This document shows positions 1-64,000 of a stretch of 64,000 bases of DNA, one piece after another. Position numbers and translations under genes: made by a program. Where the stretch lies: assembly GCF_003054265.1 (NCBI RefSeq), contig NZ_QBKT01000008.1, positions 1-64,000 of the forward strand, given 5' to 3'. Source of the DNA: Kordia periserrulae. GTDB taxonomy: Bacteria; Bacteroidota; Bacteroidia; Flavobacteriales; Flavobacteriaceae. The notes beneath the pieces are model-generated. The model was given only the letters and a program-made list of their open reading frames with translations. It made no database searches and was not told the origin of the DNA. Numbering within the stretch: position 1 is the first letter of the stretch; each line of letters starts with the position of its first letter.

Positions 1-410
1 CTGATTTTTGCGGGGTGCAAACATACAACCTTTTTTAATTCTTTGAAAAACTTTTATCTGATTTTTTTTAAAGTTTTTTTCTGTCTTGGAACGTATCGCT
101 TAATCGATGATGTGTGTATCACACTTCCCGTTTTAGCGGCTGCAAATATAAAACCCTTTTTTATTATACCTAACCTTTTTTTGCCTTTTTTTATGCCTTT
201 TTTATAACTCACTGATTGGGTGTTTGTTGCTGGGTGTTGGGTGTTGGGTGTTGGGTGTTGGGTGCTGGGTGTTGGGTGTTGGGTGTTGGGTGTTGGGTGT
301 TGGGTGTTGGGTGTTGGGTGTTGGGTGTTGGGTGTTGGGTGTTGGGTGTTGGGTGTTGGTCGATTTGCTCATTGCTATTCGCTGTTCGCTCTTGGCTCAG
401 TGAAATAGGT
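1..410. other. Non-coding left edge with a heptad repeat
   Basis: No convincing gene is present. Two minus-strand matches to the Bacteroidota -7 box TAnnTTTG occur, TATATTTG (143-150) and TATGTTTG (18-25), each followed by a GC-richer stretch as if a transcript leaves the window to the left. I found no TTG at the expected upstream spacing, so they are weak. The G-rich tandem repeat at 217-356 gives short open frames encoding repeated Gly-Cys-Trp-Val-Leu units, which I regard as by-products of the repeat. Confidence 0.5.
217..356 (+). repeat. Tandem 7-bp repeat TGGGTGT, 20 units
   Basis: Twenty consecutive 7-base units can be laid out from 217 to 356. Eighteen are exactly TGGGTGT; the second unit (224-230) is TTGTTGC and the unit at 259-265 is TGGGTGC. 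Every intact unit places a GGG run four bases (TGTT) from the next, which fits the standard G-quadruplex pattern repeated many times on the plus strand. It lies in non-coding DNA just outside the left end of the polysaccharide locus. Other 7-base-period repeats occur elsewhere in this window, so it belongs to a wider pattern. Confidence 0.95.
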
Positions 411-479
411 TTATGAGAAAAAATTCCATACTAATCCGAAACGGATGATGAAGTCTCGGTAGGGTTGATTTGGCAACTT
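411..479 (-). pseudogene. Remnant C-terminus of an outer-membrane beta-barrel-like protein
   Basis: The minus strand has an open frame of 22 codons ending in TAA at 413-411. It reads KLPNQPYRDF followed by IIRFGLVWNFFS. The alternating hydrophobic pattern and aromatic-rich end resemble the final beta strand of Bacteroidota outer-membrane proteins. An in-frame TGA lies immediately upstream at 482-480 and the sulfatase gene ends at 499, so no parent gene remains. I infer the 3' end of an older gene, cut when the locus was inserted or rearranged. Chance similarity is possible because the fragment is very short. Confidence 0.35.
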
Positions 480-498
480 TCACTTGAATAGACAATAT

Positions 499-1971
499 TT
501 AATTTTGCAATGAGAGATGCTTTTCGTAATCAAAAAATGAAGGATTTATAGTTGGATTTTGTGCACCTACAGCCATTTTCCACTCTTGAAGCATTTTGAA
601 AAGTCGATTGGTTATTTCTTTGTTTTGAGAACTCAAATTATGGGTTTCTCCCATATCCTGACTCAAATCGTACAACTCTAATTCGTTGGTTTCAAGATTA
701 TGAATCAACTTATACTGATTGAAACGTATGGCACTGTGAGGAACCGCTCCTTCTGTGTGATAGTGTGGATAATGCCAAAATAACGGTCGTGATGCCATGT
801 CCTTTTGATTTAGTAATATAGAAGCCAATGAAACGCCGTCTGTTTCTGGTAGATTCTTTTTAGGAATATTTGCTATATCTAATAGTGTGGGTAAAAAATC
901 AACTGAAATTGTAGGTGTATGTTCTATGGAAGGTTTTATTTTTTCTGGATAATACACAATGGTTGGAACGCGAACGCCGCCTTCATACCTATCGCCTTTT
1001 CCAGATTTTAAAGGAATGTTGGAAGTCACTTTTTCTTTGAATCTTGGATGATTTCCTATAAGTCCACCATTGTCCGATGTGAAAACTATGATGGTATTCT
1101 TTTCTAAATCAAGCTCTTTTAAAGTGGTTAAAATCGTGCCAACGGCTTCATCCATATGTTCTATCATGGCAGCATACGTGGGATTTTTATGATGACTTGT
1201 ACTATCTTGAAGTTGCTTGTATTTATGAACTTTTTCTGCTGTTGCTTGCAAAGGTGTATGCACAGCATACAGCCAATAATTTAGGAAGAATGGTTGGTTT
1301 TTATGCTGCTCAATAAACTGTTTGGCTTCTTGCGCCAATCGATTTGTCAAATACTCTTTTTGAGGTCCATCAGTAAGTCTTGGATTCCCGTAAGGAGCAA
1401 AATATCCATTTTTTCCTTTCTTTTTGTTTTTGAAAGGCTGTCCTCTTGACCATCCTGCAATGTTGACATCGAAACCTTGATTTTCCGGCCAATAAATAGA
1501 GTCTTTTCCTAAATGCCACTTTCCAATATGCGCTGTTTTATAGCCATTGGATTGAAAGATTTTTACCATGGTAACTTCTGAAGTATCCAAGTATTTTTTC
1601 CAGTCAGGAGGTAACAATTTTGTGTTTGGTGCATGTTTCCCTGGAATGAAATCCGTTAATTGGAGTCGAGCAGGATATTTTCCTGTGAGAATACTCGCCC
1701 TAGTAGGAGAACACACGGCACTTGCAGCGTACGCATTGGTGAATTTTACGCCTTCACTCGCTAATTTGTCAATATTGGGCGTTTGGTAGTAGTCTGAGCC
1801 GTATGAACTCAAATCCGTCCAACCTAAGTCATCTACCAAAATGAAAATCACGTTCGGTTTTTCTTTTTTTGAACTGCAAGAGGTGAAAATAAGCAATAAG
1901 AAGACAACAAAATACGCTGCGGATGAAAAGAATATGTTGCTTTTGGAATTAATTTTTCTCAGTTTTTTCAA
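499..1971 (-). CDS. Formylglycine-dependent sulfatase lipoprotein (S1 type), last gene of the locus operon
   Basis: Hydrolyses sulfate esters, here presumably on a galactan. The 490-residue product has a hydrophobic N-terminal segment ending in Cys32 (FTSC), suggesting an outer-membrane or periplasmic lipoprotein. The alkaline-phosphatase-like sulfatase fold starts at PNVIFILVDDLG, with metal ligands Asp47 and Asp48. The formylglycine signature is CSPTR with Cys87, followed by LTGKYPARL. TSDNGG further on supplies the second metal-binding motif. Length is usual for the family. Its start overlaps the end of the preceding sulfatase by 23 bases, which supports co-transcription and translational coupling. 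The maturation enzyme that makes formylglycine is not in this window. The exact sulfate position attacked cannot be read from the sequence. Confidence 0.93.
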   Translation of the reverse strand: MKKLRKINSKSNIFFSSAAYFVVFLLLIFTSCSSKKEKPNVIFILVDDLGWTDLSSYGSDYYQTPNIDKLASEGVKFTNAYAASAVCSPTRASILTGKYPARLQLTDFIPGKHAPNTKLLPPDWKKYLDTSEVTMVKIFQSNGYKTAHIGKWHLGKDSIYWPENQGFDVNIAGWSRGQPFKNKKKGKNGYFAPYGNPRLTDGPQKEYLTNRLAQEAKQFIEQHKNQPFFLNYWLYAVHTPLQATAEKVHKYKQLQDSTSHHKNPTYAAMIEHMDEAVGTILTTLKELDLEKNTIIVFTSDNGGLIGNHPRFKEKVTSNIPLKSGKGDRYEGGVRVPTIVYYPEKIKPSIEHTPTISVDFLPTLLDIANIPKKNLPETDGVSLASILLNQKDMASRPLFWHYPHYHTEGAVPHSAIRFNQYKLIHNLETNELELYDLSQDMGETHNLSSQNKEITNRLFKMLQEWKMAVGAQNPTINPSFFDYEKHLSLQN

Positions 1972-3523
1972 AATCTGTGCTATTAATCCATCCTGATTTT
2001 ACTTTTTCGCCTTTCATATAACGTTCATAAAAGTTGACGTTTCTGTCTGGAGCATAGTTATCGAATATATCACCGTTTCCAAACATTCGTGGGTCTTTTT
2101 GATTTTTTAATTCAGTTTCTAGAATTTTTTTCAACTCTTGTTTGATGCTTTGATATTCCTCTTTTGTGGCTAAATTGTGCATACAGTGCTCATCTACACT
2201 TACTTGAAATAATTCTTCTTCTGGATGCTTTCCAAAATTGAGCTCCCAATATGCTGTATTTTTCCCTTGACGATTTAATTGAAGAATTTCTGTTTTGGTA
2301 GGACTTCCATCAGTATTGGTATAACCTGTTTCAGGATTTCCCGCGGGCCAGCGATCGCTTTTATAGTTGATCAAATACATGAATCCGTCTTTTACAATTC
2401 CACGCACCGGATATCCAACATCATTCGGTCTTCCTACGTCATGACGCTCTTGTCCTAACAAGACATAATCTTTGTCTGGTGAAATGAAATCTTCCTTTTT
2501 AGCATCAAAAAAGGGCACAAAACTTTTTCCCTGAATGGGATTCATTCCTAATTCTTGAGCAGTATATCCTGCAACATCCGCAAAGGTAGCTGCGAAGTCT
2601 ATAAAGCTAACATAGTCTTGAACAACTCTTCCCGGATTCTTGATGCCGTCTTTCCACATTACTGCCAATGGCAAGTGATTTGAATGTTCGTAACTCAATC
2701 CTTTTACCCTTGGAAACGGCATTCCGTTGTCGGAAGTTACTACAATAATGGTATTGTCTAACTCCCCTTTTTCCTCTAGAATTTGTAATATCTTCCCTAA
2801 TTGCTGATCAAAATATTCCAGTTCAAATGCATAATCTAAGACATCATTTTTTACTACGTCTGACTGAGGCCAATACGGAAAAACGGAATCAAGATCAGAG
2901 AGTTTTTTATTTCCCACTCGAACACCTGTACCATACTCGTACTTTCGATGCGGCTCATGTCCACCATACCAAAAATAGAAAGGCGTATCATCGGTTTTGC
3001 TCTCTAGAAAGGTTTTGAAATTCGCTGCGTAATCTACCTTGTTGATTCCTTTGGTAGGAGGCGTTGTTTTGATTTTATTGTATTTCTTTACAATCAATTC
3101 TCGTTTGCTTCCGTCTTCGTTTAGTGCGGTTCCTGGACTCCATCCTTTTCCTGTATACCCTACATGATATCCTTTTTCTGATAAGGCTTCTGGAAGCGTT
3201 TTGAATTTGGTAGGAAAATATGCTAAATGATTGGCAGCTTCCTCTAGTTGCCACGTGTTTCTTCCCGTTAAAACGATGGATCGAGATGGTCCACATTTGG
3301 CATTGGGTGTGTACGCATTTTGAAAGAGTAAGCCTTCGTTTGCCACTCGGTCAAAAGCTGGCGTATTGACAAATGTTGATCCGTAAGCACTCATGTGATT
3401 CCAAGTGGCATCATCCGCAATGCAAAACAATATGTTTGGTGGTGCTTTTTTTTGATTCTCCTCAGTCGTTGCACAAAATGATAAGAGAATTATCGCACTG
3501 ATTCCTATAAAGACTTTTTTCAT
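1949..3523 (-). CDS. Formylglycine-dependent sulfatase (S1 type), probable lipoprotein
   Basis: Second sulfatase of the operon, 524 residues. The N-terminal hydrophobic stretch ends at Cys17 (LLSFC), a loose Bacteroidota lipobox, so it is probably lipidated. Sulfatase features are NILFCIADD with Asp37/Asp38, the formylglycine signature CGPSR (Cys77) followed by IVLTGRN, and VVTSDNGMPF as the second metal site. It is clearly diverged from its two neighbours: it has GPSR rather than SPTR or SPSR, and a long C-terminal part with YAPDRNVNFYERYMKG. It resembles heparan/N-sulfoglucosamine-type sulfatases in general organisation, but a different sulfate position on the same galactan is the simplest reading of its context. 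Confidence 0.92.
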   Translation of the reverse strand: MKKVFIGISAIILLSFCATTEENQKKAPPNILFCIADDATWNHMSAYGSTFVNTPAFDRVANEGLLFQNAYTPNAKCGPSRSIVLTGRNTWQLEEAANHLAYFPTKFKTLPEALSEKGYHVGYTGKGWSPGTALNEDGSKRELIVKKYNKIKTTPPTKGINKVDYAANFKTFLESKTDDTPFYFWYGGHEPHRKYEYGTGVRVGNKKLSDLDSVFPYWPQSDVVKNDVLDYAFELEYFDQQLGKILQILEEKGELDNTIIVVTSDNGMPFPRVKGLSYEHSNHLPLAVMWKDGIKNPGRVVQDYVSFIDFAATFADVAGYTAQELGMNPIQGKSFVPFFDAKKEDFISPDKDYVLLGQERHDVGRPNDVGYPVRGIVKDGFMYLINYKSDRWPAGNPETGYTNTDGSPTKTEILQLNRQGKNTAYWELNFGKHPEEELFQVSVDEHCMHNLATKEEYQSIKQELKKILETELKNQKDPRMFGNGDIFDNYAPDRNVNFYERYMKGEKVKSGWINSTDFEKTEKN

Positions 3524-3544
3524 ACACGTTCTTTTTTATCGGTA

Positions 3545-4939
3545 TTATTGTACTCCAGAGTATTTTTCTACACCCATTTTTACTTCCCACTTTTTCAATT
3601 CTTCCACCAATTGGTTGGCGATTTCTGATTCTTCATTGAAGACATCATTTTCTTCTTTGATATCTTTTTTTATGTTGAAGAGTTTTTGAGTACCGCTTCT
3701 GTAGGCTAACAATTTCCAATCGCATTTTCGAACAGAAACATACAAGTCTTCGTAAGCGCGGTAACCGTACACTGGCTCTCGTTCAAGTGTATTATTATTT
3801 CGAATGGTGGACAGTAAAGAGATTCCATCAACTTCTTTATAATCAGAAGGATTTCCTCCAGTCAACTCTACCAAAGTGGAAAAAATATCGGTAGATTGCA
3901 CTACAGAATTGTTCTTTGTATTGGGTTTTGTAACTCCATGCCAATACACAAAGAAAGGAACTCTAGCACCGCCTTCAAAAAGGGTTTCTTTCATTTTTCC
4001 GCCTCTAAAGGGCGCATTTTCAAAATAACCTCCTTGATCTGAAACGAATAGAATCAACGTTTCTTTTTCAATTCCTTTGTCTTTTAATGCTTGTAAAACT
4101 CGCCCAACAGATTCGTCGGTGGCTGCTACCATGGCTGCGTAATGCGCATATTTATCTTCAAGTCCTTTTTTCTTGAAGTGTGCTACCAAATCTTTTCGCC
4201 CTTGATGTGGACTGTGAACAGAGTAGTATGAAAAGGTGAGCATAAACGGATTTTCTTGTTCGTACTTTTCAATAAAATCTACCGCTTCGTTGGTCAATTT
4301 ATCAGTTAAGTACGTGTTATTTTCATCCGTATAATCACCTTTATAACCAAAGTAAGGTGGATAATACGATTTTGGATGTCCCGCATTGGATGTTCCTATT
4401 TGTTGATCAAACCCTTGGTGAATAGGATGATATTTTTCGTGTCCCAAATGCCATTTCCCAACAAACAAGTTGTAATAGCCTGCATCTTTTAGAGCTTCAG
4501 CGTATGTGGTGTGCTCCAATGGCAGCCAGTTTCTGGATGGGAATTGCGCAGGATCTCTCTCCAAGGTGTGAAATTCAATCTCCGTTTCGCCTTCTTTATT
4601 GAAGCCAAATTTTTTACCTCCCGGAATGTGACGAACCATTTGCAATCGGGCAGGATGTTTTCCGGTGAGCAGTGTTGCTCTACTTGGACTACAGGTGGGA
4701 CTGGCAATGTAAGCTTGTTCAAAGCTCATCCCAGCTGCCGCTAGTTGATCAATATTGGGCGTTTCAAAAACAGGATTTCTGAATCCTAAATCTGACCATC
4801 CTAAATCGTCAACAAAGAATAGCACAATATTGGGTTTTGCCTCTTTTGTTGTTTGCGCTTGTTTTTTAGTTGCTTTTCCGCAATTCACACATACAGCAAG
4901 CAGTAGGATACTTAAAATCTTTAGAAGTTGTTTTTTCAT
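3545..4939 (-). CDS. Formylglycine-dependent sulfatase (S1 type), probable lipoprotein
   Basis: Third sulfatase of the minus-strand operon, 464 residues. The signal segment ends near Cys20 (CVNCGK), compatible with lipoprotein processing. The fold starts at PNIVLFFVDDLGWSDL (Asp44/Asp45). The formylglycine signature is CSPSR with Cys83, followed by ATLLTGKHPARLQ. FVSDQGG is the second metal motif, with Gln replacing the Asn usual at that place. Spacing is 21 bases to the next gene and 45 from the preceding beta-helix enzyme, so it is part of the same transcript. It is more like the sulfatase at 499-1971 than the one between them. That suggests two related and one distinct sulfate-ester specificity. 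Confidence 0.93.
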   Translation of the reverse strand: MKKQLLKILSILLLAVCVNCGKATKKQAQTTKEAKPNIVLFFVDDLGWSDLGFRNPVFETPNIDQLAAAGMSFEQAYIASPTCSPSRATLLTGKHPARLQMVRHIPGGKKFGFNKEGETEIEFHTLERDPAQFPSRNWLPLEHTTYAEALKDAGYYNLFVGKWHLGHEKYHPIHQGFDQQIGTSNAGHPKSYYPPYFGYKGDYTDENNTYLTDKLTNEAVDFIEKYEQENPFMLTFSYYSVHSPHQGRKDLVAHFKKKGLEDKYAHYAAMVAATDESVGRVLQALKDKGIEKETLILFVSDQGGYFENAPFRGGKMKETLFEGGARVPFFVYWHGVTKPNTKNNSVVQSTDIFSTLVELTGGNPSDYKEVDGISLLSTIRNNNTLEREPVYGYRAYEDLYVSVRKCDWKLLAYRSGTQKLFNIKKDIKEENDVFNEESEIANQLVEELKKWEVKMGVEKYSGVQ

Positions 4940-4984
4940 TGTATGGAATGGAATCTCTTTTGTTATGTCAAATGACAGATAAGA

Positions 4985-6745
4985 TTATTTTTCAAAGATC
5001 AAGTTTGTATTGTTATTTTCGTATAGAATTTCATGTTCTTTCGATTGATCTTTGGAGTTTCTCAAAAACTTGTTTCCTTTAATCACGGTATTTGTTGAAG
5101 ATTCTACAGACAGTGCTCTTTTATTATAAGAAAAAATATTATTGGTGATTTGAATATTATTCAAGCCTTGCCAATCTGCCGTAGCTACACCATTCCACTT
5201 AGTATCAGCATCGGGATTCTTCAATTTGACTACGCGCATTTGAATGGTTGCAAAATCCTTATTTGTCAAATAGGTTTCATCGTAGCCACAATTATTGAAA
5301 ATATTCTGATTGATGACAATATTATGCGCAATGAAACCTTCTCCCCAATCTACTCCATTGATTAAAGTGATGGCACTTTGAGATAAGTTTTCAAACACAT
5401 TTTTTTCAATCAAACCATGAGAGGCTTGAATTAAGATTCCATATCGCCGCGCATTGCGAAAGGTGTTGTTTTTTATCACAAAGGATTCATTGGATTCATT
5501 GTCCATATAGGCAATATCCGCTTTTTTGGTATCTCCGACTTTTAAGTTTTCTGGGAGCGGTTTGTCTACCGTGATTTGCATTTTTGCATCTCCTAAAAAC
5601 GTATTGCTTAACACCTTGTAAGTCCCAAGATACTTTCCTTCTCTCGGATTGTATATTCTCAGCACATCTCCTTTGACAACTTTCCACTTCACAATTAATT
5701 CCGTTGAAGAAATTTGTTTTAAGATGTACCGCTTGGTGTTTTTCATATTGATAGCGTCATCGCTGTAGCCTTCAAATAAGGAGTTTTCTATCCAAGGTCC
5801 AAATTTACCGCCATTTACATGCATACAATCTGCGTTGGCACTATGAAGTCTGCCTTCTTTTAGTTTTACTTCACATCCGATAATGTTCCATTCTTCCATA
5901 TTTACCGCAGCGTAACTTCCAGCAGGACTGGTATAACTTGTATTGTTTAAATAGGTAATATTTTTACTTGCATTGGATTTGAAAATGGTACTTCCGTTGT
6001 TTCGAGCCACGTGTACATACAAATCGCCTACTTCCATAAATTTTAATAATCGAGCTCCTTTCATTTTGATTCGGAAAGTTCCTGGTTTTAGTTCTTCAAA
6101 ATCTTTGGACGCGTAATAATTGGGCGCGCCATCTTTTAATTTTCCTGGAATTTTTGGATCCATCAACATTCCCCAAACTCGGTTGGCTTTTTGAAACATG
6201 TCGTGATTTAGGCTTGGAAAACCTTCCTCTATTTGAAAGTCGAATGTTTTTTTATTTACATCAACAGCGACAATTTTTCCTTGCGTAAAAGGTAACGGAT
6301 CGTAATCAATTACTAAGTTTTTAACAATGATGTTTTCGCTTTTGAAGATTGAGAAAAAGCCTTTTAGTGGATTATGAACAATGATTTCAGAACCATTTCC
6401 GTCAATAATGATGTTGCTGGCGTTTTTGAGTTCAATTAAATGAAATCGGTTTTTCCCTGAAAAAAGATCATAGCGTCCTTTGAAGAATGACAATCGTACG
6501 CCTGTTCCTGTTTTCGAAACCTTTTTACAAAAATCCAAAGCTTTTCTAAACGCTGCTCCGTCGTCTTTTCCATCGTTTGGAATGGCACCAAAATCTGTTA
6601 ATTTTACATCAATAGTTGTGGGAAAGTCAAGTAACGGAAGATTTCTTTGGGTTCTAAAGTGTTCTGGCAAACTAAACTCATATTGCGCATTCAGCTGACT
6701 GCAACATATCAGGGCTACGAGTAAGAATCTAACTGTATTTTTCAT
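4985..6745 (-). CDS. Secreted right-handed parallel beta-helix enzyme, GH110-like alpha-galactosidase candidate
   Basis: A 586-residue protein with a signal peptide (cleavage near LNAQYEF) and many short Asn-rich beta-helix turns such as NNTFRNARRYGILIQ. It shares with the neighbouring GH110-type proteins an acidic signature: Asp306 in NADCMH, then FEGYSDDAIN with Asp329 and Asp330. The 23/24-residue spacing is the same in all three proteins of this operon. GH110 enzymes are inverting exo-alpha-1,3-galactosidases, so removal of terminal alpha-1,3-galactose is the best guess. There is no T9SS tail, so it is probably periplasmic, unlike its longer homologue immediately upstream. The two share most of their N-terminal 580 residues in pattern. 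Substrate is inferred, not shown. Confidence 0.75.
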   Translation of the reverse strand: MKNTVRFLLVALICCSQLNAQYEFSLPEHFRTQRNLPLLDFPTTIDVKLTDFGAIPNDGKDDGAAFRKALDFCKKVSKTGTGVRLSFFKGRYDLFSGKNRFHLIELKNASNIIIDGNGSEIIVHNPLKGFFSIFKSENIIVKNLVIDYDPLPFTQGKIVAVDVNKKTFDFQIEEGFPSLNHDMFQKANRVWGMLMDPKIPGKLKDGAPNYYASKDFEELKPGTFRIKMKGARLLKFMEVGDLYVHVARNNGSTIFKSNASKNITYLNNTSYTSPAGSYAAVNMEEWNIIGCEVKLKEGRLHSANADCMHVNGGKFGPWIENSLFEGYSDDAINMKNTKRYILKQISSTELIVKWKVVKGDVLRIYNPREGKYLGTYKVLSNTFLGDAKMQITVDKPLPENLKVGDTKKADIAYMDNESNESFVIKNNTFRNARRYGILIQASHGLIEKNVFENLSQSAITLINGVDWGEGFIAHNIVINQNIFNNCGYDETYLTNKDFATIQMRVVKLKNPDADTKWNGVATADWQGLNNIQITNNIFSYNKRALSVESSTNTVIKGNKFLRNSKDQSKEHEILYENNNTNLIFEK

Positions 6746-6748
6746 CTT

Positions 6749-9430
6749 TTAATTTTTAAAGAATTTGGTAGTTTGATGGTCATTGATCCTTATCAGATAC
6801 AACCCTGACGAAAGACTAGAAATATCTAATTCTTTCAATCTGACCTTGTTTTTTGAGATTAAAGTCTTACCCAAAAGATTGACGATACGAATGGTATGTA
6901 CTTCTTTGTCAAAATAAATGGTGTTGGAAGCCATGGTTGGATATACCTTAATTGTATTGTCCGCTGTAGAAAGTTCATCCTTAACAGATAATGTAATTTG
7001 TCGATCATTGTAGACACTTTCTATTTGCGATCCACATAATTTATAATCAAAATAACGAATATCACTCGCAACACCCGTATAGTTTGGGAAGAATCTTAGT
7101 GCACTACTACCCGTTTTTACAAAAACATCCTCTCCTTGATGATATTCTTCGGAAGCGACGCCATTTTTATACATTTGAGTTGTAAATAAGGTATTATTTT
7201 CGGGAATTGTAATGGCAATGTGATTCCATTGTCCAATGTCCAAAGGCAAATCGTCCATTCTGACAAAATTCCCTCTAGTATCCGTAACTCTTACTCTTCT
7301 GTTCGACTGCATTTGAATGGCTAATATTTCACCATCTTCAGATCCAGTACCACTAAACATGAATGTTTGAAAAATTTCTTGAGAGGGTTTTACCCAAAAG
7401 GAATAGGTTCTTGCAGCTCCTTGAAGAGGTCCCGGGAATGGTGAACTATTACTTGTATTTATAAAACTGATGTCACCATTATTATTTGTATTGATATTAA
7501 AACTATACCCTATGTCTCCGTCAACATGTCCTTGCGTAATGGTTCCACCTGAGGTATTGATTTGCAATCCCACATCTTGATTTGTTCCTGAATTCACTAT
7601 TTGCATGGCGCTCGGTGGTTCATTTAAAATAAATTGAATATTGGCGTCAGGAGTTGCTATTTGAGAAGGAACGTTACTGACATTCGTACTATTTAAGATG
7701 ACTTCATCTTCGGGCATTTGACCACTTTGTAGTGTAATATCTTCTTCTCTGTGACAAATGAAATTGTTGTCGAGCGTTAATCCTTCGATATTTTTAAGGT
7801 ACATACCTCTTTTGTTGTACAAAATTGTATTGTCTATGATTCTGATATTGCTATGCGCTCTGTAATTTGTGGTTTCTGTTCCACAGAAGCCTCCATTGGG
7901 CGTACAAGGTGTAGCTACTTTTGCAAAGTCTACCGAAATAGCCGCAGAATTTCCTTCTTCTATGTAATTTTTGTCGTAGCCACAATTTTCAAATCTGTTG
8001 TTGCGAATTTCTATTTCATGCGCTCTAAACCCTTCCGTCCAGTCAACGCCATTCTCAATGCGTATTCCGGCACCACTTAAATTTTGAAATAGGTTATTTT
8101 CAATGAGCGCATACTTACTTTGAATCAAAATTCCGTATCGCCTAGAGTTTCGAACAATATTATTTCTAAAGATAAAAGATTCATTACTTCTACTTTCCAA
8201 ATACGCTTTGTCTGCCAATTGATCGTCCTCTGGGTTTATGGTGGTTATATTGACAGCTTCAGAAAGTGTCAATCGAAATAGATTTCCGCCTTGTGCAACT
8301 ACATTTGTGATGGTTGCCGTTCCTATCAATACACCATCTCTAGGGTTGTAGAATTCCATTTTTTCACCCACATTCACTGGACTTTGAACGGTGATTTCGG
8401 TAGAACTGTGAATTGTTTTGATGGCTCTTCTGGCATACTTAATGTTCATAAAATCATCCGAAAATCCTTCAAAAGAACAGTTTTCAACCCAAGGTCCAAT
8501 AAAATTACCGTTGGTATGCATAGCGTCTGCATTGACACTATGTACTCTGCCTTCTTTCAGCTTTATATGACAATTGATGACATTCCATTCTTCACAATTT
8601 CTGGAGTTGAATCCTCCTGAAGCACTCGCATAGCCCGTAATATTCATGTAGGTTACATTTTTACCTTCATTGTTTCTAATCAATGTGGATCCGTTATACC
8701 GTCCGATGTGAACAAAATAATCTCCTACTGCTGCATTTTGTAATGTATTGGCGTTTTGGGCTCCATATCGGTACGTTCTAGTTCCTATTAATTCAAAAAA
8801 CTGATTGTGTGGAATTAAATTCTTCGTTCCTTCTTTGATTCCTCCTTTAGAATTTTTAAACATTCCCCATCGTTGTGGAGCGTTCATAAAGGAAGCTGTG
8901 GTAGGCACCGGAGAAAAATCATCTAGCTGAAATTCAAAATAACCATCAACAAGGTTAATATTCGTTACGATTCCTTGCGAAAAAGGAAGCGTAGCATGAT
9001 CTATAGAAAAATCTTGTAAAATGGTATTTTCACAACGTAGCAGCGCTAAAAAACCAACTGTTGGATTGTGTATAAGAAATTCTGCATTTTGTCCGTCCCA
9101 AAGCAATCCGTTTACATCTCTAAGTTCTATGGCATGGGTAAATGAACCACTATACATAATATCGTATGTACCGCTTTCAAATACCAAACGAACAGGGTTT
9201 TGTGCTGTTGCAATGTTTTTGGCAGCATCTAGCGCATTGTTAATTGCAATAAGATCATCATTACCATCATTGACAACAGCACCATAATCTGAGACATTGA
9301 TTGTAGAAGTCGTATTTAAACTGACCAATGGCATAGCTCTCTGTGTTCTAAAAAAAGAAGGTACAGGTGCAAATTGAGCATATCCCTCAATGGTTACTAA
9401 GAATAGAAAAATAAATATACTCCTTTTCAT
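6749..9430 (-). CDS. T9SS-secreted GH110-like beta-helix enzyme with LamG-like domain
   Basis: An 893-residue, three-part protein. Residues about 20-580 form a parallel beta-helix related to the gene downstream, with the shared acidic signature Asp302 (NADAMH) and Asp325/Asp326 (FEGFSDDFMN). Residues about 620-800 form a concanavalin-like (LamG) sandwich, seen in GPLQGAARTYSFWVKPS and DIGQWNHIAITIPE, which may bind carbohydrate. The last 75 residues are a T9SS type A sorting domain ending in LRINDHQTTKFFKN-like text (SSGLYLIRINDH). This version is therefore likely exported to the cell surface, while the shorter homologue stays in the periplasm. Only three bases separate the two genes. Alternative: a lyase or other beta-helix hydrolase. 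The conserved acidic residues favour GH110-type chemistry. Confidence 0.75.
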   Translation of the reverse strand: MKRSIFIFLFLVTIEGYAQFAPVPSFFRTQRAMPLVSLNTTSTINVSDYGAVVNDGNDDLIAINNALDAAKNIATAQNPVRLVFESGTYDIMYSGSFTHAIELRDVNGLLWDGQNAEFLIHNPTVGFLALLRCENTILQDFSIDHATLPFSQGIVTNINLVDGYFEFQLDDFSPVPTTASFMNAPQRWGMFKNSKGGIKEGTKNLIPHNQFFELIGTRTYRYGAQNANTLQNAAVGDYFVHIGRYNGSTLIRNNEGKNVTYMNITGYASASGGFNSRNCEEWNVINCHIKLKEGRVHSVNADAMHTNGNFIGPWVENCSFEGFSDDFMNIKYARRAIKTIHSSTEITVQSPVNVGEKMEFYNPRDGVLIGTATITNVVAQGGNLFRLTLSEAVNITTINPEDDQLADKAYLESRSNESFIFRNNIVRNSRRYGILIQSKYALIENNLFQNLSGAGIRIENGVDWTEGFRAHEIEIRNNRFENCGYDKNYIEEGNSAAISVDFAKVATPCTPNGGFCGTETTNYRAHSNIRIIDNTILYNKRGMYLKNIEGLTLDNNFICHREEDITLQSGQMPEDEVILNSTNVSNVPSQIATPDANIQFILNEPPSAMQIVNSGTNQDVGLQINTSGGTITQGHVDGDIGYSFNINTNNNGDISFINTSNSSPFPGPLQGAARTYSFWVKPSQEIFQTFMFSGTGSEDGEILAIQMQSNRRVRVTDTRGNFVRMDDLPLDIGQWNHIAITIPENNTLFTTQMYKNGVASEEYHQGEDVFVKTGSSALRFFPNYTGVASDIRYFDYKLCGSQIESVYNDRQITLSVKDELSTADNTIKVYPTMASNTIYFDKEVHTIRIVNLLGKTLISKNKVRLKELDISSLSSGLYLIRINDHQTTKFFKN

Positions 9431-9446
9431 TGTCTCTTATTTTAAA

Positions 9447-10766
9447 TTATTGTTTGATAAACTTTTCTGTTTTCTTGTTGTCGAAAATGATAAGATACAT
9501 TCCTCTTGCTAATGAATTCACATCAATCTGTACTTGATTCTCTGATTGGTTTTGTAAAATCATTCTACCATTCAAATCAAATACTTTTACATTTTCTTGC
9601 GGCTTGCTGAAAAAGATAGTATTGCTTGCCAAAGTTGGATATGCAATAGGTTTCGAATTTAACTCAAAATCTTCCGTAGATAAAGAACTCGCATTTATTA
9701 AAAAACCACTACTATCTAAAGCTATGGCTCCACCAGAACCATCAACCGTGATTTGAGCAAGTTGCGCTGGTGTAAGACCATTATTGTCTGTTCCAAAGCG
9801 GAATACTCCTTCTTGGTATCCTGTAATATTTACGGTTCCCGAACCCCAATCGGAAGCTGAGTTATCTGCAAAGGCAAGCGTGGTTACTGTACCAGGTACA
9901 TCTATATTTAAGACTCCATCTGCCGCACCACCTGCAAACGTAATGGTACCCATCGCATTTTGATTTTTGGTTGGATTGAAAAGAAAAGAGTTTGATCCGT
10001 TGATAGAAATATTTCCTTGAAATACATTTTCGCCATTGACTTCAATAGAACCATTACTTCCATTGATTTGTACTTTTCTGTCAACTGGTAAAAAAACACC
10101 ATTATCTGCTGTATTCACAACCATGGATGCATTTGTTCCTACCCAAACAAAATCTCCACCAAAACTAGAGTTATCAGAAGTACTTCCAAAATTACTGATA
10201 GTGTTTGCACTTACACGAAGTGCATTTGTACCTGCCAAGCTTCCGTTGAAATTGTATACATCACCTCCTGAACCTGCTCTTGCTTCTAGTGGTGTGTTTA
10301 GAGTTAAAACCGATCCGCTGTCAAAGATGATTCCATTCACATCGTTGGTGTTTCCGTTTTGATTTCTCATTAAGGTATTCTGAATTCCACTAGTGGTGGT
10401 ATTATTAATGGTCACATTTCCTCTAAAGATGATGTTGATATCATTATCGGAAACATTTTCTATTCCGAATACTGCATTGGCTCCCGCATCAATGGTTAAT
10501 GTGGCATTTCCTGCAACAGGAGCATCTCCAGAGGTAGCAAACGTAGTTTGAATTTTCTTGACGGTCACATCTACATCCACTAAGGATTCAACCGTAAGTG
10601 GTAAGCGAACTTGACCTGTGTTTGTGGTGTTTGGTATAACACTAAGCGACCAATTTGCTGTATTTGACCATAGAAAATCGCCTCCTCCATTGGTAAAGTC
10701 GTTGTTCTGAGCCATTGTGAATGTTGCACACAATAGCAATAGCAGTGAGAAGTAATTTTTTTTCAT
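9447..10766 (-). CDS. Unknown secreted protein with T9SS sorting domain, next to SusD
   Basis: I do not recognise the family of the 439-residue product. It starts with a clear signal peptide (ending FTMAQNND). Then come about 340 residues rich in Asn, Thr, Gly and Val with repeated short turns (FLWSNTANWSLSVIPN, TLTIDAGANAVFGIEN, FRGNVTINNTT) typical of beta-helix or passenger-like folds. The C-terminal sorting domain begins at YPTLASNTIFF and ends TEKFIKQ. That tail has the same unusual YPT-ASNTI-F start as the 893-residue enzyme, in place of the common YPNP. Its place between SusD and the glycoside hydrolases suggests a surface glycan-binding role like SusE/SusF. No catalytic motif is visible. 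Confidence 0.7.
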   Translation of the reverse strand: MKKNYFSLLLLLCATFTMAQNNDFTNGGGDFLWSNTANWSLSVIPNTTNTGQVRLPLTVESLVDVDVTVKKIQTTFATSGDAPVAGNATLTIDAGANAVFGIENVSDNDINIIFRGNVTINNTTTSGIQNTLMRNQNGNTNDVNGIIFDSGSVLTLNTPLEARAGSGGDVYNFNGSLAGTNALRVSANTISNFGSTSDNSSFGGDFVWVGTNASMVVNTADNGVFLPVDRKVQINGSNGSIEVNGENVFQGNISINGSNSFLFNPTKNQNAMGTITFAGGAADGVLNIDVPGTVTTLAFADNSASDWGSGTVNITGYQEGVFRFGTDNNGLTPAQLAQITVDGSGGAIALDSSGFLINASSLSTEDFELNSKPIAYPTLASNTIFFSKPQENVKVFDLNGRMILQNQSENQVQIDVNSLARGMYLIIFDNKKTEKFIKQ

Positions 10767-10783
10767 ATTATATAAGTATTAAA

Positions 10784-12409
10784 TTAATATCCTTGATTTT
10801 GAATTAGGTTTGCGTTTAAGTCTAGTTGTATGGTTGGAATTGGAAACCATACACGTTCGGATCTCCAGTTTGCTTGTAAAACAGGCACCATTCTTTCGTT
10901 GTAAAAGCCGTTTGTAGAGAGACTGTTTATGGTTTCGTCGTATTTATTAAATCGCGCTAAGTCGATTCTTCTCCAATTCTCAAAACACAATTCTCTGGAA
11001 CGTTCTTCTAATAATTCTTGTACAAAATCTCCTCTTTGATAGGCATTGTTTAAATCAGCAACCGTAAATCCGTTTGCTACTGAACGTTCTCTTACCAGCG
11101 ATAATGTAGTTCTAGCTCCAGGTTCATCTCCTAAGAAAAACTGAGCTTCAGCATGCAGTAAAAGGATGTCAGCATACCTCAACAAAGGCAAATTGATATT
11201 CGATGCCCAATTGGGTAAGGTTTTTAAGGAAGGATCAATCATTCGATATTTTCCAATGCATGTAAACCCTACATTTAAGTTGGGAAGATTTCTAGGCACG
11301 AAATATTTAATTCCTTCAATAAACTCAAAGTTGTTGACAGAATTTAAATTTCCAGTCACATTGTGATCTCTTCTAAAATCTGCTTCGATGTATTTATTAT
11401 ACAATTCGCTCAAAGGTCTGTACCAACCAAATCCACCTCCTGTAACATTTACATTTCCTTGTGGAATAAAAGCATTCACTACGATGTTCACTACATTGGT
11501 TGAAGGATCGTTGCTTCCCTCTACCGCAAATAAATTTTCATCGTATTGTTGTTGTTTTGTGGTTTCTCTAAACAAATAATCATAATTAGGTGTTAATTGA
11601 TAACCGCTATTGTTGATGATGTCTTGCGTGTATGTAAAGGCTGCTGTGTAATGCTGGTTGCTATCTACCCAATCAAAGCTGTTGATATTTAAGTAACCAT
11701 TCAATCCGGAGTTTTTTGCGCTTGCCAAATAGGTATGCGCTTTTGCCAGTAACCCTGCAGCTGTCCATTTGTTTACACGGCCTAAGATTACTGCTCTATT
11801 GCCTAAAATTTGATATCCATATTCATAATCGGCAATGATGGAAGTATATACTTCTTCAATAGTATTTCTAGCTTTTAAAGGATCTTCACTGGTAGATTCA
11901 TAAATAGGAATTCCTCCATGCATCATGGATAGCATCATGTGATAAAAACCTCTCAATACGCGAGCTTCTGCAATGATTTCTTCTTTTCGATTGCCATCAA
12001 ATCCTTCTACGCTTTCAATACGTTCAATGAGTGTATTGGCACGATTTACTCCAGCATACAAAAATGCCCACGATTCGTTTACAAAATTACTTTGAGCGGT
12101 AAAGCTTCCGTCTCCCCAATCTACATAATTGGGATTGATATTTACATCTCTCACGACTGCTTCATCCGTAGCTCCATTCAACATCACCATCATGTTTCTG
12201 GAAAACGTAGAATTGTTTCCAAAGCCTTGCACCTGATTCGCAGAAAGAATGTTATATACACCGTTGAGTGCAATTTCTATTTGATTTGGTGTCAAATAAT
12301 ACTGATCGGTGGTTAGAAACGAAAGTGGTTCGTTATCTAAAAAATCATCGTTACAAGAAGTAGTCAACGCTACAAATAGACCTAGTAGAATGTATTTTAG
12401 TTTTTTCAT
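10784..12409 (-). CDS. susD-like: SusD/RagB family glycan-binding outer-membrane lipoprotein
   Basis: The 541-residue surface lipoprotein is the lid of the SusCD glycan importer. The signal ends at Cys19 (TTSCNDDFLD), a typical SusD start. The tetratricopeptide-like helical core is seen in SWAFLYAGVNRANTLIERIE and EARVLRGFYHMMLS. The family C-terminus includes YADILLLHAEAQF, LLEERSRELCFENWRRIDLARF and VWFPIPTIQLDLN. Length is normal. It starts four bases after the SusC gene, so the pair is translationally linked. It should bind the galactan oligosaccharide and deliver it to SusC; the sugar bound is inferred from the enzymes encoded alongside. Confidence 0.97.
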   Translation of the reverse strand: MKKLKYILLGLFVALTTSCNDDFLDNEPLSFLTTDQYYLTPNQIEIALNGVYNILSANQVQGFGNNSTFSRNMMVMLNGATDEAVVRDVNINPNYVDWGDGSFTAQSNFVNESWAFLYAGVNRANTLIERIESVEGFDGNRKEEIIAEARVLRGFYHMMLSMMHGGIPIYESTSEDPLKARNTIEEVYTSIIADYEYGYQILGNRAVILGRVNKWTAAGLLAKAHTYLASAKNSGLNGYLNINSFDWVDSNQHYTAAFTYTQDIINNSGYQLTPNYDYLFRETTKQQQYDENLFAVEGSNDPSTNVVNIVVNAFIPQGNVNVTGGGFGWYRPLSELYNKYIEADFRRDHNVTGNLNSVNNFEFIEGIKYFVPRNLPNLNVGFTCIGKYRMIDPSLKTLPNWASNINLPLLRYADILLLHAEAQFFLGDEPGARTTLSLVRERSVANGFTVADLNNAYQRGDFVQELLEERSRELCFENWRRIDLARFNKYDETINSLSTNGFYNERMVPVLQANWRSERVWFPIPTIQLDLNANLIQNQGY

Positions 12410-12413
12410 AATC

Positions 12414-15400
12414 TTAGAAATTTAGATTTAATCCCATAATAATTGTTCTTGCTCTTGGATAAGAGAATCGCTCAAATCCTCGTATGAGTGGGTTATTAGA
12501 GCTTACTTCTGGATCGAAACCAGTATATTTTGTAAAAGTCAGTAGATTGTTCGCAGAGATGAAAAGTCGCAATCCGCTTATCTGACTTCCTTGAAACATT
12601 TTTCTTGGAAAGTCGTATGAAAGGTTTACCGTTTTTAATCGTAAAAAGGAAGCGTCTTCTACATAGTAACTAGAAGCCACAGGTTCAATTTGACCAAATG
12701 CCGGCGCAACATTCGATTGATTCTCTGGAGTCCACGCATTCTCATAATAATCTCTAGTAATGTTCATAAAAGGCTGGAATCCGTTCGTTCTAAGCAATGC
12801 TGCATTGAATACATCGTTCCCATAACTCCATTGCCAGAAGAATGAGAAATTAAAATTCTTATACGTAAAACTATTATTGATTCCTCCTACATGTTTTGGA
12901 TTTGAATCTCCAATGATAGTACGATCGTTTTCATCATCGATGACTCCGTCTCCGTTCAAGTCTTTGTACTTCATGGTTCCAGGAACAGCTCCTTCTGCAT
13001 TTCCTTCTTGATGTATGCCTTCAAAAACATATCCGTACATGGTACCAATAGGTTCCCCAACAATTACTCTTCCAGGATTGGTAATCCAACCACTTGGAAC
13101 CGTTGTTGGAATAAACTGTACGCTACCCAAATCTTTTACGGTGTTTACGTTGGTGCTGATGTTAAAATCTGTAGTCCATCTAAAATCAGGAGTATTAATA
13201 TTTACTGAACTAACACTGAATTCCAATCCTTTGTTCTCAACAGAACCGATGTTTTGGAACTGTTGGTTGAATCCGGATTGAGCAGCTATTGGAACATTTA
13301 ATAGCATGTCAGTAGTAAGCTTATTATAATAGTCAAACGTAACATTCAATCGATCATTAAACAATCCTAAATCAAAACCAATATTAAATTGGGTAGTGGT
13401 TTCCCACTGCAAATCAGGATTCCCCAAAGATCCTGGAGATGCTCCAAAGTTTAACGCATCGTTACTTGAATAAAAAGTATTGTCCACTCTTGCAAGGTAT
13501 GTGAACGGTGGAATTCGTTCGTTTCCTGTTTGTCCATAGCTCACGCGGAATTTCAAATCATTAATTTCCTTGATATTTTTTAAAAACTTTTCTCTACTGG
13601 CTCTCCAAGCAAAAGCACCTCCTGGGAAATATCCCCATCTGTTATTGGCTCCGAATCTATCAGATCCGTCTGCTCTAAAATTGAACGTGAAGAGATATTT
13701 TCCTTTTAAGGTATAGTTGATTCGAGAGAAATAAGACATTCTTTTTGAAATAAGTCTATCAGATCCGTAATCTTTAAAGGTTTGACCGATGCTGATGTCA
13801 TTGAATCCAAGTTCTTGATTTTCAAATCCAATAATATCATTAAAGAAGCTTTCTCTACTGTATCGATAGAATTCGACTCCTCCTAATACGTTAAACCAGT
13901 GTTTTTTATTAAATGTACGTGTGTATCGAATGGTGTTGGTAAAGTTATAAGAGGACGTTTCTGTTTGTCGAATAACGGCTCTTCCGCCCCATCGCCATCC
14001 AAATCGGCTATCTGAACTGTGAAATTCTTGCATTTTAGATCCGGTAAAGTTGGCGCCAATCTGAGAGCGTACTCTTAAGTGATTTGACAACTTGTATTCT
14101 GTATAAAATGACCCGATGGTTCTAGAAAAACGTACTATTTTTTCTCCTTCTTCAATCAACGATAATGGCGAAAGAAATTCTTGAGCAGCTTCTTCTTCTT
14201 GTGTTAAATCGAGAAGTTCCCACGGATTGGCAATTACTAAAAACTGAACCACACCATTAAATTCGTCACCTCCACTTCCACTATTGGCAACTCCGTTGGT
14301 TTCTGTAAAAGCTGTATTTAGGTTGAATCCAAATTTTAATCGATCACTTTGATTGTGTGTTGCGTTGATTCTAAAGTTGTATTTGCTGTAATCGTTTTCT
14401 ATAATCAGTCCTTTTTGCTCCAAAAATCCTGCACTAGCAGAATATTGTGTGTTTTCTGTTCCTCCTGATGCCGAAATAAAATGATTGTGCACAGGAGCTG
14501 TTCGTAAGACTTCATCTTGCCAGTTACGACTTGGAATGTTTGAAAAATCTCTAGGAGCTCCGTTTACATTGGTAAATGAGTTTCCTGGGTCTCTCAATTC
14601 TCTATAAATAAGATATTCTTCTGGAGTAATTACATCAATGGTATTCGCAGCTTCTTGAAACCCTATAGAGCCTGTATAACTAAATGTCAACTCTCCTTTT
14701 TTTCCTCCTTTAGTGGTAATAATGACAACTCCATTCGCTCCGCGAGAACCGTAAATTGCGGTTGCCGAGGCATCCTTTAACACTTCTATAGATTCAATAT
14801 CTAAAGGATTGATGGTTGCCAAAGGATCTAAGTTTGCTGTAGCTCCAACTCCAGCGTTGGCAACTTCATTCGGTTCTATGTCAATTTGAACTCCATCAAT
14901 TACAAATAAGGGCGATCCTGAGCCAAAGACTGAATTTGATCCTCTGATATTAAAATTTACGCCCGCTCCTGGTTCTCCAGAAGTAGAAACAATATTTACG
15001 CCTGCTATTCTTCCTTGAATAGCATCAAACAGGTTGGGAGTTTTAGAAACTTTAATAAGACTATCTTTAACAGAACTAACGGATCCAGTAACATCTCTCT
15101 TTTTTACTGCTCCGTACCCAATGACCACAATTTCATTCAGTCTATTGAGTTCGTCTTCTAAAACTACGTTCAAAACGGTTTGTCCCGTATATAGTATCTC
15201 TTTGGTTTTCATTCCCAAATAACTAAAAACCAATACTGCGTCGTTACTAGGGATAGTGATGGCATATTCACCATCAAAGTTGGTTATCTGTCCTGTATCT
15301 GTTCCTTTAATTTGCACCGTTACTCCGGGAAGAACATCACCGTTAGAATCTGTCACTTTACCAGATATGCTGTTCTGAGCAATGATTGATTGACTAAATA

Positions 15401-15440
15401 GGATGATGGCAAAAAATAAAATTTTGAGTTGATTGTTCAT
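12414..15440 (-). CDS. susC-like: SusC/RagA family TonB-dependent oligosaccharide transporter
   Basis: The 1008-residue outer-membrane barrel imports glycan fragments using TonB energy. It has a signal peptide (ending SIIAQ) and an N-terminal carboxypeptidase-like domain (ISGKVTDSNGDVLPGVTVQI). The SusC region LNEIVVIGYGAVKKRDVTGS precedes the plug (GRIAGVNIVSTSGEPGAG, SPLFVIDGVQID, DIESIEVLKDASATAIYGSRGANG). A long barrel follows, ending TIIMGLNLNF with the C-terminal Phe. All standard family landmarks are present and length is normal. It is the second gene of the operon, after the GH110 enzyme, and is coupled to SusD by a four-base gap. No anti-sigma interaction domain (STN) is present, matching control by the hybrid two-component sensor encoded opposite. 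Confidence 0.97.
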   Translation of the reverse strand: MNNQLKILFFAIILFSQSIIAQNSISGKVTDSNGDVLPGVTVQIKGTDTGQITNFDGEYAITIPSNDAVLVFSYLGMKTKEILYTGQTVLNVVLEDELNRLNEIVVIGYGAVKKRDVTGSVSSVKDSLIKVSKTPNLFDAIQGRIAGVNIVSTSGEPGAGVNFNIRGSNSVFGSGSPLFVIDGVQIDIEPNEVANAGVGATANLDPLATINPLDIESIEVLKDASATAIYGSRGANGVVIITTKGGKKGELTFSYTGSIGFQEAANTIDVITPEEYLIYRELRDPGNSFTNVNGAPRDFSNIPSRNWQDEVLRTAPVHNHFISASGGTENTQYSASAGFLEQKGLIIENDYSKYNFRINATHNQSDRLKFGFNLNTAFTETNGVANSGSGGDEFNGVVQFLVIANPWELLDLTQEEEAAQEFLSPLSLIEEGEKIVRFSRTIGSFYTEYKLSNHLRVRSQIGANFTGSKMQEFHSSDSRFGWRWGGRAVIRQTETSSYNFTNTIRYTRTFNKKHWFNVLGGVEFYRYSRESFFNDIIGFENQELGFNDISIGQTFKDYGSDRLISKRMSYFSRINYTLKGKYLFTFNFRADGSDRFGANNRWGYFPGGAFAWRASREKFLKNIKEINDLKFRVSYGQTGNERIPPFTYLARVDNTFYSSNDALNFGASPGSLGNPDLQWETTTQFNIGFDLGLFNDRLNVTFDYYNKLTTDMLLNVPIAAQSGFNQQFQNIGSVENKGLEFSVSSVNINTPDFRWTTDFNISTNVNTVKDLGSVQFIPTTVPSGWITNPGRVIVGEPIGTMYGYVFEGIHQEGNAEGAVPGTMKYKDLNGDGVIDDENDRTIIGDSNPKHVGGINNSFTYKNFNFSFFWQWSYGNDVFNAALLRTNGFQPFMNITRDYYENAWTPENQSNVAPAFGQIEPVASSYYVEDASFLRLKTVNLSYDFPRKMFQGSQISGLRLFISANNLLTFTKYTGFDPEVSSNNPLIRGFERFSYPRARTIIMGLNLNF

Positions 15441-15478
15441 TTGGTTGATTGTTTTACATTCAAGATGATTTTACCTTT

Positions 15479-17362
15479 TTATTTTTTCATAGTTTTAACT
15501 TCCTTGAAGTCGTCGCGTTTAGAAACCTCGATTGCCGTAGACTGATTATCTACAGACAGCGTTCCTTTGCTTCCGTCAAGTTTTTTGTAGGTATTTCCTT
15601 TGATTACTGCATTTTTACAATTTACAATACGAATGTTGGTTGTATTCGGGAAAATGGGTTTGTAGGTATTGGTTTGAATTACTTCGTTGTTTTCAAATAC
15701 CAAACCGTCAACAGACATGGCTAGCATGATAGAGCTGTCGAACGTTTTGATGGTATTATTTCTGATGATGATGTTTCTGCTGTACATTCCTTCAAAATTG
15801 TCCTTATCGACGTACTGTGGGTCAATTAAAAAGATAGACTGAGGTCCGTTTCCTCCGTACACTGCATCTTCGATGATGTTGTTTTCAATCAACAACCCTT
15901 CGTTAGGTCCGGATTCGTTCCAAAGTCCTAAATCACCTGTAAGTCGAAAGCTTGCCATTTGAGAAGACAACCGATTGTTTCTCACCACAACTTTTCTAGG
16001 TGTAGAAATTAAGAAGCTACGCGCTCTGTTGTTTCTCACGATGTTGTTCTCCAATACCGCTGAAGCGTGCCAAGAAATATTCTCAACACCGTCATACACT
16101 TGTACTTTTCCTTTGATGGGTTTATTGAAGGTGATGTAGGATATTTTTTCGTTGACACGTTCTACCTTTTTAAGAACCAATGGCTCTGTCATAGGTTGTA
16201 GATTTTTCTGGTCAATCACTTGCACTTTGTCGCCTTCTTCTCCAAACAAATATCCATTTTGATGCGGATGATAGGTTTCAACCGCTAGTGTGTAATCGTC
16301 AATAATTTTGTTCACTCTCACATAAGTTCCGTGGATGTTGGTAGCATCATCAAGCATGTTCTCAAATGTAGAATTTTTGATGGTTACCGTTCCTTTTACA
16401 TTACAAAAATGTGTAGCATCTGCCGTTGTTGTTACCATTCTTCCTGAACCTTCTCTCAAAACTACATTAAAACTATCTAAGGTAATATCTTCTGAGCGTT
16501 CTGCAATCAATCCCATAGCACCTGCATGATGCACATTCACATTTTTAAACTCTAAGTCTTTCGATTTAAACACTCTAAACGCAGGAGACGTTCTATTTTG
16601 AAGATATTCTCCTTTGGAAACCATGACTGAACCTAGAGGAGGAAGTTTTTTCATTTGAGTAGAAATTCGAATGAGTCCTTTTTTCAATTCTTCGGCGTGA
16701 ATTCCTTTTTCTGGCATGTTGTACAATTTTGTATTGTATAGCGGCGCCATGGTTTTTGGATCCCAAAAAATGTTTTGTCCAACTTCCAAATTGTAGTGTT
16801 CCCAAAAAGCAAAGCGTTTTCCATACTTTCTTTCGTAAGGAGAGTCTTCTCTTTCTAAAGTTATATATAAATGACCATGCGCTACGACGTACGGTGTTTT
16901 TACTTCTATATCAAAAGTTTCTTCTGTAGGATTGTTTGCAACCACCAACCCTTCTATCATAAAGGGCACTTCCCAATCAACACTTAGGTTGGTTACTTTT
17001 ACATTGGAACTTTCCTCAATAATGAAAGGAATCATTTTACCGTGAAAAATAAAATCAGAGCCACTTCCATCGACTACAAAGTCGTGGAAATCTATCAATG
17101 GAAAAGCAGTTCTTTTGAGTCCGTTGTCGTTGTTGGTAATTTCACAATAACGCTCTGGTGCAAACGTGGGATAAAAGTGATAAGTACCTTTTGGAAATAG
17201 TAAAGTGCTAGCGCCAATTTCTTTGGCATCTTTTAACGCTTTGACCACTACAGGTGTTACATCTTTTTCGTTTTGGATATCGTAATCTGCTAAATTAATT
17301 ACTTTTTGTCCATATCCTGTAGACATTATAAGTAAGGTTAAAAGAAGAAAGAGTTTTTTCAT
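15479..17362 (-). CDS. GH110 family exo-alpha-1,3-galactosidase
   Basis: A 627-residue secreted beta-helix protein and first gene of the minus-strand operon. The signal peptide ends near TGYGQ. The N-terminal part (ASTLLFPKGTYHFYP, FVVDGSGSDFIFHGKMIPF, VTNLSVDWEVPFMIEG) matches my memory of Bacteroides alpha-1,3-galactosidases of family GH110. The acidic signature is Asp315 in TADATHF with Asp338/Asp339 in LDDATNIHG, the kind of residues proposed as catalytic in this family. Known members remove terminal alpha-1,3-galactose from linear or branched structures, and a marine homologue has been linked to carrageenan oligosaccharides. No T9SS tail, so probably periplasmic. Of the three paralogous enzymes here this one best fits characterised GH110. 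Confidence 0.85.
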   Translation of the reverse strand: MKKLFLLLTLLIMSTGYGQKVINLADYDIQNEKDVTPVVVKALKDAKEIGASTLLFPKGTYHFYPTFAPERYCEITNNDNGLKRTAFPLIDFHDFVVDGSGSDFIFHGKMIPFIIEESSNVKVTNLSVDWEVPFMIEGLVVANNPTEETFDIEVKTPYVVAHGHLYITLEREDSPYERKYGKRFAFWEHYNLEVGQNIFWDPKTMAPLYNTKLYNMPEKGIHAEELKKGLIRISTQMKKLPPLGSVMVSKGEYLQNRTSPAFRVFKSKDLEFKNVNVHHAGAMGLIAERSEDITLDSFNVVLREGSGRMVTTTADATHFCNVKGTVTIKNSTFENMLDDATNIHGTYVRVNKIIDDYTLAVETYHPHQNGYLFGEEGDKVQVIDQKNLQPMTEPLVLKKVERVNEKISYITFNKPIKGKVQVYDGVENISWHASAVLENNIVRNNRARSFLISTPRKVVVRNNRLSSQMASFRLTGDLGLWNESGPNEGLLIENNIIEDAVYGGNGPQSIFLIDPQYVDKDNFEGMYSRNIIIRNNTIKTFDSSIMLAMSVDGLVFENNEVIQTNTYKPIFPNTTNIRIVNCKNAVIKGNTYKKLDGSKGTLSVDNQSTAIEVSKRDDFKEVKTMKK

Positions 17363-17881
17363 TGTTATTTAGAGTGTCATGTTACAAATAATTATTTATC
17401 ATCTTTTCAAAGCAATTCTTTTAGTTTATTTCGATTACAAACTTGCCATTGCTTCTGCTAGAATCCTTCTCTTGGATTGTCTGAAAAGGTATTTCCGATT
17501 ATATCATTTCCAATTGAACTCTCATGAACATGTACTGTGAAACTATTCAATGAAAATCTAATACAAAAAATTATAAATAAAAGATATACCTTTTTCATAA
17601 TGTTGGTTGGTTGATAGTTGAAACGTTTTTCTTTTAATGAAGTTTTTACTTGACGGTCAATACTTCTCAAGTTTTACATTAAAAAATTGCAATACCTTAA
17701 CATTTCTCCTATTTTGCTATTCATAAAACAAATCTATAAAAAGCATCTACGGCGCATATTCTGTTATGTAACAATGTTTTTTGCTATTGTAACAAGGTGC
17801 TTTTTTTCACCTGCTTTTATAGTTTCAGTATTTTTTTATTGCCTATTTTGGTGGTGTTCGAATAAAGTTAATTTGTAAATC
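17363..17881. promoter_or_regulatory. Divergent control region between the two locus operons
   Basis: This 519-base AT-rich region separates the first enzyme gene (minus) from the sensor/regulator gene (plus), so it must carry promoters for both operons. It is the natural place for the regulator's binding site. I found no full TTG-N20-TAnnTTTG match. A near match, TTAATTTG, lies just before the regulator start. A small open frame with a signal-peptide-like start lies within it (17458-17598). The operator itself could not be recognised. Confidence 0.5.
17458..17598 (-). pseudogene. Short signal-peptide-like ORF, possible gene remnant
   Basis: A 46-codon frame starts MKKVYLLFIIFCI and ends NPREGF before a TAG. 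The start looks like a secretory signal, as in all other genes of this operon, but the rest matches nothing I recognise. It sits 95 bases upstream of the GH110 gene on the same strand. It may be the truncated 5' end of a lost secreted-protein gene, a small secreted peptide, or chance. A longer in-frame start at 17670 exists, but its added residues are charged and spoil the signal peptide, so I prefer 17598. Confidence 0.3.
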
Positions 17882-20800
17882 ATGTATAAGAACGCACTTA
17901 GTTTTTGTATTTCTCTAATGGTGGTTTCGCTTCATTGGGGACAGCAAATGCAGTTTAATGCACTGACTGTTGAGGACGGATTGTCTCAGCATGATGTAAG
18001 CAGCATTTTGCAAGATTCTGAAGGTTTTATTTGGATAGGAACCTACGATGGCTTGAATCGATTTGATGGTTATGATATTAAAACCTTTATTCATGATAAC
18101 AACAATCAAGAAAGTTTATCCAGCAACCGAATCCGTAGTTTGTTTGAAGATAACCAAAAAAGAATTTGGATTGGTACTGATGGATATGGACTGAATTATT
18201 ATTCGTTATACAATGGAAATTTTACCAGAATTGAGACACCAGATAATTATCATATCATTAATGATATTGCCAAAAAATCAGATAGTGTCATTACTGTCGC
18301 TACAAGTCAAGGTCTTCTAAAAGTTACGGACACCAACAACAAACCCTTTGTAGAAATTGCACAAACTCCATTAACTGGTCTCAATGTAAAAAAGATCTGT
18401 GTATTACACGATAAAAGCGTTTTGTATGCTACTAATAGAGGCATTTGGCAGTATCGAGACAATAAATACAAACTCATTGAAAATTCCGTAGATATTTCCT
18501 TTAATTGGATCACGGAAACACAGCATGGCGATATTTGGGTTGGTGGCTCCTCCGGATTGTACGAACTTCTTGGAAAAACGCTCATCGCAAGAGATGATTT
18601 GCTAAATGCAACCATATTGTCTATGGTAGAAGCCAATGAAAATGACTTGTGGATTTCAACGTTCGATCAAGGTCTTTTTCATTTGAACCTCAACAATAGA
18701 ACGATTTCAAAGATTAAAGCTTCCAATGCATTACATCAAAACACTTTAGAATCTAATTCGCTACAATACCTTTTTAAAGATGCTACAAACACACTTTGGG
18801 TTTCTAATAAAAAAGGAGTATTGTATTCTAATTTAGACAATAAAAGTTTTAAAAATTTACCTATTGCTAAAAAAGGACACGTTCGAACATTGTTTGCCAC
18901 AAACGAGCATGTTTATTATGGTCTTCAATCCGATCAGTACTATTTATACTCGCTTAAAGATAAGACCAACAAACCTATTGTATTACCCAACAACGCAAAG
19001 TCCTTTCGAGTTGACACACTCAACGGAAATATTCATCTCGCAACCACAAAAGGTTTGTATAAAGAGAAAAAACCGGGTACTGGTACGTTTGAGTTGGTTC
19101 CTGTGTTTGGCGATCGAAAAAAAGATGAATCGATTATTTTTACAAGCTTTCGAGCCGATAAATATGGAAATCAATTCTTTGGAACATTCGTAGGATTGAT
19201 TTACAAAAACCAAAACAATACAGGCTGGATTCACGAAAAATTCAAAAACCTCGAATCGCTAAGAAACATACGAATCTTCTCGCTAAAATCAGACGATCAC
19301 CTCAACTGTCTTTGGGTAGGAACGATTTCTAAAGGATTGTTTAAAATCAATTTTGATACGTCTGGCAATATCATTTCCGCAGAGAATTATAGTGAACAGA
19401 TGACAGGAGCCTATAAAATTCCCAACAATTCCATTTGGTGCTTTTTTCAAGATGCTAAAGGGGCACTTTACGTCGGAACGGATACAGGTTTGCTAGTAAG
19501 AAAACCCAATGAAAATCAATTTGAATCGATTCTTGTGGAAGATATTCAGAATAAAAAAATCATGGGAATTGTAGAAGATGAATATGGTAACCTGTGGTTG
19601 AACAATTCTAGAGGAATTATACGATTCAATCCGCAAAAGAATACAACACAAAAATACAATCATTTTGATGGTTTGGTTGCTAACACCTTCACCGAAGCCA
19701 TTTCTAAAAACGAGAACCATCAGCTTTTTTTCGGAAGCATTAGCGGAATTAATTATTTGGAATCTGCCAAACTGCAAAACAATCTGTTTTCGTCAAGTGT
19801 TGCATTTACCAACTTGCTAGTAGATAATTCTGATATTCAAGTGGGCGAAGCGCTTTTAGGCTCTGTAATTTTAGATAAAACACTCAACAACACTAAAAAA
19901 ATAAAGCTCAACCACAAACAGAATGATTTTACGATTGAATTTACAAGCACCAATTATTCCAACGTACGAACCAATAAATATAGATATAAGCTAATAGGTT
20001 ACGAGAAGGATTGGAGAGTGGTTGACAATGACAAGCGTTATGCCAGTTATTCGAATCTTCCATCGGGTACGTATGAATTATTGGTAGCTGCCACAAATCC
20101 TGATGGAAAATGGTCTGAAGAATCCAAATCCATCATCATAACAATCAATCCAGCTCCTTGGAATACCTGGTGGGCATATCTCATCTATGTTTTATGCTTT
20201 TTAAGCATTTTGGCTGCTTTTATTTATTTCTGGTTTAACAAACAAAAATTACGCAGTCAGATTGAGCTTTCCAATCTCAAAAGTGAACAAGAAAAGGAAA
20301 TCAACGAATTGAAATTGATCTTTTTTACAGACGTAGCACACGAGTTCAAAACACCCTTGTCGCTTGTCATAGGTCCTTTAAACGATTTGACCAAAGGAGA
20401 AGTTTCAAAAGAACATAAAGAATTTTGCTACAATATTATTTCTAGAAATACCAGTAGAATGATGCATCTGGTGAACCAGCTTTTGGATTTCCGAAAAGTG
20501 AATTCAGGAGTAAACATTCTAAAAGTATCTAGAAATGATATGATTAGTTTTGTAAAAGAAATTGCCAAGTCTTTTGAATGGCAAGCTAAAAACTCAAATA
20601 TCAAATTCAACATCATCTCTCCAGAGAGCTATTTCTGTCATTTTGATAAAGACATTGTTGAAAAAGTCATCTATAACTTGCTTTCTAATGCCTTTAAATA
20701 CACTCCTAAAGGCGGACAGATTGAAATTGAAATCAAACCCACATGGAAGCAAGAATTGGAATACTTTGTAATTCTCATTAAAGATAGCGGCAAAGGAATT

Positions 20801-21853
20801 TCACAACTAGACAAAAAGAAAATATTCCAGCGACATTTCCATGGAAAAGAACGATCTTCCTCCGGAATTGGTCTGCATCTTGCGGCAACGCTTATTGAAG
20901 CGCACAAAGGAGAAATCAATGTACTCAACAGTGCCTTAGGAGGAACTGAGTTCATGATTACCTTGCCTGTATCGTCCAAAGCTTTTGATGAAAATGAGTA
21001 TTTGACAAAAGAAGACATTCCTAAATATTTACCACATGATTACGTGCCAGGAGAAATCGTTCAAGAAATTGATATTGAAAATGATACAAATAAAGAAAAA
21101 ATCTTAATTGTTGAAGACGATTACGATTTGAGAAAATACCTGTTCAACACACTCAGCACCGAATACATCGTTCTTGAGGCTGCTAATGGTGCGGAAGGGT
21201 TGCAATGTGCAGAAAAAGAAATTCCAGACATCATTGTCTCTGACGTAATGATGCCAGAAATGGACGGAATTGAAATGTGTAAAAAAATTAAGAAAAATAA
21301 ATCCATCTCTCATATTCCAGTATTGATGCTTACGGCAAAAACAGGAGATGAATTCTATAACAAAGGATTAAAAGTAGGTGCTTGGGATTACATTGCAAAA
21401 CCCTTTGATAGTTCACATTTGGTTCAAAAAATCAAAAATATCATTGATACTCGAAATAATTTCCGTGATATTTTGGCAAATGGAAGTCCAACCAAAGCAA
21501 AAAGCCATTATGTGTCTTACGATCAAAAATTTGTGAAAAATGTACGCGAAATTGTACTCAATCGAATTTCGAATCCTGCTTTCAGTGTTGAAGATTTGTC
21601 GGCAGAATTAGGACTCAGTAGAATGCAATTGCATCGAAAATTAAAATCCTTAATCGGACTGAATACAACCGCATTCATCAATACCATAAAAATTGAAAAA
21701 GCCATTGAAATGTTTGATAACGGCTGTGATCGGGTTCAAGAAGCCATGGATTCTGTAGGAATTAATAGTTATGCTCATTTCAATTCTTTATTCAAAAAAG
21801 AAAAAGGAATCACGCCAAGTAAATACATCGAACAAACCAAAAAACCTGTTTAA
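17882..21853 (+). CDS. Hybrid two-component system sensor/regulator (HTCS) of the galactan locus
   Basis: A single 1323-residue protein that senses a glycan signal in the periplasm and regulates DNA. The order is: signal peptide (about 1-20); two seven-bladed propellers of Reg_prop repeats (DGLSQHDVSSILQDSEGFIWIG and later copies); a Y_Y_Y domain (about 690-755); one membrane helix (about 761-787); HisKA with phospho-acceptor His820 (VAHEFKTPLSLV); the HATPase domain (NLLSNAFKYTPKGG, GIGLHLA); a receiver domain with Asp1121 (VSDVMMPEMDG); and an AraC-type helix-turn-helix (about 1215-1315). All catalytic residues are present. It is the first gene of the plus operon, opposite the SusCD operon, and is the obvious activator of both. 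The inducing sugar is likely a released oligosaccharide. Confidence 0.97.
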   Translation: MYKNALSFCISLMVVSLHWGQQMQFNALTVEDGLSQHDVSSILQDSEGFIWIGTYDGLNRFDGYDIKTFIHDNNNQESLSSNRIRSLFEDNQKRIWIGTDGYGLNYYSLYNGNFTRIETPDNYHIINDIAKKSDSVITVATSQGLLKVTDTNNKPFVEIAQTPLTGLNVKKICVLHDKSVLYATNRGIWQYRDNKYKLIENSVDISFNWITETQHGDIWVGGSSGLYELLGKTLIARDDLLNATILSMVEANENDLWISTFDQGLFHLNLNNRTISKIKASNALHQNTLESNSLQYLFKDATNTLWVSNKKGVLYSNLDNKSFKNLPIAKKGHVRTLFATNEHVYYGLQSDQYYLYSLKDKTNKPIVLPNNAKSFRVDTLNGNIHLATTKGLYKEKKPGTGTFELVPVFGDRKKDESIIFTSFRADKYGNQFFGTFVGLIYKNQNNTGWIHEKFKNLESLRNIRIFSLKSDDHLNCLWVGTISKGLFKINFDTSGNIISAENYSEQMTGAYKIPNNSIWCFFQDAKGALYVGTDTGLLVRKPNENQFESILVEDIQNKKIMGIVEDEYGNLWLNNSRGIIRFNPQKNTTQKYNHFDGLVANTFTEAISKNENHQLFFGSISGINYLESAKLQNNLFSSSVAFTNLLVDNSDIQVGEALLGSVILDKTLNNTKKIKLNHKQNDFTIEFTSTNYSNVRTNKYRYKLIGYEKDWRVVDNDKRYASYSNLPSGTYELLVAATNPDGKWSEESKSIIITINPAPWNTWWAYLIYVLCFLSILAAFIYFWFNKQKLRSQIELSNLKSEQEKEINELKLIFFTDVAHEFKTPLSLVIGPLNDLTKGEVSKEHKEFCYNIISRNTSRMMHLVNQLLDFRKVNSGVNILKVSRNDMISFVKEIAKSFEWQAKNSNIKFNIISPESYFCHFDKDIVEKVIYNLLSNAFKYTPKGGQIEIEIKPTWKQELEYFVILIKDSGKGISQLDKKKIFQRHFHGKERSSSGIGLHLAATLIEAHKGEINVLNSALGGTEFMITLPVSSKAFDENEYLTKEDIPKYLPHDYVPGEIVQEIDIENDTNKEKILIVEDDYDLRKYLFNTLSTEYIVLEAANGAEGLQCAEKEIPDIIVSDVMMPEMDGIEMCKKIKKNKSISHIPVLMLTAKTGDEFYNKGLKVGAWDYIAKPFDSSHLVQKIKNIIDTRNNFRDILANGSPTKAKSHYVSYDQKFVKNVREIVLNRISNPAFSVEDLSAELGLSRMQLHRKLKSLIGLNTTAFINTIKIEKAIEMFDNGCDRVQEAMDSVGINSYAHFNSLFKKEKGITPSKYIEQTKKPV

Positions 21854-21869
21854 AACGCGACAATCAACA

Positions 21870-23420
21870 ATGAAAAATATTTATTCACTCTTCATTATAC
21901 TCTTCTTGATTTCATGTCAAACGCAAAAGAAGCAAGAAAAAAATCTTGAAAAAAAAGAAAGCAAACCCAATATTGTCATCCTATATTTGGATGATTTGGG
22001 TTACGGCGATTTAAGTGCGTATGGAGCTACAGAACTCAACACTCCTAACATTGACAAACTAGCCGAAGGAGGTATCAAATTCACCAATGGATATGCTTCC
22101 TCTGCTACCTGTACTCCTAGCCGATATGCCTTATTAACAGGAATGTATCCTTGGAGAAATAAAAAAGCAAAAATTTTACCCGGAACCGCACCACTTTTAA
22201 TTTCCACAGCGCAAAAAACCTTACCAAAGATTCTGAAAAAACAAGGCTACCAAACGGCTGTGGTCGGAAAATGGCATCTCGGTTTGGGAACTGGCGTTGT
22301 GGATTGGAATCAAAAAGTGAGTCCAGGACCTAATGAAGTAGGTTTTGATGAAAGCTATATCATGGCGGCTACTCAAGATAGAGTACCTACCGTTTATATT
22401 CAAAATGGCGATGTAGTCGGATTGGACAAAAATGATCCGATTCAAGTGGATTACAAAAATAATTTTGAAGGAGAACCGACCGCAATCACAAACCCTGAAA
22501 TGTTAACTATGAAATGGCATCACGGTCATAACAGTAGCATCGTGAATGGAATTCCTAGAATTGGCTATATGAAAGGTGGCGAAAACGCTAAGTGGGTAGA
22601 CACAAACATGGCAGATCATTTTCTTGAAAAAGCGCAAGACTATGTCAAATCTCACAAAAAAAATCCTTTCTTTTTGTACTACGCCATGCAGCAACCGCAC
22701 GTTCCAAGAACACCACATCCAAGATTTGTGGGTACGTCGGGTATGGGACCAAGAGGCGATGTAATTCTGGAAGCCGATTGGGTAATTGGTGAATTCATAA
22801 AAACGCTAGAAGAAGAAGGAATTCTAGAAAATACTTTGATTGTATTCTCAAGCGACAACGGACCTGTGCTGAATGACGGGTATTACGATGATGCGGTTGA
22901 AAAAATTGGGAATCACGATCAAAATGGAGGTCTTAGAGGAGGAAAATACAGCATTTTTGAAGCGGGCTCAAGAGTTCCGTTCATTACCTATTGGAAAGGA
23001 AAAATCACTCCCAAAGTTTCTGATGCCATTGTATGCCAAATGGATTTATTATCCTCATTAGCCGATTTAACAGGAACATCAGCAACGGACACTGATAGTC
23101 AGAATTTGTTGTCTGCCTTTTTAGGCGAATCAGAAAAAGGAAGAGAAAACTTAATCATTGAAGCCACTGGAAAAACAGCATTAAGAAGAGGCGATTGGTT
23201 GTACATTCCAGCTTATGAAGGAAAGAACTTTAGAGAAGAAGTAGGCATCGAAGTGGGGAATTTTCCGTTTGAACAATTGTATAATTTGAAAGATGATAAA
23301 TCTCAAAAAAACAATCTGGCAGATACACATCCTGAAAAATTAGACGAGTTAAAAGCAATTTTTCTAAAGCTCCGAGGAGAAGACTATACCAAAGGAGTGA
23401 AAGAAGTTGTATTTCAATAA
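21870..23420 (+). CDS. Formylglycine-dependent sulfatase lipoprotein (S1 type)
   Basis: Fourth sulfatase of the locus, 516 residues. I chose the start at 21870 because it gives a proper lipoprotein signal (FLISC, Cys16), whereas the longer frame overlaps the sensor gene and has a charged start. Features are NIVILYLDDLGYGDL (Asp41/Asp42), the formylglycine signature CTPSR (Cys81) followed by YALLTGMYPWR, GKWHLG, FSSDNGPV, and a C-terminal half with LRGGKYSIFEAGSRVPF. It belongs to the arylsulfatase A-like branch and is distinct from the three sulfatases on the other strand. It starts 16 bases after the regulator gene, so it is probably co-transcribed with it and with the sugar importer downstream. 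Confidence 0.94.
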   Translation: MKNIYSLFIILFLISCQTQKKQEKNLEKKESKPNIVILYLDDLGYGDLSAYGATELNTPNIDKLAEGGIKFTNGYASSATCTPSRYALLTGMYPWRNKKAKILPGTAPLLISTAQKTLPKILKKQGYQTAVVGKWHLGLGTGVVDWNQKVSPGPNEVGFDESYIMAATQDRVPTVYIQNGDVVGLDKNDPIQVDYKNNFEGEPTAITNPEMLTMKWHHGHNSSIVNGIPRIGYMKGGENAKWVDTNMADHFLEKAQDYVKSHKKNPFFLYYAMQQPHVPRTPHPRFVGTSGMGPRGDVILEADWVIGEFIKTLEEEGILENTLIVFSSDNGPVLNDGYYDDAVEKIGNHDQNGGLRGGKYSIFEAGSRVPFITYWKGKITPKVSDAIVCQMDLLSSLADLTGTSATDTDSQNLLSAFLGESEKGRENLIIEATGKTALRRGDWLYIPAYEGKNFREEVGIEVGNFPFEQLYNLKDDKSQKNNLADTHPEKLDELKAIFLKLRGEDYTKGVKEVVFQ

Positions 23421-23490
23421 TAAATATAGAAAGCAGCGTGACAAGAACATACAAAAAATCCATTAACTTTTAGTCAAACACTAGTCAACC

Positions 23491-25140
23491 ATGATTCAAA
23501 TTTTAGCATTTATAGGCTTTACAGCTTTAGTAGCAATTATATCCTACTACAAAACAAGAAATACAAAAGAGTCTACTTCAGATGGATATTTTCTAGGCGG
23601 AAGAAGCCTAACCGCTGGGGTAATTGCGGGGTCACTTTTACTTACCAACTTATCTACGGAACAAATTGTGGGATTAAACGGTTCTGCCTATTCAAGTGGT
23701 TTATCAGTAATGGTCTGGGAAACATTGGCAGCTATTGCCATGGTCGCTACTGCCCTATTCTTATTACCCAGATATCTCAAAGATGGACTCACCACAGTTC
23801 CTGGTTTTTTAGCCAAACGATTTGATGTGACCACAAAAACCTTAACCTCAGGATTGTTCCTAACTGGCTATGTAGTGGTTTTATTGCCTATTATTTTATA
23901 CTCGGGTTCCTTAGCAATCAGCGGTATGTTTGATGTGCCAAAATTGTTAGGTGTAACACACACGCAATCTATTTGGATTTGCGTTTGGGGTATTGGAATC
24001 ATTGGTTCAATATACGCTGTTTTTGGTGGATTGAAAGCTGTAGCGGTTTCAGATTCTATCAACGCCATCGGATTGTTGATTGGGGGAATTTTAATTCCAA
24101 TTTTCGGACTGATGCTCATCGGCGATGGTAGTATCTTGGACGGTCTTTCCACACTTACTTCTGAAAATCCTGAGAAATTCAAATCCATGGGAAGCGAAAC
24201 GGATCCAGTTCCCTTTCATACCATCTTTACAGGAATGATGCTGGTGCAGCTCTTTTATTGGGGAACCAATCAACAAATCATTCAAAGAGCGTTGGGAGCT
24301 AAAAATTTAAAAGAAGGGCAAAAAGGGTTGTTGCTCGCTTCTTTTATAAAGATTTTGGGACCTATCATCGTCGTCTTACCCGGATTGATTGCATTTCATG
24401 TATTTCAAGATAATTTAGAAACGGCAGATAGCGCCTATCCGATGCTCGTAAAAAAAGTACTCCCAACTGCATGGGTAGGTTTCTTTGCCGCAGTTTTGTT
24501 TGGAGCTATTTTGAGTTCCTTCAACAGTGTGCTGAACAGTTCGGTAACCTTGTTCGGAATTGACATCTACAAACAGCACATCAACAAAAATGCTGACCAA
24601 AAAACAGTCGTTAAATATGGGAAACTATTCGGTATTGCGTTGGCAATCGCTTCTATGTTCGTCGCTCCTTTAATCGCGAATGCAGGAAGTTTATTTGACT
24701 ATCTTCAAGAAATTAATGGAATTTACAGCATTCCCATATTAACCATTATTGTGGTTGGGTATCTTACTAAGAGAGTTCCTGCCATTGCCGCCAAAGTAGG
24801 TTTGGTTTCCGGATGTTTGTTGTACATCATTAGCCAGTTTATCATGCAACCGTATTTTATCAATAAAGCCTTAGCTGCTGCCAAAGCTTCAGGAATTACC
24901 GATGAAGCTGCGCTGAAATTAGTAAAAGTAGGTGCCTATCCTCATTTTCTAGATGTGATGGCAATTTTATTTGTATTGAATGCTGCCATTATGCTCATCA
25001 TTGGAAAAATAAAACCCCGAAAAACGGACTATGTGCAGAAGTATACACAACAAGTAGATATTACACCTTGGAAATATGCTGTGCAAGCGGGTGTTATCAT
25101 TTGTCTTATGGTCATCGGAGTTTACTACTATTTTGCCTAA
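23491..25140 (+). CDS. Sodium/sugar symporter of the SSS family (vSGLT-like)
   Basis: A 549-residue inner-membrane protein with about 14 predicted helices. The start YFLGGRSLTAGVIAGSLLLTNLSTEQIVGLNG and later YWGTNQQIIQRALGAKN follow the Vibrio sodium/galactose transporter pattern (there: YFLAGKSL, NISAEQFIGMSG, YYWGFNQYIIQR). Solute:sodium symporters use the sodium gradient to bring in sugars. Its place one gene before galactokinase (two-base gap) makes galactose the best substrate guess. Start and length fit the family. The 70-base gap after the sulfatase could hold an internal promoter, but none is clear. Confidence 0.93.
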   Translation: MIQILAFIGFTALVAIISYYKTRNTKESTSDGYFLGGRSLTAGVIAGSLLLTNLSTEQIVGLNGSAYSSGLSVMVWETLAAIAMVATALFLLPRYLKDGLTTVPGFLAKRFDVTTKTLTSGLFLTGYVVVLLPIILYSGSLAISGMFDVPKLLGVTHTQSIWICVWGIGIIGSIYAVFGGLKAVAVSDSINAIGLLIGGILIPIFGLMLIGDGSILDGLSTLTSENPEKFKSMGSETDPVPFHTIFTGMMLVQLFYWGTNQQIIQRALGAKNLKEGQKGLLLASFIKILGPIIVVLPGLIAFHVFQDNLETADSAYPMLVKKVLPTAWVGFFAAVLFGAILSSFNSVLNSSVTLFGIDIYKQHINKNADQKTVVKYGKLFGIALAIASMFVAPLIANAGSLFDYLQEINGIYSIPILTIIVVGYLTKRVPAIAAKVGLVSGCLLYIISQFIMQPYFINKALAAAKASGITDEAALKLVKVGAYPHFLDVMAILFVLNAAIMLIIGKIKPRKTDYVQKYTQQVDITPWKYAVQAGVIICLMVIGVYYYFA

Positions 25141-25142
25141 TC

Positions 25143-26288
25143 ATGGATACTGCACTCATTAGCAAACTAAAGAATAGTTTTCAAGTCGAATTTCAATTGG
25201 AACCTTTATTGATTTTTTCTCCTGGCAGAATCAATCTCATTGGCGAACATGTAGATTATAACGACGGATTTGTATTTCCTGCCGCTGTGAATAAAGGAAT
25301 TGTACTCGCCATTCAAAAAACAGACGACCTTTTGTGTACCGCAATTGCTTCTGATTTTGAAGAATCCTTTCAGTTTAATCTTAATGAGCTAGAAGCCATT
25401 CACGGTGGCGGCTGGAGAAACTATCTCATTGGAGTCATCAAAGAACTGCAAAAGTTGGGAAAAGACGTTCAACCTTTTCATGTCTTGTTTGGAGGAAATG
25501 TTCCTGCAGGAGCTGGAATGTCATCTTCAGCAGCGTTAGAAAATGCCATTGTTTTCGGACTGAATGAACTCTTTCAATTTGAATTGACCAAGAAAGAAAT
25601 GGCACTCATCTCACAGCAAGCAGAACATAATTACGTAGGCGTAAAATGCGGCATTATGGATCAGTTTGCAAGCATGTTTGGAGAAGCCGATAAGTTTCTA
25701 TTACTCGATTGCAGAAGCTTAACATACGAGCCCTACAAGATAGATTTGAATGATTACGACTTGGTTTTAATCAACACAAACGTACAGCACAACCTATCGG
25801 ATAGCACCTATAACAAACGAAGAGCTTTGTGCGAAAGAGCGGCTTTGCATTTCGGAGAAAAAGCGTTACGAGATGTATCTAAAGAACATCTCTATCAAAA
25901 ACAACACGATTTTACCAAAGAAGAATTCGACATGATTTTATATATCGTCGAAGAAATAGAACGAACCAAAAGTGCCGCAAAAGCCATCAACGAAAATAAT
26001 ATTGAACGTTTAGGACAATTGCTCTATGAATCACATCATGGCTTATCCAAACAATATCAAGTCAGTTGTGACGAACTTGATTTTCTCATAGACTTTGCAA
26101 AAGCTTCCAACGTGGTCATTGGAGCTCGAATGATGGGCGGAGGTTTTGGTGGCTGTACACTAAACTTAATTAAAAAAACAGCTGTGAGCAGTTTTATTGA
26201 ATCTGTTTCAAATGCATACCAAGAGCAATTTGGCTATAACTGCACACCCATCAACATTAAACTATCAAAAGGAACCCATACGATTTAA
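25143..26288 (+). CDS. galK: Galactokinase
   Basis: Phosphorylates galactose to galactose-1-phosphate, first step of the Leloir pathway, in the cytoplasm. The 381-residue product has the signature PGRINLIGEHVDYNDGF, the GHMP ATP-binding motif GNVPAGAGMSSSAALE, the catalytic region CGIMDQFASMFG and the C-terminal GARMMGGGFGGC. I chose the ATG at 25143, two bases after the transporter stop; the longer frame into the transporter gene adds nothing family-like. Together with galT and galE it shows that free galactose is the end product of the upstream hydrolases. Confidence 0.98.
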   Translation: MDTALISKLKNSFQVEFQLEPLLIFSPGRINLIGEHVDYNDGFVFPAAVNKGIVLAIQKTDDLLCTAIASDFEESFQFNLNELEAIHGGGWRNYLIGVIKELQKLGKDVQPFHVLFGGNVPAGAGMSSSAALENAIVFGLNELFQFELTKKEMALISQQAEHNYVGVKCGIMDQFASMFGEADKFLLLDCRSLTYEPYKIDLNDYDLVLINTNVQHNLSDSTYNKRRALCERAALHFGEKALRDVSKEHLYQKQHDFTKEEFDMILYIVEEIERTKSAAKAINENNIERLGQLLYESHHGLSKQYQVSCDELDFLIDFAKASNVVIGARMMGGGFGGCTLNLIKKTAVSSFIESVSNAYQEQFGYNCTPINIKLSKGTHTI

Positions 26289-26295
26289 CTCAATT

Positions 26296-27312
26296 ATGAA
26301 TCTTCAAGAATACTCTCACAAACGATACAACATTTTAACCCAAGAATGGGTGTTGGTTTCTCCGCATCGATCCAAAAGACCTTGGCAAGGGCAGCAAGAA
26401 AAAGTAGTTCGAGAAAAAAGACCTACGCACGATTCTAATTGTTATTTATGTGCCGGAAATACCAGAGCAAATGGCGAAAAAAATCCCAATTACAAAGACG
26501 TGTTTGTTTTCAACAATGATTTTGCCGCTTTACAAAAAGAATCTCCAGACTTTTCTGAAGAAGACGGACTTCTTGTTGCACAATCTGAAAGAGGAATTTG
26601 TCGCGTGATTTGTTTTAGTCCAGATCATTCTAAGAGTTTGGCGGATATGAATCCTGATGACATCACCAAAGTTGTAAAAGCTTGGAAAACAGAATATCAA
26701 ACTTTAGGAGAACATGACTTCATCAACTATGTTCAAATTTTTGAAAACAAAGGATCAGTTATGGGTTGTAGCAATCCACATCCACACGGACAAATATGGA
26801 GTCAATCTACACTACCCAACGAAGTAGCTAAAAAAGATAAATCTCAAAAACAGTACTTCGACAAAAACAAGCGTTCACTCTTACTCGATTACTTGAAGCA
26901 AGAGCAAGCTAAAAAGGAGAGAATTATTTTTGAGAATGATACATTTGTTGTATTGGTTCCCTTTTGGGCAGTTTGGCCTTATGAAACCATGATTGTCCCC
27001 AAACAGCATTTACAACACATCGGTTTATTAAATGAAACTCAAGAATACTTGTTTGCAGAGGCTATTTCAAAAATTACGAGTGCTTACGACCAAATTTTTG
27101 ATACTTCATTTCCGTATTCAGCAGGAATTCACCAAGCACCTACCAACGGAAAAGAAAATACCCATTGGCATTTTCACATGAGTTTTTATCCTCCACTATT
27201 GCGAAGCGCCACTGTAAAAAAGTTTATGGTTGGCTACGAAATGTTTGGTTCACCACAAAGAGATATCACAGCTGAGCAGGCTGTACAACGAATAAAAGAA
27301 GTCATGTCATGA
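26296..27312 (+). CDS. galT: Galactose-1-phosphate uridylyltransferase
   Basis: Exchanges UDP-glucose and galactose-1-phosphate to make UDP-galactose and glucose-1-phosphate. The 338-residue product has the zinc-site start CYLCAGN with HSKSLADM, the active-site triad NPHPHGQIW (second His is the nucleophile) and the C-terminal THWHFHMSFYPP metal site. The start at 26296 (MNLQEYSHKRYN) lies seven bases after galK and agrees with family length; the longer frame runs into galK. It overlaps galE by four bases (ATGA), typical of translational coupling. Confidence 0.98.
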   Translation: MNLQEYSHKRYNILTQEWVLVSPHRSKRPWQGQQEKVVREKRPTHDSNCYLCAGNTRANGEKNPNYKDVFVFNNDFAALQKESPDFSEEDGLLVAQSERGICRVICFSPDHSKSLADMNPDDITKVVKAWKTEYQTLGEHDFINYVQIFENKGSVMGCSNPHPHGQIWSQSTLPNEVAKKDKSQKQYFDKNKRSLLLDYLKQEQAKKERIIFENDTFVVLVPFWAVWPYETMIVPKQHLQHIGLLNETQEYLFAEAISKITSAYDQIFDTSFPYSAGIHQAPTNGKENTHWHFHMSFYPPLLRSATVKKFMVGYEMFGSPQRDITAEQAVQRIKEVMS

Positions 27313-28364
27313 ATAAAAAAGTGATTGTTACTGGAGGATGTGGTTATATTGGTTCACATACCGTTGTAGAGCTCATTGAAAATGGATTTGAAACGGTGGT
27401 TTTTGACAATCTTTCTAACTCTAAAGAATTCATTTTAGACCGTATTCAACAAATTACAGGAGTCAAACCTCAGTTTGAAAAGGTGGATTTGGCTAATGCA
27501 GAAGCATCAGACAAAGCCTATCAAAAACATGCGGATGCCATTGCCATCATTAATTTTGCAGCGTATAAAGCTGTTGGTGAATCGGTTCAAAAACCCATGA
27601 TGTATTACAAAAACAATCTGTATGCATTGATCAATTCCATAGAAGCGCAGCAAAAATATGGTATATATCATTTCATTTTTTCCTCTTCAGCAACAGTTTA
27701 TGGCGAACCTGATATATTGCCTATTACGGAAATGAATCAGATTAAAAGGCCCTTTTCACCCTATGGAAATACCAAAAAGATTGCCGAAGAAATTTTAGAA
27801 GATTTTAGCAAATCAAATGAAGCCTTTAAAGTAGTATCGCTCCGATATTTCAATCCCATTGGCGCACATAATAGTGGATTAATTGGAGAGCTTCCCAACG
27901 GCATTCCTAACAATCTCTTACCTTACATCACGCAATGTGCCGCTGGTGTTTTAAAGGAATTACAAGTGTTTGGTGACGATTACAACACCAAAGACGGAAC
28001 CGCCATTCGAGATTATATTCATGTAGTTGACCTAGCAAAAGCTCATGTACAATCTTTAGAACGATTGCTTGCCAACAAAGAAGAAGCTAACTTTGAAGTA
28101 TTCAATTTGGGTACAGGTAACGGATTTACAGTGTTGGATATTATCAAAACATTCGAGAAAGTTGCTAAGGTAAACTTAAACTATAAAATTGTAGACAGAA
28201 GAGCTGGAGATGTAGAAGCTTTATATGCCGAAACGCAACAAGCTGCAGAAAAACTAGCATGGAGCGCAACATTGAATTTGGAAGATATGATTCGGTCATC
28301 ATGGAATTGGGAACAATCCATACGTGATATAACAGATAAAACTTCTGGAGAAGCTAAGAGATAA
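27309..28364 (+). CDS. galE: UDP-glucose 4-epimerase
   Basis: Interconverts UDP-galactose and UDP-glucose with bound NAD, completing the Leloir pathway. The 351-residue short-chain dehydrogenase-like protein has GGCGYIGSHT for NAD binding, SSSATVYG with the catalytic Ser/Thr, and the YxxxK pair in SPYGNTKK. It also shows SLRYFNPIGAH, typical of GalE, and DYIHVVDLAKAH. Length is normal. It is the last gene of the plus operon and starts inside the galT stop. Confidence 0.97.
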   Translation: MNKKVIVTGGCGYIGSHTVVELIENGFETVVFDNLSNSKEFILDRIQQITGVKPQFEKVDLANAEASDKAYQKHADAIAIINFAAYKAVGESVQKPMMYYKNNLYALINSIEAQQKYGIYHFIFSSSATVYGEPDILPITEMNQIKRPFSPYGNTKKIAEEILEDFSKSNEAFKVVSLRYFNPIGAHNSGLIGELPNGIPNNLLPYITQCAAGVLKELQVFGDDYNTKDGTAIRDYIHVVDLAKAHVQSLERLLANKEEANFEVFNLGTGNGFTVLDIIKTFEKVAKVNLNYKIVDRRAGDVEALYAETQQAAEKLAWSATLNLEDMIRSSWNWEQSIRDITDKTSGEAKR

Positions 28365-28695
28365 AAGCGTACAACACACCAGATTTTTATAATTCTTTTT
28401 GGATTAAATTCTATTTTTAAGACAAGTGATTTTGTCAGAAGCAAGATAAAAAACAACGTGAGCTTGGGTTTTCTAGTGTTCTCGACTGCGCTCAAACCGA
28501 CAAAGAGTTATTTATCAGTAAATTACGAGCAACATGATGATTTCTTACGTCGAATTCACGTTAACTATTCACTCTCCTCTGACTAACTTTTATATGTTAC
28601 ATTTCTCAGCACATTTTTGTTAAATACGGGTTAACCGTTTTGAATTGGACAGTAAATAGTCGATTTTTGTTATAACTAAACCAATTTTAAAACCT
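28365..28695. other. Intergenic region at right end of the locus with a REP-like motif
   Basis: No gene is visible. Around 28478-28500 lies a GC-richer motif (TTCTCGACTGCGCTC) that looks like the short repetitive palindromic elements common between genes in Bacteroidota. No clear rho-independent terminator follows galE. This stretch marks the change from the galactan locus to unrelated core genes. Confidence 0.5.
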
Positions 28696-31221
28696 ATGTT
28701 TCGATTCTCTCACCTTGTGTTGTGCGCGTTTTTCGTTAGTTTTTTAACTGCAACTGCACAAGAAAACGTTTCCCTTTCCTATTACTTACCAGCCGATGTT
28801 ACCTACAATAAAGATATTCCAACACCCGAAAGCGTGATTGGTCATGAAGTTGGAGAATGGCATGTAACGCATGATAAGTTAGTCATGTACATGAAAGTTT
28901 TAGCCGAAAAATCCAATCGAATTACGATTGAAGATAGAGGAAAAACATTTGAAAATCGTCCTATTTTATTACTCACGGTGACGTCGCCTGATAATCATCA
29001 AAATATCGAAACCATTCGCGAAGCACATGTAAACTTGACAACATCGGAAGGAGCCAATGCGCAAATTACGCAAATGCCAATCGTCGTGTATCAAGGATTC
29101 TCCATTCATGGAAACGAAGCTAGTGGTAGTAATGCTGCCTTGCTCCTCGCCTATTATTTGGCTGCTGCCGAAGGCGATCAAATTTATAATTTGCTAAATA
29201 ATACGGTAATTCTTTTGGATCCATCGTTCAATCCTGATGGCTTACAGCGTTTTGCAGGTTGGGTTAACATGCACAAAAGCGAACATTTGATTACTGATCC
29301 GCAAGATAGAGAGTTTGACGAATCGTGGCCACGCGGACGTACAAATCATTATTGGTTTGATATGAATCGTGATTGGCTGCCAGTGCAATTACCAGAATCG
29401 AGAGCGCGTATCAAAACCTTTCATCATTGGATGCCAAATATTTTGACAGACCATCATGAAATGGGCTCCAATTCCACGTTTTTCTTTCAACCTGGAATTC
29501 CGTCACGTACACATCCGTTAACGCCGCAAATGAATCAGGATTTGACCAAAGAAATTGCTACGTATCACGCAAAAGCCTTTGATAAAATTGGTTCTTTATA
29601 TTATACCGAAGAAAGTTTTGACGATTTTTATTATGGAAAAGGTTCTACATTTCCAGACATTAATGGAAGCATCGGAATTTTGTTTGAGCAAGGAAGTGCC
29701 CGCGGACACGTTCAGGAGAGTGAAAATGGTTTAATCACTTTTCCGTTTGCCATTCGAAATCAATTTACAGCGGCATTGTCTACGCTAGAAGCTGGTAAAA
29801 ATATGCGCACGACTATTCTACGATACCAAAGACAATTTTATGAAAATGCTAGAAAAGAAGCCGCTAGAACGAGTGCAAAAGCTTATGTTTTTGGTGATGA
29901 AAAAGACGCCGCAAAAGCGTATCATTTGGCAGAAATCCTAAAACGTCATCAAATTACAGTACACGAAGTACAGAATGATTTTTCTACAAACGGCACAAAA
30001 TACAAGAAAGGAGCCAGTTATATTGTGCCGAAAAATCAGCGTCAACATCGTTTGATTAATGCCATTTTTGAGAAACGCACGCAGTTTCAAGACAGTTTGT
30101 TTTATGATATTTCGGCGTGGACATTTCCGTTAGCGTTCAATGTGTCGTACGATGAATTGTCATCCTTAAACAATGCGGGAAATGAAATTACAGACTTGCA
30201 AGCGCCAACAGGAAACCTCAACGGAAACGGCAATTATGCGTTTTTGTTTGAGTGGAATGAATACTATGCGCCAAAAGCTTTGGCTAAAATCAAAGCGAAA
30301 GGATTGCGCGCCAAAGTCGCGATGCTACCGTTTACGTTAGAAGGCGTTCGCTATGATTATGGTACAATTATGATTCCTGTGCAAAATCAAACGTTGAATT
30401 TGCAGGAAATGCGCACGTTTTTACGAACTATTGCAAAAGAAAGTCATCTCAACATTACTGCTGTTTCTTCGGGCTTAACCGAAGGAATTGACTTGGGAAG
30501 CAACAATTTTGAAGCTATCAAACAACCAAAAATTGCGATGCTGATTGGCGACGAAATTACTTCGTACGATGCAGGTGAAATTTGGCATTTGTTTGATCAA
30601 CGTTACGAAATTCCACTAACAAAGCTAGATACGCGTAATTTCAGCAGAAAAGATTTATCAAGGTATACACACATTATCTTGCCAAATACATATTCGCTTC
30701 CGAAAGACATCACGAATAACTTAAAAACGTGGGTAAAAAATGGTGGAACGTTGATTGGCTACCGAAATACGGTTCGTTATTTACACAATAACAACTTCAT
30801 CAAACTAGATATTAAGAAAACTGGAATTGACGCCAAAAATGTTTCCTTTGCACAACGCAGAGATCACAACGGTGCGCAAGTGATTGGTGGTGCTATTTTT
30901 AATACGAAAATCGACCGTTCGCATCCAATTAACTTCGGATATTTAAAAGATGAATTGCCAATGTTTCGCAATACAACTATTTTTATAAATCCAGATGAAA
31001 AAAGTTACAACAATCCAATTCAGTACACAAATTCACCTTTGCTCAGTGGTTATATTTCAGAAGAAAATTTAGAACATTTAAAAAACAGTGTACCTTTCCA
31101 AACATCGAGAATGGGCAGCGGACGCGTGATTGCTTTTACCGATAATACCAACTTTAGAGCCTTCTGGTACGGAACAAATAAGTTGTTGATGAATGCTATT
31201 TTCTTTTCTAGAATGATGTAG
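28696..31221 (+). CDS. Secreted M14-family zinc carboxypeptidase-like protein
   Basis: An 841-residue protein with a signal peptide (ending TATAQ). Residues about 40-400 resemble M14 metallopeptidases: the zinc motif is GFSIHGNEASGSN (His and Glu), the later zinc His is in DHHEMGSN, and the catalytic Glu lies near FEQGSARGH. Residues about 620-710 resemble a glutamine-amidotransferase-like fold (PKIAMLIGDEITSYDAGEIW, VKNGGTLIGYRN), a combination common in large Bacteroidota M14 proteins. It is probably periplasmic or surface-exposed, cutting C-terminal residues from peptides. It stands alone, and the TTTTAGG repeat starts 17 bases after its stop. It is not evidently linked to the galactan locus. 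Confidence 0.88.
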   Translation: MFRFSHLVLCAFFVSFLTATAQENVSLSYYLPADVTYNKDIPTPESVIGHEVGEWHVTHDKLVMYMKVLAEKSNRITIEDRGKTFENRPILLLTVTSPDNHQNIETIREAHVNLTTSEGANAQITQMPIVVYQGFSIHGNEASGSNAALLLAYYLAAAEGDQIYNLLNNTVILLDPSFNPDGLQRFAGWVNMHKSEHLITDPQDREFDESWPRGRTNHYWFDMNRDWLPVQLPESRARIKTFHHWMPNILTDHHEMGSNSTFFFQPGIPSRTHPLTPQMNQDLTKEIATYHAKAFDKIGSLYYTEESFDDFYYGKGSTFPDINGSIGILFEQGSARGHVQESENGLITFPFAIRNQFTAALSTLEAGKNMRTTILRYQRQFYENARKEAARTSAKAYVFGDEKDAAKAYHLAEILKRHQITVHEVQNDFSTNGTKYKKGASYIVPKNQRQHRLINAIFEKRTQFQDSLFYDISAWTFPLAFNVSYDELSSLNNAGNEITDLQAPTGNLNGNGNYAFLFEWNEYYAPKALAKIKAKGLRAKVAMLPFTLEGVRYDYGTIMIPVQNQTLNLQEMRTFLRTIAKESHLNITAVSSGLTEGIDLGSNNFEAIKQPKIAMLIGDEITSYDAGEIWHLFDQRYEIPLTKLDTRNFSRKDLSRYTHIILPNTYSLPKDITNNLKTWVKNGGTLIGYRNTVRYLHNNNFIKLDIKKTGIDAKNVSFAQRRDHNGAQVIGGAIFNTKIDRSHPINFGYLKDELPMFRNTTIFINPDEKSYNNPIQYTNSPLLSGYISEENLEHLKNSVPFQTSRMGSGRVIAFTDNTNFRAFWYGTNKLLMNAIFFSRMM

Positions 31222-31238
31222 TTTTTTTGGGTGTTGGG

Positions 31239-31294
31239 TTTTAGGTTTTAGGTTTTAGGTTTTAGGTTTTAGGTTTTAGGTTTTAGGTTTTAGG
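31239..31294 (+). repeat. Tandem 7-bp repeat TTTTAGG, 8 perfect units
   Basis: Eight identical TTTTAGG units follow the carboxypeptidase stop codon, preceded by one TGGGTGT unit (around 31229) that matches the repeat at 217-356. No reading frame or promoter lies in it. The unit resembles plant and algal telomere repeats, but here it is an internal bacterial microsatellite. Confidence 0.95.
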
Positions 31295-31340
31295 TGAAAA
31301 TACTTTTAAATTTTACACTTAGAGTTTTACATTTTAAATT

Positions 31341-31375
31341 TCGTTATTCGTTATTCGTTATTCGTTATTCGTTAT
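31341..31375 (+). repeat. Tandem 7-bp repeat TCGTTAT, 5 perfect units
   Basis: Five exact TCGTTAT units lie 46 bases after the TTTTAGG array in the same intergenic gap. Same period, different word. Confidence 0.93.
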
Positions 31376-31618
31376 TTGTCACTCTTAACTATTCACTGAT
31401 AACTTATAACTTAATACTAGTTGTTTGTTTCGCTGTTCTTTTTAGATGAACTATTTAGTCAGATTTCCAATGTATGCATTGAAAAATCGCACAATTATGA
31501 GTGAACGAAAAATTAAACAATCATCAATCAAAATGTGATTTCTTTGACAGATTTGAATAAATCTCATTAAAAACCTCTTTTTTTTGCGTTATTTACAATT
31601 TTTTAAGAGTCATCTGTA

Positions 31619-31649
31619 TTGCAAAAGTGACTGTTTTTTTGTATTTTTG
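31619..31649 (+). promoter_or_regulatory. Promoter of the E1 dehydrogenase gene (TTG-N20-TATTTTTG)
   Basis: TTG at 31619-31621, then 20 bases, then TATTTTTG at 31642-31649, the Bacteroidota primary sigma factor pattern. The ATG at 31672 lies 23 bases after the -7 box, a normal short leader. Confidence 0.75.
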
Positions 31650-31671
31650 CGCGACTTCAATTTAAAGAACT

Positions 31672-34083
31672 ATGCAAGCAAAACTTGAAAATACACAAGA
31701 CATTTCCTTCGATCAATTCAAAGAAGAAATCATTCAAGACTATACCACAGCAGTAATCAGTCGTGAATGCAGCCTTCTAGGTCGTAGAGAAGTGTTGACG
31801 GGAAAAGCGAAGTTTGGAATTTTTGGAGATGGAAAAGAAGTACCGCAATTAGCCATGGCGAAAGCATTTCAAAATGGTGATTTTCGTTCGGGGTATTATC
31901 GCGATCAAACCTTTATGATGGCGATTGGCGAATTGAACATTCAACAGTTTTTTGCTGGATTGTATGCGCACACCGATATTGATGTTGAACCAATGTCTGC
32001 TGGAAGACAAATGGGCGGTCACTTTGCCACGCATAGTTTGGATAAAAATGGTGAGTGGAAAAACTTAACCCAACAAAAAAACTCTAGTGCTGATATCTCT
32101 CCTACTGCGGGACAAATGCCGCGATTGCTAGGATTGGCACAAGCATCCAAAATATACAGACACGTAGAAGGTATTGATGCTGAAAAATTCTCAAAAAACG
32201 GAAATGAAATCGCTTGGGGAACGATTGGAAATGCGAGTACCAGTGAAGGCTTGTTCTTTGAAACAATCAATGCTGCGGGCGTTTTGCAAGTTCCGATGGT
32301 AATGAGCGTTTGGGATGATGAATATGGAATTTCCGTGCATGCAAAGCATCAAACTACCAAAGAAAATATTTCTGAAATTTTAAAAGGATTTCAACGTACC
32401 GACACTGAAAACGGTTATGAAATTTTTACTGTAAATGGTTGGGATTATCCGTCGTTGGTGGCAACCTATCAAAAAGCTGCTGATATTTCTCGCGAGCAAC
32501 ATGTTCCTGTGTTGATTCACGTTCAACAAGTGACACAACCACAAGGACATTCTACTTCAGGTTCGCACGAGCGTTACAAAAGCAAAGAACGTTTGGCTTG
32601 GGAAGCGGAATACGATTGCAATGCGCAAATGCGCAAGTGGATGATTGAAAACGGTATTGAAACCGAAGAAAATTTAGACGCTTTAGAAAAAGACATTAAA
32701 AAGCGTGTCCGCGATGGAAAAAAAGCAGCGTGGAGAGATTTTGTTGCGCCAATGAAGCAAGAGCAACAAGAAGTTTTGCAATTGATAGGTAAACTTGCGG
32801 AGTCTAGTCCGAATAAAGTTTTTATCAATAAACTCAAAGAGGAATTAGGCGCTATTGCCGAACCAATTCGTAAAGAAATTGCTAGTTATGCTCGTAAAGC
32901 TCTGCGTTTGGTTGTTGGTGAGCATTCTTCTGAACGTACTGCATTAAGCAATTGGATTAAAGTTTATTTCGAAAAAATTCAACCGAAATACAGTTCCCAT
33001 TTATATAGTGAATCTGCCAAAAGTGTCTTGAAAATTGACGCAAAAGCACCTGAGTATGCTACAGAAGCCGAAGAAGTCGATGCACGTATTGTATTGCGTG
33101 ATAACTTTGATGCGCTTTTCGCGAAATATCCTGAAGTCTTGATTTTTGGAGAAGATGCTGGAGAAATTGGCGATGTCAATCAAGGATTGGAAGGTATGCA
33201 AGCCAAATATGGAAAATTGCGCGTTTCTGACACCGGAATTCGTGAAGCAACCATTTTAGGACAAGGCATCGGTATGGCAATGCGCGGATTGCGTCCTATT
33301 GCCGAAATTCAATATTTAGACTATTTATTGTACGCATTGCAAATAATGAGTGATGATTTGGCAACTGTGTTATACAGAACCAAAGGAACGCAAAAAGCAC
33401 CTGTTATCATTCGTACGCGTGGCCATCGTTTGGAAGGAATTTGGCATTCTGGTTCGCCAATGGGCGCTATTATAAACGCGATTAAAGGAATTCATGTGTT
33501 GGTACCAAGAAACATGACCAAAGCGGCTGGATTTTACAATACCTTATTAGAAAGTGACGAACCTGCATTGGTGATAGAATGTTTGAATGGTTATCGTTTA
33601 AAAGAGCCATTACCAACCAACTTAGGTGAATTTAAAACGAAAATCGGTGTCGTAGAAACCATCAAAGAAGGAACGGATATGACGGTTGTTTCCTATGGTT
33701 CAACCTTACGAATTGTAGAGCAAGCGGCAAAAGAATTGCAAGCCGTCGGAATTGACATTGAAATCATTGATTGTCAGTCTTTAATTCCGTTCGACATTAA
33801 TCACGATACGGTAAAAAGTGTACAAAAAACCAATCGTTTGCTTGTGGTTGATGAAGATGTTCCTGGTGGCGCGTCTGCGTTTATCTTACAACACATCGTT
33901 GACGAACAAAACGGATATCAATATTTAGACAGCAAACCGCAAACACTCACGGCAAAAGCACACCGACCAGCATACGGAACGGATGGCGATTATTTTTCGA
34001 AACCTTCGGCAGAAGATATTTTTGAAAAAGTATATGCCATGATGCATGAAGCGAATCCTGCCGAATTTCCTCAACTGTATTAA
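31672..34083 (+). CDS. 2-oxoacid dehydrogenase E1 component, fused alpha and beta subunits
   Basis: An 803-residue cytoplasmic thiamine-diphosphate enzyme that decarboxylates a 2-oxoacid (probably branched-chain or pyruvate) in an E1-E2-E3 complex. The alpha part (about 1-400) carries the cofactor motif IGNASTSEGLFFETINAAGV. The usual Asp of the GDG motif is Asn here, which I recall as common in this flavobacterial subfamily. The beta part (about 470-800) has FGEDAGEIGDVNQGLEG, RGLRPIAEIQYLDYL, RTRGHR and a transketolase C-terminal domain with DEDVPGGASAFIL. Fusion of both subunits in one chain is normal in this group. It has its own promoter and a strong terminator just downstream. Confidence 0.93.
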   Translation: MQAKLENTQDISFDQFKEEIIQDYTTAVISRECSLLGRREVLTGKAKFGIFGDGKEVPQLAMAKAFQNGDFRSGYYRDQTFMMAIGELNIQQFFAGLYAHTDIDVEPMSAGRQMGGHFATHSLDKNGEWKNLTQQKNSSADISPTAGQMPRLLGLAQASKIYRHVEGIDAEKFSKNGNEIAWGTIGNASTSEGLFFETINAAGVLQVPMVMSVWDDEYGISVHAKHQTTKENISEILKGFQRTDTENGYEIFTVNGWDYPSLVATYQKAADISREQHVPVLIHVQQVTQPQGHSTSGSHERYKSKERLAWEAEYDCNAQMRKWMIENGIETEENLDALEKDIKKRVRDGKKAAWRDFVAPMKQEQQEVLQLIGKLAESSPNKVFINKLKEELGAIAEPIRKEIASYARKALRLVVGEHSSERTALSNWIKVYFEKIQPKYSSHLYSESAKSVLKIDAKAPEYATEAEEVDARIVLRDNFDALFAKYPEVLIFGEDAGEIGDVNQGLEGMQAKYGKLRVSDTGIREATILGQGIGMAMRGLRPIAEIQYLDYLLYALQIMSDDLATVLYRTKGTQKAPVIIRTRGHRLEGIWHSGSPMGAIINAIKGIHVLVPRNMTKAAGFYNTLLESDEPALVIECLNGYRLKEPLPTNLGEFKTKIGVVETIKEGTDMTVVSYGSTLRIVEQAAKELQAVGIDIEIIDCQSLIPFDINHDTVKSVQKTNRLLVVDEDVPGGASAFILQHIVDEQNGYQYLDSKPQTLTAKAHRPAYGTDGDYFSKPSAEDIFEKVYAMMHEANPAEFPQLY

Positions 34084-34103
34084 GCATTATTTTTAATAAG
34101 CAT

Positions 34104-34139
34104 AAAAAACGCTAAACTTTTCTCAGTTTAGCGTTTTTT
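34104..34139 (+). terminator. Rho-independent terminator after the E1 gene
   Basis: A 14-base perfect stem (34104-34117 with 34126-34139), loop of eight, core CGCTAAAC/GTTTAGCG, with A-run and T-run flanks. It can work in both directions. Confidence 0.9.
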
Positions 34140-34157
34140 AGTTGTTATATTTAGAGA

Positions 34158-34955
34158 ATGAATTTAACGTCACGAATAACTTCCGTTGTCAACGCAACAC
34201 CTTTAGATACTGTCATTACGGGAATTTCGACGTTTTTTCTTTCCGAATTGAAATACAAACAACTTCCAGAAATTACATTGCCCGTAAATCGCAGATTGGG
34301 ACATTTGATAGAGAAAGTCGTTTCTGAACTCATCAACGCTTCTGAAAATTACCAGCTTTTGCATGAAAACGTTCAAATTGTACAAAACAAACAAACCATT
34401 GGCGAACTTGATTTTATTATCCAACATACTGAAACCAAAGAAATCATTCATTTGGAATTGGCGTATAAGTTTTATCTCTACGATGCTTCCATTTCGGATG
34501 ATGTTTCCAAAAACTGGATTGGTCCCAACCGACGTGATGCCTTGCATGAAAAAATAGCCAAACTACAGCAAAAGCAATTGCCACTACTCTATCACGAAGC
34601 CACAAAGACAGCTTTGCCTTATTTGAAGTTAGACAGCATCATACAAAAAGTATGTGTGTTGTCGTATTTATATCTTCCATACACACAAAAAATAGCTTTG
34701 GACGCTGATTATCAAAAGGCTGTTGCTGGTTATTACATGAACTTTGAAACGTTTCAACGTTTAGACAATCCCGCGAAAGCGTATCACATTCCATCAAAAA
34801 AAGCTTGGGGAATCCATCCTGCTAGTAATGAGAATTGGTCAAGTTTTGAGGATGTAAAAGAAAAAATCAAACACAACCTTACGGAAAAAAGAGCGTTGCT
34901 TTGCTGGCAAAAACATAAAGATACTTTTGAAACTTTTTTTATTGTTTGGTGGTAA
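34158..34955 (+). CDS. DUF1853 family protein
   Basis: A 265-residue cytoplasmic protein of unknown function. It fits the DUF1853 family: LPVNRRLGHLIEKVVSELI near the start, QTIGELDFIIQHTETKEIIHLELAYKFYLYD in the middle, and WIGPNRRDALHEKIAKL. The pattern E-x-DF(11-13)-H-LE-x-x-x-K resembles the D/E...ExK core of PD-(D/E)XK nucleases, so a nuclease-like fold is possible. It starts 19 bases after the terminator, with a weak TATATTTA box at 34146. No partner gene is evident apart from the small membrane protein just downstream. Confidence 0.8.
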   Translation: MNLTSRITSVVNATPLDTVITGISTFFLSELKYKQLPEITLPVNRRLGHLIEKVVSELINASENYQLLHENVQIVQNKQTIGELDFIIQHTETKEIIHLELAYKFYLYDASISDDVSKNWIGPNRRDALHEKIAKLQQKQLPLLYHEATKTALPYLKLDSIIQKVCVLSYLYLPYTQKIALDADYQKAVAGYYMNFETFQRLDNPAKAYHIPSKKAWGIHPASNENWSSFEDVKEKIKHNLTEKRALLCWQKHKDTFETFFIVWW

Positions 34956-34961
34956 ATTTAG

Positions 34962-35426
34962 ATGATTAAAATAATTGATATGCTATTTAGTAGAAAACAT
35001 ATAATAGTTTTAAAAAAACCAATAACAATTTTACGAGACGATTTAAAATCGCCAAATGATGTTATTCAGCTATTACAAATTAACGATTCAATATTAGAAG
35101 GTTGTATTGATTTTAGATATGGTTATGGAGGCAGTATTATTTCTACTGTAAATTTAGAAGAATTAAATCGTCATGAAACCACTGTGACTATTAAAAATAG
35201 AGTTGACATATTGATGTACATCTATATTTTAATATTATGTTCAGTTTTATGGGGTTTTGCTATTTATGAATTAATGAATGGAGCCAAAATCGGAAGTTTT
35301 GAAGTACTGATAAAAAGTATATTTCCATTAATCATTATTGTAATGATAAAATTTACACTACACTTTTACGACAAACGCATTATAAAAACTTATAAATCAC
35401 TCGTAAAAAATAGAACTCCTAATTAA
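34962..35426 (+). CDS. Small membrane protein of unknown function
   Basis: A 154-residue product I do not recognise. Residues 1-80 are soluble, with charged and polar text (LRDDLKSPNDVIQLLQIND). Two hydrophobic helices follow at about 82-105 (ILMYIYILILCSVLWGFAIY) and 114-134, then a basic tail. It starts six bases after the DUF1853 gene, so the two are probably co-transcribed. Codon use is more AT-rich than its neighbours. Confidence 0.65.
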   Translation: MIKIIDMLFSRKHIIVLKKPITILRDDLKSPNDVIQLLQINDSILEGCIDFRYGYGGSIISTVNLEELNRHETTVTIKNRVDILMYIYILILCSVLWGFAIYELMNGAKIGSFEVLIKSIFPLIIIVMIKFTLHFYDKRIIKTYKSLVKNRTPN

Positions 35427-35519
35427 ATATTTTATAAATCTTAATGAATAATCACAAGAAACTACGACTCAAATCGTATCATGAGTCTATTTCTGCTCCT
35501 AAAAACTAAAAAAGTTTAG

Positions 35520-35527
35520 TAGTTTTG
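35520..35527 (+). promoter_or_regulatory. Probable -7 box TAGTTTTG of the AraC-type regulator gene
   Basis: TAGTTTTG matches TAnnTTTG and lies 26 bases before the ATG at 35554. No TTG is at the expected upstream position, so only half the promoter is supported. Confidence 0.4.
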
Positions 35528-35553
35528 GTTGTCATCAAAAATAAAGATTGCGC

Positions 35554-36729
35554 ATGTTTCTTTTTCCTAATTTCAACATTCACAGCACGCCATTACTCAT
35601 TCTCGTATTACAAGCGTTGGTTTTAGTTGGCTTATTGTTGAAGCGCTATGCAGCGAAAAAGAATGCTTCTGACGCAATTTTGGCGATTTTATTATTGACC
35701 GTTTCCTACACACAAATATGTTACACGGTTGGTTTTATGGGTTGGTACGATACCTTTCGCAACACAAAAATCAACTACTTTTTAATTCCCGCAGGAACTG
35801 CTATTGCGCCATTGATTTATTTATATGTGAAGTCTGTAACAAAATCAAATTTCAAGTTTTTAAAGAAACATTGGTGGCACTTTGCCATTCCGCTGAGTTT
35901 GGTGGCGTATCGCTTCTCAATTTTTACATACGACGCACTACAACCTGGTTTTAACGAAACCCAAAATGGTATTTTGAAAATCGAACTTGATGAGCCAATC
36001 ATTCTACCAATTTTGAGTGTAGTAGGGTTTTCTGTGATGCTGTTGTATTTGGCATTTACGATTCAATTGTATGTAAATTATCGTCAAAAAATAAAGCAGT
36101 ATTTCTCTAATATTTTTAAGCTGGAGCTGAATTGGATTCGCAACTTTCTTATTGTGTTTACGTTGCTATTCATCTACAGTTCTGTGCAGGATTTTGTGGG
36201 AAGTATTCTTGTAGATTTAGGCTATAAAGAACGTTGGTGGCTGAATTTACTAATGGCAGTTTGCGCGCTGTATATAGGTTTGAAAGGATATATTACCGAT
36301 ACCACAAAGTTGAATACATTGGACTTTAGCTTTTCGCCAAAGCAAATTTCGATTCCTGAATTAACGAAAGATGATAAAAAAGAAATTGACAAAGACGCAA
36401 TTCAAGCAATTTCAGAGTTGATGGCACAGGAAAAACCCTACTTGAATCCTGATTTGAACCTTTCCGAACTCGCCAAACAAGCCAATTTGACGCGCGGACA
36501 ACTTTCAGAAATCATCAACAGTGGATTTCAAATGAATTTCAATGATTTCGTGAATTCTTATCGCGTTAACGCCTTCAAAGGAATGCTAAAAGAAGGCAAG
36601 CACGAACAACTTTCTTTACTCGGAATTGCCTACGAATGTGGTTTCAACAGCAAAGCAACTTTTAACAGAGTTTTTAAAAAACTGACCAACTTCTCTCCTA
36701 CGCAGTATTTACAATCGCAGTCTGGTTGA
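35554..36729 (+). CDS. Membrane-bound AraC-family transcriptional regulator
   Basis: A 391-residue protein. The first about 230 residues form roughly seven membrane helices (LLILVLQALVLVGLLL, AILLLTVSYTQICYTVGFMG, FLIPAGTAIAPLIYLYV). The last 100 residues are an AraC-type DNA-binding domain with two helix-turn-helix units (LNLSELAKQANLTRGQLSEIIN and LLGIAYECGFNSKATFNRVFKKLTNFSPTQYL). It probably senses a membrane signal and regulates genes directly. The ATG at 35554 is preferred to an upstream TTG six bases earlier. No obvious target is adjacent. Confidence 0.88.
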   Translation: MFLFPNFNIHSTPLLILVLQALVLVGLLLKRYAAKKNASDAILAILLLTVSYTQICYTVGFMGWYDTFRNTKINYFLIPAGTAIAPLIYLYVKSVTKSNFKFLKKHWWHFAIPLSLVAYRFSIFTYDALQPGFNETQNGILKIELDEPIILPILSVVGFSVMLLYLAFTIQLYVNYRQKIKQYFSNIFKLELNWIRNFLIVFTLLFIYSSVQDFVGSILVDLGYKERWWLNLLMAVCALYIGLKGYITDTTKLNTLDFSFSPKQISIPELTKDDKKEIDKDAIQAISELMAQEKPYLNPDLNLSELAKQANLTRGQLSEIINSGFQMNFNDFVNSYRVNAFKGMLKEGKHEQLSLLGIAYECGFNSKATFNRVFKKLTNFSPTQYLQSQSG

Positions 36730-36771
36730 TGTTTTTTGGTGTTATTAGTTTTTCGTTATTTGTTTTTTGTG

Positions 36772-36930
36772 TATGCTGAGCCTGTCGAAGCATTCTCTTT
36801 TTTGTTTATAAGTTTATAAAGTTTAGTAGTTTATGAATCAATTCAGTATTCAGTATTCAACATTTAAAATTTTAAGTTTCAAATCACTTCTCGATACAAA
36901 ATTTCTGCGAAATTTCACTCGAAGTGACGC
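36772..36930 (+). repeat. Composite intergenic repeat element, copy A
   Basis: About 160 bases made of a motif GCTGAGCCTGTCGAAGC (36775-36791), an AT-rich centre with ATTCAGT twice and ATTCAACATTTAAAATT, and an imperfect palindrome ACTTCTCGATACAAAATT ... CACTCGAAGTGAC (36886-36927). The reverse complement of 52372-52508 has the same parts in the same order, diverged but clearly related. It fills the gap after the regulator gene and carries no frame. Confidence 0.8.
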
Positions 36931-37012
36931 TTGGGTTTTCAAGTTCAATTTCGAGTTCAAATTAAAAAAGTCTTGACTCCTGACTCTCACAATCCTGATT
37001 CCCACAAAAAAA

Positions 37013-37037
37013 CCGCTTTACAAGAGTTGCAAAGCGG
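37013..37037 (-). terminator. Rho-independent terminator of the Bax inhibitor-1 gene
   Basis: Stem of 11 bases (37013-37023 with 37027-37037, CCGCTTT core, one wobble pair) followed on the minus strand by seven T. It lies 26 bases after the stop codon. Confidence 0.85.
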
Positions 37038-37063
37038 CTGATTTTATATTGTTTTAATTTTAT

Positions 37064-37765
37064 CTATTCATTCAAAAAGATACTGATAATGTACCAGAAA
37101 AGTAACATCAACGAAGCAAACAATCCTAACGATGCTGCTACGTACTGATCTTCTTCGTATCTGTGAATCATGTTTGACGTTTGGTATAAAATAGAACCAC
37201 CTGCCAATACCACCATTCCTACACTAAACCACAATCCTAAGTGGAATCCGAAAATCATTCCTGCTACGATTAATCCAATCGCTAAGAAACCTCCAATAGT
37301 TAGTGCTGAACTTAAAAAAGAAAAGTCTTTTTTTGTCATAAAAACAATCGCAGACAACCCTGTAAATAACGCTAAAGTCATAATCGCAGCCTGTGTTAAT
37401 ACTGCTGTTCCATTAACTTCCGAAAATTGTAATGCAATAAAAATTAACGGTACAAATATGAACGCTTCTGCAACTACATATAAGAATAACGCTGCGTGAT
37501 GCATGGTTTTGTCCTTACTTCTTAAAGCGAGTCGTTCTGCATAATTAGTTGCTAACATAAATAATCCTAGCACGACTAACCAAGTCCAGCCTTGAATCAT
37601 TTGTAAGCCAATATTAACGATAAAATCAACTTGTAAAAAGAGATATTCAACAACTACAAATAGCAATACTGAAAATGCTAAATAGGTGTATGTTTTTTTA
37701 TAAAAGGCAACTTTTTGGTCTTGCTCTAAAGCACTTACGGGCAGTGCTGGTCTGTATTCTTCCAT
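37064..37765 (-). CDS. Bax inhibitor-1/YccA family membrane protein
   Basis: A 233-residue inner-membrane protein with seven hydrophobic segments (YTYLAFSVLLFVVVEYLFLQV, MIQGWTWLVVLGLFMLATNYAE and others). The family's helix arrangement is seen and the end has the acidic NE terminus. Homologues are calcium-leak channels, or bind the FtsH protease (YccA); the role here is not known. I chose the ATG at 37765 rather than the TTG at 37792, because that TTG lies inside the -7 box of the promoter and would not be in the message. Confidence 0.92.
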   Translation of the reverse strand: MEEYRPALPVSALEQDQKVAFYKKTYTYLAFSVLLFVVVEYLFLQVDFIVNIGLQMIQGWTWLVVLGLFMLATNYAERLALRSKDKTMHHAALFLYVVAEAFIFVPLIFIALQFSEVNGTAVLTQAAIMTLALFTGLSAIVFMTKKDFSFLSSALTIGGFLAIGLIVAGMIFGFHLGLWFSVGMVVLAGGSILYQTSNMIHRYEEDQYVAASLGLFASLMLLFWYIISIFLNE

Positions 37766-37789
37766 TCTATACGGTTTTAGATATTTTAT

Positions 37790-37820
37790 CAAATGTACTA
37801 TTTTGTTTTCAACTCTGCAA
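37790..37820 (-). promoter_or_regulatory. Promoter of the Bax inhibitor-1 gene (TTG-N20-TACATTTG)
   Basis: On the minus strand TTG (37820-37818) is followed by 20 bases and TACATTTG (37797-37790). The ATG at 37765 is 24 bases beyond. This is an exact consensus match and decides the start codon. Confidence 0.8.
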
Positions 37821-37874
37821 TGATAGCGGATGAAATACTTGTTAATTTGTTGTTAATGATAAAATTATAAAAAT

Positions 37875-37904
37875 AAAGCCCGACAATAATTTATATCGGG
37901 CTTT
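37875..37904 (-). terminator. Rho-independent terminator of the large secreted amidohydrolase-like gene
   Basis: Nine-base stem AAAGCCCGA/TCGGGCTTT (37875-37883 with 37896-37904), loop of 12, T-rich on the minus strand, 23 bases after the stop codon at 37927. Confidence 0.85.
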
Positions 37905-37926
37905 TATAGTCTAGCAATCGTTTGAT

Positions 37927-40900
37927 TTACTGTTTGATAAACTTTTTGGTGAATGTATTGTGTCCGTCAGAAACTTCCAAAATATAAATCCCAGATGCTA
38001 ATTGATTGACACGTATTTGTTCGTCTGCTTTTCCAGAAGCTACCGTTTGTCCGTACACATTTTTTATGGCGAATGTTTTTGGAGTTCCGTTATCCAATCG
38101 GATGTGTAACATCGTTTCTTTAACTGGATTTGGAAAAATGGTCAAGTTATTTTCTGCGAGCGAAACAGTAGTTGCTTCTTCATTTGTTTCTTTGGTGTTT
38201 GACGTTTCTTGTCGTGCTGCCAAAGTTGTGTTTAGCGCGATGTTATCAATTGCAACATCTGCTTGCCAAGTGCCGCCTGTAACTCTGTTGAAGCGGAATT
38301 GCACGCTTTGTCCTACATATTCAGAAACATCAACCGCAACCGCATTCCACTGATTGCCTTTGTTGCCTGTTTCAGACCAAATAGTAGTCCATGAAGTGGC
38401 GTTGTCATTGCTAATATCCAACGAAATTGTTCCCATATCATTCGCACCATACATGTGATAACTAAAGCTAAAAGAAGCATTCGCTTCGCTTGTTAAATCG
38501 TAGCAAGGTGAGTTGATGATTGCTTGTTTGTTAGGATAACCTGTTCCATTTCCAGAAGCTTCCACGTAAATATAATAACTACCAGATACAGCACTTGACG
38601 GACCTGTACTTCCTGAAGGTGTTCCATTGGCATCTACTGTCCAATCAATATCATCTTGTGACGATTGTGTCCATGCGCCTAAGGTATTTTCATAACTTTC
38701 TGTATATGGAAAATTTGTGATTCCGTTGGCACAACCTTCAATTGCAATGACTTCATCAAGGATGCTGATGTTATCAATGGCAACATCTGCTCTCCATGTA
38801 CTTCCAGTAACTCTATTGAAACGTACTTGCACGGTACTTCCCGCATACGCGGAAATATCAATACTAGCCGATTGCCAAGCATCTCCCTGATTTCCTGCTC
38901 TTGACCAAATAGACGTCCAAGTAACACCTTCGTCTTCGCTGATTTCTACATCCAATGTTCCTAAATCGGTTCCAAACATGTGATAGTCAAAACTAAAGGT
39001 TGCTTCCGTAAGTTGTGATAAATTGATACACGGAGAAGTCAAAATCGCTTGTTTATTAGGATAGCCTGTTCCGTTTCCAGAAGCTTCAACATATAGATAA
39101 AAACTTCCATCGCTAGCACTTGCAGGACCTGTTCCGTTAGAAGGTGTTGTGCCAGAACGAAGTGTCCAATCAATAGCATCTTCGGTAGATTGCGCCCACG
39201 CTCCTAGCGAATTTTCAAAACTTTCGCTGTATGGAAACGTTTCGATTCCGTTTACACAACCAATCGTGATTTCTTCCACAATTACTGTACGTGTTACTTC
39301 TGCAGCAGCGTTTCCAGCCGCATCATTTACATTATAGCGAATTGTATATGTTCCAGCAACTGCTGTATCAACCGTTCCTGTAATGCTAATATTTGCTGAA
39401 ATATCACCATCAATATTGTCCGTTGCTGTAGCACCTAACTCAGTATAGCTATCGCCGATATTGAGATTGAGTATATCAGCTCCGTTCAGTGTAATACTTG
39501 GTGGCGTTTCATCAAGAGGCACAACAATATTGACCGTTCGCGTGACTTCCACCGCTACGTTTCCTGCCGCGTCTCGTACGTTGTAAAAAATTGTGTATGT
39601 TCCAGCAACTGCTGTATCAACCGTTCCTGTAACTTCTATAATGTCAGTAATATCACCATCCACATTGTCTATAGCAGTTGCGCCAGCATCTGTATACGTA
39701 TCGTTTACAAATAACTGTACAGGATTGTCGCCAAGTAAGGTGATAATTGGTGCTACCGTGTCTTGAGTCGCAGAAACAATCGTTACTGTATAATCTTCTA
39801 CTTCTCCATAATTGAATGTTTCGCAAGCAGTAGGCAACACATTGTATTTCATAGAAATACGCATTCGTGTCGTTCCGTTTGGTGCAGAAGTTGGTATGGT
39901 AATCACGGTACTTACAGGAGATGCTGTAGTACTTGCCTGCGTCCAAACTTGCTCTCCCGCATCGGTAAAATCGCCATCTTGATTGTAATCGATCCATGCG
40001 GCATACGCTTCTCCAAACGGCGTTCCTGGCCATGTTGGTGTTACAGTAAGCATATATTGTCCATTTTTGACCAATTCCGTAGATATATTGGTAAAATCTG
40101 AATAGACTTGAGCGCCAGAAGCGTTGTTAATATCGCCAAATTGTACGTTGCTGATGTATTCTTCAGTGACATTAGAACTTTGCGAAGTGCAATAATTTAG
40201 TGTCACATTATCCAAAGTAGTAATAGTAACTTCATTGCTTTCGGCAGATTCGTTTCCGGCAGAATCTAAAGCGGTTAGCTTGAATGCATAGCTTGTGTTT
40301 GGCGTTAAATTTTCGACCACATAGTTGGTTACTTGCGGAATGGTTTCCCGAAGCGTACCATTTTGATAGATATTGTAGCCTACTATATCTACATTATCTG
40401 TAGAAGTGGTCCACATTAAATCGGTAGTCGTTTCCGTTGTATTGAAAGCACTTAATCCTGAGGGTGCTGTTGGCGGTTCGGTATCTTGTGAAATATCTGT
40501 GACGATAGAAATGGTTTGCGACGAGGAAAAATAACCACAAGTTCCTGCGCTGTAGGTTACTACATAATCACCAGGTGTTGAGTTGGCAGTGTCAATTTCG
40601 CCAGTTGACGGATTGATTGCCAATCCCGCTGGAGCGGAAAATATTCCATTAGCAACTCCTGTGACGATTGGTGACGGATTCGGTCCGTTGACAGCATACA
40701 TGCTTGCTAAATACCCAAAGTTTGCAAAATCATTGTAATGTGTATTGATGAAGTTTAACACCACTGCCGCATAATCTTTGGCAAACGGCACTAAGGTTTG
40801 CGGACGCGAATCGTAGACTTGACCGTTGTAGGTTCCTAAATCGCGCACACGACGATTGACTTCCGTCATAATTCCATCAATAGTTCCTGCGCCTCCAACG

Positions 40901-41790
40901 CCGCCGCTGGTACCATTCCCGGAGCCGTGACGGCGATTGTTGTAATAATCTCCATCAAAATAAGCATTCGTGTAGGGACGTGTATCGTCGCAACTTGTTC
41001 CTCCATTATTCGTAGCACTTGGAATTGCTCTGTAACCGCTCGCACTTCCACAACCAGGATGTCCTAAACTCGCATAGAATGTTCCTGCAGCATCTTGAAA
41101 CATTTCGCCTAAGCTATTATTTCCTCTGATAAGTTCTTCGTGCGAAAGATTGTTTAGATTGTTGTTTACCAAGTTTCTAATGGTAGATTTGTTAATGATG
41201 TTGGCTGCGTTTAAATCGCCAATGTTGAGTTCGTTTGCAGTAATATTGTAGCCTGCTTCTATGCGTGGTATGGAATGACTTTGACCGTGCAAGTCAATAT
41301 ACAATCCTTTTCCCCAGTTTGCTTCTACCGAAGCACTTGCTTGGTCTATAAAATTGTGAAAAGCATTCCAATGGTCTGCTGCATTAGCGTTTCCGCAAGT
41401 AGCTTCGTTGATTTCCCTATTTGGGTCAAGTTTGGAACGATGCAAATTGTTGATAATAACATGCGCATAACAGCCTGTTAGTTGAAAGATTTCTTTTTGA
41501 ATTTCTCGCACTAAAATGTCTGTATTGTCGTCTCTTTCATTGGTTCCGCAACTTCTGTCGGGTAAGGAACTGTCATTATCTGGATAAAAAACACCTCCAA
41601 TCGTTTGTCCTGATTGAAGAATTCCGCCGTGTGGCGCTGAAATAATGATTGGTAAATTTCCTGGAATGTACTCAATGTAGTTTCGCGTATCGCCTGAAGT
41701 TTGTTGGTAGTACGTAGATACGCCTGGCGTTTGCGCTTGAACATAGGTCGCAAGCAAGCATAACACCAAAAAGTGTAGCATTTTTTTCAT
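37927..41790 (-). CDS. Giant secreted protein: N-formylglutamate-amidohydrolase-like domain plus adhesive modules and T9SS tail
   Basis: 1287 residues. Signal peptide (ending YVQAQ). Residues about 30-365 resemble the N-formylglutamate amidohydrolase fold: ISAPHGG with His54, NERDDNTDILVREI, NNLHRSKLDPNREI and YIDLHGQSH, which may bind metal. Then come FN3 (about 437-530), a GEVED domain (531-670), two DUF5011/Ig-like domains (673-840), two MAM-like domains (847-1010, 1018-1190) and a type A sorting domain (about 1213-1287, ending FTKKFIKQ). It should be exported and anchored at the surface. A surface amide hydrolase, perhaps on peptides or polyglutamate, is inferred; the true substrate is unknown. 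It is a single-gene unit with its own terminator. Confidence 0.85.
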   Translation of the reverse strand: MKKMLHFLVLCLLATYVQAQTPGVSTYYQQTSGDTRNYIEYIPGNLPIIISAPHGGILQSGQTIGGVFYPDNDSSLPDRSCGTNERDDNTDILVREIQKEIFQLTGCYAHVIINNLHRSKLDPNREINEATCGNANAADHWNAFHNFIDQASASVEANWGKGLYIDLHGQSHSIPRIEAGYNITANELNIGDLNAANIINKSTIRNLVNNNLNNLSHEELIRGNNSLGEMFQDAAGTFYASLGHPGCGSASGYRAIPSATNNGGTSCDDTRPYTNAYFDGDYYNNRRHGSGNGTSGGVGGAGTIDGIMTEVNRRVRDLGTYNGQVYDSRPQTLVPFAKDYAAVVLNFINTHYNDFANFGYLASMYAVNGPNPSPIVTGVANGIFSAPAGLAINPSTGEIDTANSTPGDYVVTYSAGTCGYFSSSQTISIVTDISQDTEPPTAPSGLSAFNTTETTTDLMWTTSTDNVDIVGYNIYQNGTLRETIPQVTNYVVENLTPNTSYAFKLTALDSAGNESAESNEVTITTLDNVTLNYCTSQSSNVTEEYISNVQFGDINNASGAQVYSDFTNISTELVKNGQYMLTVTPTWPGTPFGEAYAAWIDYNQDGDFTDAGEQVWTQASTTASPVSTVITIPTSAPNGTTRMRISMKYNVLPTACETFNYGEVEDYTVTIVSATQDTVAPIITLLGDNPVQLFVNDTYTDAGATAIDNVDGDITDIIEVTGTVDTAVAGTYTIFYNVRDAAGNVAVEVTRTVNIVVPLDETPPSITLNGADILNLNIGDSYTELGATATDNIDGDISANISITGTVDTAVAGTYTIRYNVNDAAGNAAAEVTRTVIVEEITIGCVNGIETFPYSESFENSLGAWAQSTEDAIDWTLRSGTTPSNGTGPASASDGSFYLYVEASGNGTGYPNKQAILTSPCINLSQLTEATFSFDYHMFGTDLGTLDVEISEDEGVTWTSIWSRAGNQGDAWQSASIDISAYAGSTVQVRFNRVTGSTWRADVAIDNISILDEVIAIEGCANGITNFPYTESYENTLGAWTQSSQDDIDWTVDANGTPSGSTGPSSAVSGSYYIYVEASGNGTGYPNKQAIINSPCYDLTSEANASFSFSYHMYGANDMGTISLDISNDNATSWTTIWSETGNKGNQWNAVAVDVSEYVGQSVQFRFNRVTGGTWQADVAIDNIALNTTLAARQETSNTKETNEEATTVSLAENNLTIFPNPVKETMLHIRLDNGTPKTFAIKNVYGQTVASGKADEQIRVNQLASGIYILEVSDGHNTFTKKFIKQ

Positions 41791-42140
41791 AGTTTTTATA
41801 ATTAGGTTAAGTTCAATAGATTATTCTTGGGGCAAATAATCTGTTAAAACAGTTTTCGTTTTTTGAAATATACATGTAGGGCAACATGCATATTTCTAGG
41901 GCTATTTTTATTGTTTTTTTAAGGTTATGCAGGCATTACAAATAGTGCTTTTCAACAATTAAAAAGTTTACAAATACGTAAACAAGCTTACTTTTTTATC
42001 GATAAAATACATTTTTTAACGATGAAAAACATATTTATACGACTAAAGTAAAAAATTAAGAGAGCAACCATCTCGGTTTTACCTTACAAATTATAGGGTT
42101 TATGCATATAAAATGATTTCGTGATATTTTATACATAAAA
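41791..42140. other. AT-rich intergenic region without visible gene
   Basis: About 350 bases between two minus-strand genes; it must hold the promoter of the gene at 41790. TATATTTC is the nearest thing to a -7 box. No repeat or RNA structure stood out apart from the terminator that follows. Confidence 0.5.
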
Positions 42141-42166
42141 AAAGGCGTTTTTTAAAAAACGCCTTT
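42141..42166 (-). terminator. Rho-independent terminator of the patatin-like gene
   Basis: A perfect 26-base palindrome (AAAGGCG core, 13 bases each side) followed on the minus strand by seven T, 27 bases after the stop codon. Confidence 0.9.
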
Positions 42167-42192
42167 CATTAGTATATTATGGGTAATTCTTT

Positions 42193-43890
42193 TTATTGTT
42201 TGAGTGCTGTTACGTAAAACATCGGGTTTTCGTTGAACTGTTTCCAGTCATTTTCTAAATCGGCATATAGTGCATCAATAGCTGCTGTTTCTTCTTCAGA
42301 AAGCGTTATTTTTTTGTTCTTTTTGAGTTTTAAGATGTAATCCATCAATTTGTAACAGGATGTAAACTGTCCGCAAGCAATCAACGCATCCATGCGGTCT
42401 TTTTGGATGTCTTTTTCATCCCACCACAGTGTTGTCGGCATTTCAGAAGCAATCAATCCGATACTTTTTAATAAGGTACTTGGCGCAGGTTTGATGTTTT
42501 TATTAAAGCTAAACGATTTGCTGTACGCCGTTTTTTCACCATTTAATTCATATACAGTCGATGTAATGATTCGGTGACGCAAATCTGAATCAGCATATAA
42601 TAATCGATAGTTTAAACGTCTGATTTGCTTTAGAAAGATATCATTCACCATAATTACCGTAGAAGATATACGCTCTGTAAGCATGCGTTGAATGAGTCCG
42701 ACACTTAATTTTTTAAAACTCAATACATCATCTACCAACGGCGGCGGTACATTTTTAGTGAAAAGTGATCTTACAGAACGAATTATAGAACCTTTGATGA
42801 TTCCAGCGACCAAACCGAAAATCGTAAGCAATAATCCAACTCCAGTAACAATTCCGCCAATAATATACAACGCTGGCCATGCTTGTCCTTTGAAAATTTC
42901 CATCGAATTTAGCACCATGAGTAAAATACCCAGTATCAAAATAATCAAATACAACGGTTTGATTTTAAAGTAGCTCAATGCATTTGACACCACACTTTTT
43001 ATACTACTGCTTTCGTCTTTCTTTTTGGATTCAGGCTGCCAAGGAATCATTTTAAAACTTCCTACATCGTTTACGACAATTAAATCCAGTTCTTTTTTGA
43101 GTTCGTCATCGCGTTTTCGGGCAAGACTGATATTCACCATACTTCCAATTCCCTGATTGTCTGCAATTCCGCCATCCATAATTCCGACACCTTCGGCAAA
43201 ACGTTCGAGCGTTTTTACATTTTTGTAGGCTGTAGTATTTTGATTTTTTATGTAATCATCTGGAAAGACCAACGGTTCAAATCCTAATGGAAAACAGGAA
43301 GAAGACGCCGTAATATCGCCCAATTGCAATTGTCCTTCAATTTCTGTTAAATGTTTATTGCTTAACGGTTTGTTTCCAAACAAGCCACAGTTTTGGAATC
43401 GGAATGCCAATCCGAACGAAAATTCTGTTGAGTTGAAGCAAATATATTTTAGATTGGATAATTTTTCCGCATCTAAAAACATGTCAAAACTACCTTTATA
43501 TACGTCCATATCCGCGTATGTTAAGGCAAATGCGTTGATGAGCGAGCGTTTTTTATGCGGATTGTCTTTCCAAACTTGATCATCTCCCAATTTTGCAATG
43601 GCAGTTTCGAGTAGTTTGTCGTTTTCAGGTGTGAAATTGTTGTAGAATTCGTTGAAAAACGTTTTAAAATTAAAATCTTTTTGCTGAGAAGCTTTCGAGT
43701 ACGCCACGCCAAACAGCGTTCCGCCACTCACCGTACTAATGGCTTCTACGTGGTCTAGCAACGGTTTCCCTTGATATTGAATTTTATCATAATACGAAAC
43801 CACGCCCAAGGCAAAAAAAGTAGCGCGATAGCCACCGCCACTGAAACAAAGTCCAATACTGTCAAATGGAATAAAATCTTTTGTCGTCAT
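42193..43890 (-). CDS. Patatin-like phospholipase with internal membrane segments
   Basis: A 565-residue lipid acyl hydrolase candidate. The oxyanion motif GGGYRA and the nucleophile motif TVSGGT (Ser, with Thr where the first Gly of GxSxG is expected) are near the start. The catalytic Asp lies in MDGGIADNQG. Two hydrophobic stretches near residues 310-370 (LYLIILILGILLMVL, ALYIIGGIVTGVGLLLTIFG) sit after the catalytic Asp and suggest membrane anchoring. A C-terminal region of about 200 residues has no recognised family. The start is the ATG at 43890; the upstream TTG at 43899 lies in a TTCATTTG sequence resembling a -7 box. Confidence 0.85.
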   Translation of the reverse strand: MTTKDFIPFDSIGLCFSGGGYRATFFALGVVSYYDKIQYQGKPLLDHVEAISTVSGGTLFGVAYSKASQQKDFNFKTFFNEFYNNFTPENDKLLETAIAKLGDDQVWKDNPHKKRSLINAFALTYADMDVYKGSFDMFLDAEKLSNLKYICFNSTEFSFGLAFRFQNCGLFGNKPLSNKHLTEIEGQLQLGDITASSSCFPLGFEPLVFPDDYIKNQNTTAYKNVKTLERFAEGVGIMDGGIADNQGIGSMVNISLARKRDDELKKELDLIVVNDVGSFKMIPWQPESKKKDESSSIKSVVSNALSYFKIKPLYLIILILGILLMVLNSMEIFKGQAWPALYIIGGIVTGVGLLLTIFGLVAGIIKGSIIRSVRSLFTKNVPPPLVDDVLSFKKLSVGLIQRMLTERISSTVIMVNDIFLKQIRRLNYRLLYADSDLRHRIITSTVYELNGEKTAYSKSFSFNKNIKPAPSTLLKSIGLIASEMPTTLWWDEKDIQKDRMDALIACGQFTSCYKLMDYILKLKKNKKITLSEEETAAIDALYADLENDWKQFNENPMFYVTALKQ

Positions 43891-44183
43891 AGGTGTCAAA
43901 TGAAGTTAGTGTTGTTGGTTGTTTTTAAAAGCTATTTCAATCTTGGGGAAGTCACTCAAATATAGTGATTTTTCTTTGATGTTGTTTTTTAGACTTTGTT
44001 AGATTTGTTAGATACGCCAGCACTTTTAGATTGTTAGACTTTTGGTTTCGCTTTGCTCAATTGAAAGATTGAAAAATTCAATGATTCAATTCTTCAATCT
44101 TTTAATCTTTTAATCTTTTAATTATAAAAAAACACTCTTCTCAATTGAAATATGACTTCTATCAAAAGTCCTAAAAATATTAG
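43891..44183. other. Intergenic region with inverted and 8-bp tandem repeats
   Basis: A divergent gap. It contains the inverted repeat AAAGATTGAA (44064-44073) with TTCAATCTTT (44093-44102), and three exact tandem copies of CTTTTAAT (44099-44122). No gene is visible. Confidence 0.6.
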
Positions 44184-44191
44184 TATTTTTG
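44184..44191 (+). promoter_or_regulatory. -7 box TATTTTTG of the YggS gene
   Basis: Exact TAnnTTTG match 18 bases before the ATG at 44210; no clear TTG upstream. It excludes the TTG at 44189 as start codon, since that overlaps the box. Confidence 0.55.
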
Positions 44192-44209
44192 CATTCCAAA
44201 ATACTATAC

Positions 44210-44869
44210 ATGTCTATCACATCGAAAATTCAAGAATACCAACAAAAATTACCAAAACATGTCACCTTAGTCGCGGTTTCAAAAACGAAACCTGTTGCTG
44301 ACTTGCAAGAAGCGTACGATGCAGGACAACGTGTGTTTGGTGAGAATAAAATTCAAGAAATGGTGGAAAAGTGGGAGCAACTTCCCAAAGACATTTCTTG
44401 GCACATGATTGGTCATGTACAACGCAATAAAGTCAAGTATATGGCTGAATTTGTCGATTTGATTCACGGTGTAGATAGTTTTAAATTATTGAAAGAAATC
44501 AACAAACAAGCAAAAAAATACGAACGTGTGATTGATTGCTTACTGCAAATCAAAATTGCGGAAGAAGATTCTAAATTTGGCATGTCTGTCGCAGACGCTA
44601 CTTCACTCCTCGCTTCCAAAGACTTGCAACAATTAGAAAACGTCCGTATTGTCGGTTTAATGGGAATGGCAACTTTTACGGACGATATGAACCAAGTTCG
44701 ACAAGAATTTAAACGTTTGAAAACAACTTTTGACAGACTGCAACCCAATTACCCAAATTTAGAGATTATTTCTATGGGAATGAGTGGCGATTATGAATTG
44801 GCAATTGAAGAAGGCAGCACTATGGTTCGAATTGGCAGTAGTATTTTTGGCGAGAGAAATTATGAGTAA
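44210..44869 (+). CDS. yggS: YggS/PLPBP family pyridoxal phosphate homeostasis protein
   Basis: A 219-residue cytoplasmic single-domain TIM-barrel protein that binds pyridoxal 5'-phosphate and keeps its level balanced; it has no known catalytic reaction. The cofactor Lys25 lies in LVAVSKTKPV. Other landmarks are GENKIQEMVEKWEQLP, WHMIGHVQRNKVKY, SKFGMSVADA, GLMGMATFTDD and SMGMSGDYELAIEEGSTMVRIGSSIFG at the phosphate-binding end. Length is normal. The start is the ATG at 44210. Confidence 0.96.
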   Translation: MSITSKIQEYQQKLPKHVTLVAVSKTKPVADLQEAYDAGQRVFGENKIQEMVEKWEQLPKDISWHMIGHVQRNKVKYMAEFVDLIHGVDSFKLLKEINKQAKKYERVIDCLLQIKIAEEDSKFGMSVADATSLLASKDLQQLENVRIVGLMGMATFTDDMNQVRQEFKRLKTTFDRLQPNYPNLEIISMGMSGDYELAIEEGSTMVRIGSSIFGERNYE

Positions 44870-45082
44870 ATAATAGTTCCTTTTTTTTGACTTTTCAATT
44901 TTTTCATGCTTCATCTTCATGCTTTTTTTAAATAGTATCGTGCGTTTTTATTCGTAAGAAAAGTAATAAAGAATCATTTCACTGCATTTCATCCTAAATT
45001 TTTAAATATTAAACGTCAATAGATAGGTAACCTGCGTAGGTATTTTTATATTTATGGCGAATTTTAAAAGAGCGCATATCGT

Positions 45083-46444
45083 TTGTACGCAATAGTAGAC
45101 ATAGAAACCACTGGTGGAAAATATAATGAAGAAGGAATTACTGAGATTGCAATTTATAAATTTGACGGTCATGAAATCGTAGATCAGTTTATAAGTTTGG
45201 TAAATCCAGAACGTGAAATTCAGCCATTTGTGGTGAATTTGACCGGAATTAATAATAAAATGCTGCGCGATGCACCAAAATTCTACGAAATTGCCAAACG
45301 CGTTGTCGAAATTACGGAAGATTGCATTATTGTAGCGCACAATGCTAGTTTTGATTACCGAATTTTACAAACAGAATTCAAACGTCTCGGTTTTGAATAC
45401 AAACGCAAATCTTTGTGTACAGTAGAACTTTCTCAAAAACTACTTCCAGAAATGGAATCGTACAAACTTGGAAAGTTGGTCAGAGCCTTGGGCATTCCGA
45501 TGAGTGACCGACATAGAGCTTCTGGCGATGCATTAGCGACGGTGAAATTGTTTCAATTGTTGTTAGATAGAGATTCTGAAAAAAATATTATTCAACAAGC
45601 TGTTAAATCAGAGATCAAAAAGAAAGTCGCGACGCGCTTGTTGGATATGCTTGAAACCTTACCTTCTGAGACTGGTGTGTATTATATTCACAATGCCAAA
45701 GGTGATATTATTTATATTGGAAAAAGCAGAAACATCAAAAAACGCGTCAATCAACACTTTACAGGCACAAATAACAAGTCAAAAAAGATTCAAAAACAAG
45801 TCGCCGCAGTTACTTTTGAGCGTACAGGAAGTGAACTCGTAGCGTTGTTGAAAGAAAGTGAAGAAATTAAGCGTAAAAAACCCATGTACAATCGCGCACA
45901 GCGAGGCAATATTTTTCAATTTGCTATGACTTCGTATGTAGACGATTATGGTTATATCGGATTTCGTATTTGCAAAGCAGATGCTCGAAAAAAATACATT
46001 ACCACGTTTACCAATATGTCGCAAGCCAAACATGTGATGTTTAAATTGACGGAAGAATTTCAACTCTGTCAAAAAATTAACGAGTTGCATTCTACCAAAA
46101 ATAACTGTTTTCAATATACCATTAATGAATGTCATGGCGCCTGTATTCAAAAAGAAGCGCCTGAAAGTTATAACGAACGTGCGCAACAAGCGATTGACAA
46201 GTACAGTTACACAAACAAAAATATGTTGATTATTGATCGTGGGCGTCATCACGATGAACGCAGCGCTATTTTGATTGAAAATGGCGAATACAAAGGCTTT
46301 GGATTTTATAGCTTAAATTATCAAATCACGAACAAAAGTGTGCTGAAAACCATCATTACACCGATGCAAAACAATCGTGATGTGCAACATATTATTCAAA
46401 GTTTTCTTCGACGCAAAAACAGGCTAAAAATTATTACACTTTAA
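45083..46444 (+). CDS. DEDDh exonuclease fused to a GIY-YIG (UvrC/Cho-like) endonuclease
   Basis: A 453-residue two-domain nuclease. Residues 1-170 are a DnaQ-like 3'-5' exonuclease: VDIETTGG (Asp6, Glu8), HNASFDYRIL and HRASGDALAT with the catalytic His and Asp. Residues about 190-270 are a GIY-YIG domain: TGVYYIHNAKGDIIYIGKSRNIKKRV. The rest resembles the UvrC N-terminal half (CHGACIQKEAPE). Such fusions are found widely in bacteria and may take part in DNA repair. The start is TTG at 45083; a TAA stop lies 18 bases upstream in frame, so no ATG can serve. Confidence 0.92.
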   Translation: MYAIVDIETTGGKYNEEGITEIAIYKFDGHEIVDQFISLVNPEREIQPFVVNLTGINNKMLRDAPKFYEIAKRVVEITEDCIIVAHNASFDYRILQTEFKRLGFEYKRKSLCTVELSQKLLPEMESYKLGKLVRALGIPMSDRHRASGDALATVKLFQLLLDRDSEKNIIQQAVKSEIKKKVATRLLDMLETLPSETGVYYIHNAKGDIIYIGKSRNIKKRVNQHFTGTNNKSKKIQKQVAAVTFERTGSELVALLKESEEIKRKKPMYNRAQRGNIFQFAMTSYVDDYGYIGFRICKADARKKYITTFTNMSQAKHVMFKLTEEFQLCQKINELHSTKNNCFQYTINECHGACIQKEAPESYNERAQQAIDKYSYTNKNMLIIDRGRHHDERSAILIENGEYKGFGFYSLNYQITNKSVLKTIITPMQNNRDVQHIIQSFLRRKNRLKIITL

Positions 46445-46467
46445 ATACCTAATTATAGTACTTTTTT

Positions 46468-48432
46468 ATGAAACCGATTACCACTTTAGTTACCATTTTA
46501 TGTGCCGTTTTTATGTACGGACAAAACCCAATGAGCGTTAAGTTTAACAGAGTTTCTCCAAAGGAACTTTCCATGACAAGCTACGCAAAAGATCTTAAAG
46601 CACATGCTGTAGTGCTTGAAGAATACGGTGAGTGCTACTTTGAAGTAATGAATGATCAGTATTTTATTATTAAGCATTACTATGTTAAAATTAAAATTTT
46701 AGACAAACAAGGCATTGAAGAAGTTTCCAATATTCAAATTCCGTTTTACAAAGGCAAAAATGCTTTTGAAGTCATCAAAAATATCAAAGCTATCACACAC
46801 AATCCGGGCGAAACTGATGAGTTGGAAAGTGATCAAATATTTTCCGTAGATATCAATAAATATTACGGCGAAAAGCGATTTACATTTCCAAATGTGAAAG
46901 CAGGAAGCGTCCTTGAATATCAATATACGCTTGAATCTCCTTTTTATTTCAATTTTGAAGGATGGGATTTTCAGTCGAATATTCCGAAAATATACAGTGA
47001 ATTTAGTGCTAAAATTCCAGCCAATTTTAGATACAATCGTACCTTGAAAGGTTTTCAAAAATTAGATGTCAACAGTGCCAAAGTAGAAAAAGGATGTTTC
47101 AGAGTTGCTGGAGTTCTTGGTCGTGCCGACTGTGAAGTGCTAAAATATGCCATGAAAGATATTCCTGCGTTTCACGATGAATCGTTTATGCTATCTAGAA
47201 ATAATTATTTGTCTAAAATTGCCTTTGAATTATCAGAAGAAGTTTTATATAGTGGTGGAAAAAATGTGTACACCAAAACTTGGAAAGCCGTTGATAAGGA
47301 AATGCGAAAAGACAAAGATATTGGAGCGCAAGTACGTAAGAATACCTTCTTTAAAAATCAGCTTCCTGATGAAATTTTAGATATTTCTTCTGAATTGGAA
47401 AAAGCGCGACGCATTTATGAGTTTATCAAAAATCATTATACGTGGAATGGCGAATACGGATTGTTTGGCGATGCCAACGTGCGACAAGCGTTTCAAGACA
47501 AAACTGGAAATGTAGCAGAAGTCAATCTTTCGTTAATCAATAGCTTATTGGCAGCTGATATTAAGACCGAAACCGTCATGTTATCGACACGAGCGAAAGG
47601 ATTGCCTACACAGAAACATCCTGTGATGTCTGACTTCAACTATTTGATTGCCAAAGTGACGATTGGCAAAGAAACCTTTCTGTTAGACGCTACTGAAAAA
47701 ATGCTTTCTTTTGGTTTGTTGCCGCTTCGCGCACTCAATTACAACGGTCGTGCGATGGATTTTAAAAATCCGAGTTATTGGTTTACCATCACACCGTATC
47801 AACAAAATCGTCAAAATACGACCTTGACAATTACAGTAGATGAAGATGGAGTTGCCAAAGGAAAACTTTCGCAAAACAATACAGGATATCTTGCCTACGA
47901 AAAGCGAGCTGAATTGGCGGAGCAAGGTTCCGATGCGTATTTGGATGATTTTGAAAATAGTATGCCATTCTTAGAAGTTACTGATTATGAGGTTAGTGAA
48001 CGACTTGATGCTGAAAAGCCTATCAAAGAAATGTTTACGTTAGAGTTTGACGAAGAATTTTCAGATGGTGAAACTTTTATAGATCCGTTTTTCTTGAAAA
48101 ATTTCTCAAAAAATCCATTTCAGCTAGAAGCGCGACAATATCCCGTAGATTTTGCTTTTTCACGTGTGTACACGACTCGTTTTTTACTATCGATTCCATC
48201 AAATTTTGAGTTTACAGACATTCCTGAAAACCAGAATTTTACGTTGGCAAACGGAAAAGCGGTTTGTGGTATCAAAACTATTCAGCAAGGTGCACAGTTA
48301 AACTTATCTTTTAAACTCATTCTTAATAATTATTATTACGAAGCAGAAGAATATCAAGAATTAAAAGATTTTTTTGCGAAACTTTCCATTCTTCAAAAAA
48401 ATACGCGAATCGGTATTAAAAAGAAATTGTAG
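46468..48432 (+). CDS. DUF3857/transglutaminase-like secreted protein (paralogue 1), active-site Cys lost
   Basis: A 654-residue protein with a signal peptide (ending FMYGQ). The N-terminal DUF3857 domain is seen around HAVVLEEYGECYFEV and VKAGSVLEYQYTLESPFYF. The central transglutaminase-like fold runs from about residue 300 to 420 and a DUF3858-type end follows. At the place of the catalytic Cys it reads GNVAEVNL, the catalytic His is Tyr in DFNYLIAKV, and only Asp remains (LLDATEK). It is therefore probably a non-catalytic scaffold or binding protein. It is followed 15 bases later by a full-length paralogue. It starts 23 bases after the nuclease gene and may share its transcript. Confidence 0.88.
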   Translation: MKPITTLVTILCAVFMYGQNPMSVKFNRVSPKELSMTSYAKDLKAHAVVLEEYGECYFEVMNDQYFIIKHYYVKIKILDKQGIEEVSNIQIPFYKGKNAFEVIKNIKAITHNPGETDELESDQIFSVDINKYYGEKRFTFPNVKAGSVLEYQYTLESPFYFNFEGWDFQSNIPKIYSEFSAKIPANFRYNRTLKGFQKLDVNSAKVEKGCFRVAGVLGRADCEVLKYAMKDIPAFHDESFMLSRNNYLSKIAFELSEEVLYSGGKNVYTKTWKAVDKEMRKDKDIGAQVRKNTFFKNQLPDEILDISSELEKARRIYEFIKNHYTWNGEYGLFGDANVRQAFQDKTGNVAEVNLSLINSLLAADIKTETVMLSTRAKGLPTQKHPVMSDFNYLIAKVTIGKETFLLDATEKMLSFGLLPLRALNYNGRAMDFKNPSYWFTITPYQQNRQNTTLTITVDEDGVAKGKLSQNNTGYLAYEKRAELAEQGSDAYLDDFENSMPFLEVTDYEVSERLDAEKPIKEMFTLEFDEEFSDGETFIDPFFLKNFSKNPFQLEARQYPVDFAFSRVYTTRFLLSIPSNFEFTDIPENQNFTLANGKAVCGIKTIQQGAQLNLSFKLILNNYYYEAEEYQELKDFFAKLSILQKNTRIGIKKKL

Positions 48433-48447
48433 TAATTTTTCAGAGAG

Positions 48448-50415
48448 ATGAAATATTTATTTGTATCTATTTTTTGTTTGATATTCTTACAGACTTTTGG
48501 ACAAAATCCACTTGAAGACCGATTTCATAAAGTATCCAGCCGTGAGCTAACGATGGAAACCTATTCGAAAGACCTGAATGCTGTTGCGGTTGTGTTGGAT
48601 GAGCAAGGAAAAAAAACGTTTGAATTTGTACCTGAAGCAAACGATATTTATACAACGCTTCATTATTATTCAAAAATTAAGATTCTAAAAGCGGAAGGTA
48701 TAGAGTACGCTAATATTGTAATTCCGTATGTAGGGCGAGAAACTATTATCAATATAAAAGCCGTTACGCACAATACTGATGGTACTACTGATTTTGATAC
48801 GAGTCAAATTATTCATGATGAAATTTCAGATGGTAGTAAAGAGCTGAAAATTTTATTGCCTAATGTAAAAGTGGGAAGTGTTATTGAATATCAATACAGT
48901 CTTGTATCGCCGTATGCGTATGCATTTCGTCCTTGGATGTTTCAATCGACGATTCCTAAAGTTCGTTCAGAGTTTAATGCAAAAATTCCATCAAATTATA
49001 GATTCTTAAGAACGCTCAAAGGAAATTTGAGTCTGGATGTGAATACTGCTTTTCCGCTAAAAAATTGCTTTACAATTCCTGAATTGAAAGAAGCTGGCAC
49101 TTGTGAAGTATCGCGCTATGTTATGTTGAACGTACCTGCGTTTGATGAAGAAAATTTTTCATTGTCTTACGAAAACTACATCGCTAGAATAGAATTTAAA
49201 CTCGTAGAATACAAAAGCTTTCGCATTTTTGGCATTGGAAGTTATGGGTTTATTGATACTTGGGAAAAGTTTGATACCTCTATCATGGCAGATGATTTTA
49301 ATATAAAGTCCATCCTAAAAAAGAACATGTTTAAAAGTTTCTTACCAAAAGAGTTGTTGACTATCGCACCAAGACTAGAAAAAGCACAAAAAATATATCA
49401 ATTCATTAGAGATCTTTACACGTGGAACGGTGAACTTGGTGGACTGGAAGACAATAATTTAAGGAAAGCCTTTCGAAACAAAAGTGGAAGTGTTTCAGAA
49501 ATCAACTTATCGCTGATGAGCGCTTTGCAAGCTGCAAATTTGCATGCAGAAGTCTTATTAGTTGCTACTAGAAATAGAAGCATTCCAACATTAGAATACC
49601 CTGAAATATCAGACTTTAATCACATGATAGTGAAAACAATTGTCGATGGAAAAGTTTACTTTTTAGATGCTACGGATAAAAATGCGCCTTTTGGGGTTTT
49701 ACCAGTAAAAGCTTTAAATTATAAAGGAAGAGCACTTGATTTTGTTGCGGAAAGCTATTGGGAAACCATCACTCCATATCCAATAAATAAGTTTACCACA
49801 TCAGTCAGTATGAAACTTGAAGAAGACGGCACTATTAAAGGACAATTTCAAAATGCTTCTACAGGACATATTGCACTGAATTATAGAACGCTAAAAGACA
49901 GTACAACTACTAAAGACTATTTAAATAGTATTGAAAGTGAGTACGAAAACCTTGAAATTACGGATTACAAATTAGTTGATAAAGAAACAGCAGAACTTCC
50001 TCTAAAAGAATCCTTTACCTTTGAAATTGATAAAGAATTTACCAATACAACTTTGTTTTTAGATCCTTTTGTCTATAAAATATTTCCAAAAAATCCGTTT
50101 ACGCTTCAAAAACGAGAATATCCTGTAGACTTTGCCTATCCAAGATTTTACACTACTCGTTTTATGATATCGCTTCCTGAAAAGTATGAATTTGAAAGCA
50201 TTCCTAAAAATCAAATACGTGAATTGGACGGAAAAAAAGCCGTTTACCAACTCACAACCTTACAAAAAAACGAAAATCTCACCTTGACTTTTACACTATT
50301 AATCAATCATTTTCATTTTGTTACAGAAGAATATGAAGTATTAAAGTCTTTTTTTAGAGATGTTGTTAAAATTCAAAAAAATACGCTTTTAACTATTAAG
50401 AAAAAGAATTCCTAA
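48448..50415 (+). CDS. DUF3857/transglutaminase-like secreted protein (paralogue 2), active-site Cys lost
   Basis: A 655-residue paralogue of the preceding gene with the same plan: signal peptide (ending FGQNP), DUF3857 domain (VKVGSVIEYQYSLVSPYAY), transglutaminase-like core, and C-terminal domain (NPFTLQKREYPVDFAYPRFYTTRF, close to NPFQLEARQYPVDFAFSRVYTTRF in paralogue 1). The Cys position reads GSVSEINL, while the His is kept (DFNHMIVKT), as is Asp (FLDATDK). A tandem duplication followed by divergence is evident. Role unknown; genes of this family often lie in polysaccharide or envelope contexts in Bacteroidota. Confidence 0.88.
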   Translation: MKYLFVSIFCLIFLQTFGQNPLEDRFHKVSSRELTMETYSKDLNAVAVVLDEQGKKTFEFVPEANDIYTTLHYYSKIKILKAEGIEYANIVIPYVGRETIINIKAVTHNTDGTTDFDTSQIIHDEISDGSKELKILLPNVKVGSVIEYQYSLVSPYAYAFRPWMFQSTIPKVRSEFNAKIPSNYRFLRTLKGNLSLDVNTAFPLKNCFTIPELKEAGTCEVSRYVMLNVPAFDEENFSLSYENYIARIEFKLVEYKSFRIFGIGSYGFIDTWEKFDTSIMADDFNIKSILKKNMFKSFLPKELLTIAPRLEKAQKIYQFIRDLYTWNGELGGLEDNNLRKAFRNKSGSVSEINLSLMSALQAANLHAEVLLVATRNRSIPTLEYPEISDFNHMIVKTIVDGKVYFLDATDKNAPFGVLPVKALNYKGRALDFVAESYWETITPYPINKFTTSVSMKLEEDGTIKGQFQNASTGHIALNYRTLKDSTTTKDYLNSIESEYENLEITDYKLVDKETAELPLKESFTFEIDKEFTNTTLFLDPFVYKIFPKNPFTLQKREYPVDFAYPRFYTTRFMISLPEKYEFESIPKNQIRELDGKKAVYQLTTLQKNENLTLTFTLLINHFHFVTEEYEVLKSFFRDVVKIQKNTLLTIKKKNS

Positions 50416-50435
50416 ATTAATAGTATTTTAGCAGT

Positions 50436-51266
50436 ATGGCAAAAGATTGGAAATCGAAACTTCACGAAATCATTTACGAAGCAGACACTAAAGAAGGAAA
50501 GCTGTTTGACGTCATTTTACTGATTTTAATTTTGGCAAGTATTGGCTTGGTCATGCTGGAAAGTGTAGAAGAGTTTGCGGAAAAACACGGCACTTTTCTG
50601 GATATTTCCGAATGGATTATCACCATTTTATTCACCATAGAATATTTTGCGCGTATCATTTCCATCAAAAAACCAACAAAATACATTTTTAGCTTTTACG
50701 GTTTGGTCGATTTGTTTTCTACCATTCCAAAATACCTATCCTTATTCATCGTTGGTTCGCAATCGCTCATTGCTTTACGCGCACTGCGATTGATGCGAAT
50801 TTTTAGAGTCTTAAAACTAGCGCGTTATATCGGCGAATCCAATAATATCATGCGCGCATTGAATGCCAGTAAGATAAAAATTGGCGTGTTTATCATGTTT
50901 ATTTTGATTTTATGCACCATTTTAGGCTCTGTGATGTATTTGATTGAAAGCGGCGAAGAAAGTGAATTTACCAGCATTCCGCGAAGTATTTATTGGGCAA
51001 TTGTAACGCTGACGACTGTCGGTTACGGAGATATTGCGCCATTGACTTCTTTGGGACAATTTATTGCCTCCATCATTATGATTTTGGGATATGGAATTAT
51101 TGCCGTTCCGACGGGAATTGTAACTGCCGAACTCGCAACGATGGACAAAGATGAAATTCATTTAAACACGCAATCGTGTCCGAATTGTGCGTCGTCAGGT
51201 CATAAAAACAACGCTGAATTTTGTTATAATTGTGGCGAAGCGTTACATCCAGAAGAAACCGATTAA
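50436..51266 (+). CDS. Voltage-gated-type potassium channel with C-terminal zinc ribbon
   Basis: A 276-residue inner-membrane channel. A six-helix voltage-sensor/pore plan is visible: S1 (LFDVILLILILASIGLVML), S4-like helix with repeated Arg (ALRALRLMRIFRVLKLARYIG), and selectivity filter TLTTVGYGD at about residue 193. After the last helix lies a four-cysteine zinc ribbon, CPNC ... FCYNC (about 248-266). It should pass potassium across the inner membrane; the ribbon could sense metal or bind a partner. A degenerate TATTTTAG box lies just before the start. MiaA follows with a nine-base gap. Confidence 0.93.
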   Translation: MAKDWKSKLHEIIYEADTKEGKLFDVILLILILASIGLVMLESVEEFAEKHGTFLDISEWIITILFTIEYFARIISIKKPTKYIFSFYGLVDLFSTIPKYLSLFIVGSQSLIALRALRLMRIFRVLKLARYIGESNNIMRALNASKIKIGVFIMFILILCTILGSVMYLIESGEESEFTSIPRSIYWAIVTLTTVGYGDIAPLTSLGQFIASIIMILGYGIIAVPTGIVTAELATMDKDEIHLNTQSCPNCASSGHKNNAEFCYNCGEALHPEETD

Positions 51267-51275
51267 TTTATTTTC

Positions 51276-52181
51276 ATGACGAATTATCTTATTTCTATTG
51301 TCGGCGCCACTGCGATTGGAAAAACGGCGTTGAGCATACAACTGGCGCAACATTTCAAAACCGAAATTATTTCTTGCGATTCCAGACAGTTTTTTAAAGA
51401 AATGAAAATTGGCACCGCTGTGCCTTCGGAAGAAGAACTAAATGCTGCAACACATCATTTTATTCAACATAAAAGTATTTTTGAGGAATATAATGTCGGA
51501 CAATTCGAAAAAGATGCCATTACCAAACTAGAAGAATTATTCAAAAAACACAATGTCGTCATTATGGTTGGCGGTAGCGGTTTGTATGTAGATGCTGTGG
51601 TTAAAGGCTTGGATGATTTTCCAAAAGTGGATCCTAAAATTCGAGAAAACTTGAATCAGCAATTGGAAACTGAAGGAATTGTTTCGTTACAAAAAATGCT
51701 ACAACAGCTTGATCCTGTGCATTATGAACGTGTTGCCTTGGAAAATCCGCATCGTTTGATACGTGCGCTGGAAATTTGTATTGGAAGTGGCAAACCGTAT
51801 TCTAGCTTTTTGAAAGATACGGCTGCGACACGAAATTTCACTACAATCAAGGTTGGTTTAACTGCTGAAAGAGAAACTGTGTACCATCGCATCAATCGTA
51901 GAGTGGATTTGATGATGGAAGCAGGTTTGTTGGAAGAAGCCAAAGCTTTGTATCCTCATAAATCGCTAAACGCCTTGCAAACGGTTGGCTATCGGGAACT
52001 TTTTGAATATTTTGATGGAAATTTTACGTTGGAATTCGCGATAAGCGAAATTAAAAAAAATACACGCCGTTTTGCCAAGCGACAAGGAACTTGGTTTCGA
52101 AGAGATGAAGAAACGTTGTGGTTTGATTATGAAGAAGATGTACAGCGGATTGTTGAGGGCATTGAAAAGAGACTTGTTTGA
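51276..52181 (+). CDS. miaA: tRNA dimethylallyltransferase
   Basis: Transfers a dimethylallyl group to A37 of tRNAs that read UNN codons. The 301-residue product has the P-loop VGATAIGKTALS, the substrate loop ISCDSRQFFKEMKIGTAVPS, HHFIQHKSI, GGSGLYVDAVVKGLD and the C-terminal KKNTRRFAKRQGTWFRRD for tRNA binding. All family landmarks are present and length is usual. A heptad repeat begins two bases after its stop codon. Confidence 0.97.
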   Translation: MTNYLISIVGATAIGKTALSIQLAQHFKTEIISCDSRQFFKEMKIGTAVPSEEELNAATHHFIQHKSIFEEYNVGQFEKDAITKLEELFKKHNVVIMVGGSGLYVDAVVKGLDDFPKVDPKIRENLNQQLETEGIVSLQKMLQQLDPVHYERVALENPHRLIRALEICIGSGKPYSSFLKDTAATRNFTTIKVGLTAERETVYHRINRRVDLMMEAGLLEEAKALYPHKSLNALQTVGYRELFEYFDGNFTLEFAISEIKKNTRRFAKRQGTWFRRDEETLWFDYEEDVQRIVEGIEKRLV

Positions 52182-52183
52182 TG

Positions 52184-52260
52184 TTGAATGTTGAATGTTG
52201 AATTTTGAATGTTGAATTTTGAATGTTGAATTTTGAATGTTGAATTTTGAATGTTCAATT
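52184..52260 (+). repeat. Tandem 7-bp repeat TTGAATG/TTGAATT, 11 units
   Basis: Eleven 7-base units follow the miaA stop codon directly: ten read TTGAATG or TTGAATT and alternate after the second; the last is TTCAATT. The alternation makes a 14-base super-unit. Reverse complement frames give only low-complexity peptides. Confidence 0.94.
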
Positions 52261-52371
52261 GTTGTAAACTACTAAGTATCAAAGGAGTTCTTGATACAAT
52301 TTTCTTCATTTCATTCCGAAAACCACTCGAACAGACGTTTTGAGTTTCAAATTCAAGTTCAGTTTCAAACC

Positions 52372-52508
52372 GTCACTTCGAGTGGATTTGTGCAACAATT
52401 TTGTATCGAGAAGTAGTTTGGAACTGTAATTTTAAATGTTGAATCGACGCATAAACCTCTAAACTCATAAACCAAAAAGAGCAACGCTTCGACAAGCTCA
52501 GCATAAAC
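52372..52508 (-). repeat. Composite intergenic repeat element, copy B (inverted relative to copy A)
   Basis: On the minus strand it reads GCTGAGCTTGTCGAAGCG, GGTTTATGAGTTTA, ATTCAACATTTAAAATT, CTTCTCGATACAAAATTG and CCACTCGAAGTGACG, the same parts and order as 36772-36930 on the plus strand. Adjacent bases 52533-52560 hold two copies of a 14-base word (CAAAAACCTAACA). The AT-rich gap it fills has no gene. Confidence 0.8.
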
Positions 52509-52571
52509 AAATCGACAAAAAACAACCCAACACCAAAAACCTAACATCAAAAACCTAACACCCAAAAAAGA

Positions 52572-53078
52572 ATGACCAAAGAAATCCAACAACTCGTAAA
52601 AAATTTAGAATTACTACCGCATCCCGAAGGCGGATTTTACAAAGAAGTATATCGCAGTGAAAAAATAATTGCAAAAGATGCCTTGCCTGATGATTTTTCA
52701 GGGAATCGCAGTTATTGTACGAGTATTTATTTTTTGTTGACTTCTGAGAATTTTTCTGCGTTTCATCGCATCAAACAAGATGAAATTTGGCATTTTTACG
52801 GTGGAAGTTCGTTGAGCGTACATGTAATTGACAAACAAGGAAAGTATACCGAACATAAGGTTGGGATGAATTTTAGTAGCGGAGAACAACCGCAATTAGT
52901 AGTTCCTGCAGGTTGTTGGTTCGCGTCAAGCGTTCCTCAAAAAGATTCGTATGCGTTTGTAGGTTGTACAGTTGCGCCAGGATTTGATTTTGACGATTTC
53001 GAATTGGCAAAACGAGAAGAATTACAAGAAATATACCCGCAACACGCAACTATTATCCATAGACTTACTAGAGCGTAA
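52572..53078 (+). CDS. DUF985 cupin-fold protein
   Basis: A 168-residue cytoplasmic beta-barrel protein. Family landmarks are LLPHPEGGFYKEVYRS, RSYCTSIYFLLTSENFSAFHRIKQDEIWHFY, VPAGCWFASSV and GCTVAPGFDFDDFELAKREEL. The family (yeast YML079w-like) has an epimerase-like cupin fold without an agreed reaction. It stands alone between two repeat-rich gaps. Length is normal. Confidence 0.93.
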   Translation: MTKEIQQLVKNLELLPHPEGGFYKEVYRSEKIIAKDALPDDFSGNRSYCTSIYFLLTSENFSAFHRIKQDEIWHFYGGSSLSVHVIDKQGKYTEHKVGMNFSSGEQPQLVVPAGCWFASSVPQKDSYAFVGCTVAPGFDFDDFELAKREELQEIYPQHATIIHRLTRA

Positions 53079-53164
53079 ACTACTTAGGGACGAGCCTACT
53101 GAGCATTCAGAGGAAACGATTAGCTAGCATTAGAGTATTCAGACGACTATCCATCAAATGAAAA

Positions 53165-53186
53165 AGTCGACGTTCGGGTGCCGACT
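53165..53186 (-). terminator. Probable terminator of the response-regulator operon
   Basis: Stem AGTCG/CGACT (53165-53169 with 53182-53186), possibly extended inside, followed on the minus strand by five T; 41 bases after the stop codon. Confidence 0.55.
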
Positions 53187-53226
53187 ATGTTTTCAATTGT
53201 TTTTAGGGGAATAAATGACTTCGCTT

Positions 53227-53940
53227 CTACTCTGCTTTGTTCTTTATTACCAATCTAAATCCTTCTCCGTGAATGTTTAAGATTTCTACGTCTTCATCTC
53301 TTTTTAAATACTTACGTAGTTTGGCAATATATACATCCATTGACCTAGAAGTGAAATAGTTATCATCTCTCCAAATCTTAGTTAAGGCGAGTTCTCTTGG
53401 CATTAAATCATTTTCATGCAAGGCTAACAAACGCAATAATTCATTTTCTTTTGGCGATAATTTTATTGGTTCTTCCTCGTCAAAGGTTAAGAAACGTAGT
53501 TTTGAGTTTAAGCTGAATCGCCCAATTTCAAACTCGAATTGTTTGCTGTCGGCCACTGAATCGGATGTTTTGCGTTGCATTATTGCTTTAATTTTCATCA
53601 ATAATACTTCAGAGTCGAAAGGTTTGTTTAAGTAGTCGTCTGCGCCTACTTTGTATCCTTTCATCACATCTTCTTTCAATGCTTTTGCGGTTAAGAAAAT
53701 GATAGGAACTTCGGTGTTTTTTTCACGAATTTCTTTTGCTAATGTAAAACCATCTTTATACGGCATCATGACGTCAAGAATACAAAGGTCGAAATTGTCT
53801 TTTTTGAATTTCTCAAAGCCTTCCATTCCGTTTTTTGCATGAACAACGTCATAATCGTTCATTGATAGATAGTCTTTCAATACAGTTCCAAAATTCGGAT
53901 CATCTTCTACTAATAAAATTTTTTTGTTTTGAATCTCCAT
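53227..53940 (-). CDS. OmpR-family response regulator (RprY-like)
   Basis: A 237-residue DNA-binding regulator. The receiver domain has the acidic pocket VEDD (Asp13/Asp14), phospho-acceptor Asp56 (CILDVMMPYKDG), Thr in IIFLTAKA and Lys in LNKPFD. The winged-helix output domain has LSPKENELLRLLALHENDLMPRELAL and SRSMDVYIAKLRKYL. It is encoded five bases after its kinase. The pair resembles RprX/RprY of Bacteroides, which affects envelope and redox or stress functions; the stimulus here is unknown. Confidence 0.95.
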   Translation of the reverse strand: MEIQNKKILLVEDDPNFGTVLKDYLSMNDYDVVHAKNGMEGFEKFKKDNFDLCILDVMMPYKDGFTLAKEIREKNTEVPIIFLTAKALKEDVMKGYKVGADDYLNKPFDSEVLLMKIKAIMQRKTSDSVADSKQFEFEIGRFSLNSKLRFLTFDEEEPIKLSPKENELLRLLALHENDLMPRELALTKIWRDDNYFTSRSMDVYIAKLRKYLKRDEDVEILNIHGEGFRLVIKNKAE

Positions 53941-53945
53941 GTTAG

Positions 53946-55526
53946 TTACGATATTAATGGTAATTTAATAATGAATGTACTTCCTTTTCCTTTTTCACTT
54001 TCCACGCTAATTTGACCACCGTGGTCGTCAACGATACGCTTTACGTAAGCCAGTCCAAGTCCGTGCCCCTTTACATTATGTATATCACCTGTATGTTCTC
54101 TATAAAATTTTTCAAATATTCTTTTTTGTACAGATTTAGACATTCCCTGTCCTTGGTCTTTTATTTTAATCTGTATGCTATTTTTTACTACTTCCGTAAA
54201 AACGTCAATTTTTGGTTCTCCTTCAGTATATTTTATGGCATTGTCTAAAATGTTTACCAATACATTGGTAAAGTGTGTATCATTTGCCATAACCATTGAA
54301 TGTTTTGCATTTAATTGGGTTTTTACATACCCTTTTCTGTCTTCCACAATCAATTCTATATGTGACAATGCATCTTCAATTAGGTCGTGAACGTCAATAG
54401 CATCCTTACTGATATCCAATTGATTTTTTTCTAGTTTGGATATGCGCAATACATTTTCTACCTGTGCATGCATGCGTTTATTTTCTTCACGAATCATTCG
54501 CAAGTAGCGCTTTACTTTTTCTTTATCGTCAATAATCTTCGGATTTCGCACTGCATCCAACGCTAAATTAATGGTAGCAATTGGTGTTTTAAACTCATGC
54601 GTCATATTGTTGATGAAATCCGTTTTGATTTCTGAGATTTGCTTCTGTTTGATTAACTGGTACAAGGCACTTGAATACGCTATGATGATAATTAATGTAA
54701 AAACGATAGACATAATTGCCATTCCCATAATGGACGACAACACGTATTTATTACGTTTTGGAAAACTTACATATAATGTATAGCCGCTTTCTTTGTCTTC
54801 ATCTTCAAAAAGTGGCACATTGTACATGCCGTCATTTGTAATTTTGAAGCCGTCAGATTTTATTTTTGTTGCCAATTCGTCATCGTACACACCAAATTCA
54901 AAATCCATATCCAAATTAAATTCATCCAAATATCCTTGTATTAAATACGATAGTAAATCTGTATTTACGCGTTCATCAATAGGAATTTGTTTGGTTAATT
55001 CGTTGATGATTTCTTTGAATTGCGCCATTTTTTTGGATATACTGTTTACCTTTTTAAATTTCTGAACTGGTGTCAGTTTAAAATCGGTATTGTCCAACAT
55101 ATCTTCTCGAAATGTCACACGAGTTTCCACAACTTTAAAGTTTTTGATGGATGTACTGTCGTCTTCGGAAGCACTGTCAATGAACGTTGGGAAAATATTA
55201 AAATCTTCTTCTATAATACCACGTGTGTAGATGCTAGTTTCGTTGTTTTTTTCGTCCGAACTTTGAATTAGAAAGACATTTAAAACTTGAGAATCTTTGG
55301 GTTCGCCTACACTATCAATCAATTTTTGAAATCGTAAATAGTATTTTCGATCTTGGTATTCGGTAACTTTTTCTGATACGCTCTTTAAAATTTGGTTTGC
55401 ATTGAGTGAAAATGACTCTTGTTTGTCCTCCACACCCGTAGCAATCCAATATCCTTGAACAAATATAATCCCGATGAGCGATAGGCTCATCAAAATGACT
55501 AGAACAATAAATAATCGTTTACTCAT
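53946..55526 (-). CDS. Sensor histidine kinase (RprX-like)
   Basis: A 526-residue inner-membrane kinase. The N-terminal helix (LFIVLVILMSLSLIGIIFVQGYW) and second helix near residue 270 (SIMGMAIMSIVFTLIIIIAYSSAL) bracket a periplasmic sensor of about 240 residues with no recognised fold. HisKA has phospho-acceptor His310 (NNMTHEFKTPIATI). The HATPase shows NILDNAIKYTEG, KDQGQGM and GHGLGLAYVKRIV. It phosphorylates the regulator downstream. A TAATTTTG box (55539-55532) lies just upstream, without a clear TTG. Confidence 0.95.
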   Translation of the reverse strand: MSKRLFIVLVILMSLSLIGIIFVQGYWIATGVEDKQESFSLNANQILKSVSEKVTEYQDRKYYLRFQKLIDSVGEPKDSQVLNVFLIQSSDEKNNETSIYTRGIIEEDFNIFPTFIDSASEDDSTSIKNFKVVETRVTFREDMLDNTDFKLTPVQKFKKVNSISKKMAQFKEIINELTKQIPIDERVNTDLLSYLIQGYLDEFNLDMDFEFGVYDDELATKIKSDGFKITNDGMYNVPLFEDEDKESGYTLYVSFPKRNKYVLSSIMGMAIMSIVFTLIIIIAYSSALYQLIKQKQISEIKTDFINNMTHEFKTPIATINLALDAVRNPKIIDDKEKVKRYLRMIREENKRMHAQVENVLRISKLEKNQLDISKDAIDVHDLIEDALSHIELIVEDRKGYVKTQLNAKHSMVMANDTHFTNVLVNILDNAIKYTEGEPKIDVFTEVVKNSIQIKIKDQGQGMSKSVQKRIFEKFYREHTGDIHNVKGHGLGLAYVKRIVDDHGGQISVESEKGKGSTFIIKLPLIS

Positions 55527-55607
55527 TTAATCAAAATTAACGTATAATATCGGTTATAGTAACTTTTTAACCAAACCTTAACAAATATGTTAATTTTACC
55601 AGATTTT

Positions 55608-56192
55608 CTAGGTTGAATGCATAATTTCATCGTGAATTTTAGCGACTTGTGCTCTTGCATTCTCCAAGTCCTCATTGTGAATTACATAATCGGAAAGTGC
55701 TATTTTATCGGCATCACTCCATTGCGTATTCATGCGACTTTGAATAGCTGCTCGTGTAGTTTCATCGCGTTGTAACAAACGCTCAAAACGGGTTTCCAAT
55801 GGCGCTACTACGGTGATTATTTTATCGCATTGTTTATAGGAGCCATTTTCAAAAAGTATGGCAACTTCCTTTATAATGTATTTTTCACTGCTGCGTTCCG
55901 CATACCAATCTTTAAAATGCTGACCAACACGCGGATGCACAATGGCATTTATTTTTTTGAGTTCTTCAGGCTGATTGAAGACAATATTTGACAGGTAACT
56001 TCGGTTTAGTTTCCCTTTAATATACGTTTTTTTTCCAAAAGTCGCTATTAATTCTTCTTTGATTTCACTAGAAGAATGCATCAACTTTTTAGCTTCAATA
56101 TCTGCTATGTAGATAGAAACGCCCAATTCGTGAAACATTTTTGCGATGGTTGTTTTTCCACTTCCGATGCCACCTGTAAGTCCGACAATCAT
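55608..56192 (-). CDS. coaE: Dephospho-CoA kinase
   Basis: Phosphorylates dephospho-CoA, last step of coenzyme A synthesis. The 194-residue product has the P-loop GLTGGIGSGKTTIAK, IADIEAKKLM for substrate binding, HPRVGQHF and a lid region RDETTRAAIQSRMNTQW. Normal length. It overlaps the preceding YbbR gene by four bases (ATGA), so the two are translationally coupled. Confidence 0.97.
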   Translation of the reverse strand: MIVGLTGGIGSGKTTIAKMFHELGVSIYIADIEAKKLMHSSSEIKEELIATFGKKTYIKGKLNRSYLSNIVFNQPEELKKINAIVHPRVGQHFKDWYAERSSEKYIIKEVAILFENGSYKQCDKIITVVAPLETRFERLLQRDETTRAAIQSRMNTQWSDADKIALSDYVIHNEDLENARAQVAKIHDEIMHST

Positions 56193-57151
56193 TTTTTGAT
56201 TAAGAAATTTATTTTTTTGTTTTCGATGCGATACATTTTTACCGTTTCAGGATATTTTGCCAATTTAGGAATAAAAAAAGAAGCCTTGTTGTTTTTTATA
56301 TCATTATAGTCGCAATACACCGTAAAATCGTTTTGTGTAATGGTATTAAAGTCAGAAACATTTGCCGTGTATGTTACCATGACTTCTTTCGGAAACAATT
56401 TGATGGAGAATCCTTGCGGAAGATTGCGTACCTGCAACGGAACAGATAGTTTTCCTTCGGTGAATTTATCAACTTTGGCTGTTGCGCTGACAGTTTCTTG
56501 CGAATAGCTAAGCCGTTTTAAGGAATCGTTTTTTAGCAATTTCAATTCCAAATCAATATTGTTGCTTATTTTTTCAAGCTGTTTGATTTCTGTGAACACT
56601 ACTTTGACACCGTCAACAACATCTTCAGGGCCAGAAATTTCAATTTCTTTTGGTTCTATTTGCAAGGAATCATAGAGATTATACCCTTTTTCAAACTCTA
56701 ACGCCAATTGATGAATGACAGGAACACGCTTTGTTTTGTTCTTTCCAAGGGTAAAAAATAAGGTATCTGGTGATACTTTTAAAATTTCAATATCTTGATA
56801 GATATGCTTATTTACGGCAGCATCAGAAAGTACGTAAAAGGTATTATCTGTATTCGTTTTAAACACATTTTCCAAATCGACTTCTATTTCTTTTTGAAAG
56901 AGTTTTTGCCGCAACATTCGAAAACCTGTTGTTTTTATTTGGGCTTCCAGTGTGCTTTTTTTACTTCCTAGTAGAATTTTATCTTCTGATAAGTTTGTAT
57001 ATGCTACCGTCATCGTAATGGTGTCTGTGTAGGTGTTGGAAAGTTTTACCAGTGTCCAAACCACGAAGGAAATGATGAAAAAAAGTAGAAAAACATTGAA
57101 TTTTTTCCTTTTAAACATTTCTGCAAAAAAACTTTGAATTCCTTGAGGCAT
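56189..57151 (-). CDS. YbbR-domain (CdaR-like) protein
   Basis: A 320-residue protein with one N-terminal membrane helix (FNVFLLFFIISFVVWTLV) and YbbR-type beta repeats (LDSLQIEPKEIEISGPEDVVDGV, KLSVPLQVRNLPQGFSIKLFPKEVMVTY). In Firmicutes CdaR regulates the diadenylate cyclase CdaA, but no cyclase gene is present in this window. It lies two bases after the glycosyltransferase and overlaps coaE, a small operon order seen in other Bacteroidota. Confidence 0.88.
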   Translation of the reverse strand: MPQGIQSFFAEMFKRKKFNVFLLFFIISFVVWTLVKLSNTYTDTITMTVAYTNLSEDKILLGSKKSTLEAQIKTTGFRMLRQKLFQKEIEVDLENVFKTNTDNTFYVLSDAAVNKHIYQDIEILKVSPDTLFFTLGKNKTKRVPVIHQLALEFEKGYNLYDSLQIEPKEIEISGPEDVVDGVKVVFTEIKQLEKISNNIDLELKLLKNDSLKRLSYSQETVSATAKVDKFTEGKLSVPLQVRNLPQGFSIKLFPKEVMVTYTANVSDFNTITQNDFTVYCDYNDIKNNKASFFIPKLAKYPETVKMYRIENKKINFLIKK

Positions 57152-57153
57152 AC

Positions 57154-58161
57154 TTATTTTTTAAAGAAGAGTTTTGGAAATCGTTCTTCTGGTTTTTGTT
57201 TGAAAATTTGTATTGCTATGGTCGATTTTAAAAATCCTACGCCATATCCATAAAATTGAATACACACTGCAATCAACGATAAAAAAGCAATTTTTATACT
57301 TTTTGTTGTCCGCAAAGCATCCAATAATATCAATGTAAAATATACAGCATATCCAATTAAAAACCAATGAAAAGCTAAAAATATGCTGAACAGTATCGAA
57401 ATTATAAAACCTATACAAAATAGTGTTGGAAACCAATAGGTAAGCTTTGCCGTTTCTGGATGCCATAAATTTAAAATAGGACGCACCATGCCAAACTTAT
57501 TGACCTGAATACGAAATTTTTCCCAAGAAATTCTTCGTTTATGATACACATACGCTTCCGGAATTAAGATTGTTTCGTAACCCGCTTTCCAGATACGAAT
57601 GGTCAAATCAGGATCTTCTCCTGGATGAATTTGTCCAAAACCTTCTGTAGCTTCAAAAGCAGCTTTGGAAATGCCCATATTAAAGCTTCTTGGTTGAAAC
57701 TTTTGCACCGCATTTTTTCCGCCTCTAATGCCGCCTGTAGTCAGGAAAGCTGTCATGGCATAACTAATTGCTTTTTGAATAGTAGTAAATGAAGAATGCG
57801 CTGCATCTGGCCCGCCAAAACAATCCACATACTTTCTGTTGAGTGCTTTTGACACTTCCGTGAGATATTGTGGTGGCAAAATACAATCAGAATCAAAAAT
57901 GAGATAGTAATTTCCTTTGGCGCGTTTCATTCCATAATTACGAGAGTCGCCTGGTCCAGAATTTGGTTTGAAATAATACGTAATATCTAAAGCATCTTTG
58001 TATGCTTCAATTACATCAGTTGCAGGCATTGTAGAACCATCTTCCACAATCACCACTTCAAAGGCTTCTTGAAACGTTTGTTTCTTAATACTTTCCAGTA
58101 ATTCTTCAACCTCATCTGGTCGGTTATATACAGGGACAATTATGGAGAATTTGATTTGCAT
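57154..58161 (-). CDS. Family 2 glycosyltransferase
   Basis: A 335-residue membrane-associated glycosyltransferase. The GT-A domain starts FSIIVPVYNRPDEVEELLESIKKQ and has VVIVEDGS, GPGDSRNYGMKRAKGNYYLIFDSDC (DSD metal motif) and GEDPDLTIRIWKAGY. Two or three hydrophobic helices end the protein (PTLFCIGFIISILFSIFLAF, WFLIGYAVYFTLILL). The likely role is addition of a sugar to an envelope polysaccharide or lipid. The start is the ATG at 58161; the TTG at 58182 lies upstream of the promoter box and would not be transcribed. Confidence 0.92.
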   Translation of the reverse strand: MQIKFSIIVPVYNRPDEVEELLESIKKQTFQEAFEVVIVEDGSTMPATDVIEAYKDALDITYYFKPNSGPGDSRNYGMKRAKGNYYLIFDSDCILPPQYLTEVSKALNRKYVDCFGGPDAAHSSFTTIQKAISYAMTAFLTTGGIRGGKNAVQKFQPRSFNMGISKAAFEATEGFGQIHPGEDPDLTIRIWKAGYETILIPEAYVYHKRRISWEKFRIQVNKFGMVRPILNLWHPETAKLTYWFPTLFCIGFIISILFSIFLAFHWFLIGYAVYFTLILLDALRTTKSIKIAFLSLIAVCIQFYGYGVGFLKSTIAIQIFKQKPEERFPKLFFKK

Positions 58162-58165
58162 GGCG

Positions 58166-58196
58166 CAAATATAGGGAAACAAAAAAAGCTGTTCAA
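58166..58196 (-). promoter_or_regulatory. Promoter of the glycosyltransferase operon (TTG-N20-TATATTTG)
   Basis: TTG at 58196-58194, 20 bases, TATATTTG at 58173-58166. The ATG at 58161 is only four bases beyond, so the message is probably leaderless or nearly so. The TTG lies inside the loop of the terminator of the gene upstream. Confidence 0.75.
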
Positions 58197-58211
58197 TGAA
58201 GAACAGCTTTT
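58184..58211 (-). terminator. Rho-independent terminator of the first adhesin gene
   Basis: Eleven-base stem AAAAGCTGTTC/GAACAGCTTTT, loop AATGAA, T-run on the minus strand, 23 bases after the stop codon. The same 28 bases occur at 62009-62036. Confidence 0.9.
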
Positions 58212-58234
58212 AATGCAATTATATGTTTATAAAA

Positions 58235-61200
58235 TTACTTCACGAATTTAACAACTGAAGTTCTTCCATTTTCTAATGTTACTCTAGCAAAGTAAACGCC
58301 GTTTTTAGCAGATCCAAGGTATGCTTCTCCTTCGTCTGCATTTGGTGACACTTTTGCGATGGTTTGCCCCACTAAGTTGTATACTACAATAGATTCAATA
58401 TTACTTTGTGCATTTACTACAAAACTATTTGTATTGGTATTTACATAGTGAATAAAACCTCTCACTTCTGCAGATTCAACTGACAACGGACCACAGGTAA
58501 CATTTGCTTCCCATCCTGGTCTTTGAACTGAACCATCTGATGTGAATACAAAAGTTAAACATCCTGAAGGATCAGAAGAAGTAATCATCATTCCTTGTAA
58601 ATCTCCTGTTCCAATTGCTGGCATGTCATTTCTATCAAAACACCAAATTGTTCCGCCACCAGCAGGGTCAATTGTTGATGCTGTATTGTCTGGACCATCA
58701 TGGATAGTTAATCCATCATAACATGCAGTAGCTCCGTTATTTTCAGTTGAGAAGAATGTAAATTCAACTGTTACTGCGTCGCCTGCCATATCAGGACAAA
58801 TAGTGTATGTAATATTTTCGTTATCAGAATAGTTTCCTGAAGCTCCTCCCGAATCTAAGAAGATTCCGTTCGTACAATCTGGCGGCACAGCTACATACGG
58901 TGTATTGAATGAAAATGGTCCTGCCCAAGCAGAAACTCCATCTACACCACAATCTGCCTGTACATAGAATTGATAGTTATTATCTCCTACAAGTCCCGTT
59001 GCATTATAAGGGTTAGTCATTACTCCAGAAACTGTTGGTGTTCCTGTTGCACTACCTCCTGCAGTTACGTCTACAAGTTCAATATTCCAAGTAGTTGCTG
59101 CTCCGTTTTCTGTCCAACCTAAATCTGCAGTCGTTTCCATGATATTGGTAGCTGTCAAAGCAGATGGTGCTGGACACGTTTCTAATGTTGTAAAGCAGAA
59201 TGGTCCTGCCCATGCAGAGAATGTACCTCCACCGCAATCAGATCTTACATAAAAGCAATAGTCGTTATTTTGTATCAATCCTGTAGCATTGTAAGGATTT
59301 GTAGCAACACCTGTCACTGTTGGTGTTCCAGTTGCCATTCCTCCTCCAGTAATGTCTACAATTTCAATGTCCCATACTGTTGCTGTTCCATTTTCCGTCC
59401 ATCCTAAATCAGCAGTTGTATCCGTTAGGTTTGTAGCACTTAAAGCATTTGGTGCAGCACATGCTGGGAATTCCGTAAATGAAACGTTGTCAATAGAAAT
59501 ATCTCCTTCAAATGTTCCTGCGCTTGTTGCTCTAAATGTTACAGATATTGTTTGTCCTGCAAATGCTGATAAATCAACTACTGCTAATTCCCAAGGAGTT
59601 GTTGCAGAAGTCTGCTGTTCTCCACTTAACGACCAAACATTCGTTGTTCCATTAACCAAGACATCTAATGTTCCTATCTGTCCTCCAAACATGTGATAAT
59701 TAAATGTCAATGCTGGAGCAGTTAATGCTGTTAAATCTACTAATGGAGATATTAAGTCTGTTGTATTACCAGCAGATCCAGCTGATGCTTCAGTATAAAA
59801 GTAATTTCCAGTTGTAATAGTTGGGTCTGGTCCAGTTCCTCCTGATCCTACATCCGTTCCTGGTGCAGATTCCCAATAGTAGACTCCTCCTGTTCCTGTC
59901 CAACAATTTTCAGTTCCGAAAGCTGAACCGCCCGTTGTAAAAGTTTCAAAATCTTCTGTGTAAGGAGCTAAGGTAGCAGTACACGCTGTTCTGAAAGCAA
60001 ATGGTCCTACCCAAGCAGAAGTACCGTTAGCACCACAATCAGCTCTTACATAAAATTCATAGGCATTATCGTCTGTTAAACCAGTAGCTGTATACGGATT
60101 TGCTACGCCAGTTGCTGTTGGAGTTCCTGTTGCTGTTCCTCCTCCTGTGATATCAACTATTTCAACATCCCATAAGGTTTCTGACCCTCCAGCTGTCCAT
60201 CCTAAATCTGCAGATGTAGTTAATATATTTGATGCTGTCAAAGCAGTTGGCTCTGGACATGCTACCGTTGTAGAAAATGCAAATGGTCCAACCCATGTTG
60301 AGGTTCCATCTACGCCACAATCTGCTTGCACATAAAATTCGTAATTATTGCTTGGTTCTAATCCTGTTGCGCTGTAAGGATTTGTAGTAATACCTGTAGC
60401 TGTTGGAGTTCCTGTTGCTGTTCCTCCTCCAGTAATATCTACTAATTCTATATTCCAAGTTGTTGCTGTTCCATTTTCTGTCCATCCTAAATCGGCAGAA
60501 AAACCGTCAATATTTGTAGCAGTCAGTGCATTTGGTGCTGTACAAGACGGTAATTCATCAAAGGATACATTATCAATAGAAATATCACCTTCAAAAGTTC
60601 CTGCACTTGTTCCTCTAAAAGTAACCGATATCGTTTGACCAGTAAACGCAGATAAATCAACTACAGCCAACTCCCAAGGAGCTGTTTCAGAGGTTTGTTG
60701 TTCTCCACTTAAAGACCAAACATTTGTTGTTCCATTTACTAAAACATCTAGTGTTCCCATATTACCTCCAAACATGTGGTAGTTAAATGTCAAGGAAGGT
60801 GCCGTAAGTCCTGATAAATCTACCAAAGGAGATATTAAGTCTGTCGTATTTCCTGCAGATCCAGCCGATGCTTCAGTATAAAAATAATTTCCTGTTGTAA
60901 TTGTTGGTGATGGTCCAGTTCCTCCTGAACCTGTATCCGTTCCTGGCGCAGATTCCCAAAAGTAGGATCCTCCTGTTCCTGTCCAGCAATTTTCAGAAAC
61001 AAAAGCTGAAGCACTCGTTGTAAATGTTTCAAAATTTTCTGTGTATGGAGCTGCGATTGGAGTACAAGCAGTTCTAAATGTAAATGGTCCTATGAAGGCT
61101 GATGTCCCATCTACTCCACAATTAGCTCTAACATAAAAGTCATATTCCGTGTCTTGCATAAGTCCAGTTGCTGTATACGGATTTGTAACTCCTGTAGCCG

Positions 61201-61936
61201 TTGGTGTTCCTGTTGGTGGAGTTCCTGTTGTTACAATTTCTACATCCCAAGCTGTTGCAGACCCACTTTCTAACCAGGATAAGTCTGCTGTTGAATCCGT
61301 AATATTTGCTACTGCTAATGCTGATGGATCTGGGCATGATGGTGGAGTTACAGAAGTAATGGTTGGTGAATCAAAACAGAATCCCCACTCATAACCTGGA
61401 CCGCCAACTAAATCGTCAAAGTAAATTCTGTATCGAAATCCAGCTAATTGTGTTACTGTAAATCCTGCGATATTGAGTATATCAGTAGTATACATTTCAG
61501 TAGTGCCTGAACAGAAATTATTTAATGGTGCTCCTGCAGTATCCGCGTTAAAAGGTGTTCCAATAATATTCCAAGTCATTGCATCTGCATCCCAATATTC
61601 AAATTGTAAGATGTCATCATTATTATAATTGTATACAAAGTTACCTGAAATGGTAATCCATGTTTCTCCGGCGGTATATGCGGCAGTTAAATCAATTATT
61701 GGTGATTCTGCTGCAATATCGTCATCACTTCCGTTTCCTGCATCATCATCGTCAAAAGCAAAGTTTGAAGAAACCGTAGGATCCGCTTCTAATGCTGCAG
61801 GATCAGTATTGTAAGTTCCTGTAAGTGACCATGCAGGGTTAGGCCACATGGCATTTTGATTCAATGTTTGAGCGAGGCCTGCAAATGTGGCTGCGAAAAA
61901 CATTACAAATAAAATTTTAAATGTAGTTTTTTTCAT
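58235..61936 (-). CDS. Giant secreted adhesin-like protein with FN3, MAM-like and CUB domains and T9SS tail
   Basis: 1233 residues. Signal peptide (ending FAGLAQ), an N-terminal beta-rich domain (about 25-195), then FN3 (197-289), MAM-like (290-460), FN3 (464-558), FN3 (560-650), MAM-like (652-822), FN3 (825-918), FN3 (920-1015), CUB (1019-1145) and a sorting domain (about 1155-1233, ending VVKFVK). The FN3 copies share GTATGTPTATG-like cores and the two MAM-like copies (ENCWTGTGG, YFWESAPGTD, FNYHMFGG) are nearly identical. It is exported by T9SS and probably mediates surface contact or matrix binding. No catalytic domain is visible. The gene upstream is a close paralogue. Confidence 0.88.
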   Translation of the reverse strand: MKKTTFKILFVMFFAATFAGLAQTLNQNAMWPNPAWSLTGTYNTDPAALEADPTVSSNFAFDDDDAGNGSDDDIAAESPIIDLTAAYTAGETWITISGNFVYNYNNDDILQFEYWDADAMTWNIIGTPFNADTAGAPLNNFCSGTTEMYTTDILNIAGFTVTQLAGFRYRIYFDDLVGGPGYEWGFCFDSPTITSVTPPSCPDPSALAVANITDSTADLSWLESGSATAWDVEIVTTGTPPTGTPTATGVTNPYTATGLMQDTEYDFYVRANCGVDGTSAFIGPFTFRTACTPIAAPYTENFETFTTSASAFVSENCWTGTGGSYFWESAPGTDTGSGGTGPSPTITTGNYFYTEASAGSAGNTTDLISPLVDLSGLTAPSLTFNYHMFGGNMGTLDVLVNGTTNVWSLSGEQQTSETAPWELAVVDLSAFTGQTISVTFRGTSAGTFEGDISIDNVSFDELPSCTAPNALTATNIDGFSADLGWTENGTATTWNIELVDITGGGTATGTPTATGITTNPYSATGLEPSNNYEFYVQADCGVDGTSTWVGPFAFSTTVACPEPTALTASNILTTSADLGWTAGGSETLWDVEIVDITGGGTATGTPTATGVANPYTATGLTDDNAYEFYVRADCGANGTSAWVGPFAFRTACTATLAPYTEDFETFTTGGSAFGTENCWTGTGGVYYWESAPGTDVGSGGTGPDPTITTGNYFYTEASAGSAGNTTDLISPLVDLTALTAPALTFNYHMFGGQIGTLDVLVNGTTNVWSLSGEQQTSATTPWELAVVDLSAFAGQTISVTFRATSAGTFEGDISIDNVSFTEFPACAAPNALSATNLTDTTADLGWTENGTATVWDIEIVDITGGGMATGTPTVTGVATNPYNATGLIQNNDYCFYVRSDCGGGTFSAWAGPFCFTTLETCPAPSALTATNIMETTADLGWTENGAATTWNIELVDVTAGGSATGTPTVSGVMTNPYNATGLVGDNNYQFYVQADCGVDGVSAWAGPFSFNTPYVAVPPDCTNGIFLDSGGASGNYSDNENITYTICPDMAGDAVTVEFTFFSTENNGATACYDGLTIHDGPDNTASTIDPAGGGTIWCFDRNDMPAIGTGDLQGMMITSSDPSGCLTFVFTSDGSVQRPGWEANVTCGPLSVESAEVRGFIHYVNTNTNSFVVNAQSNIESIVVYNLVGQTIAKVSPNADEGEAYLGSAKNGVYFARVTLENGRTSVVKFVK

Positions 61937-62008
61937 AAGTTATACTAGTTTAGTTAGTTGATTTTTAAATATATGAAATATTTGTGATTAGAGAGACTTA
62001 TTATAAAA

Positions 62009-62036
62009 AAAAGCTGTTCAATGAAGAACAGCTTTT
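62009..62036 (-). terminator. Rho-independent terminator of the second adhesin gene
   Basis: Same stem, loop and T-run as at 58184-58211, 24 bases after the stop codon at 62061. The identity suggests that the gene and its terminator were duplicated together. Confidence 0.9.
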
Positions 62037-62060
62037 AAAGATTCTTATATATTTATGAAA

Positions 62061-64000
62061 TTACTTCACGAATTTAACAACTGAAGTTCTTCCATTTTCT
62101 AAAGTAACTCTTGCGAAGAATACTCCATTTTTAACAGAACCTAAGTTTGCTTCTCCTGCAGCCGCATTTGGCTTAGAAGTTGTAATCATTTGTCCTACTA
62201 AGTTGTATACTTCAATAGAAGCAATAGTGCTTTGTGCATTTACTACAAACGCATTGTTTACAGTATCTACATAGTGAACAAAACCTCTTACTTCAGCAGA
62301 CTCAATTGATAATGGCGCACAAGTAATATTTGCTTCCCATCCTGGTCTTTGAACTGAACCATCTGATGTGAATACGAATGTTAAACATCCTGAAGGATCA
62401 GAAGAAACAATTGTCATTCCTTGTAAGTCTCCTGTTCCAACTGCTGGCATGTCATTTCTATCAAAACACCAAATTGTTCCGCCACCAGCAGGGTCAATTG
62501 TTGGTGCTGTATTGTCTGGACCATCATGGATAGTTAATCCGTCATAACATGCAGCAGCTCCGTTATTTTCAGTTGAGAAGAATGTAAATTCAACATTTAC
62601 TGCATCTCCTGCCATATCAGGACAAATAGTGTATGTAATATTTTCGTTATCAGAATAATTTCCAGCAGATCCTCCCGAATCTAAGAAGATTCCGTTCGTA
62701 CAATCTGGCGGCACAGCTACATACGGTGTATTGAATGAGAATGGTCCTGCCCAAGCAGAAGTTCCATCTACACCACAATCTGCCTGTACATAGAATTGAT
62801 AACTATTATCTCCTACAAGTCCAGTTGCATTATAAGGATTAGTCATTACTCCAGAAACTGTTGGTGTTCCTGTTGCACTACCTCCTGCAGTTACGTCAAC
62901 CAATTCAATATTCCAAGTAGTAGCTACTCCATTTTCAGTCCATCCTAAATCTGCAGTCGTTTCCATAATGTTGGTAGCGGTTAACGCAGATGGTGTTGGA
63001 CATGTTTCCAATGTTGTAAAGCAAAATGGTCCTGCCCAAGCAGATAATGTTCCTCCACCACAATCAGCTCTTACATAAAAACAATAGTCGTTATTTTGTG
63101 TCAATCCTGTAGCTGTATAAGGGTTCGTAACTCCTGTCACTGTTGGTGTTCCTGTTGCCATTCCACCTCCAGTAATGTCTACAATCTCTATATCCCAAAG
63201 CGTTGCTGTTCCATTTTCCATCCATCCTAAATCAGCAGTTGTATCCGTTACGTTTGTAGCGCTTAAAGCATTTGGTGTAGGACATGCTGGTAATTCCGTA
63301 AAAGAAGGATTGTCGATTGCGATATCTCCTTCAAATGTACCTGCTCCAGTTGCTCTAAATGTTACTGTAATTTGTTGTCCTGCGTATGCTGCCAAATCAA
63401 CTACTGCTAACTCCCAAGGAGTTGTTTCAGTTGCTTGTTGTTGTCCTGATAAAGTCCAAACAGTTGTAGTACCATTTACAACGACATCTAAAGTTCCTAT
63501 TTGTCCTCCAAACATGTGGTAGTTGAATGTCAATGCTGGATCTGTTAAAGGTGTTAAATCTACTAATGGAGAATTTAACTCTGCAACATCACCAATTGAA
63601 GAACCTGAAGCTTCTGTAAAGAAGTAGTTTCCTGTTGTGATTGTTGGTGATGGTCCAGTACCTCCTGAACTTGTATCACTACCTAGAGCTGATTCCCAAA
63701 AGTAAGATGCTCCTGTATTTGTAGCACCCCAACAGTTTTCAGATACAAATGCAACTCCTGGAGTTGCTGTAAATGTTTCAAAGTCTTCAACATAAGGTGC
63801 ATTAATTGGCGCACAATTTGTTGTGAATGTAAGTGGTCCAACCCAGTTAGAAGTTCCTCCTGGTCCACAATCAGCTCTTACATAAAAGTCATAGGCAGTT
63901 TCTGCGGTAAGACCTGAAGCTGCATAAGGATTCATAGCTGTTGAGGCCGTTGGTGTTCCTGTTGGTGGAGTTCCGTTAGTTACAATCTCAACATCCCAAA
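62061..64000 (-). CDS. Adhesin-like protein, paralogue of the preceding gene (5' end beyond the window)
   Basis: The open frame runs without a stop to base 64000. The bases 64000-63936 translate in frame to an FN3 end (WDVEIVTNGTPPTGTPTAS), so the Met at 63935 is internal and the gene is partial. Visible order: end of an FN3, MAM-like domain (ENCWGATNTGASYFWESALG), FN3, FN3, CUB (DCTNGIFLDSGGS) and T9SS tail (VVKFVK). The FN3-FN3-CUB-tail part is almost identical to its neighbour, while the MAM-like part differs more. Confidence 0.9.
   Translation of the reverse strand, partial: WDVEIVTNGTPPTGTPTASTAMNPYAASGLTAETAYDFYVRADCGPGGTSNWVGPLTFTTNCAPINAPYVEDFETFTATPGVAFVSENCWGATNTGASYFWESALGSDTSSGGTGPSPTITTGNYFFTEASGSSIGDVAELNSPLVDLTPLTDPALTFNYHMFGGQIGTLDVVVNGTTTVWTLSGQQQATETTPWELAVVDLAAYAGQQITVTFRATGAGTFEGDIAIDNPSFTELPACPTPNALSATNVTDTTADLGWMENGTATLWDIEIVDITGGGMATGTPTVTGVTNPYTATGLTQNNDYCFYVRADCGGGTLSAWAGPFCFTTLETCPTPSALTATNIMETTADLGWTENGVATTWNIELVDVTAGGSATGTPTVSGVMTNPYNATGLVGDNSYQFYVQADCGVDGTSAWAGPFSFNTPYVAVPPDCTNGIFLDSGGSAGNYSDNENITYTICPDMAGDAVNVEFTFFSTENNGAAACYDGLTIHDGPDNTAPTIDPAGGGTIWCFDRNDMPAVGTGDLQGMTIVSSDPSGCLTFVFTSDGSVQRPGWEANITCAPLSIESAEVRGFVHYVDTVNNAFVVNAQSTIASIEVYNLVGQMITTSKPNAAAGEANLGSVKNGVFFARVTLENGRTSVVKFVK

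Follow-up and report, generated by a model that had tools for sequence, protein, structure and literature searches.

The window analysed here is a 64,000-nt stretch of the Kordia periserrulae genome (GCF_003054265.1, contig NZ_QBKT01000008.1, positions 1-64,000, forward strand). Open reading frames were found for the nine minus-strand and six plus-strand genes that a preliminary description had placed in two closely packed groups, with gaps of -23, 21, 45, 3, 16, 17, 4 and 38 bases on the minus strand and, given likely internal ATG starts for the sulfatase, galK and galT genes, of 16, 70, 2, 7 and -4 bases on the plus strand. Pfam and NCBIfam matches assign the ordinary parts to their families by sequence: SusC, SusD, four sulfatases, a hybrid sensor, an SSF symporter, galactokinase, GalT and GalE. 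The gene for a SusC-like TonB-dependent transporter (12414..15440, minus strand) adjoins that for a SusD-like outer-membrane protein (10784..12409, minus strand), together with glycan-active enzymes and a regulator, a hybrid two-component sensor (17882..21853, plus strand) with matches to Reg_prop, HisKA, receiver and AraC-type HTH domains. This is a SusCD polysaccharide utilization locus of a Flavobacteriaceae genome. Since position 1 of the window is the contig edge, the locus may be truncated on its left; the terminal 498 bases on that side include a TTGGGTG repeat and no open reading frame of at least 150 aa. The base composition of the locus gives no hint of recent import (0.370 versus 0.368 in the rest), although two stretches from congeners had values of 0.32-0.33.

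The plus-strand group ends with an SSF sodium:solute symporter (23491..25140; NF007790, 785 bits), galK galactokinase (25143..26288), galT (26296..27312) and galE (27309..28364). NCBIfam/Pfam family matches were obtained for the last three, and the full Leloir set proposed earlier thus holds. The symporter and galKTE are missing from two relatives of the locus (G155 and G219) over the 59.5 kb read in each, and a 68% identical symporter occurs in another sulfatase-rich cluster of the K. periserrulae genome; these genes therefore lie outside the conserved core.

The presence of four sulfatases was borne out by family matches and by the cysteine-type motif C-x-P-[ST]-R in all of them; the genome also contains four FGE-type matches. 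The S1_15-type enzyme (21870..23420, plus strand; the listed ORF starts at 21771) matched 7ozc with 687 bits. It is 46-48% identical to both S1_15 enzymes of Pseudoalteromonas carrageenovora and 78% identical to one in a GH150 cluster of a congener (G662). The three other S1 sulfatases lie on the minus strand. For those at 499..1971 and 3545..4939, the nearest solved relative is the kappa-carrageenan S1_16 sulfatase 9fo1 (444.6 and 261.8 bits, respectively). For the former, the parts of G155 and G219 that were read hold no close counterpart; the latter has counterparts there (52-53%), in a MAG (74%) and in the G662 cluster (48%). The sulfatase at 1949..3523, which falls in no assigned S1 subfamily, is matched at 75-76% in both relatives and has a 47% relative in a GH110A cluster of G129. 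It gave weak matches to S1_11 and S1_8 structures, its top PDB matches being S1_11-type and S1_8A ranking fifth. No clear S1_8 sulfatase was seen in the window, where this enzyme is the best candidate, with 24% identity to the P. carrageenovora S1_8 enzymes and higher scores with S1_11 structures.

Three beta-helix enzymes had been described as GH110-like, and catalytic aspartates are found in each of them. The one at 15479..17362 (minus strand) is, judged by similarity, the Asp triad and the conserved -1 subsite, a true GH110, and by family an alpha-1,3-galactosidase. It scored 356.7 bits against the solved GH110A 9beh, contains both GLAA-B beta-barrel domains I and II (Pfam) and keeps the complete catalytic and -1 subsite set, namely N85, R265, D321, D344, D345, N348, R453, W486 and E488 (numbering follows PdGH110B; the P. 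carrageenovora GH110, PcB, gave identical numbers). A threonine stands where GH110A has R460 and GH110B has E480. GH110 and an S1_15 sulfatase, a combination expected of a lambda-carrageenan PUL, are both present in the locus.

For the two others, hereafter like1 and like2, the GH110 label needs qualifying. Their GH110 matches are remote (best 96 and 72.5 bits, respectively), GLAA-B domains I/II (Pfam) gave no match above threshold, and the two form a clade apart from GH110 with a support of 100/100. Like1 (4985..6745, minus strand; 586 aa, signal-peptide-like start) carries Asp306, Asp329 and Asp330 at the catalytic positions and Tyr435 at the R453 position. Like2 (6749..9430, minus strand; 893 aa) has Asp302, Asp325 and Asp326 at the catalytic positions, plus Laminin_G_3 (LamG) and T9SS sorting domains, from which it is probably extracellular. 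Beside it, as in both relatives (64-65%), lies a 439-aa T9SS protein (9447..10766, minus strand) that matches no other recognised family; its predicted fold was set aside as evidence (pLDDT 46.4).

Compared with GH110 structures (7jw4, 9beh and others), to which 15479-17362 conforms fully, like1 and like2 retain D321/D344/D345, N348, R451, W486 and E488, the Asp triad being present in all seven like rows. In contrast, the N85 loop is missing and R265, H350 and R453 are replaced by N, K and Y in 7/7 rows, whereas the N85 loop, R265 and R453 are present in 21, 20 and 21 of the 21 GH110 rows. The -1 subsite is called "remarkably conserved" across GH110 in the passage of PMC7939477 concerned; like1 and like2 share the catalytic triad of the family but not this subsite. 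Residue 480 of the pair was dropped as evidence because two alignments place different residues there. Two like1 matches without the catalytic residues (L009 and L010, 26% and 28%) were kept in the residue table and left out of the tree.

The earlier statement that only exo-enzymes act here is not established, because like2, with its LamG and T9SS domains, is probably extracellular; moreover, two of the three beta-helix enzymes have a changed -1 subsite. Like1 and like2 could nonetheless be plain exo-alpha-galactosidases for sulfated terminal residues (e.g., 2,6-disulfated galactose), the chain being cut by the product of a gene past the contig edge, where the window begins, or elsewhere. We give this reading somewhat less than an even chance. 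Without R265 (C2/C3-OH) and R453 (C6-OH), the site could have space for sulfates, and even GH110A takes a residue with a 6-sulfate (PMC12549532). However, LamG and T9SS domains would be unusual in a periplasmic exo-enzyme, the loop that is gone in every like row lies beside C3/C4-OH, and no GH150 was found across the three genomes with the module.

In a predicted structure of like1 (the only one of the pair for which the beta-helix fold was modelled; residues 2-586, alignments A1 and A4 being without the first Met), GH110 structures ranked 1 to 15, followed by GH28; the alignment behind the model includes the true GH110 of the window and may pull it towards GH110. On this ranking and a profile search, the polysaccharide-lyase reading was rejected for like1; assignment of the beta-helix enzymes to lyases, which the preliminary description had named as fatal to its interpretation, did not come about. 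The like profile also touches the GH82 iota-carrageenase (E 0.002, over about 70 positions). This match would suit a locus for kappa/iota or hybrid carrageenan in which like1 and like2 hydrolyse anhydrogalactosides in exo or endo mode, and the pair does lack residues that in GH110 contact C3- and C6-OH, groups absent from anhydrogalactose. The nearest S1_16 structure, too, acts on kappa oligomers according to the lines of PMC11760155 that deal with it. We nevertheless find such a substrate very improbable, because the racemase of the anhydrogalactose route (mandelate-racemase step; one P. carrageenovora query, E 1e-5) was found in none of the three genomes with the module while the positive control was detected. 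Moreover, the two GH16 genes of the genome lie in a different cluster, and the locus encodes catabolism of galactose, not anhydrogalactose.

As described before, the window has no GH16 (Pfam) and the locus neither GH150 nor GH2. GH150 gave no match in the genomes of K. periserrulae (G000) and G219 and one at E 0.08 in G155, against two matches in the control plasmid; for the locus, this negative holds up to the contig edge. GH35 and a complete GH2 were likewise not found in the K. periserrulae genome, whose single GH2 match is a 40-bit match to the GH2 TIM domain, without other GH2 domains, in a protein beside two GH16 genes. G155 and G219 have 6 and 3 GH2 matches, respectively, away from the locus. 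Carrageenan has beta-1,4 bonds, and the lack of GH150 and GH35, the lone 40-bit GH2 match and the want of a clear S1_8 enzyme count against it as the substrate, as do the open left end and a symporter and galKTE that are not conserved with the core. With no beta-galactosidase among the families searched (GH2, GH35) in the genome, and with all three glycosidases of the GH110 or clan GH-N type, the known members of which act on alpha bonds according to the part of PMC7939477 on the clan, the target might be a different sulfated glycan in which alpha-1,3-galactose abounds and beta-galactose links are few or absent, for which GH110, like1 and like2 would suffice. We consider this unlikely, as the sulfatases and a second GH110 in the relatives suggest carrageenan. 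To our knowledge, no common alga has such a polymer, and the beta-galactosidase search covered two families, GH2 and GH35.

By sequence, the core of the locus is kept in G155 and G219. Both carry an extra GH110 that retains R460, the 6-sulfate-pocket arginine of the GH110A type, and is 57-59% identical to the enzyme of that type from P. carrageenovora. The G662 cluster (C1:5370000-5429500) resembles the locus in its S1_15 and S1_16-like sulfatases, GH110 (36%), SusCD and hybrid sensor; it differs in having GH150 (47% to CglA), GH110A (54%), S1_8 relatives (one at 46%) and GH2, and in lacking like1 and like2. The S1_15 identity to G662 and the GH110A-type enzyme of the two relatives make carrageenan chemistry likely. 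Few known polysaccharides are as sulfated as lambda-carrageenan. Its full pathway became known as late as 2025, from work on Pseudoalteromonas (PMC12549532). As far as the accounts in PMC12549532 and PMC6262041 extend, GH110, S1_15, galK and a sodium/sugar symporter are common to our locus and the lambda locus of Pseudoalteromonas distincta U2A and P. carrageenovora (NZ_CP027525.1), the last two genes being present in the P. carrageenovora cluster. Unlike that locus, ours showed no GH150 or full GH2 in the genome and no clear S1_8 in the window, and has SusCD, a hybrid sensor and S1_16-type sulfatases. Among the P. carrageenovora proteins compared, none corresponds to like1, like2 or the 439-aa protein, apart from a remote similarity to GH110. 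For Zobellia galactanivorans PUL 23, the relevant portion of PMC6262041 reports GH110 and sulfatases without GH150, but with S1_8 sulfatases.

The true GH110, the S1_15 kinship, the second GH110 of the relatives and two sulfatases nearest a kappa S1_16 structure favour carrageenan. We think it probable that the locus serves a sulfated galactan that contains alpha-1,3-D-galactose and is poor in or free of 3,6-anhydrogalactose, most likely lambda- or mu/nu-precursor-type carrageenan; the chain itself may be cut by the GH110-related pair. The sulfated alpha-galactan proposed earlier is thus supported, with kappa/iota-carrageenan disfavoured. The following scheme is inferred as to which polymer is attacked, where the proteins reside, and which bond like1 and like2 cleave and in what mode. 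The hybrid sensor would sense an oligosaccharide, and extracellular like2, perhaps with the 439-aa surface protein, would shorten the polymer. SusC and SusD would import the fragments, from which the sulfatases would remove 6-O (S1_15 type), probably 4-O (S1_16 type) and perhaps 2-O sulfate (1949..3523), and GH110 and like1 would break alpha linkages. The symporter may carry galactose inward, and GalK-GalT-GalE would pass it on to glycolysis.

We also put forward, tentatively and as rather unlikely, that like2 (and like1) founds a new GH family that arose from the GH110 fold, being an endo-carrageenase that cuts the alpha-1,3 bond of lambda- or mu/nu-type chains and replaces GH150 in bacteria without that enzyme. 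If so, this might be the "novel" GH family predicted for Z. galactanivorans in the corresponding passage of PMC6262041. Growth on lambda-carrageenan without GH150 is raised as a question in the same section of that paper, and a locus from the Bacteroidota that has the corresponding exo-enzymes and sulfatases but no detectable GH150 makes it testable through two genes. Were like1 and like2 ordinary exo-enzymes, the locus would still be a rare variant of carrageenan degradation.

Haloarchaeal plasmid proteins, 28.1% and 26.5% identical to like1, resemble it in lacking the loop and in having N265, R451 and the Asp triad, but not in N348 or E488. No sugar genes are among the annotated genes next to them.

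The locus at 499-28364 proved to be a genuine PUL, built largely of known parts around a central pair of unfamiliar enzymes. The layout given in the preliminary description was recovered, with nine minus-strand and six plus-strand genes (fifteen in all) separated by gaps of at most 45 and 70 bases, respectively, and family scans confirmed its SusC, SusD, four sulfatases, hybrid sensor (17882-21853), SSF symporter (23491-25140) and galK-galT-galE (25143-28364). The C-x-P-[ST]-R motif is present in all four sulfatases, and four FGE-type matches were found in the genome (4.73 Mb, 38 contigs). A signal-like N-terminal stretch, judged by eye, was observed in the nine minus-strand proteins and in the plus-strand sulfatase. 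ARAGORN and Rfam (gathering threshold) gave no matches across the window. The window (contig C8, bases 1-64000) begins at the contig edge, where a TTGGGTG tandem repeat of 20.6 copies (216-359) may have broken the assembly.

Three GH110-like enzymes had been proposed, whereas only the product of 15479-17362 (minus strand) is GH110, scoring 356.7 bits against PdGH110A and 306.1 against PdGH110B. The best GH110 scores of the proteins at 4985-6745 and 6749-9430 (both minus strand), here called like1 and like2, were 96 and 72.5 bits, and these two belong to a separate clade with changed residues. We compared the key residues published for PdGH110B (PMC7939477), whose numbering is followed, in 30 rows: seven of the like clade, 21 of GH110 and two remoter ones (L009 and L010), which are without the catalytic set. 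D321, D344, D345, N348, R451, W486 and E488 are retained in 7/7 like rows, whereas the N85 loop is absent from all seven, which carry N at position 265, K at 350 and Y at 453. Among the GH110 rows, N85 and R453 occur in 21/21, R265 and H350 in 20/21 and R451 in 18/21. The seven like rows formed one group (100/100 support, branch of 1.64 changes per column) in a 28-row tree leaving out L009 and L010; the root position is unsure because the like branch joins the long row L014, as a program warning indicated. A profile of the seven rows matched nine GH110 sequences (best 3e-33), GH87 (1e-4) and GH82 (0.002, about 70 positions). For like1, modelled with AlphaFold2 (mean pLDDT 77.9, pTM 0.80), a structure search ranked GH110 chains 1-15 (E 2.4e-28 to 4.8e-24), followed by GH28 (2.5e-8). 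Two haloarchaeal plasmid beta-helix proteins (L063, 11821-13698; L064, 11749-14103), remote kin of like1, likewise lack the loop and have the Asp triad.

In PdGH110B, the C3-, C4- and C6-OH are contacted by N85, E488, N348 and E480, while R265 contacts the C2- and C3-OH and R453 the C6-OH and ring oxygen (PMC7939477). Judged from sequence, the loss of the N85 loop, R265 and R453 in like1 and like2, with the acid, base and Trp platform kept, would fit endo action in a cleft that has opened or, alternatively, exo action on sulfated ends, with space gained for the sulfates. The idea that only exo-enzymes act here was thus not upheld, like2 also carrying a LamG-type and a T9SS domain; it is the likelier of the pair to meet polymer outside the cell. 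Zobellia galactanivorans is described as growing on lambda-carrageenan without GH150, and a lambda-carrageenase of unidentified family has been predicted (PMC6262041). We consider like2 a candidate for this role, in which it would act in endo fashion. In the open-licence literature, no report of the like clade or of the locus was found.

The proposed reading of a galactan feeding a Leloir pathway held, given the true GH110, the carrageenan-type kinship of the sulfatases and galK-galT-galE. The nearest solved relative of two sulfatases is a kappa-carrageenan S1_16 enzyme (444.6 bits for 499-1971, 261.8 bits for 3545-4939); for the plus-strand sulfatase (21870-23420) it is 7ozc (687 bits), and the two S1_15 structures of the lambda pathway score 490-500 bits. 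The mu/nu pattern is G4S plus D6S. Two S1_16-type and one S1_15-type (6-O) sulfatases would suit both this pattern and lambda. AMOR_S1_16A carries the keyword 4-O-sulfatase (PMC11760155), and GH110 homologues are mentioned in ruminant carrageenan loci (PMC13168452).

The lambda pathway as described comprises GH150, S1_8, S1_15, GH110A (acting on 6-sulfated galactose, R460), GH110B and GH2 (PMC12549532). A second GH110 in Gaetbulibacter saemankumensis (G155) and in G219, the relatives with the module, is 57-59% to the P. carrageenovora enzyme and has the same R460. In a congener, G662, one cluster combines GH150 (47% to CglA) and GH2 with a GH110A-type enzyme (54%), an S1_8 relative (46%) and an S1_15 sulfatase 78% identical to that of the window. 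One 59.5-kb stretch of genome G129 encodes a GH110A-type enzyme (58%), an S1_8 relative (43%) and a relative of the 1949 sulfatase (47%). Beside related loci, G155 and G219 encode proteins of 680 and 698 aa (L031, 7241-9283; L032, 8643-10739), 57% identical and without Pfam match, which are possible glycan enzymes. Two 540-aa proteins lie near carrageenan-type clusters in G219 (L032, 15203-16825) and G662 (L054, 15149-16771); the latter has a Pfam T9SS domain, the former no Pfam match and a T9SS-like C-terminal stretch by eye.

A two-row GH150 profile gave no match in the own genome or G219, one at E 0.08 in G155 and two in the control plasmid, and GH35 was found in none of these three genomes. 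The only GH2 match in the own genome (40 bits) is a protein beside two GH16 genes, without other GH2 domain; G155 has six GH2 matches and G219 three, none inside the stretches compared. Searches of the own genome for GH150, GH35 and GH2 assigned no enzyme to the carrageenan beta-1,4 bond. The racemase of the anhydrogalactose route was found in 0/3 genomes, with a positive control; kappa/iota carrageenan use is therefore unlikely.

The like1/like2 module is conserved but rare. Like1 was matched in 19 of 299 genomes of the family, probably Flavobacteriaceae since G155 belongs to it (E 1e-10), with close copies adjoining like2 in the own genome, G155 and G219, and the other 16 matches at 25-30%. 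When 84,980 species genomes were scanned with a pattern, a method sensitive to close relatives only, two loci were found, in a MAG (77%) and in Gaetbulibacter (67%). A 5-kb MAG contig carries like2, like1 and the 3545 sulfatase, ordered as in the window. Among 11 genomes of the genus searched, only the own genome has the like clade; G662 has two ordinary GH110s. Over the 59.5 kb compared in each of G155 and G219, relatives were found of like1 (67-69%), like2 (61%), GH110 (58-59%), SusC (47-48%), SusD (52-55%), the sulfatases starting at 1949 (75-76%) and 3545 (52-53%), S1_15 (71-76%), the hybrid sensor (40%) and the 439-aa protein at 9447-10766 on the minus strand (64-65%). Neither stretch contains a close copy of the 499 sulfatase, or any symporter or galKTE. 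An order-wide search of 395 genomes besides the own genome returned no full-length relative of the 439-aa protein and one partial match, in G425 (144 residues, 34%).

Elsewhere in the genome, a second SusCD cluster (C3, 456265-488022; L040, L041) encodes five sulfatases, proteins of GH29, GH3, GH5 and GH10, and a symporter that shares 68% identity with the one in the window. In a third cluster (C4, 480106-500174; L042, L043), three sulfatases and a SusC accompany a hybrid sensor, a T9SS protein and an SSF symporter. The window also encodes tandem DUF3857 proteins of near-equal lengths (46468-48432 and 48448-50415) and three large MAM and fn3 proteins (37927-41790, 58235-61936 and 62061-63935), two of which have a Pfam T9SS domain.
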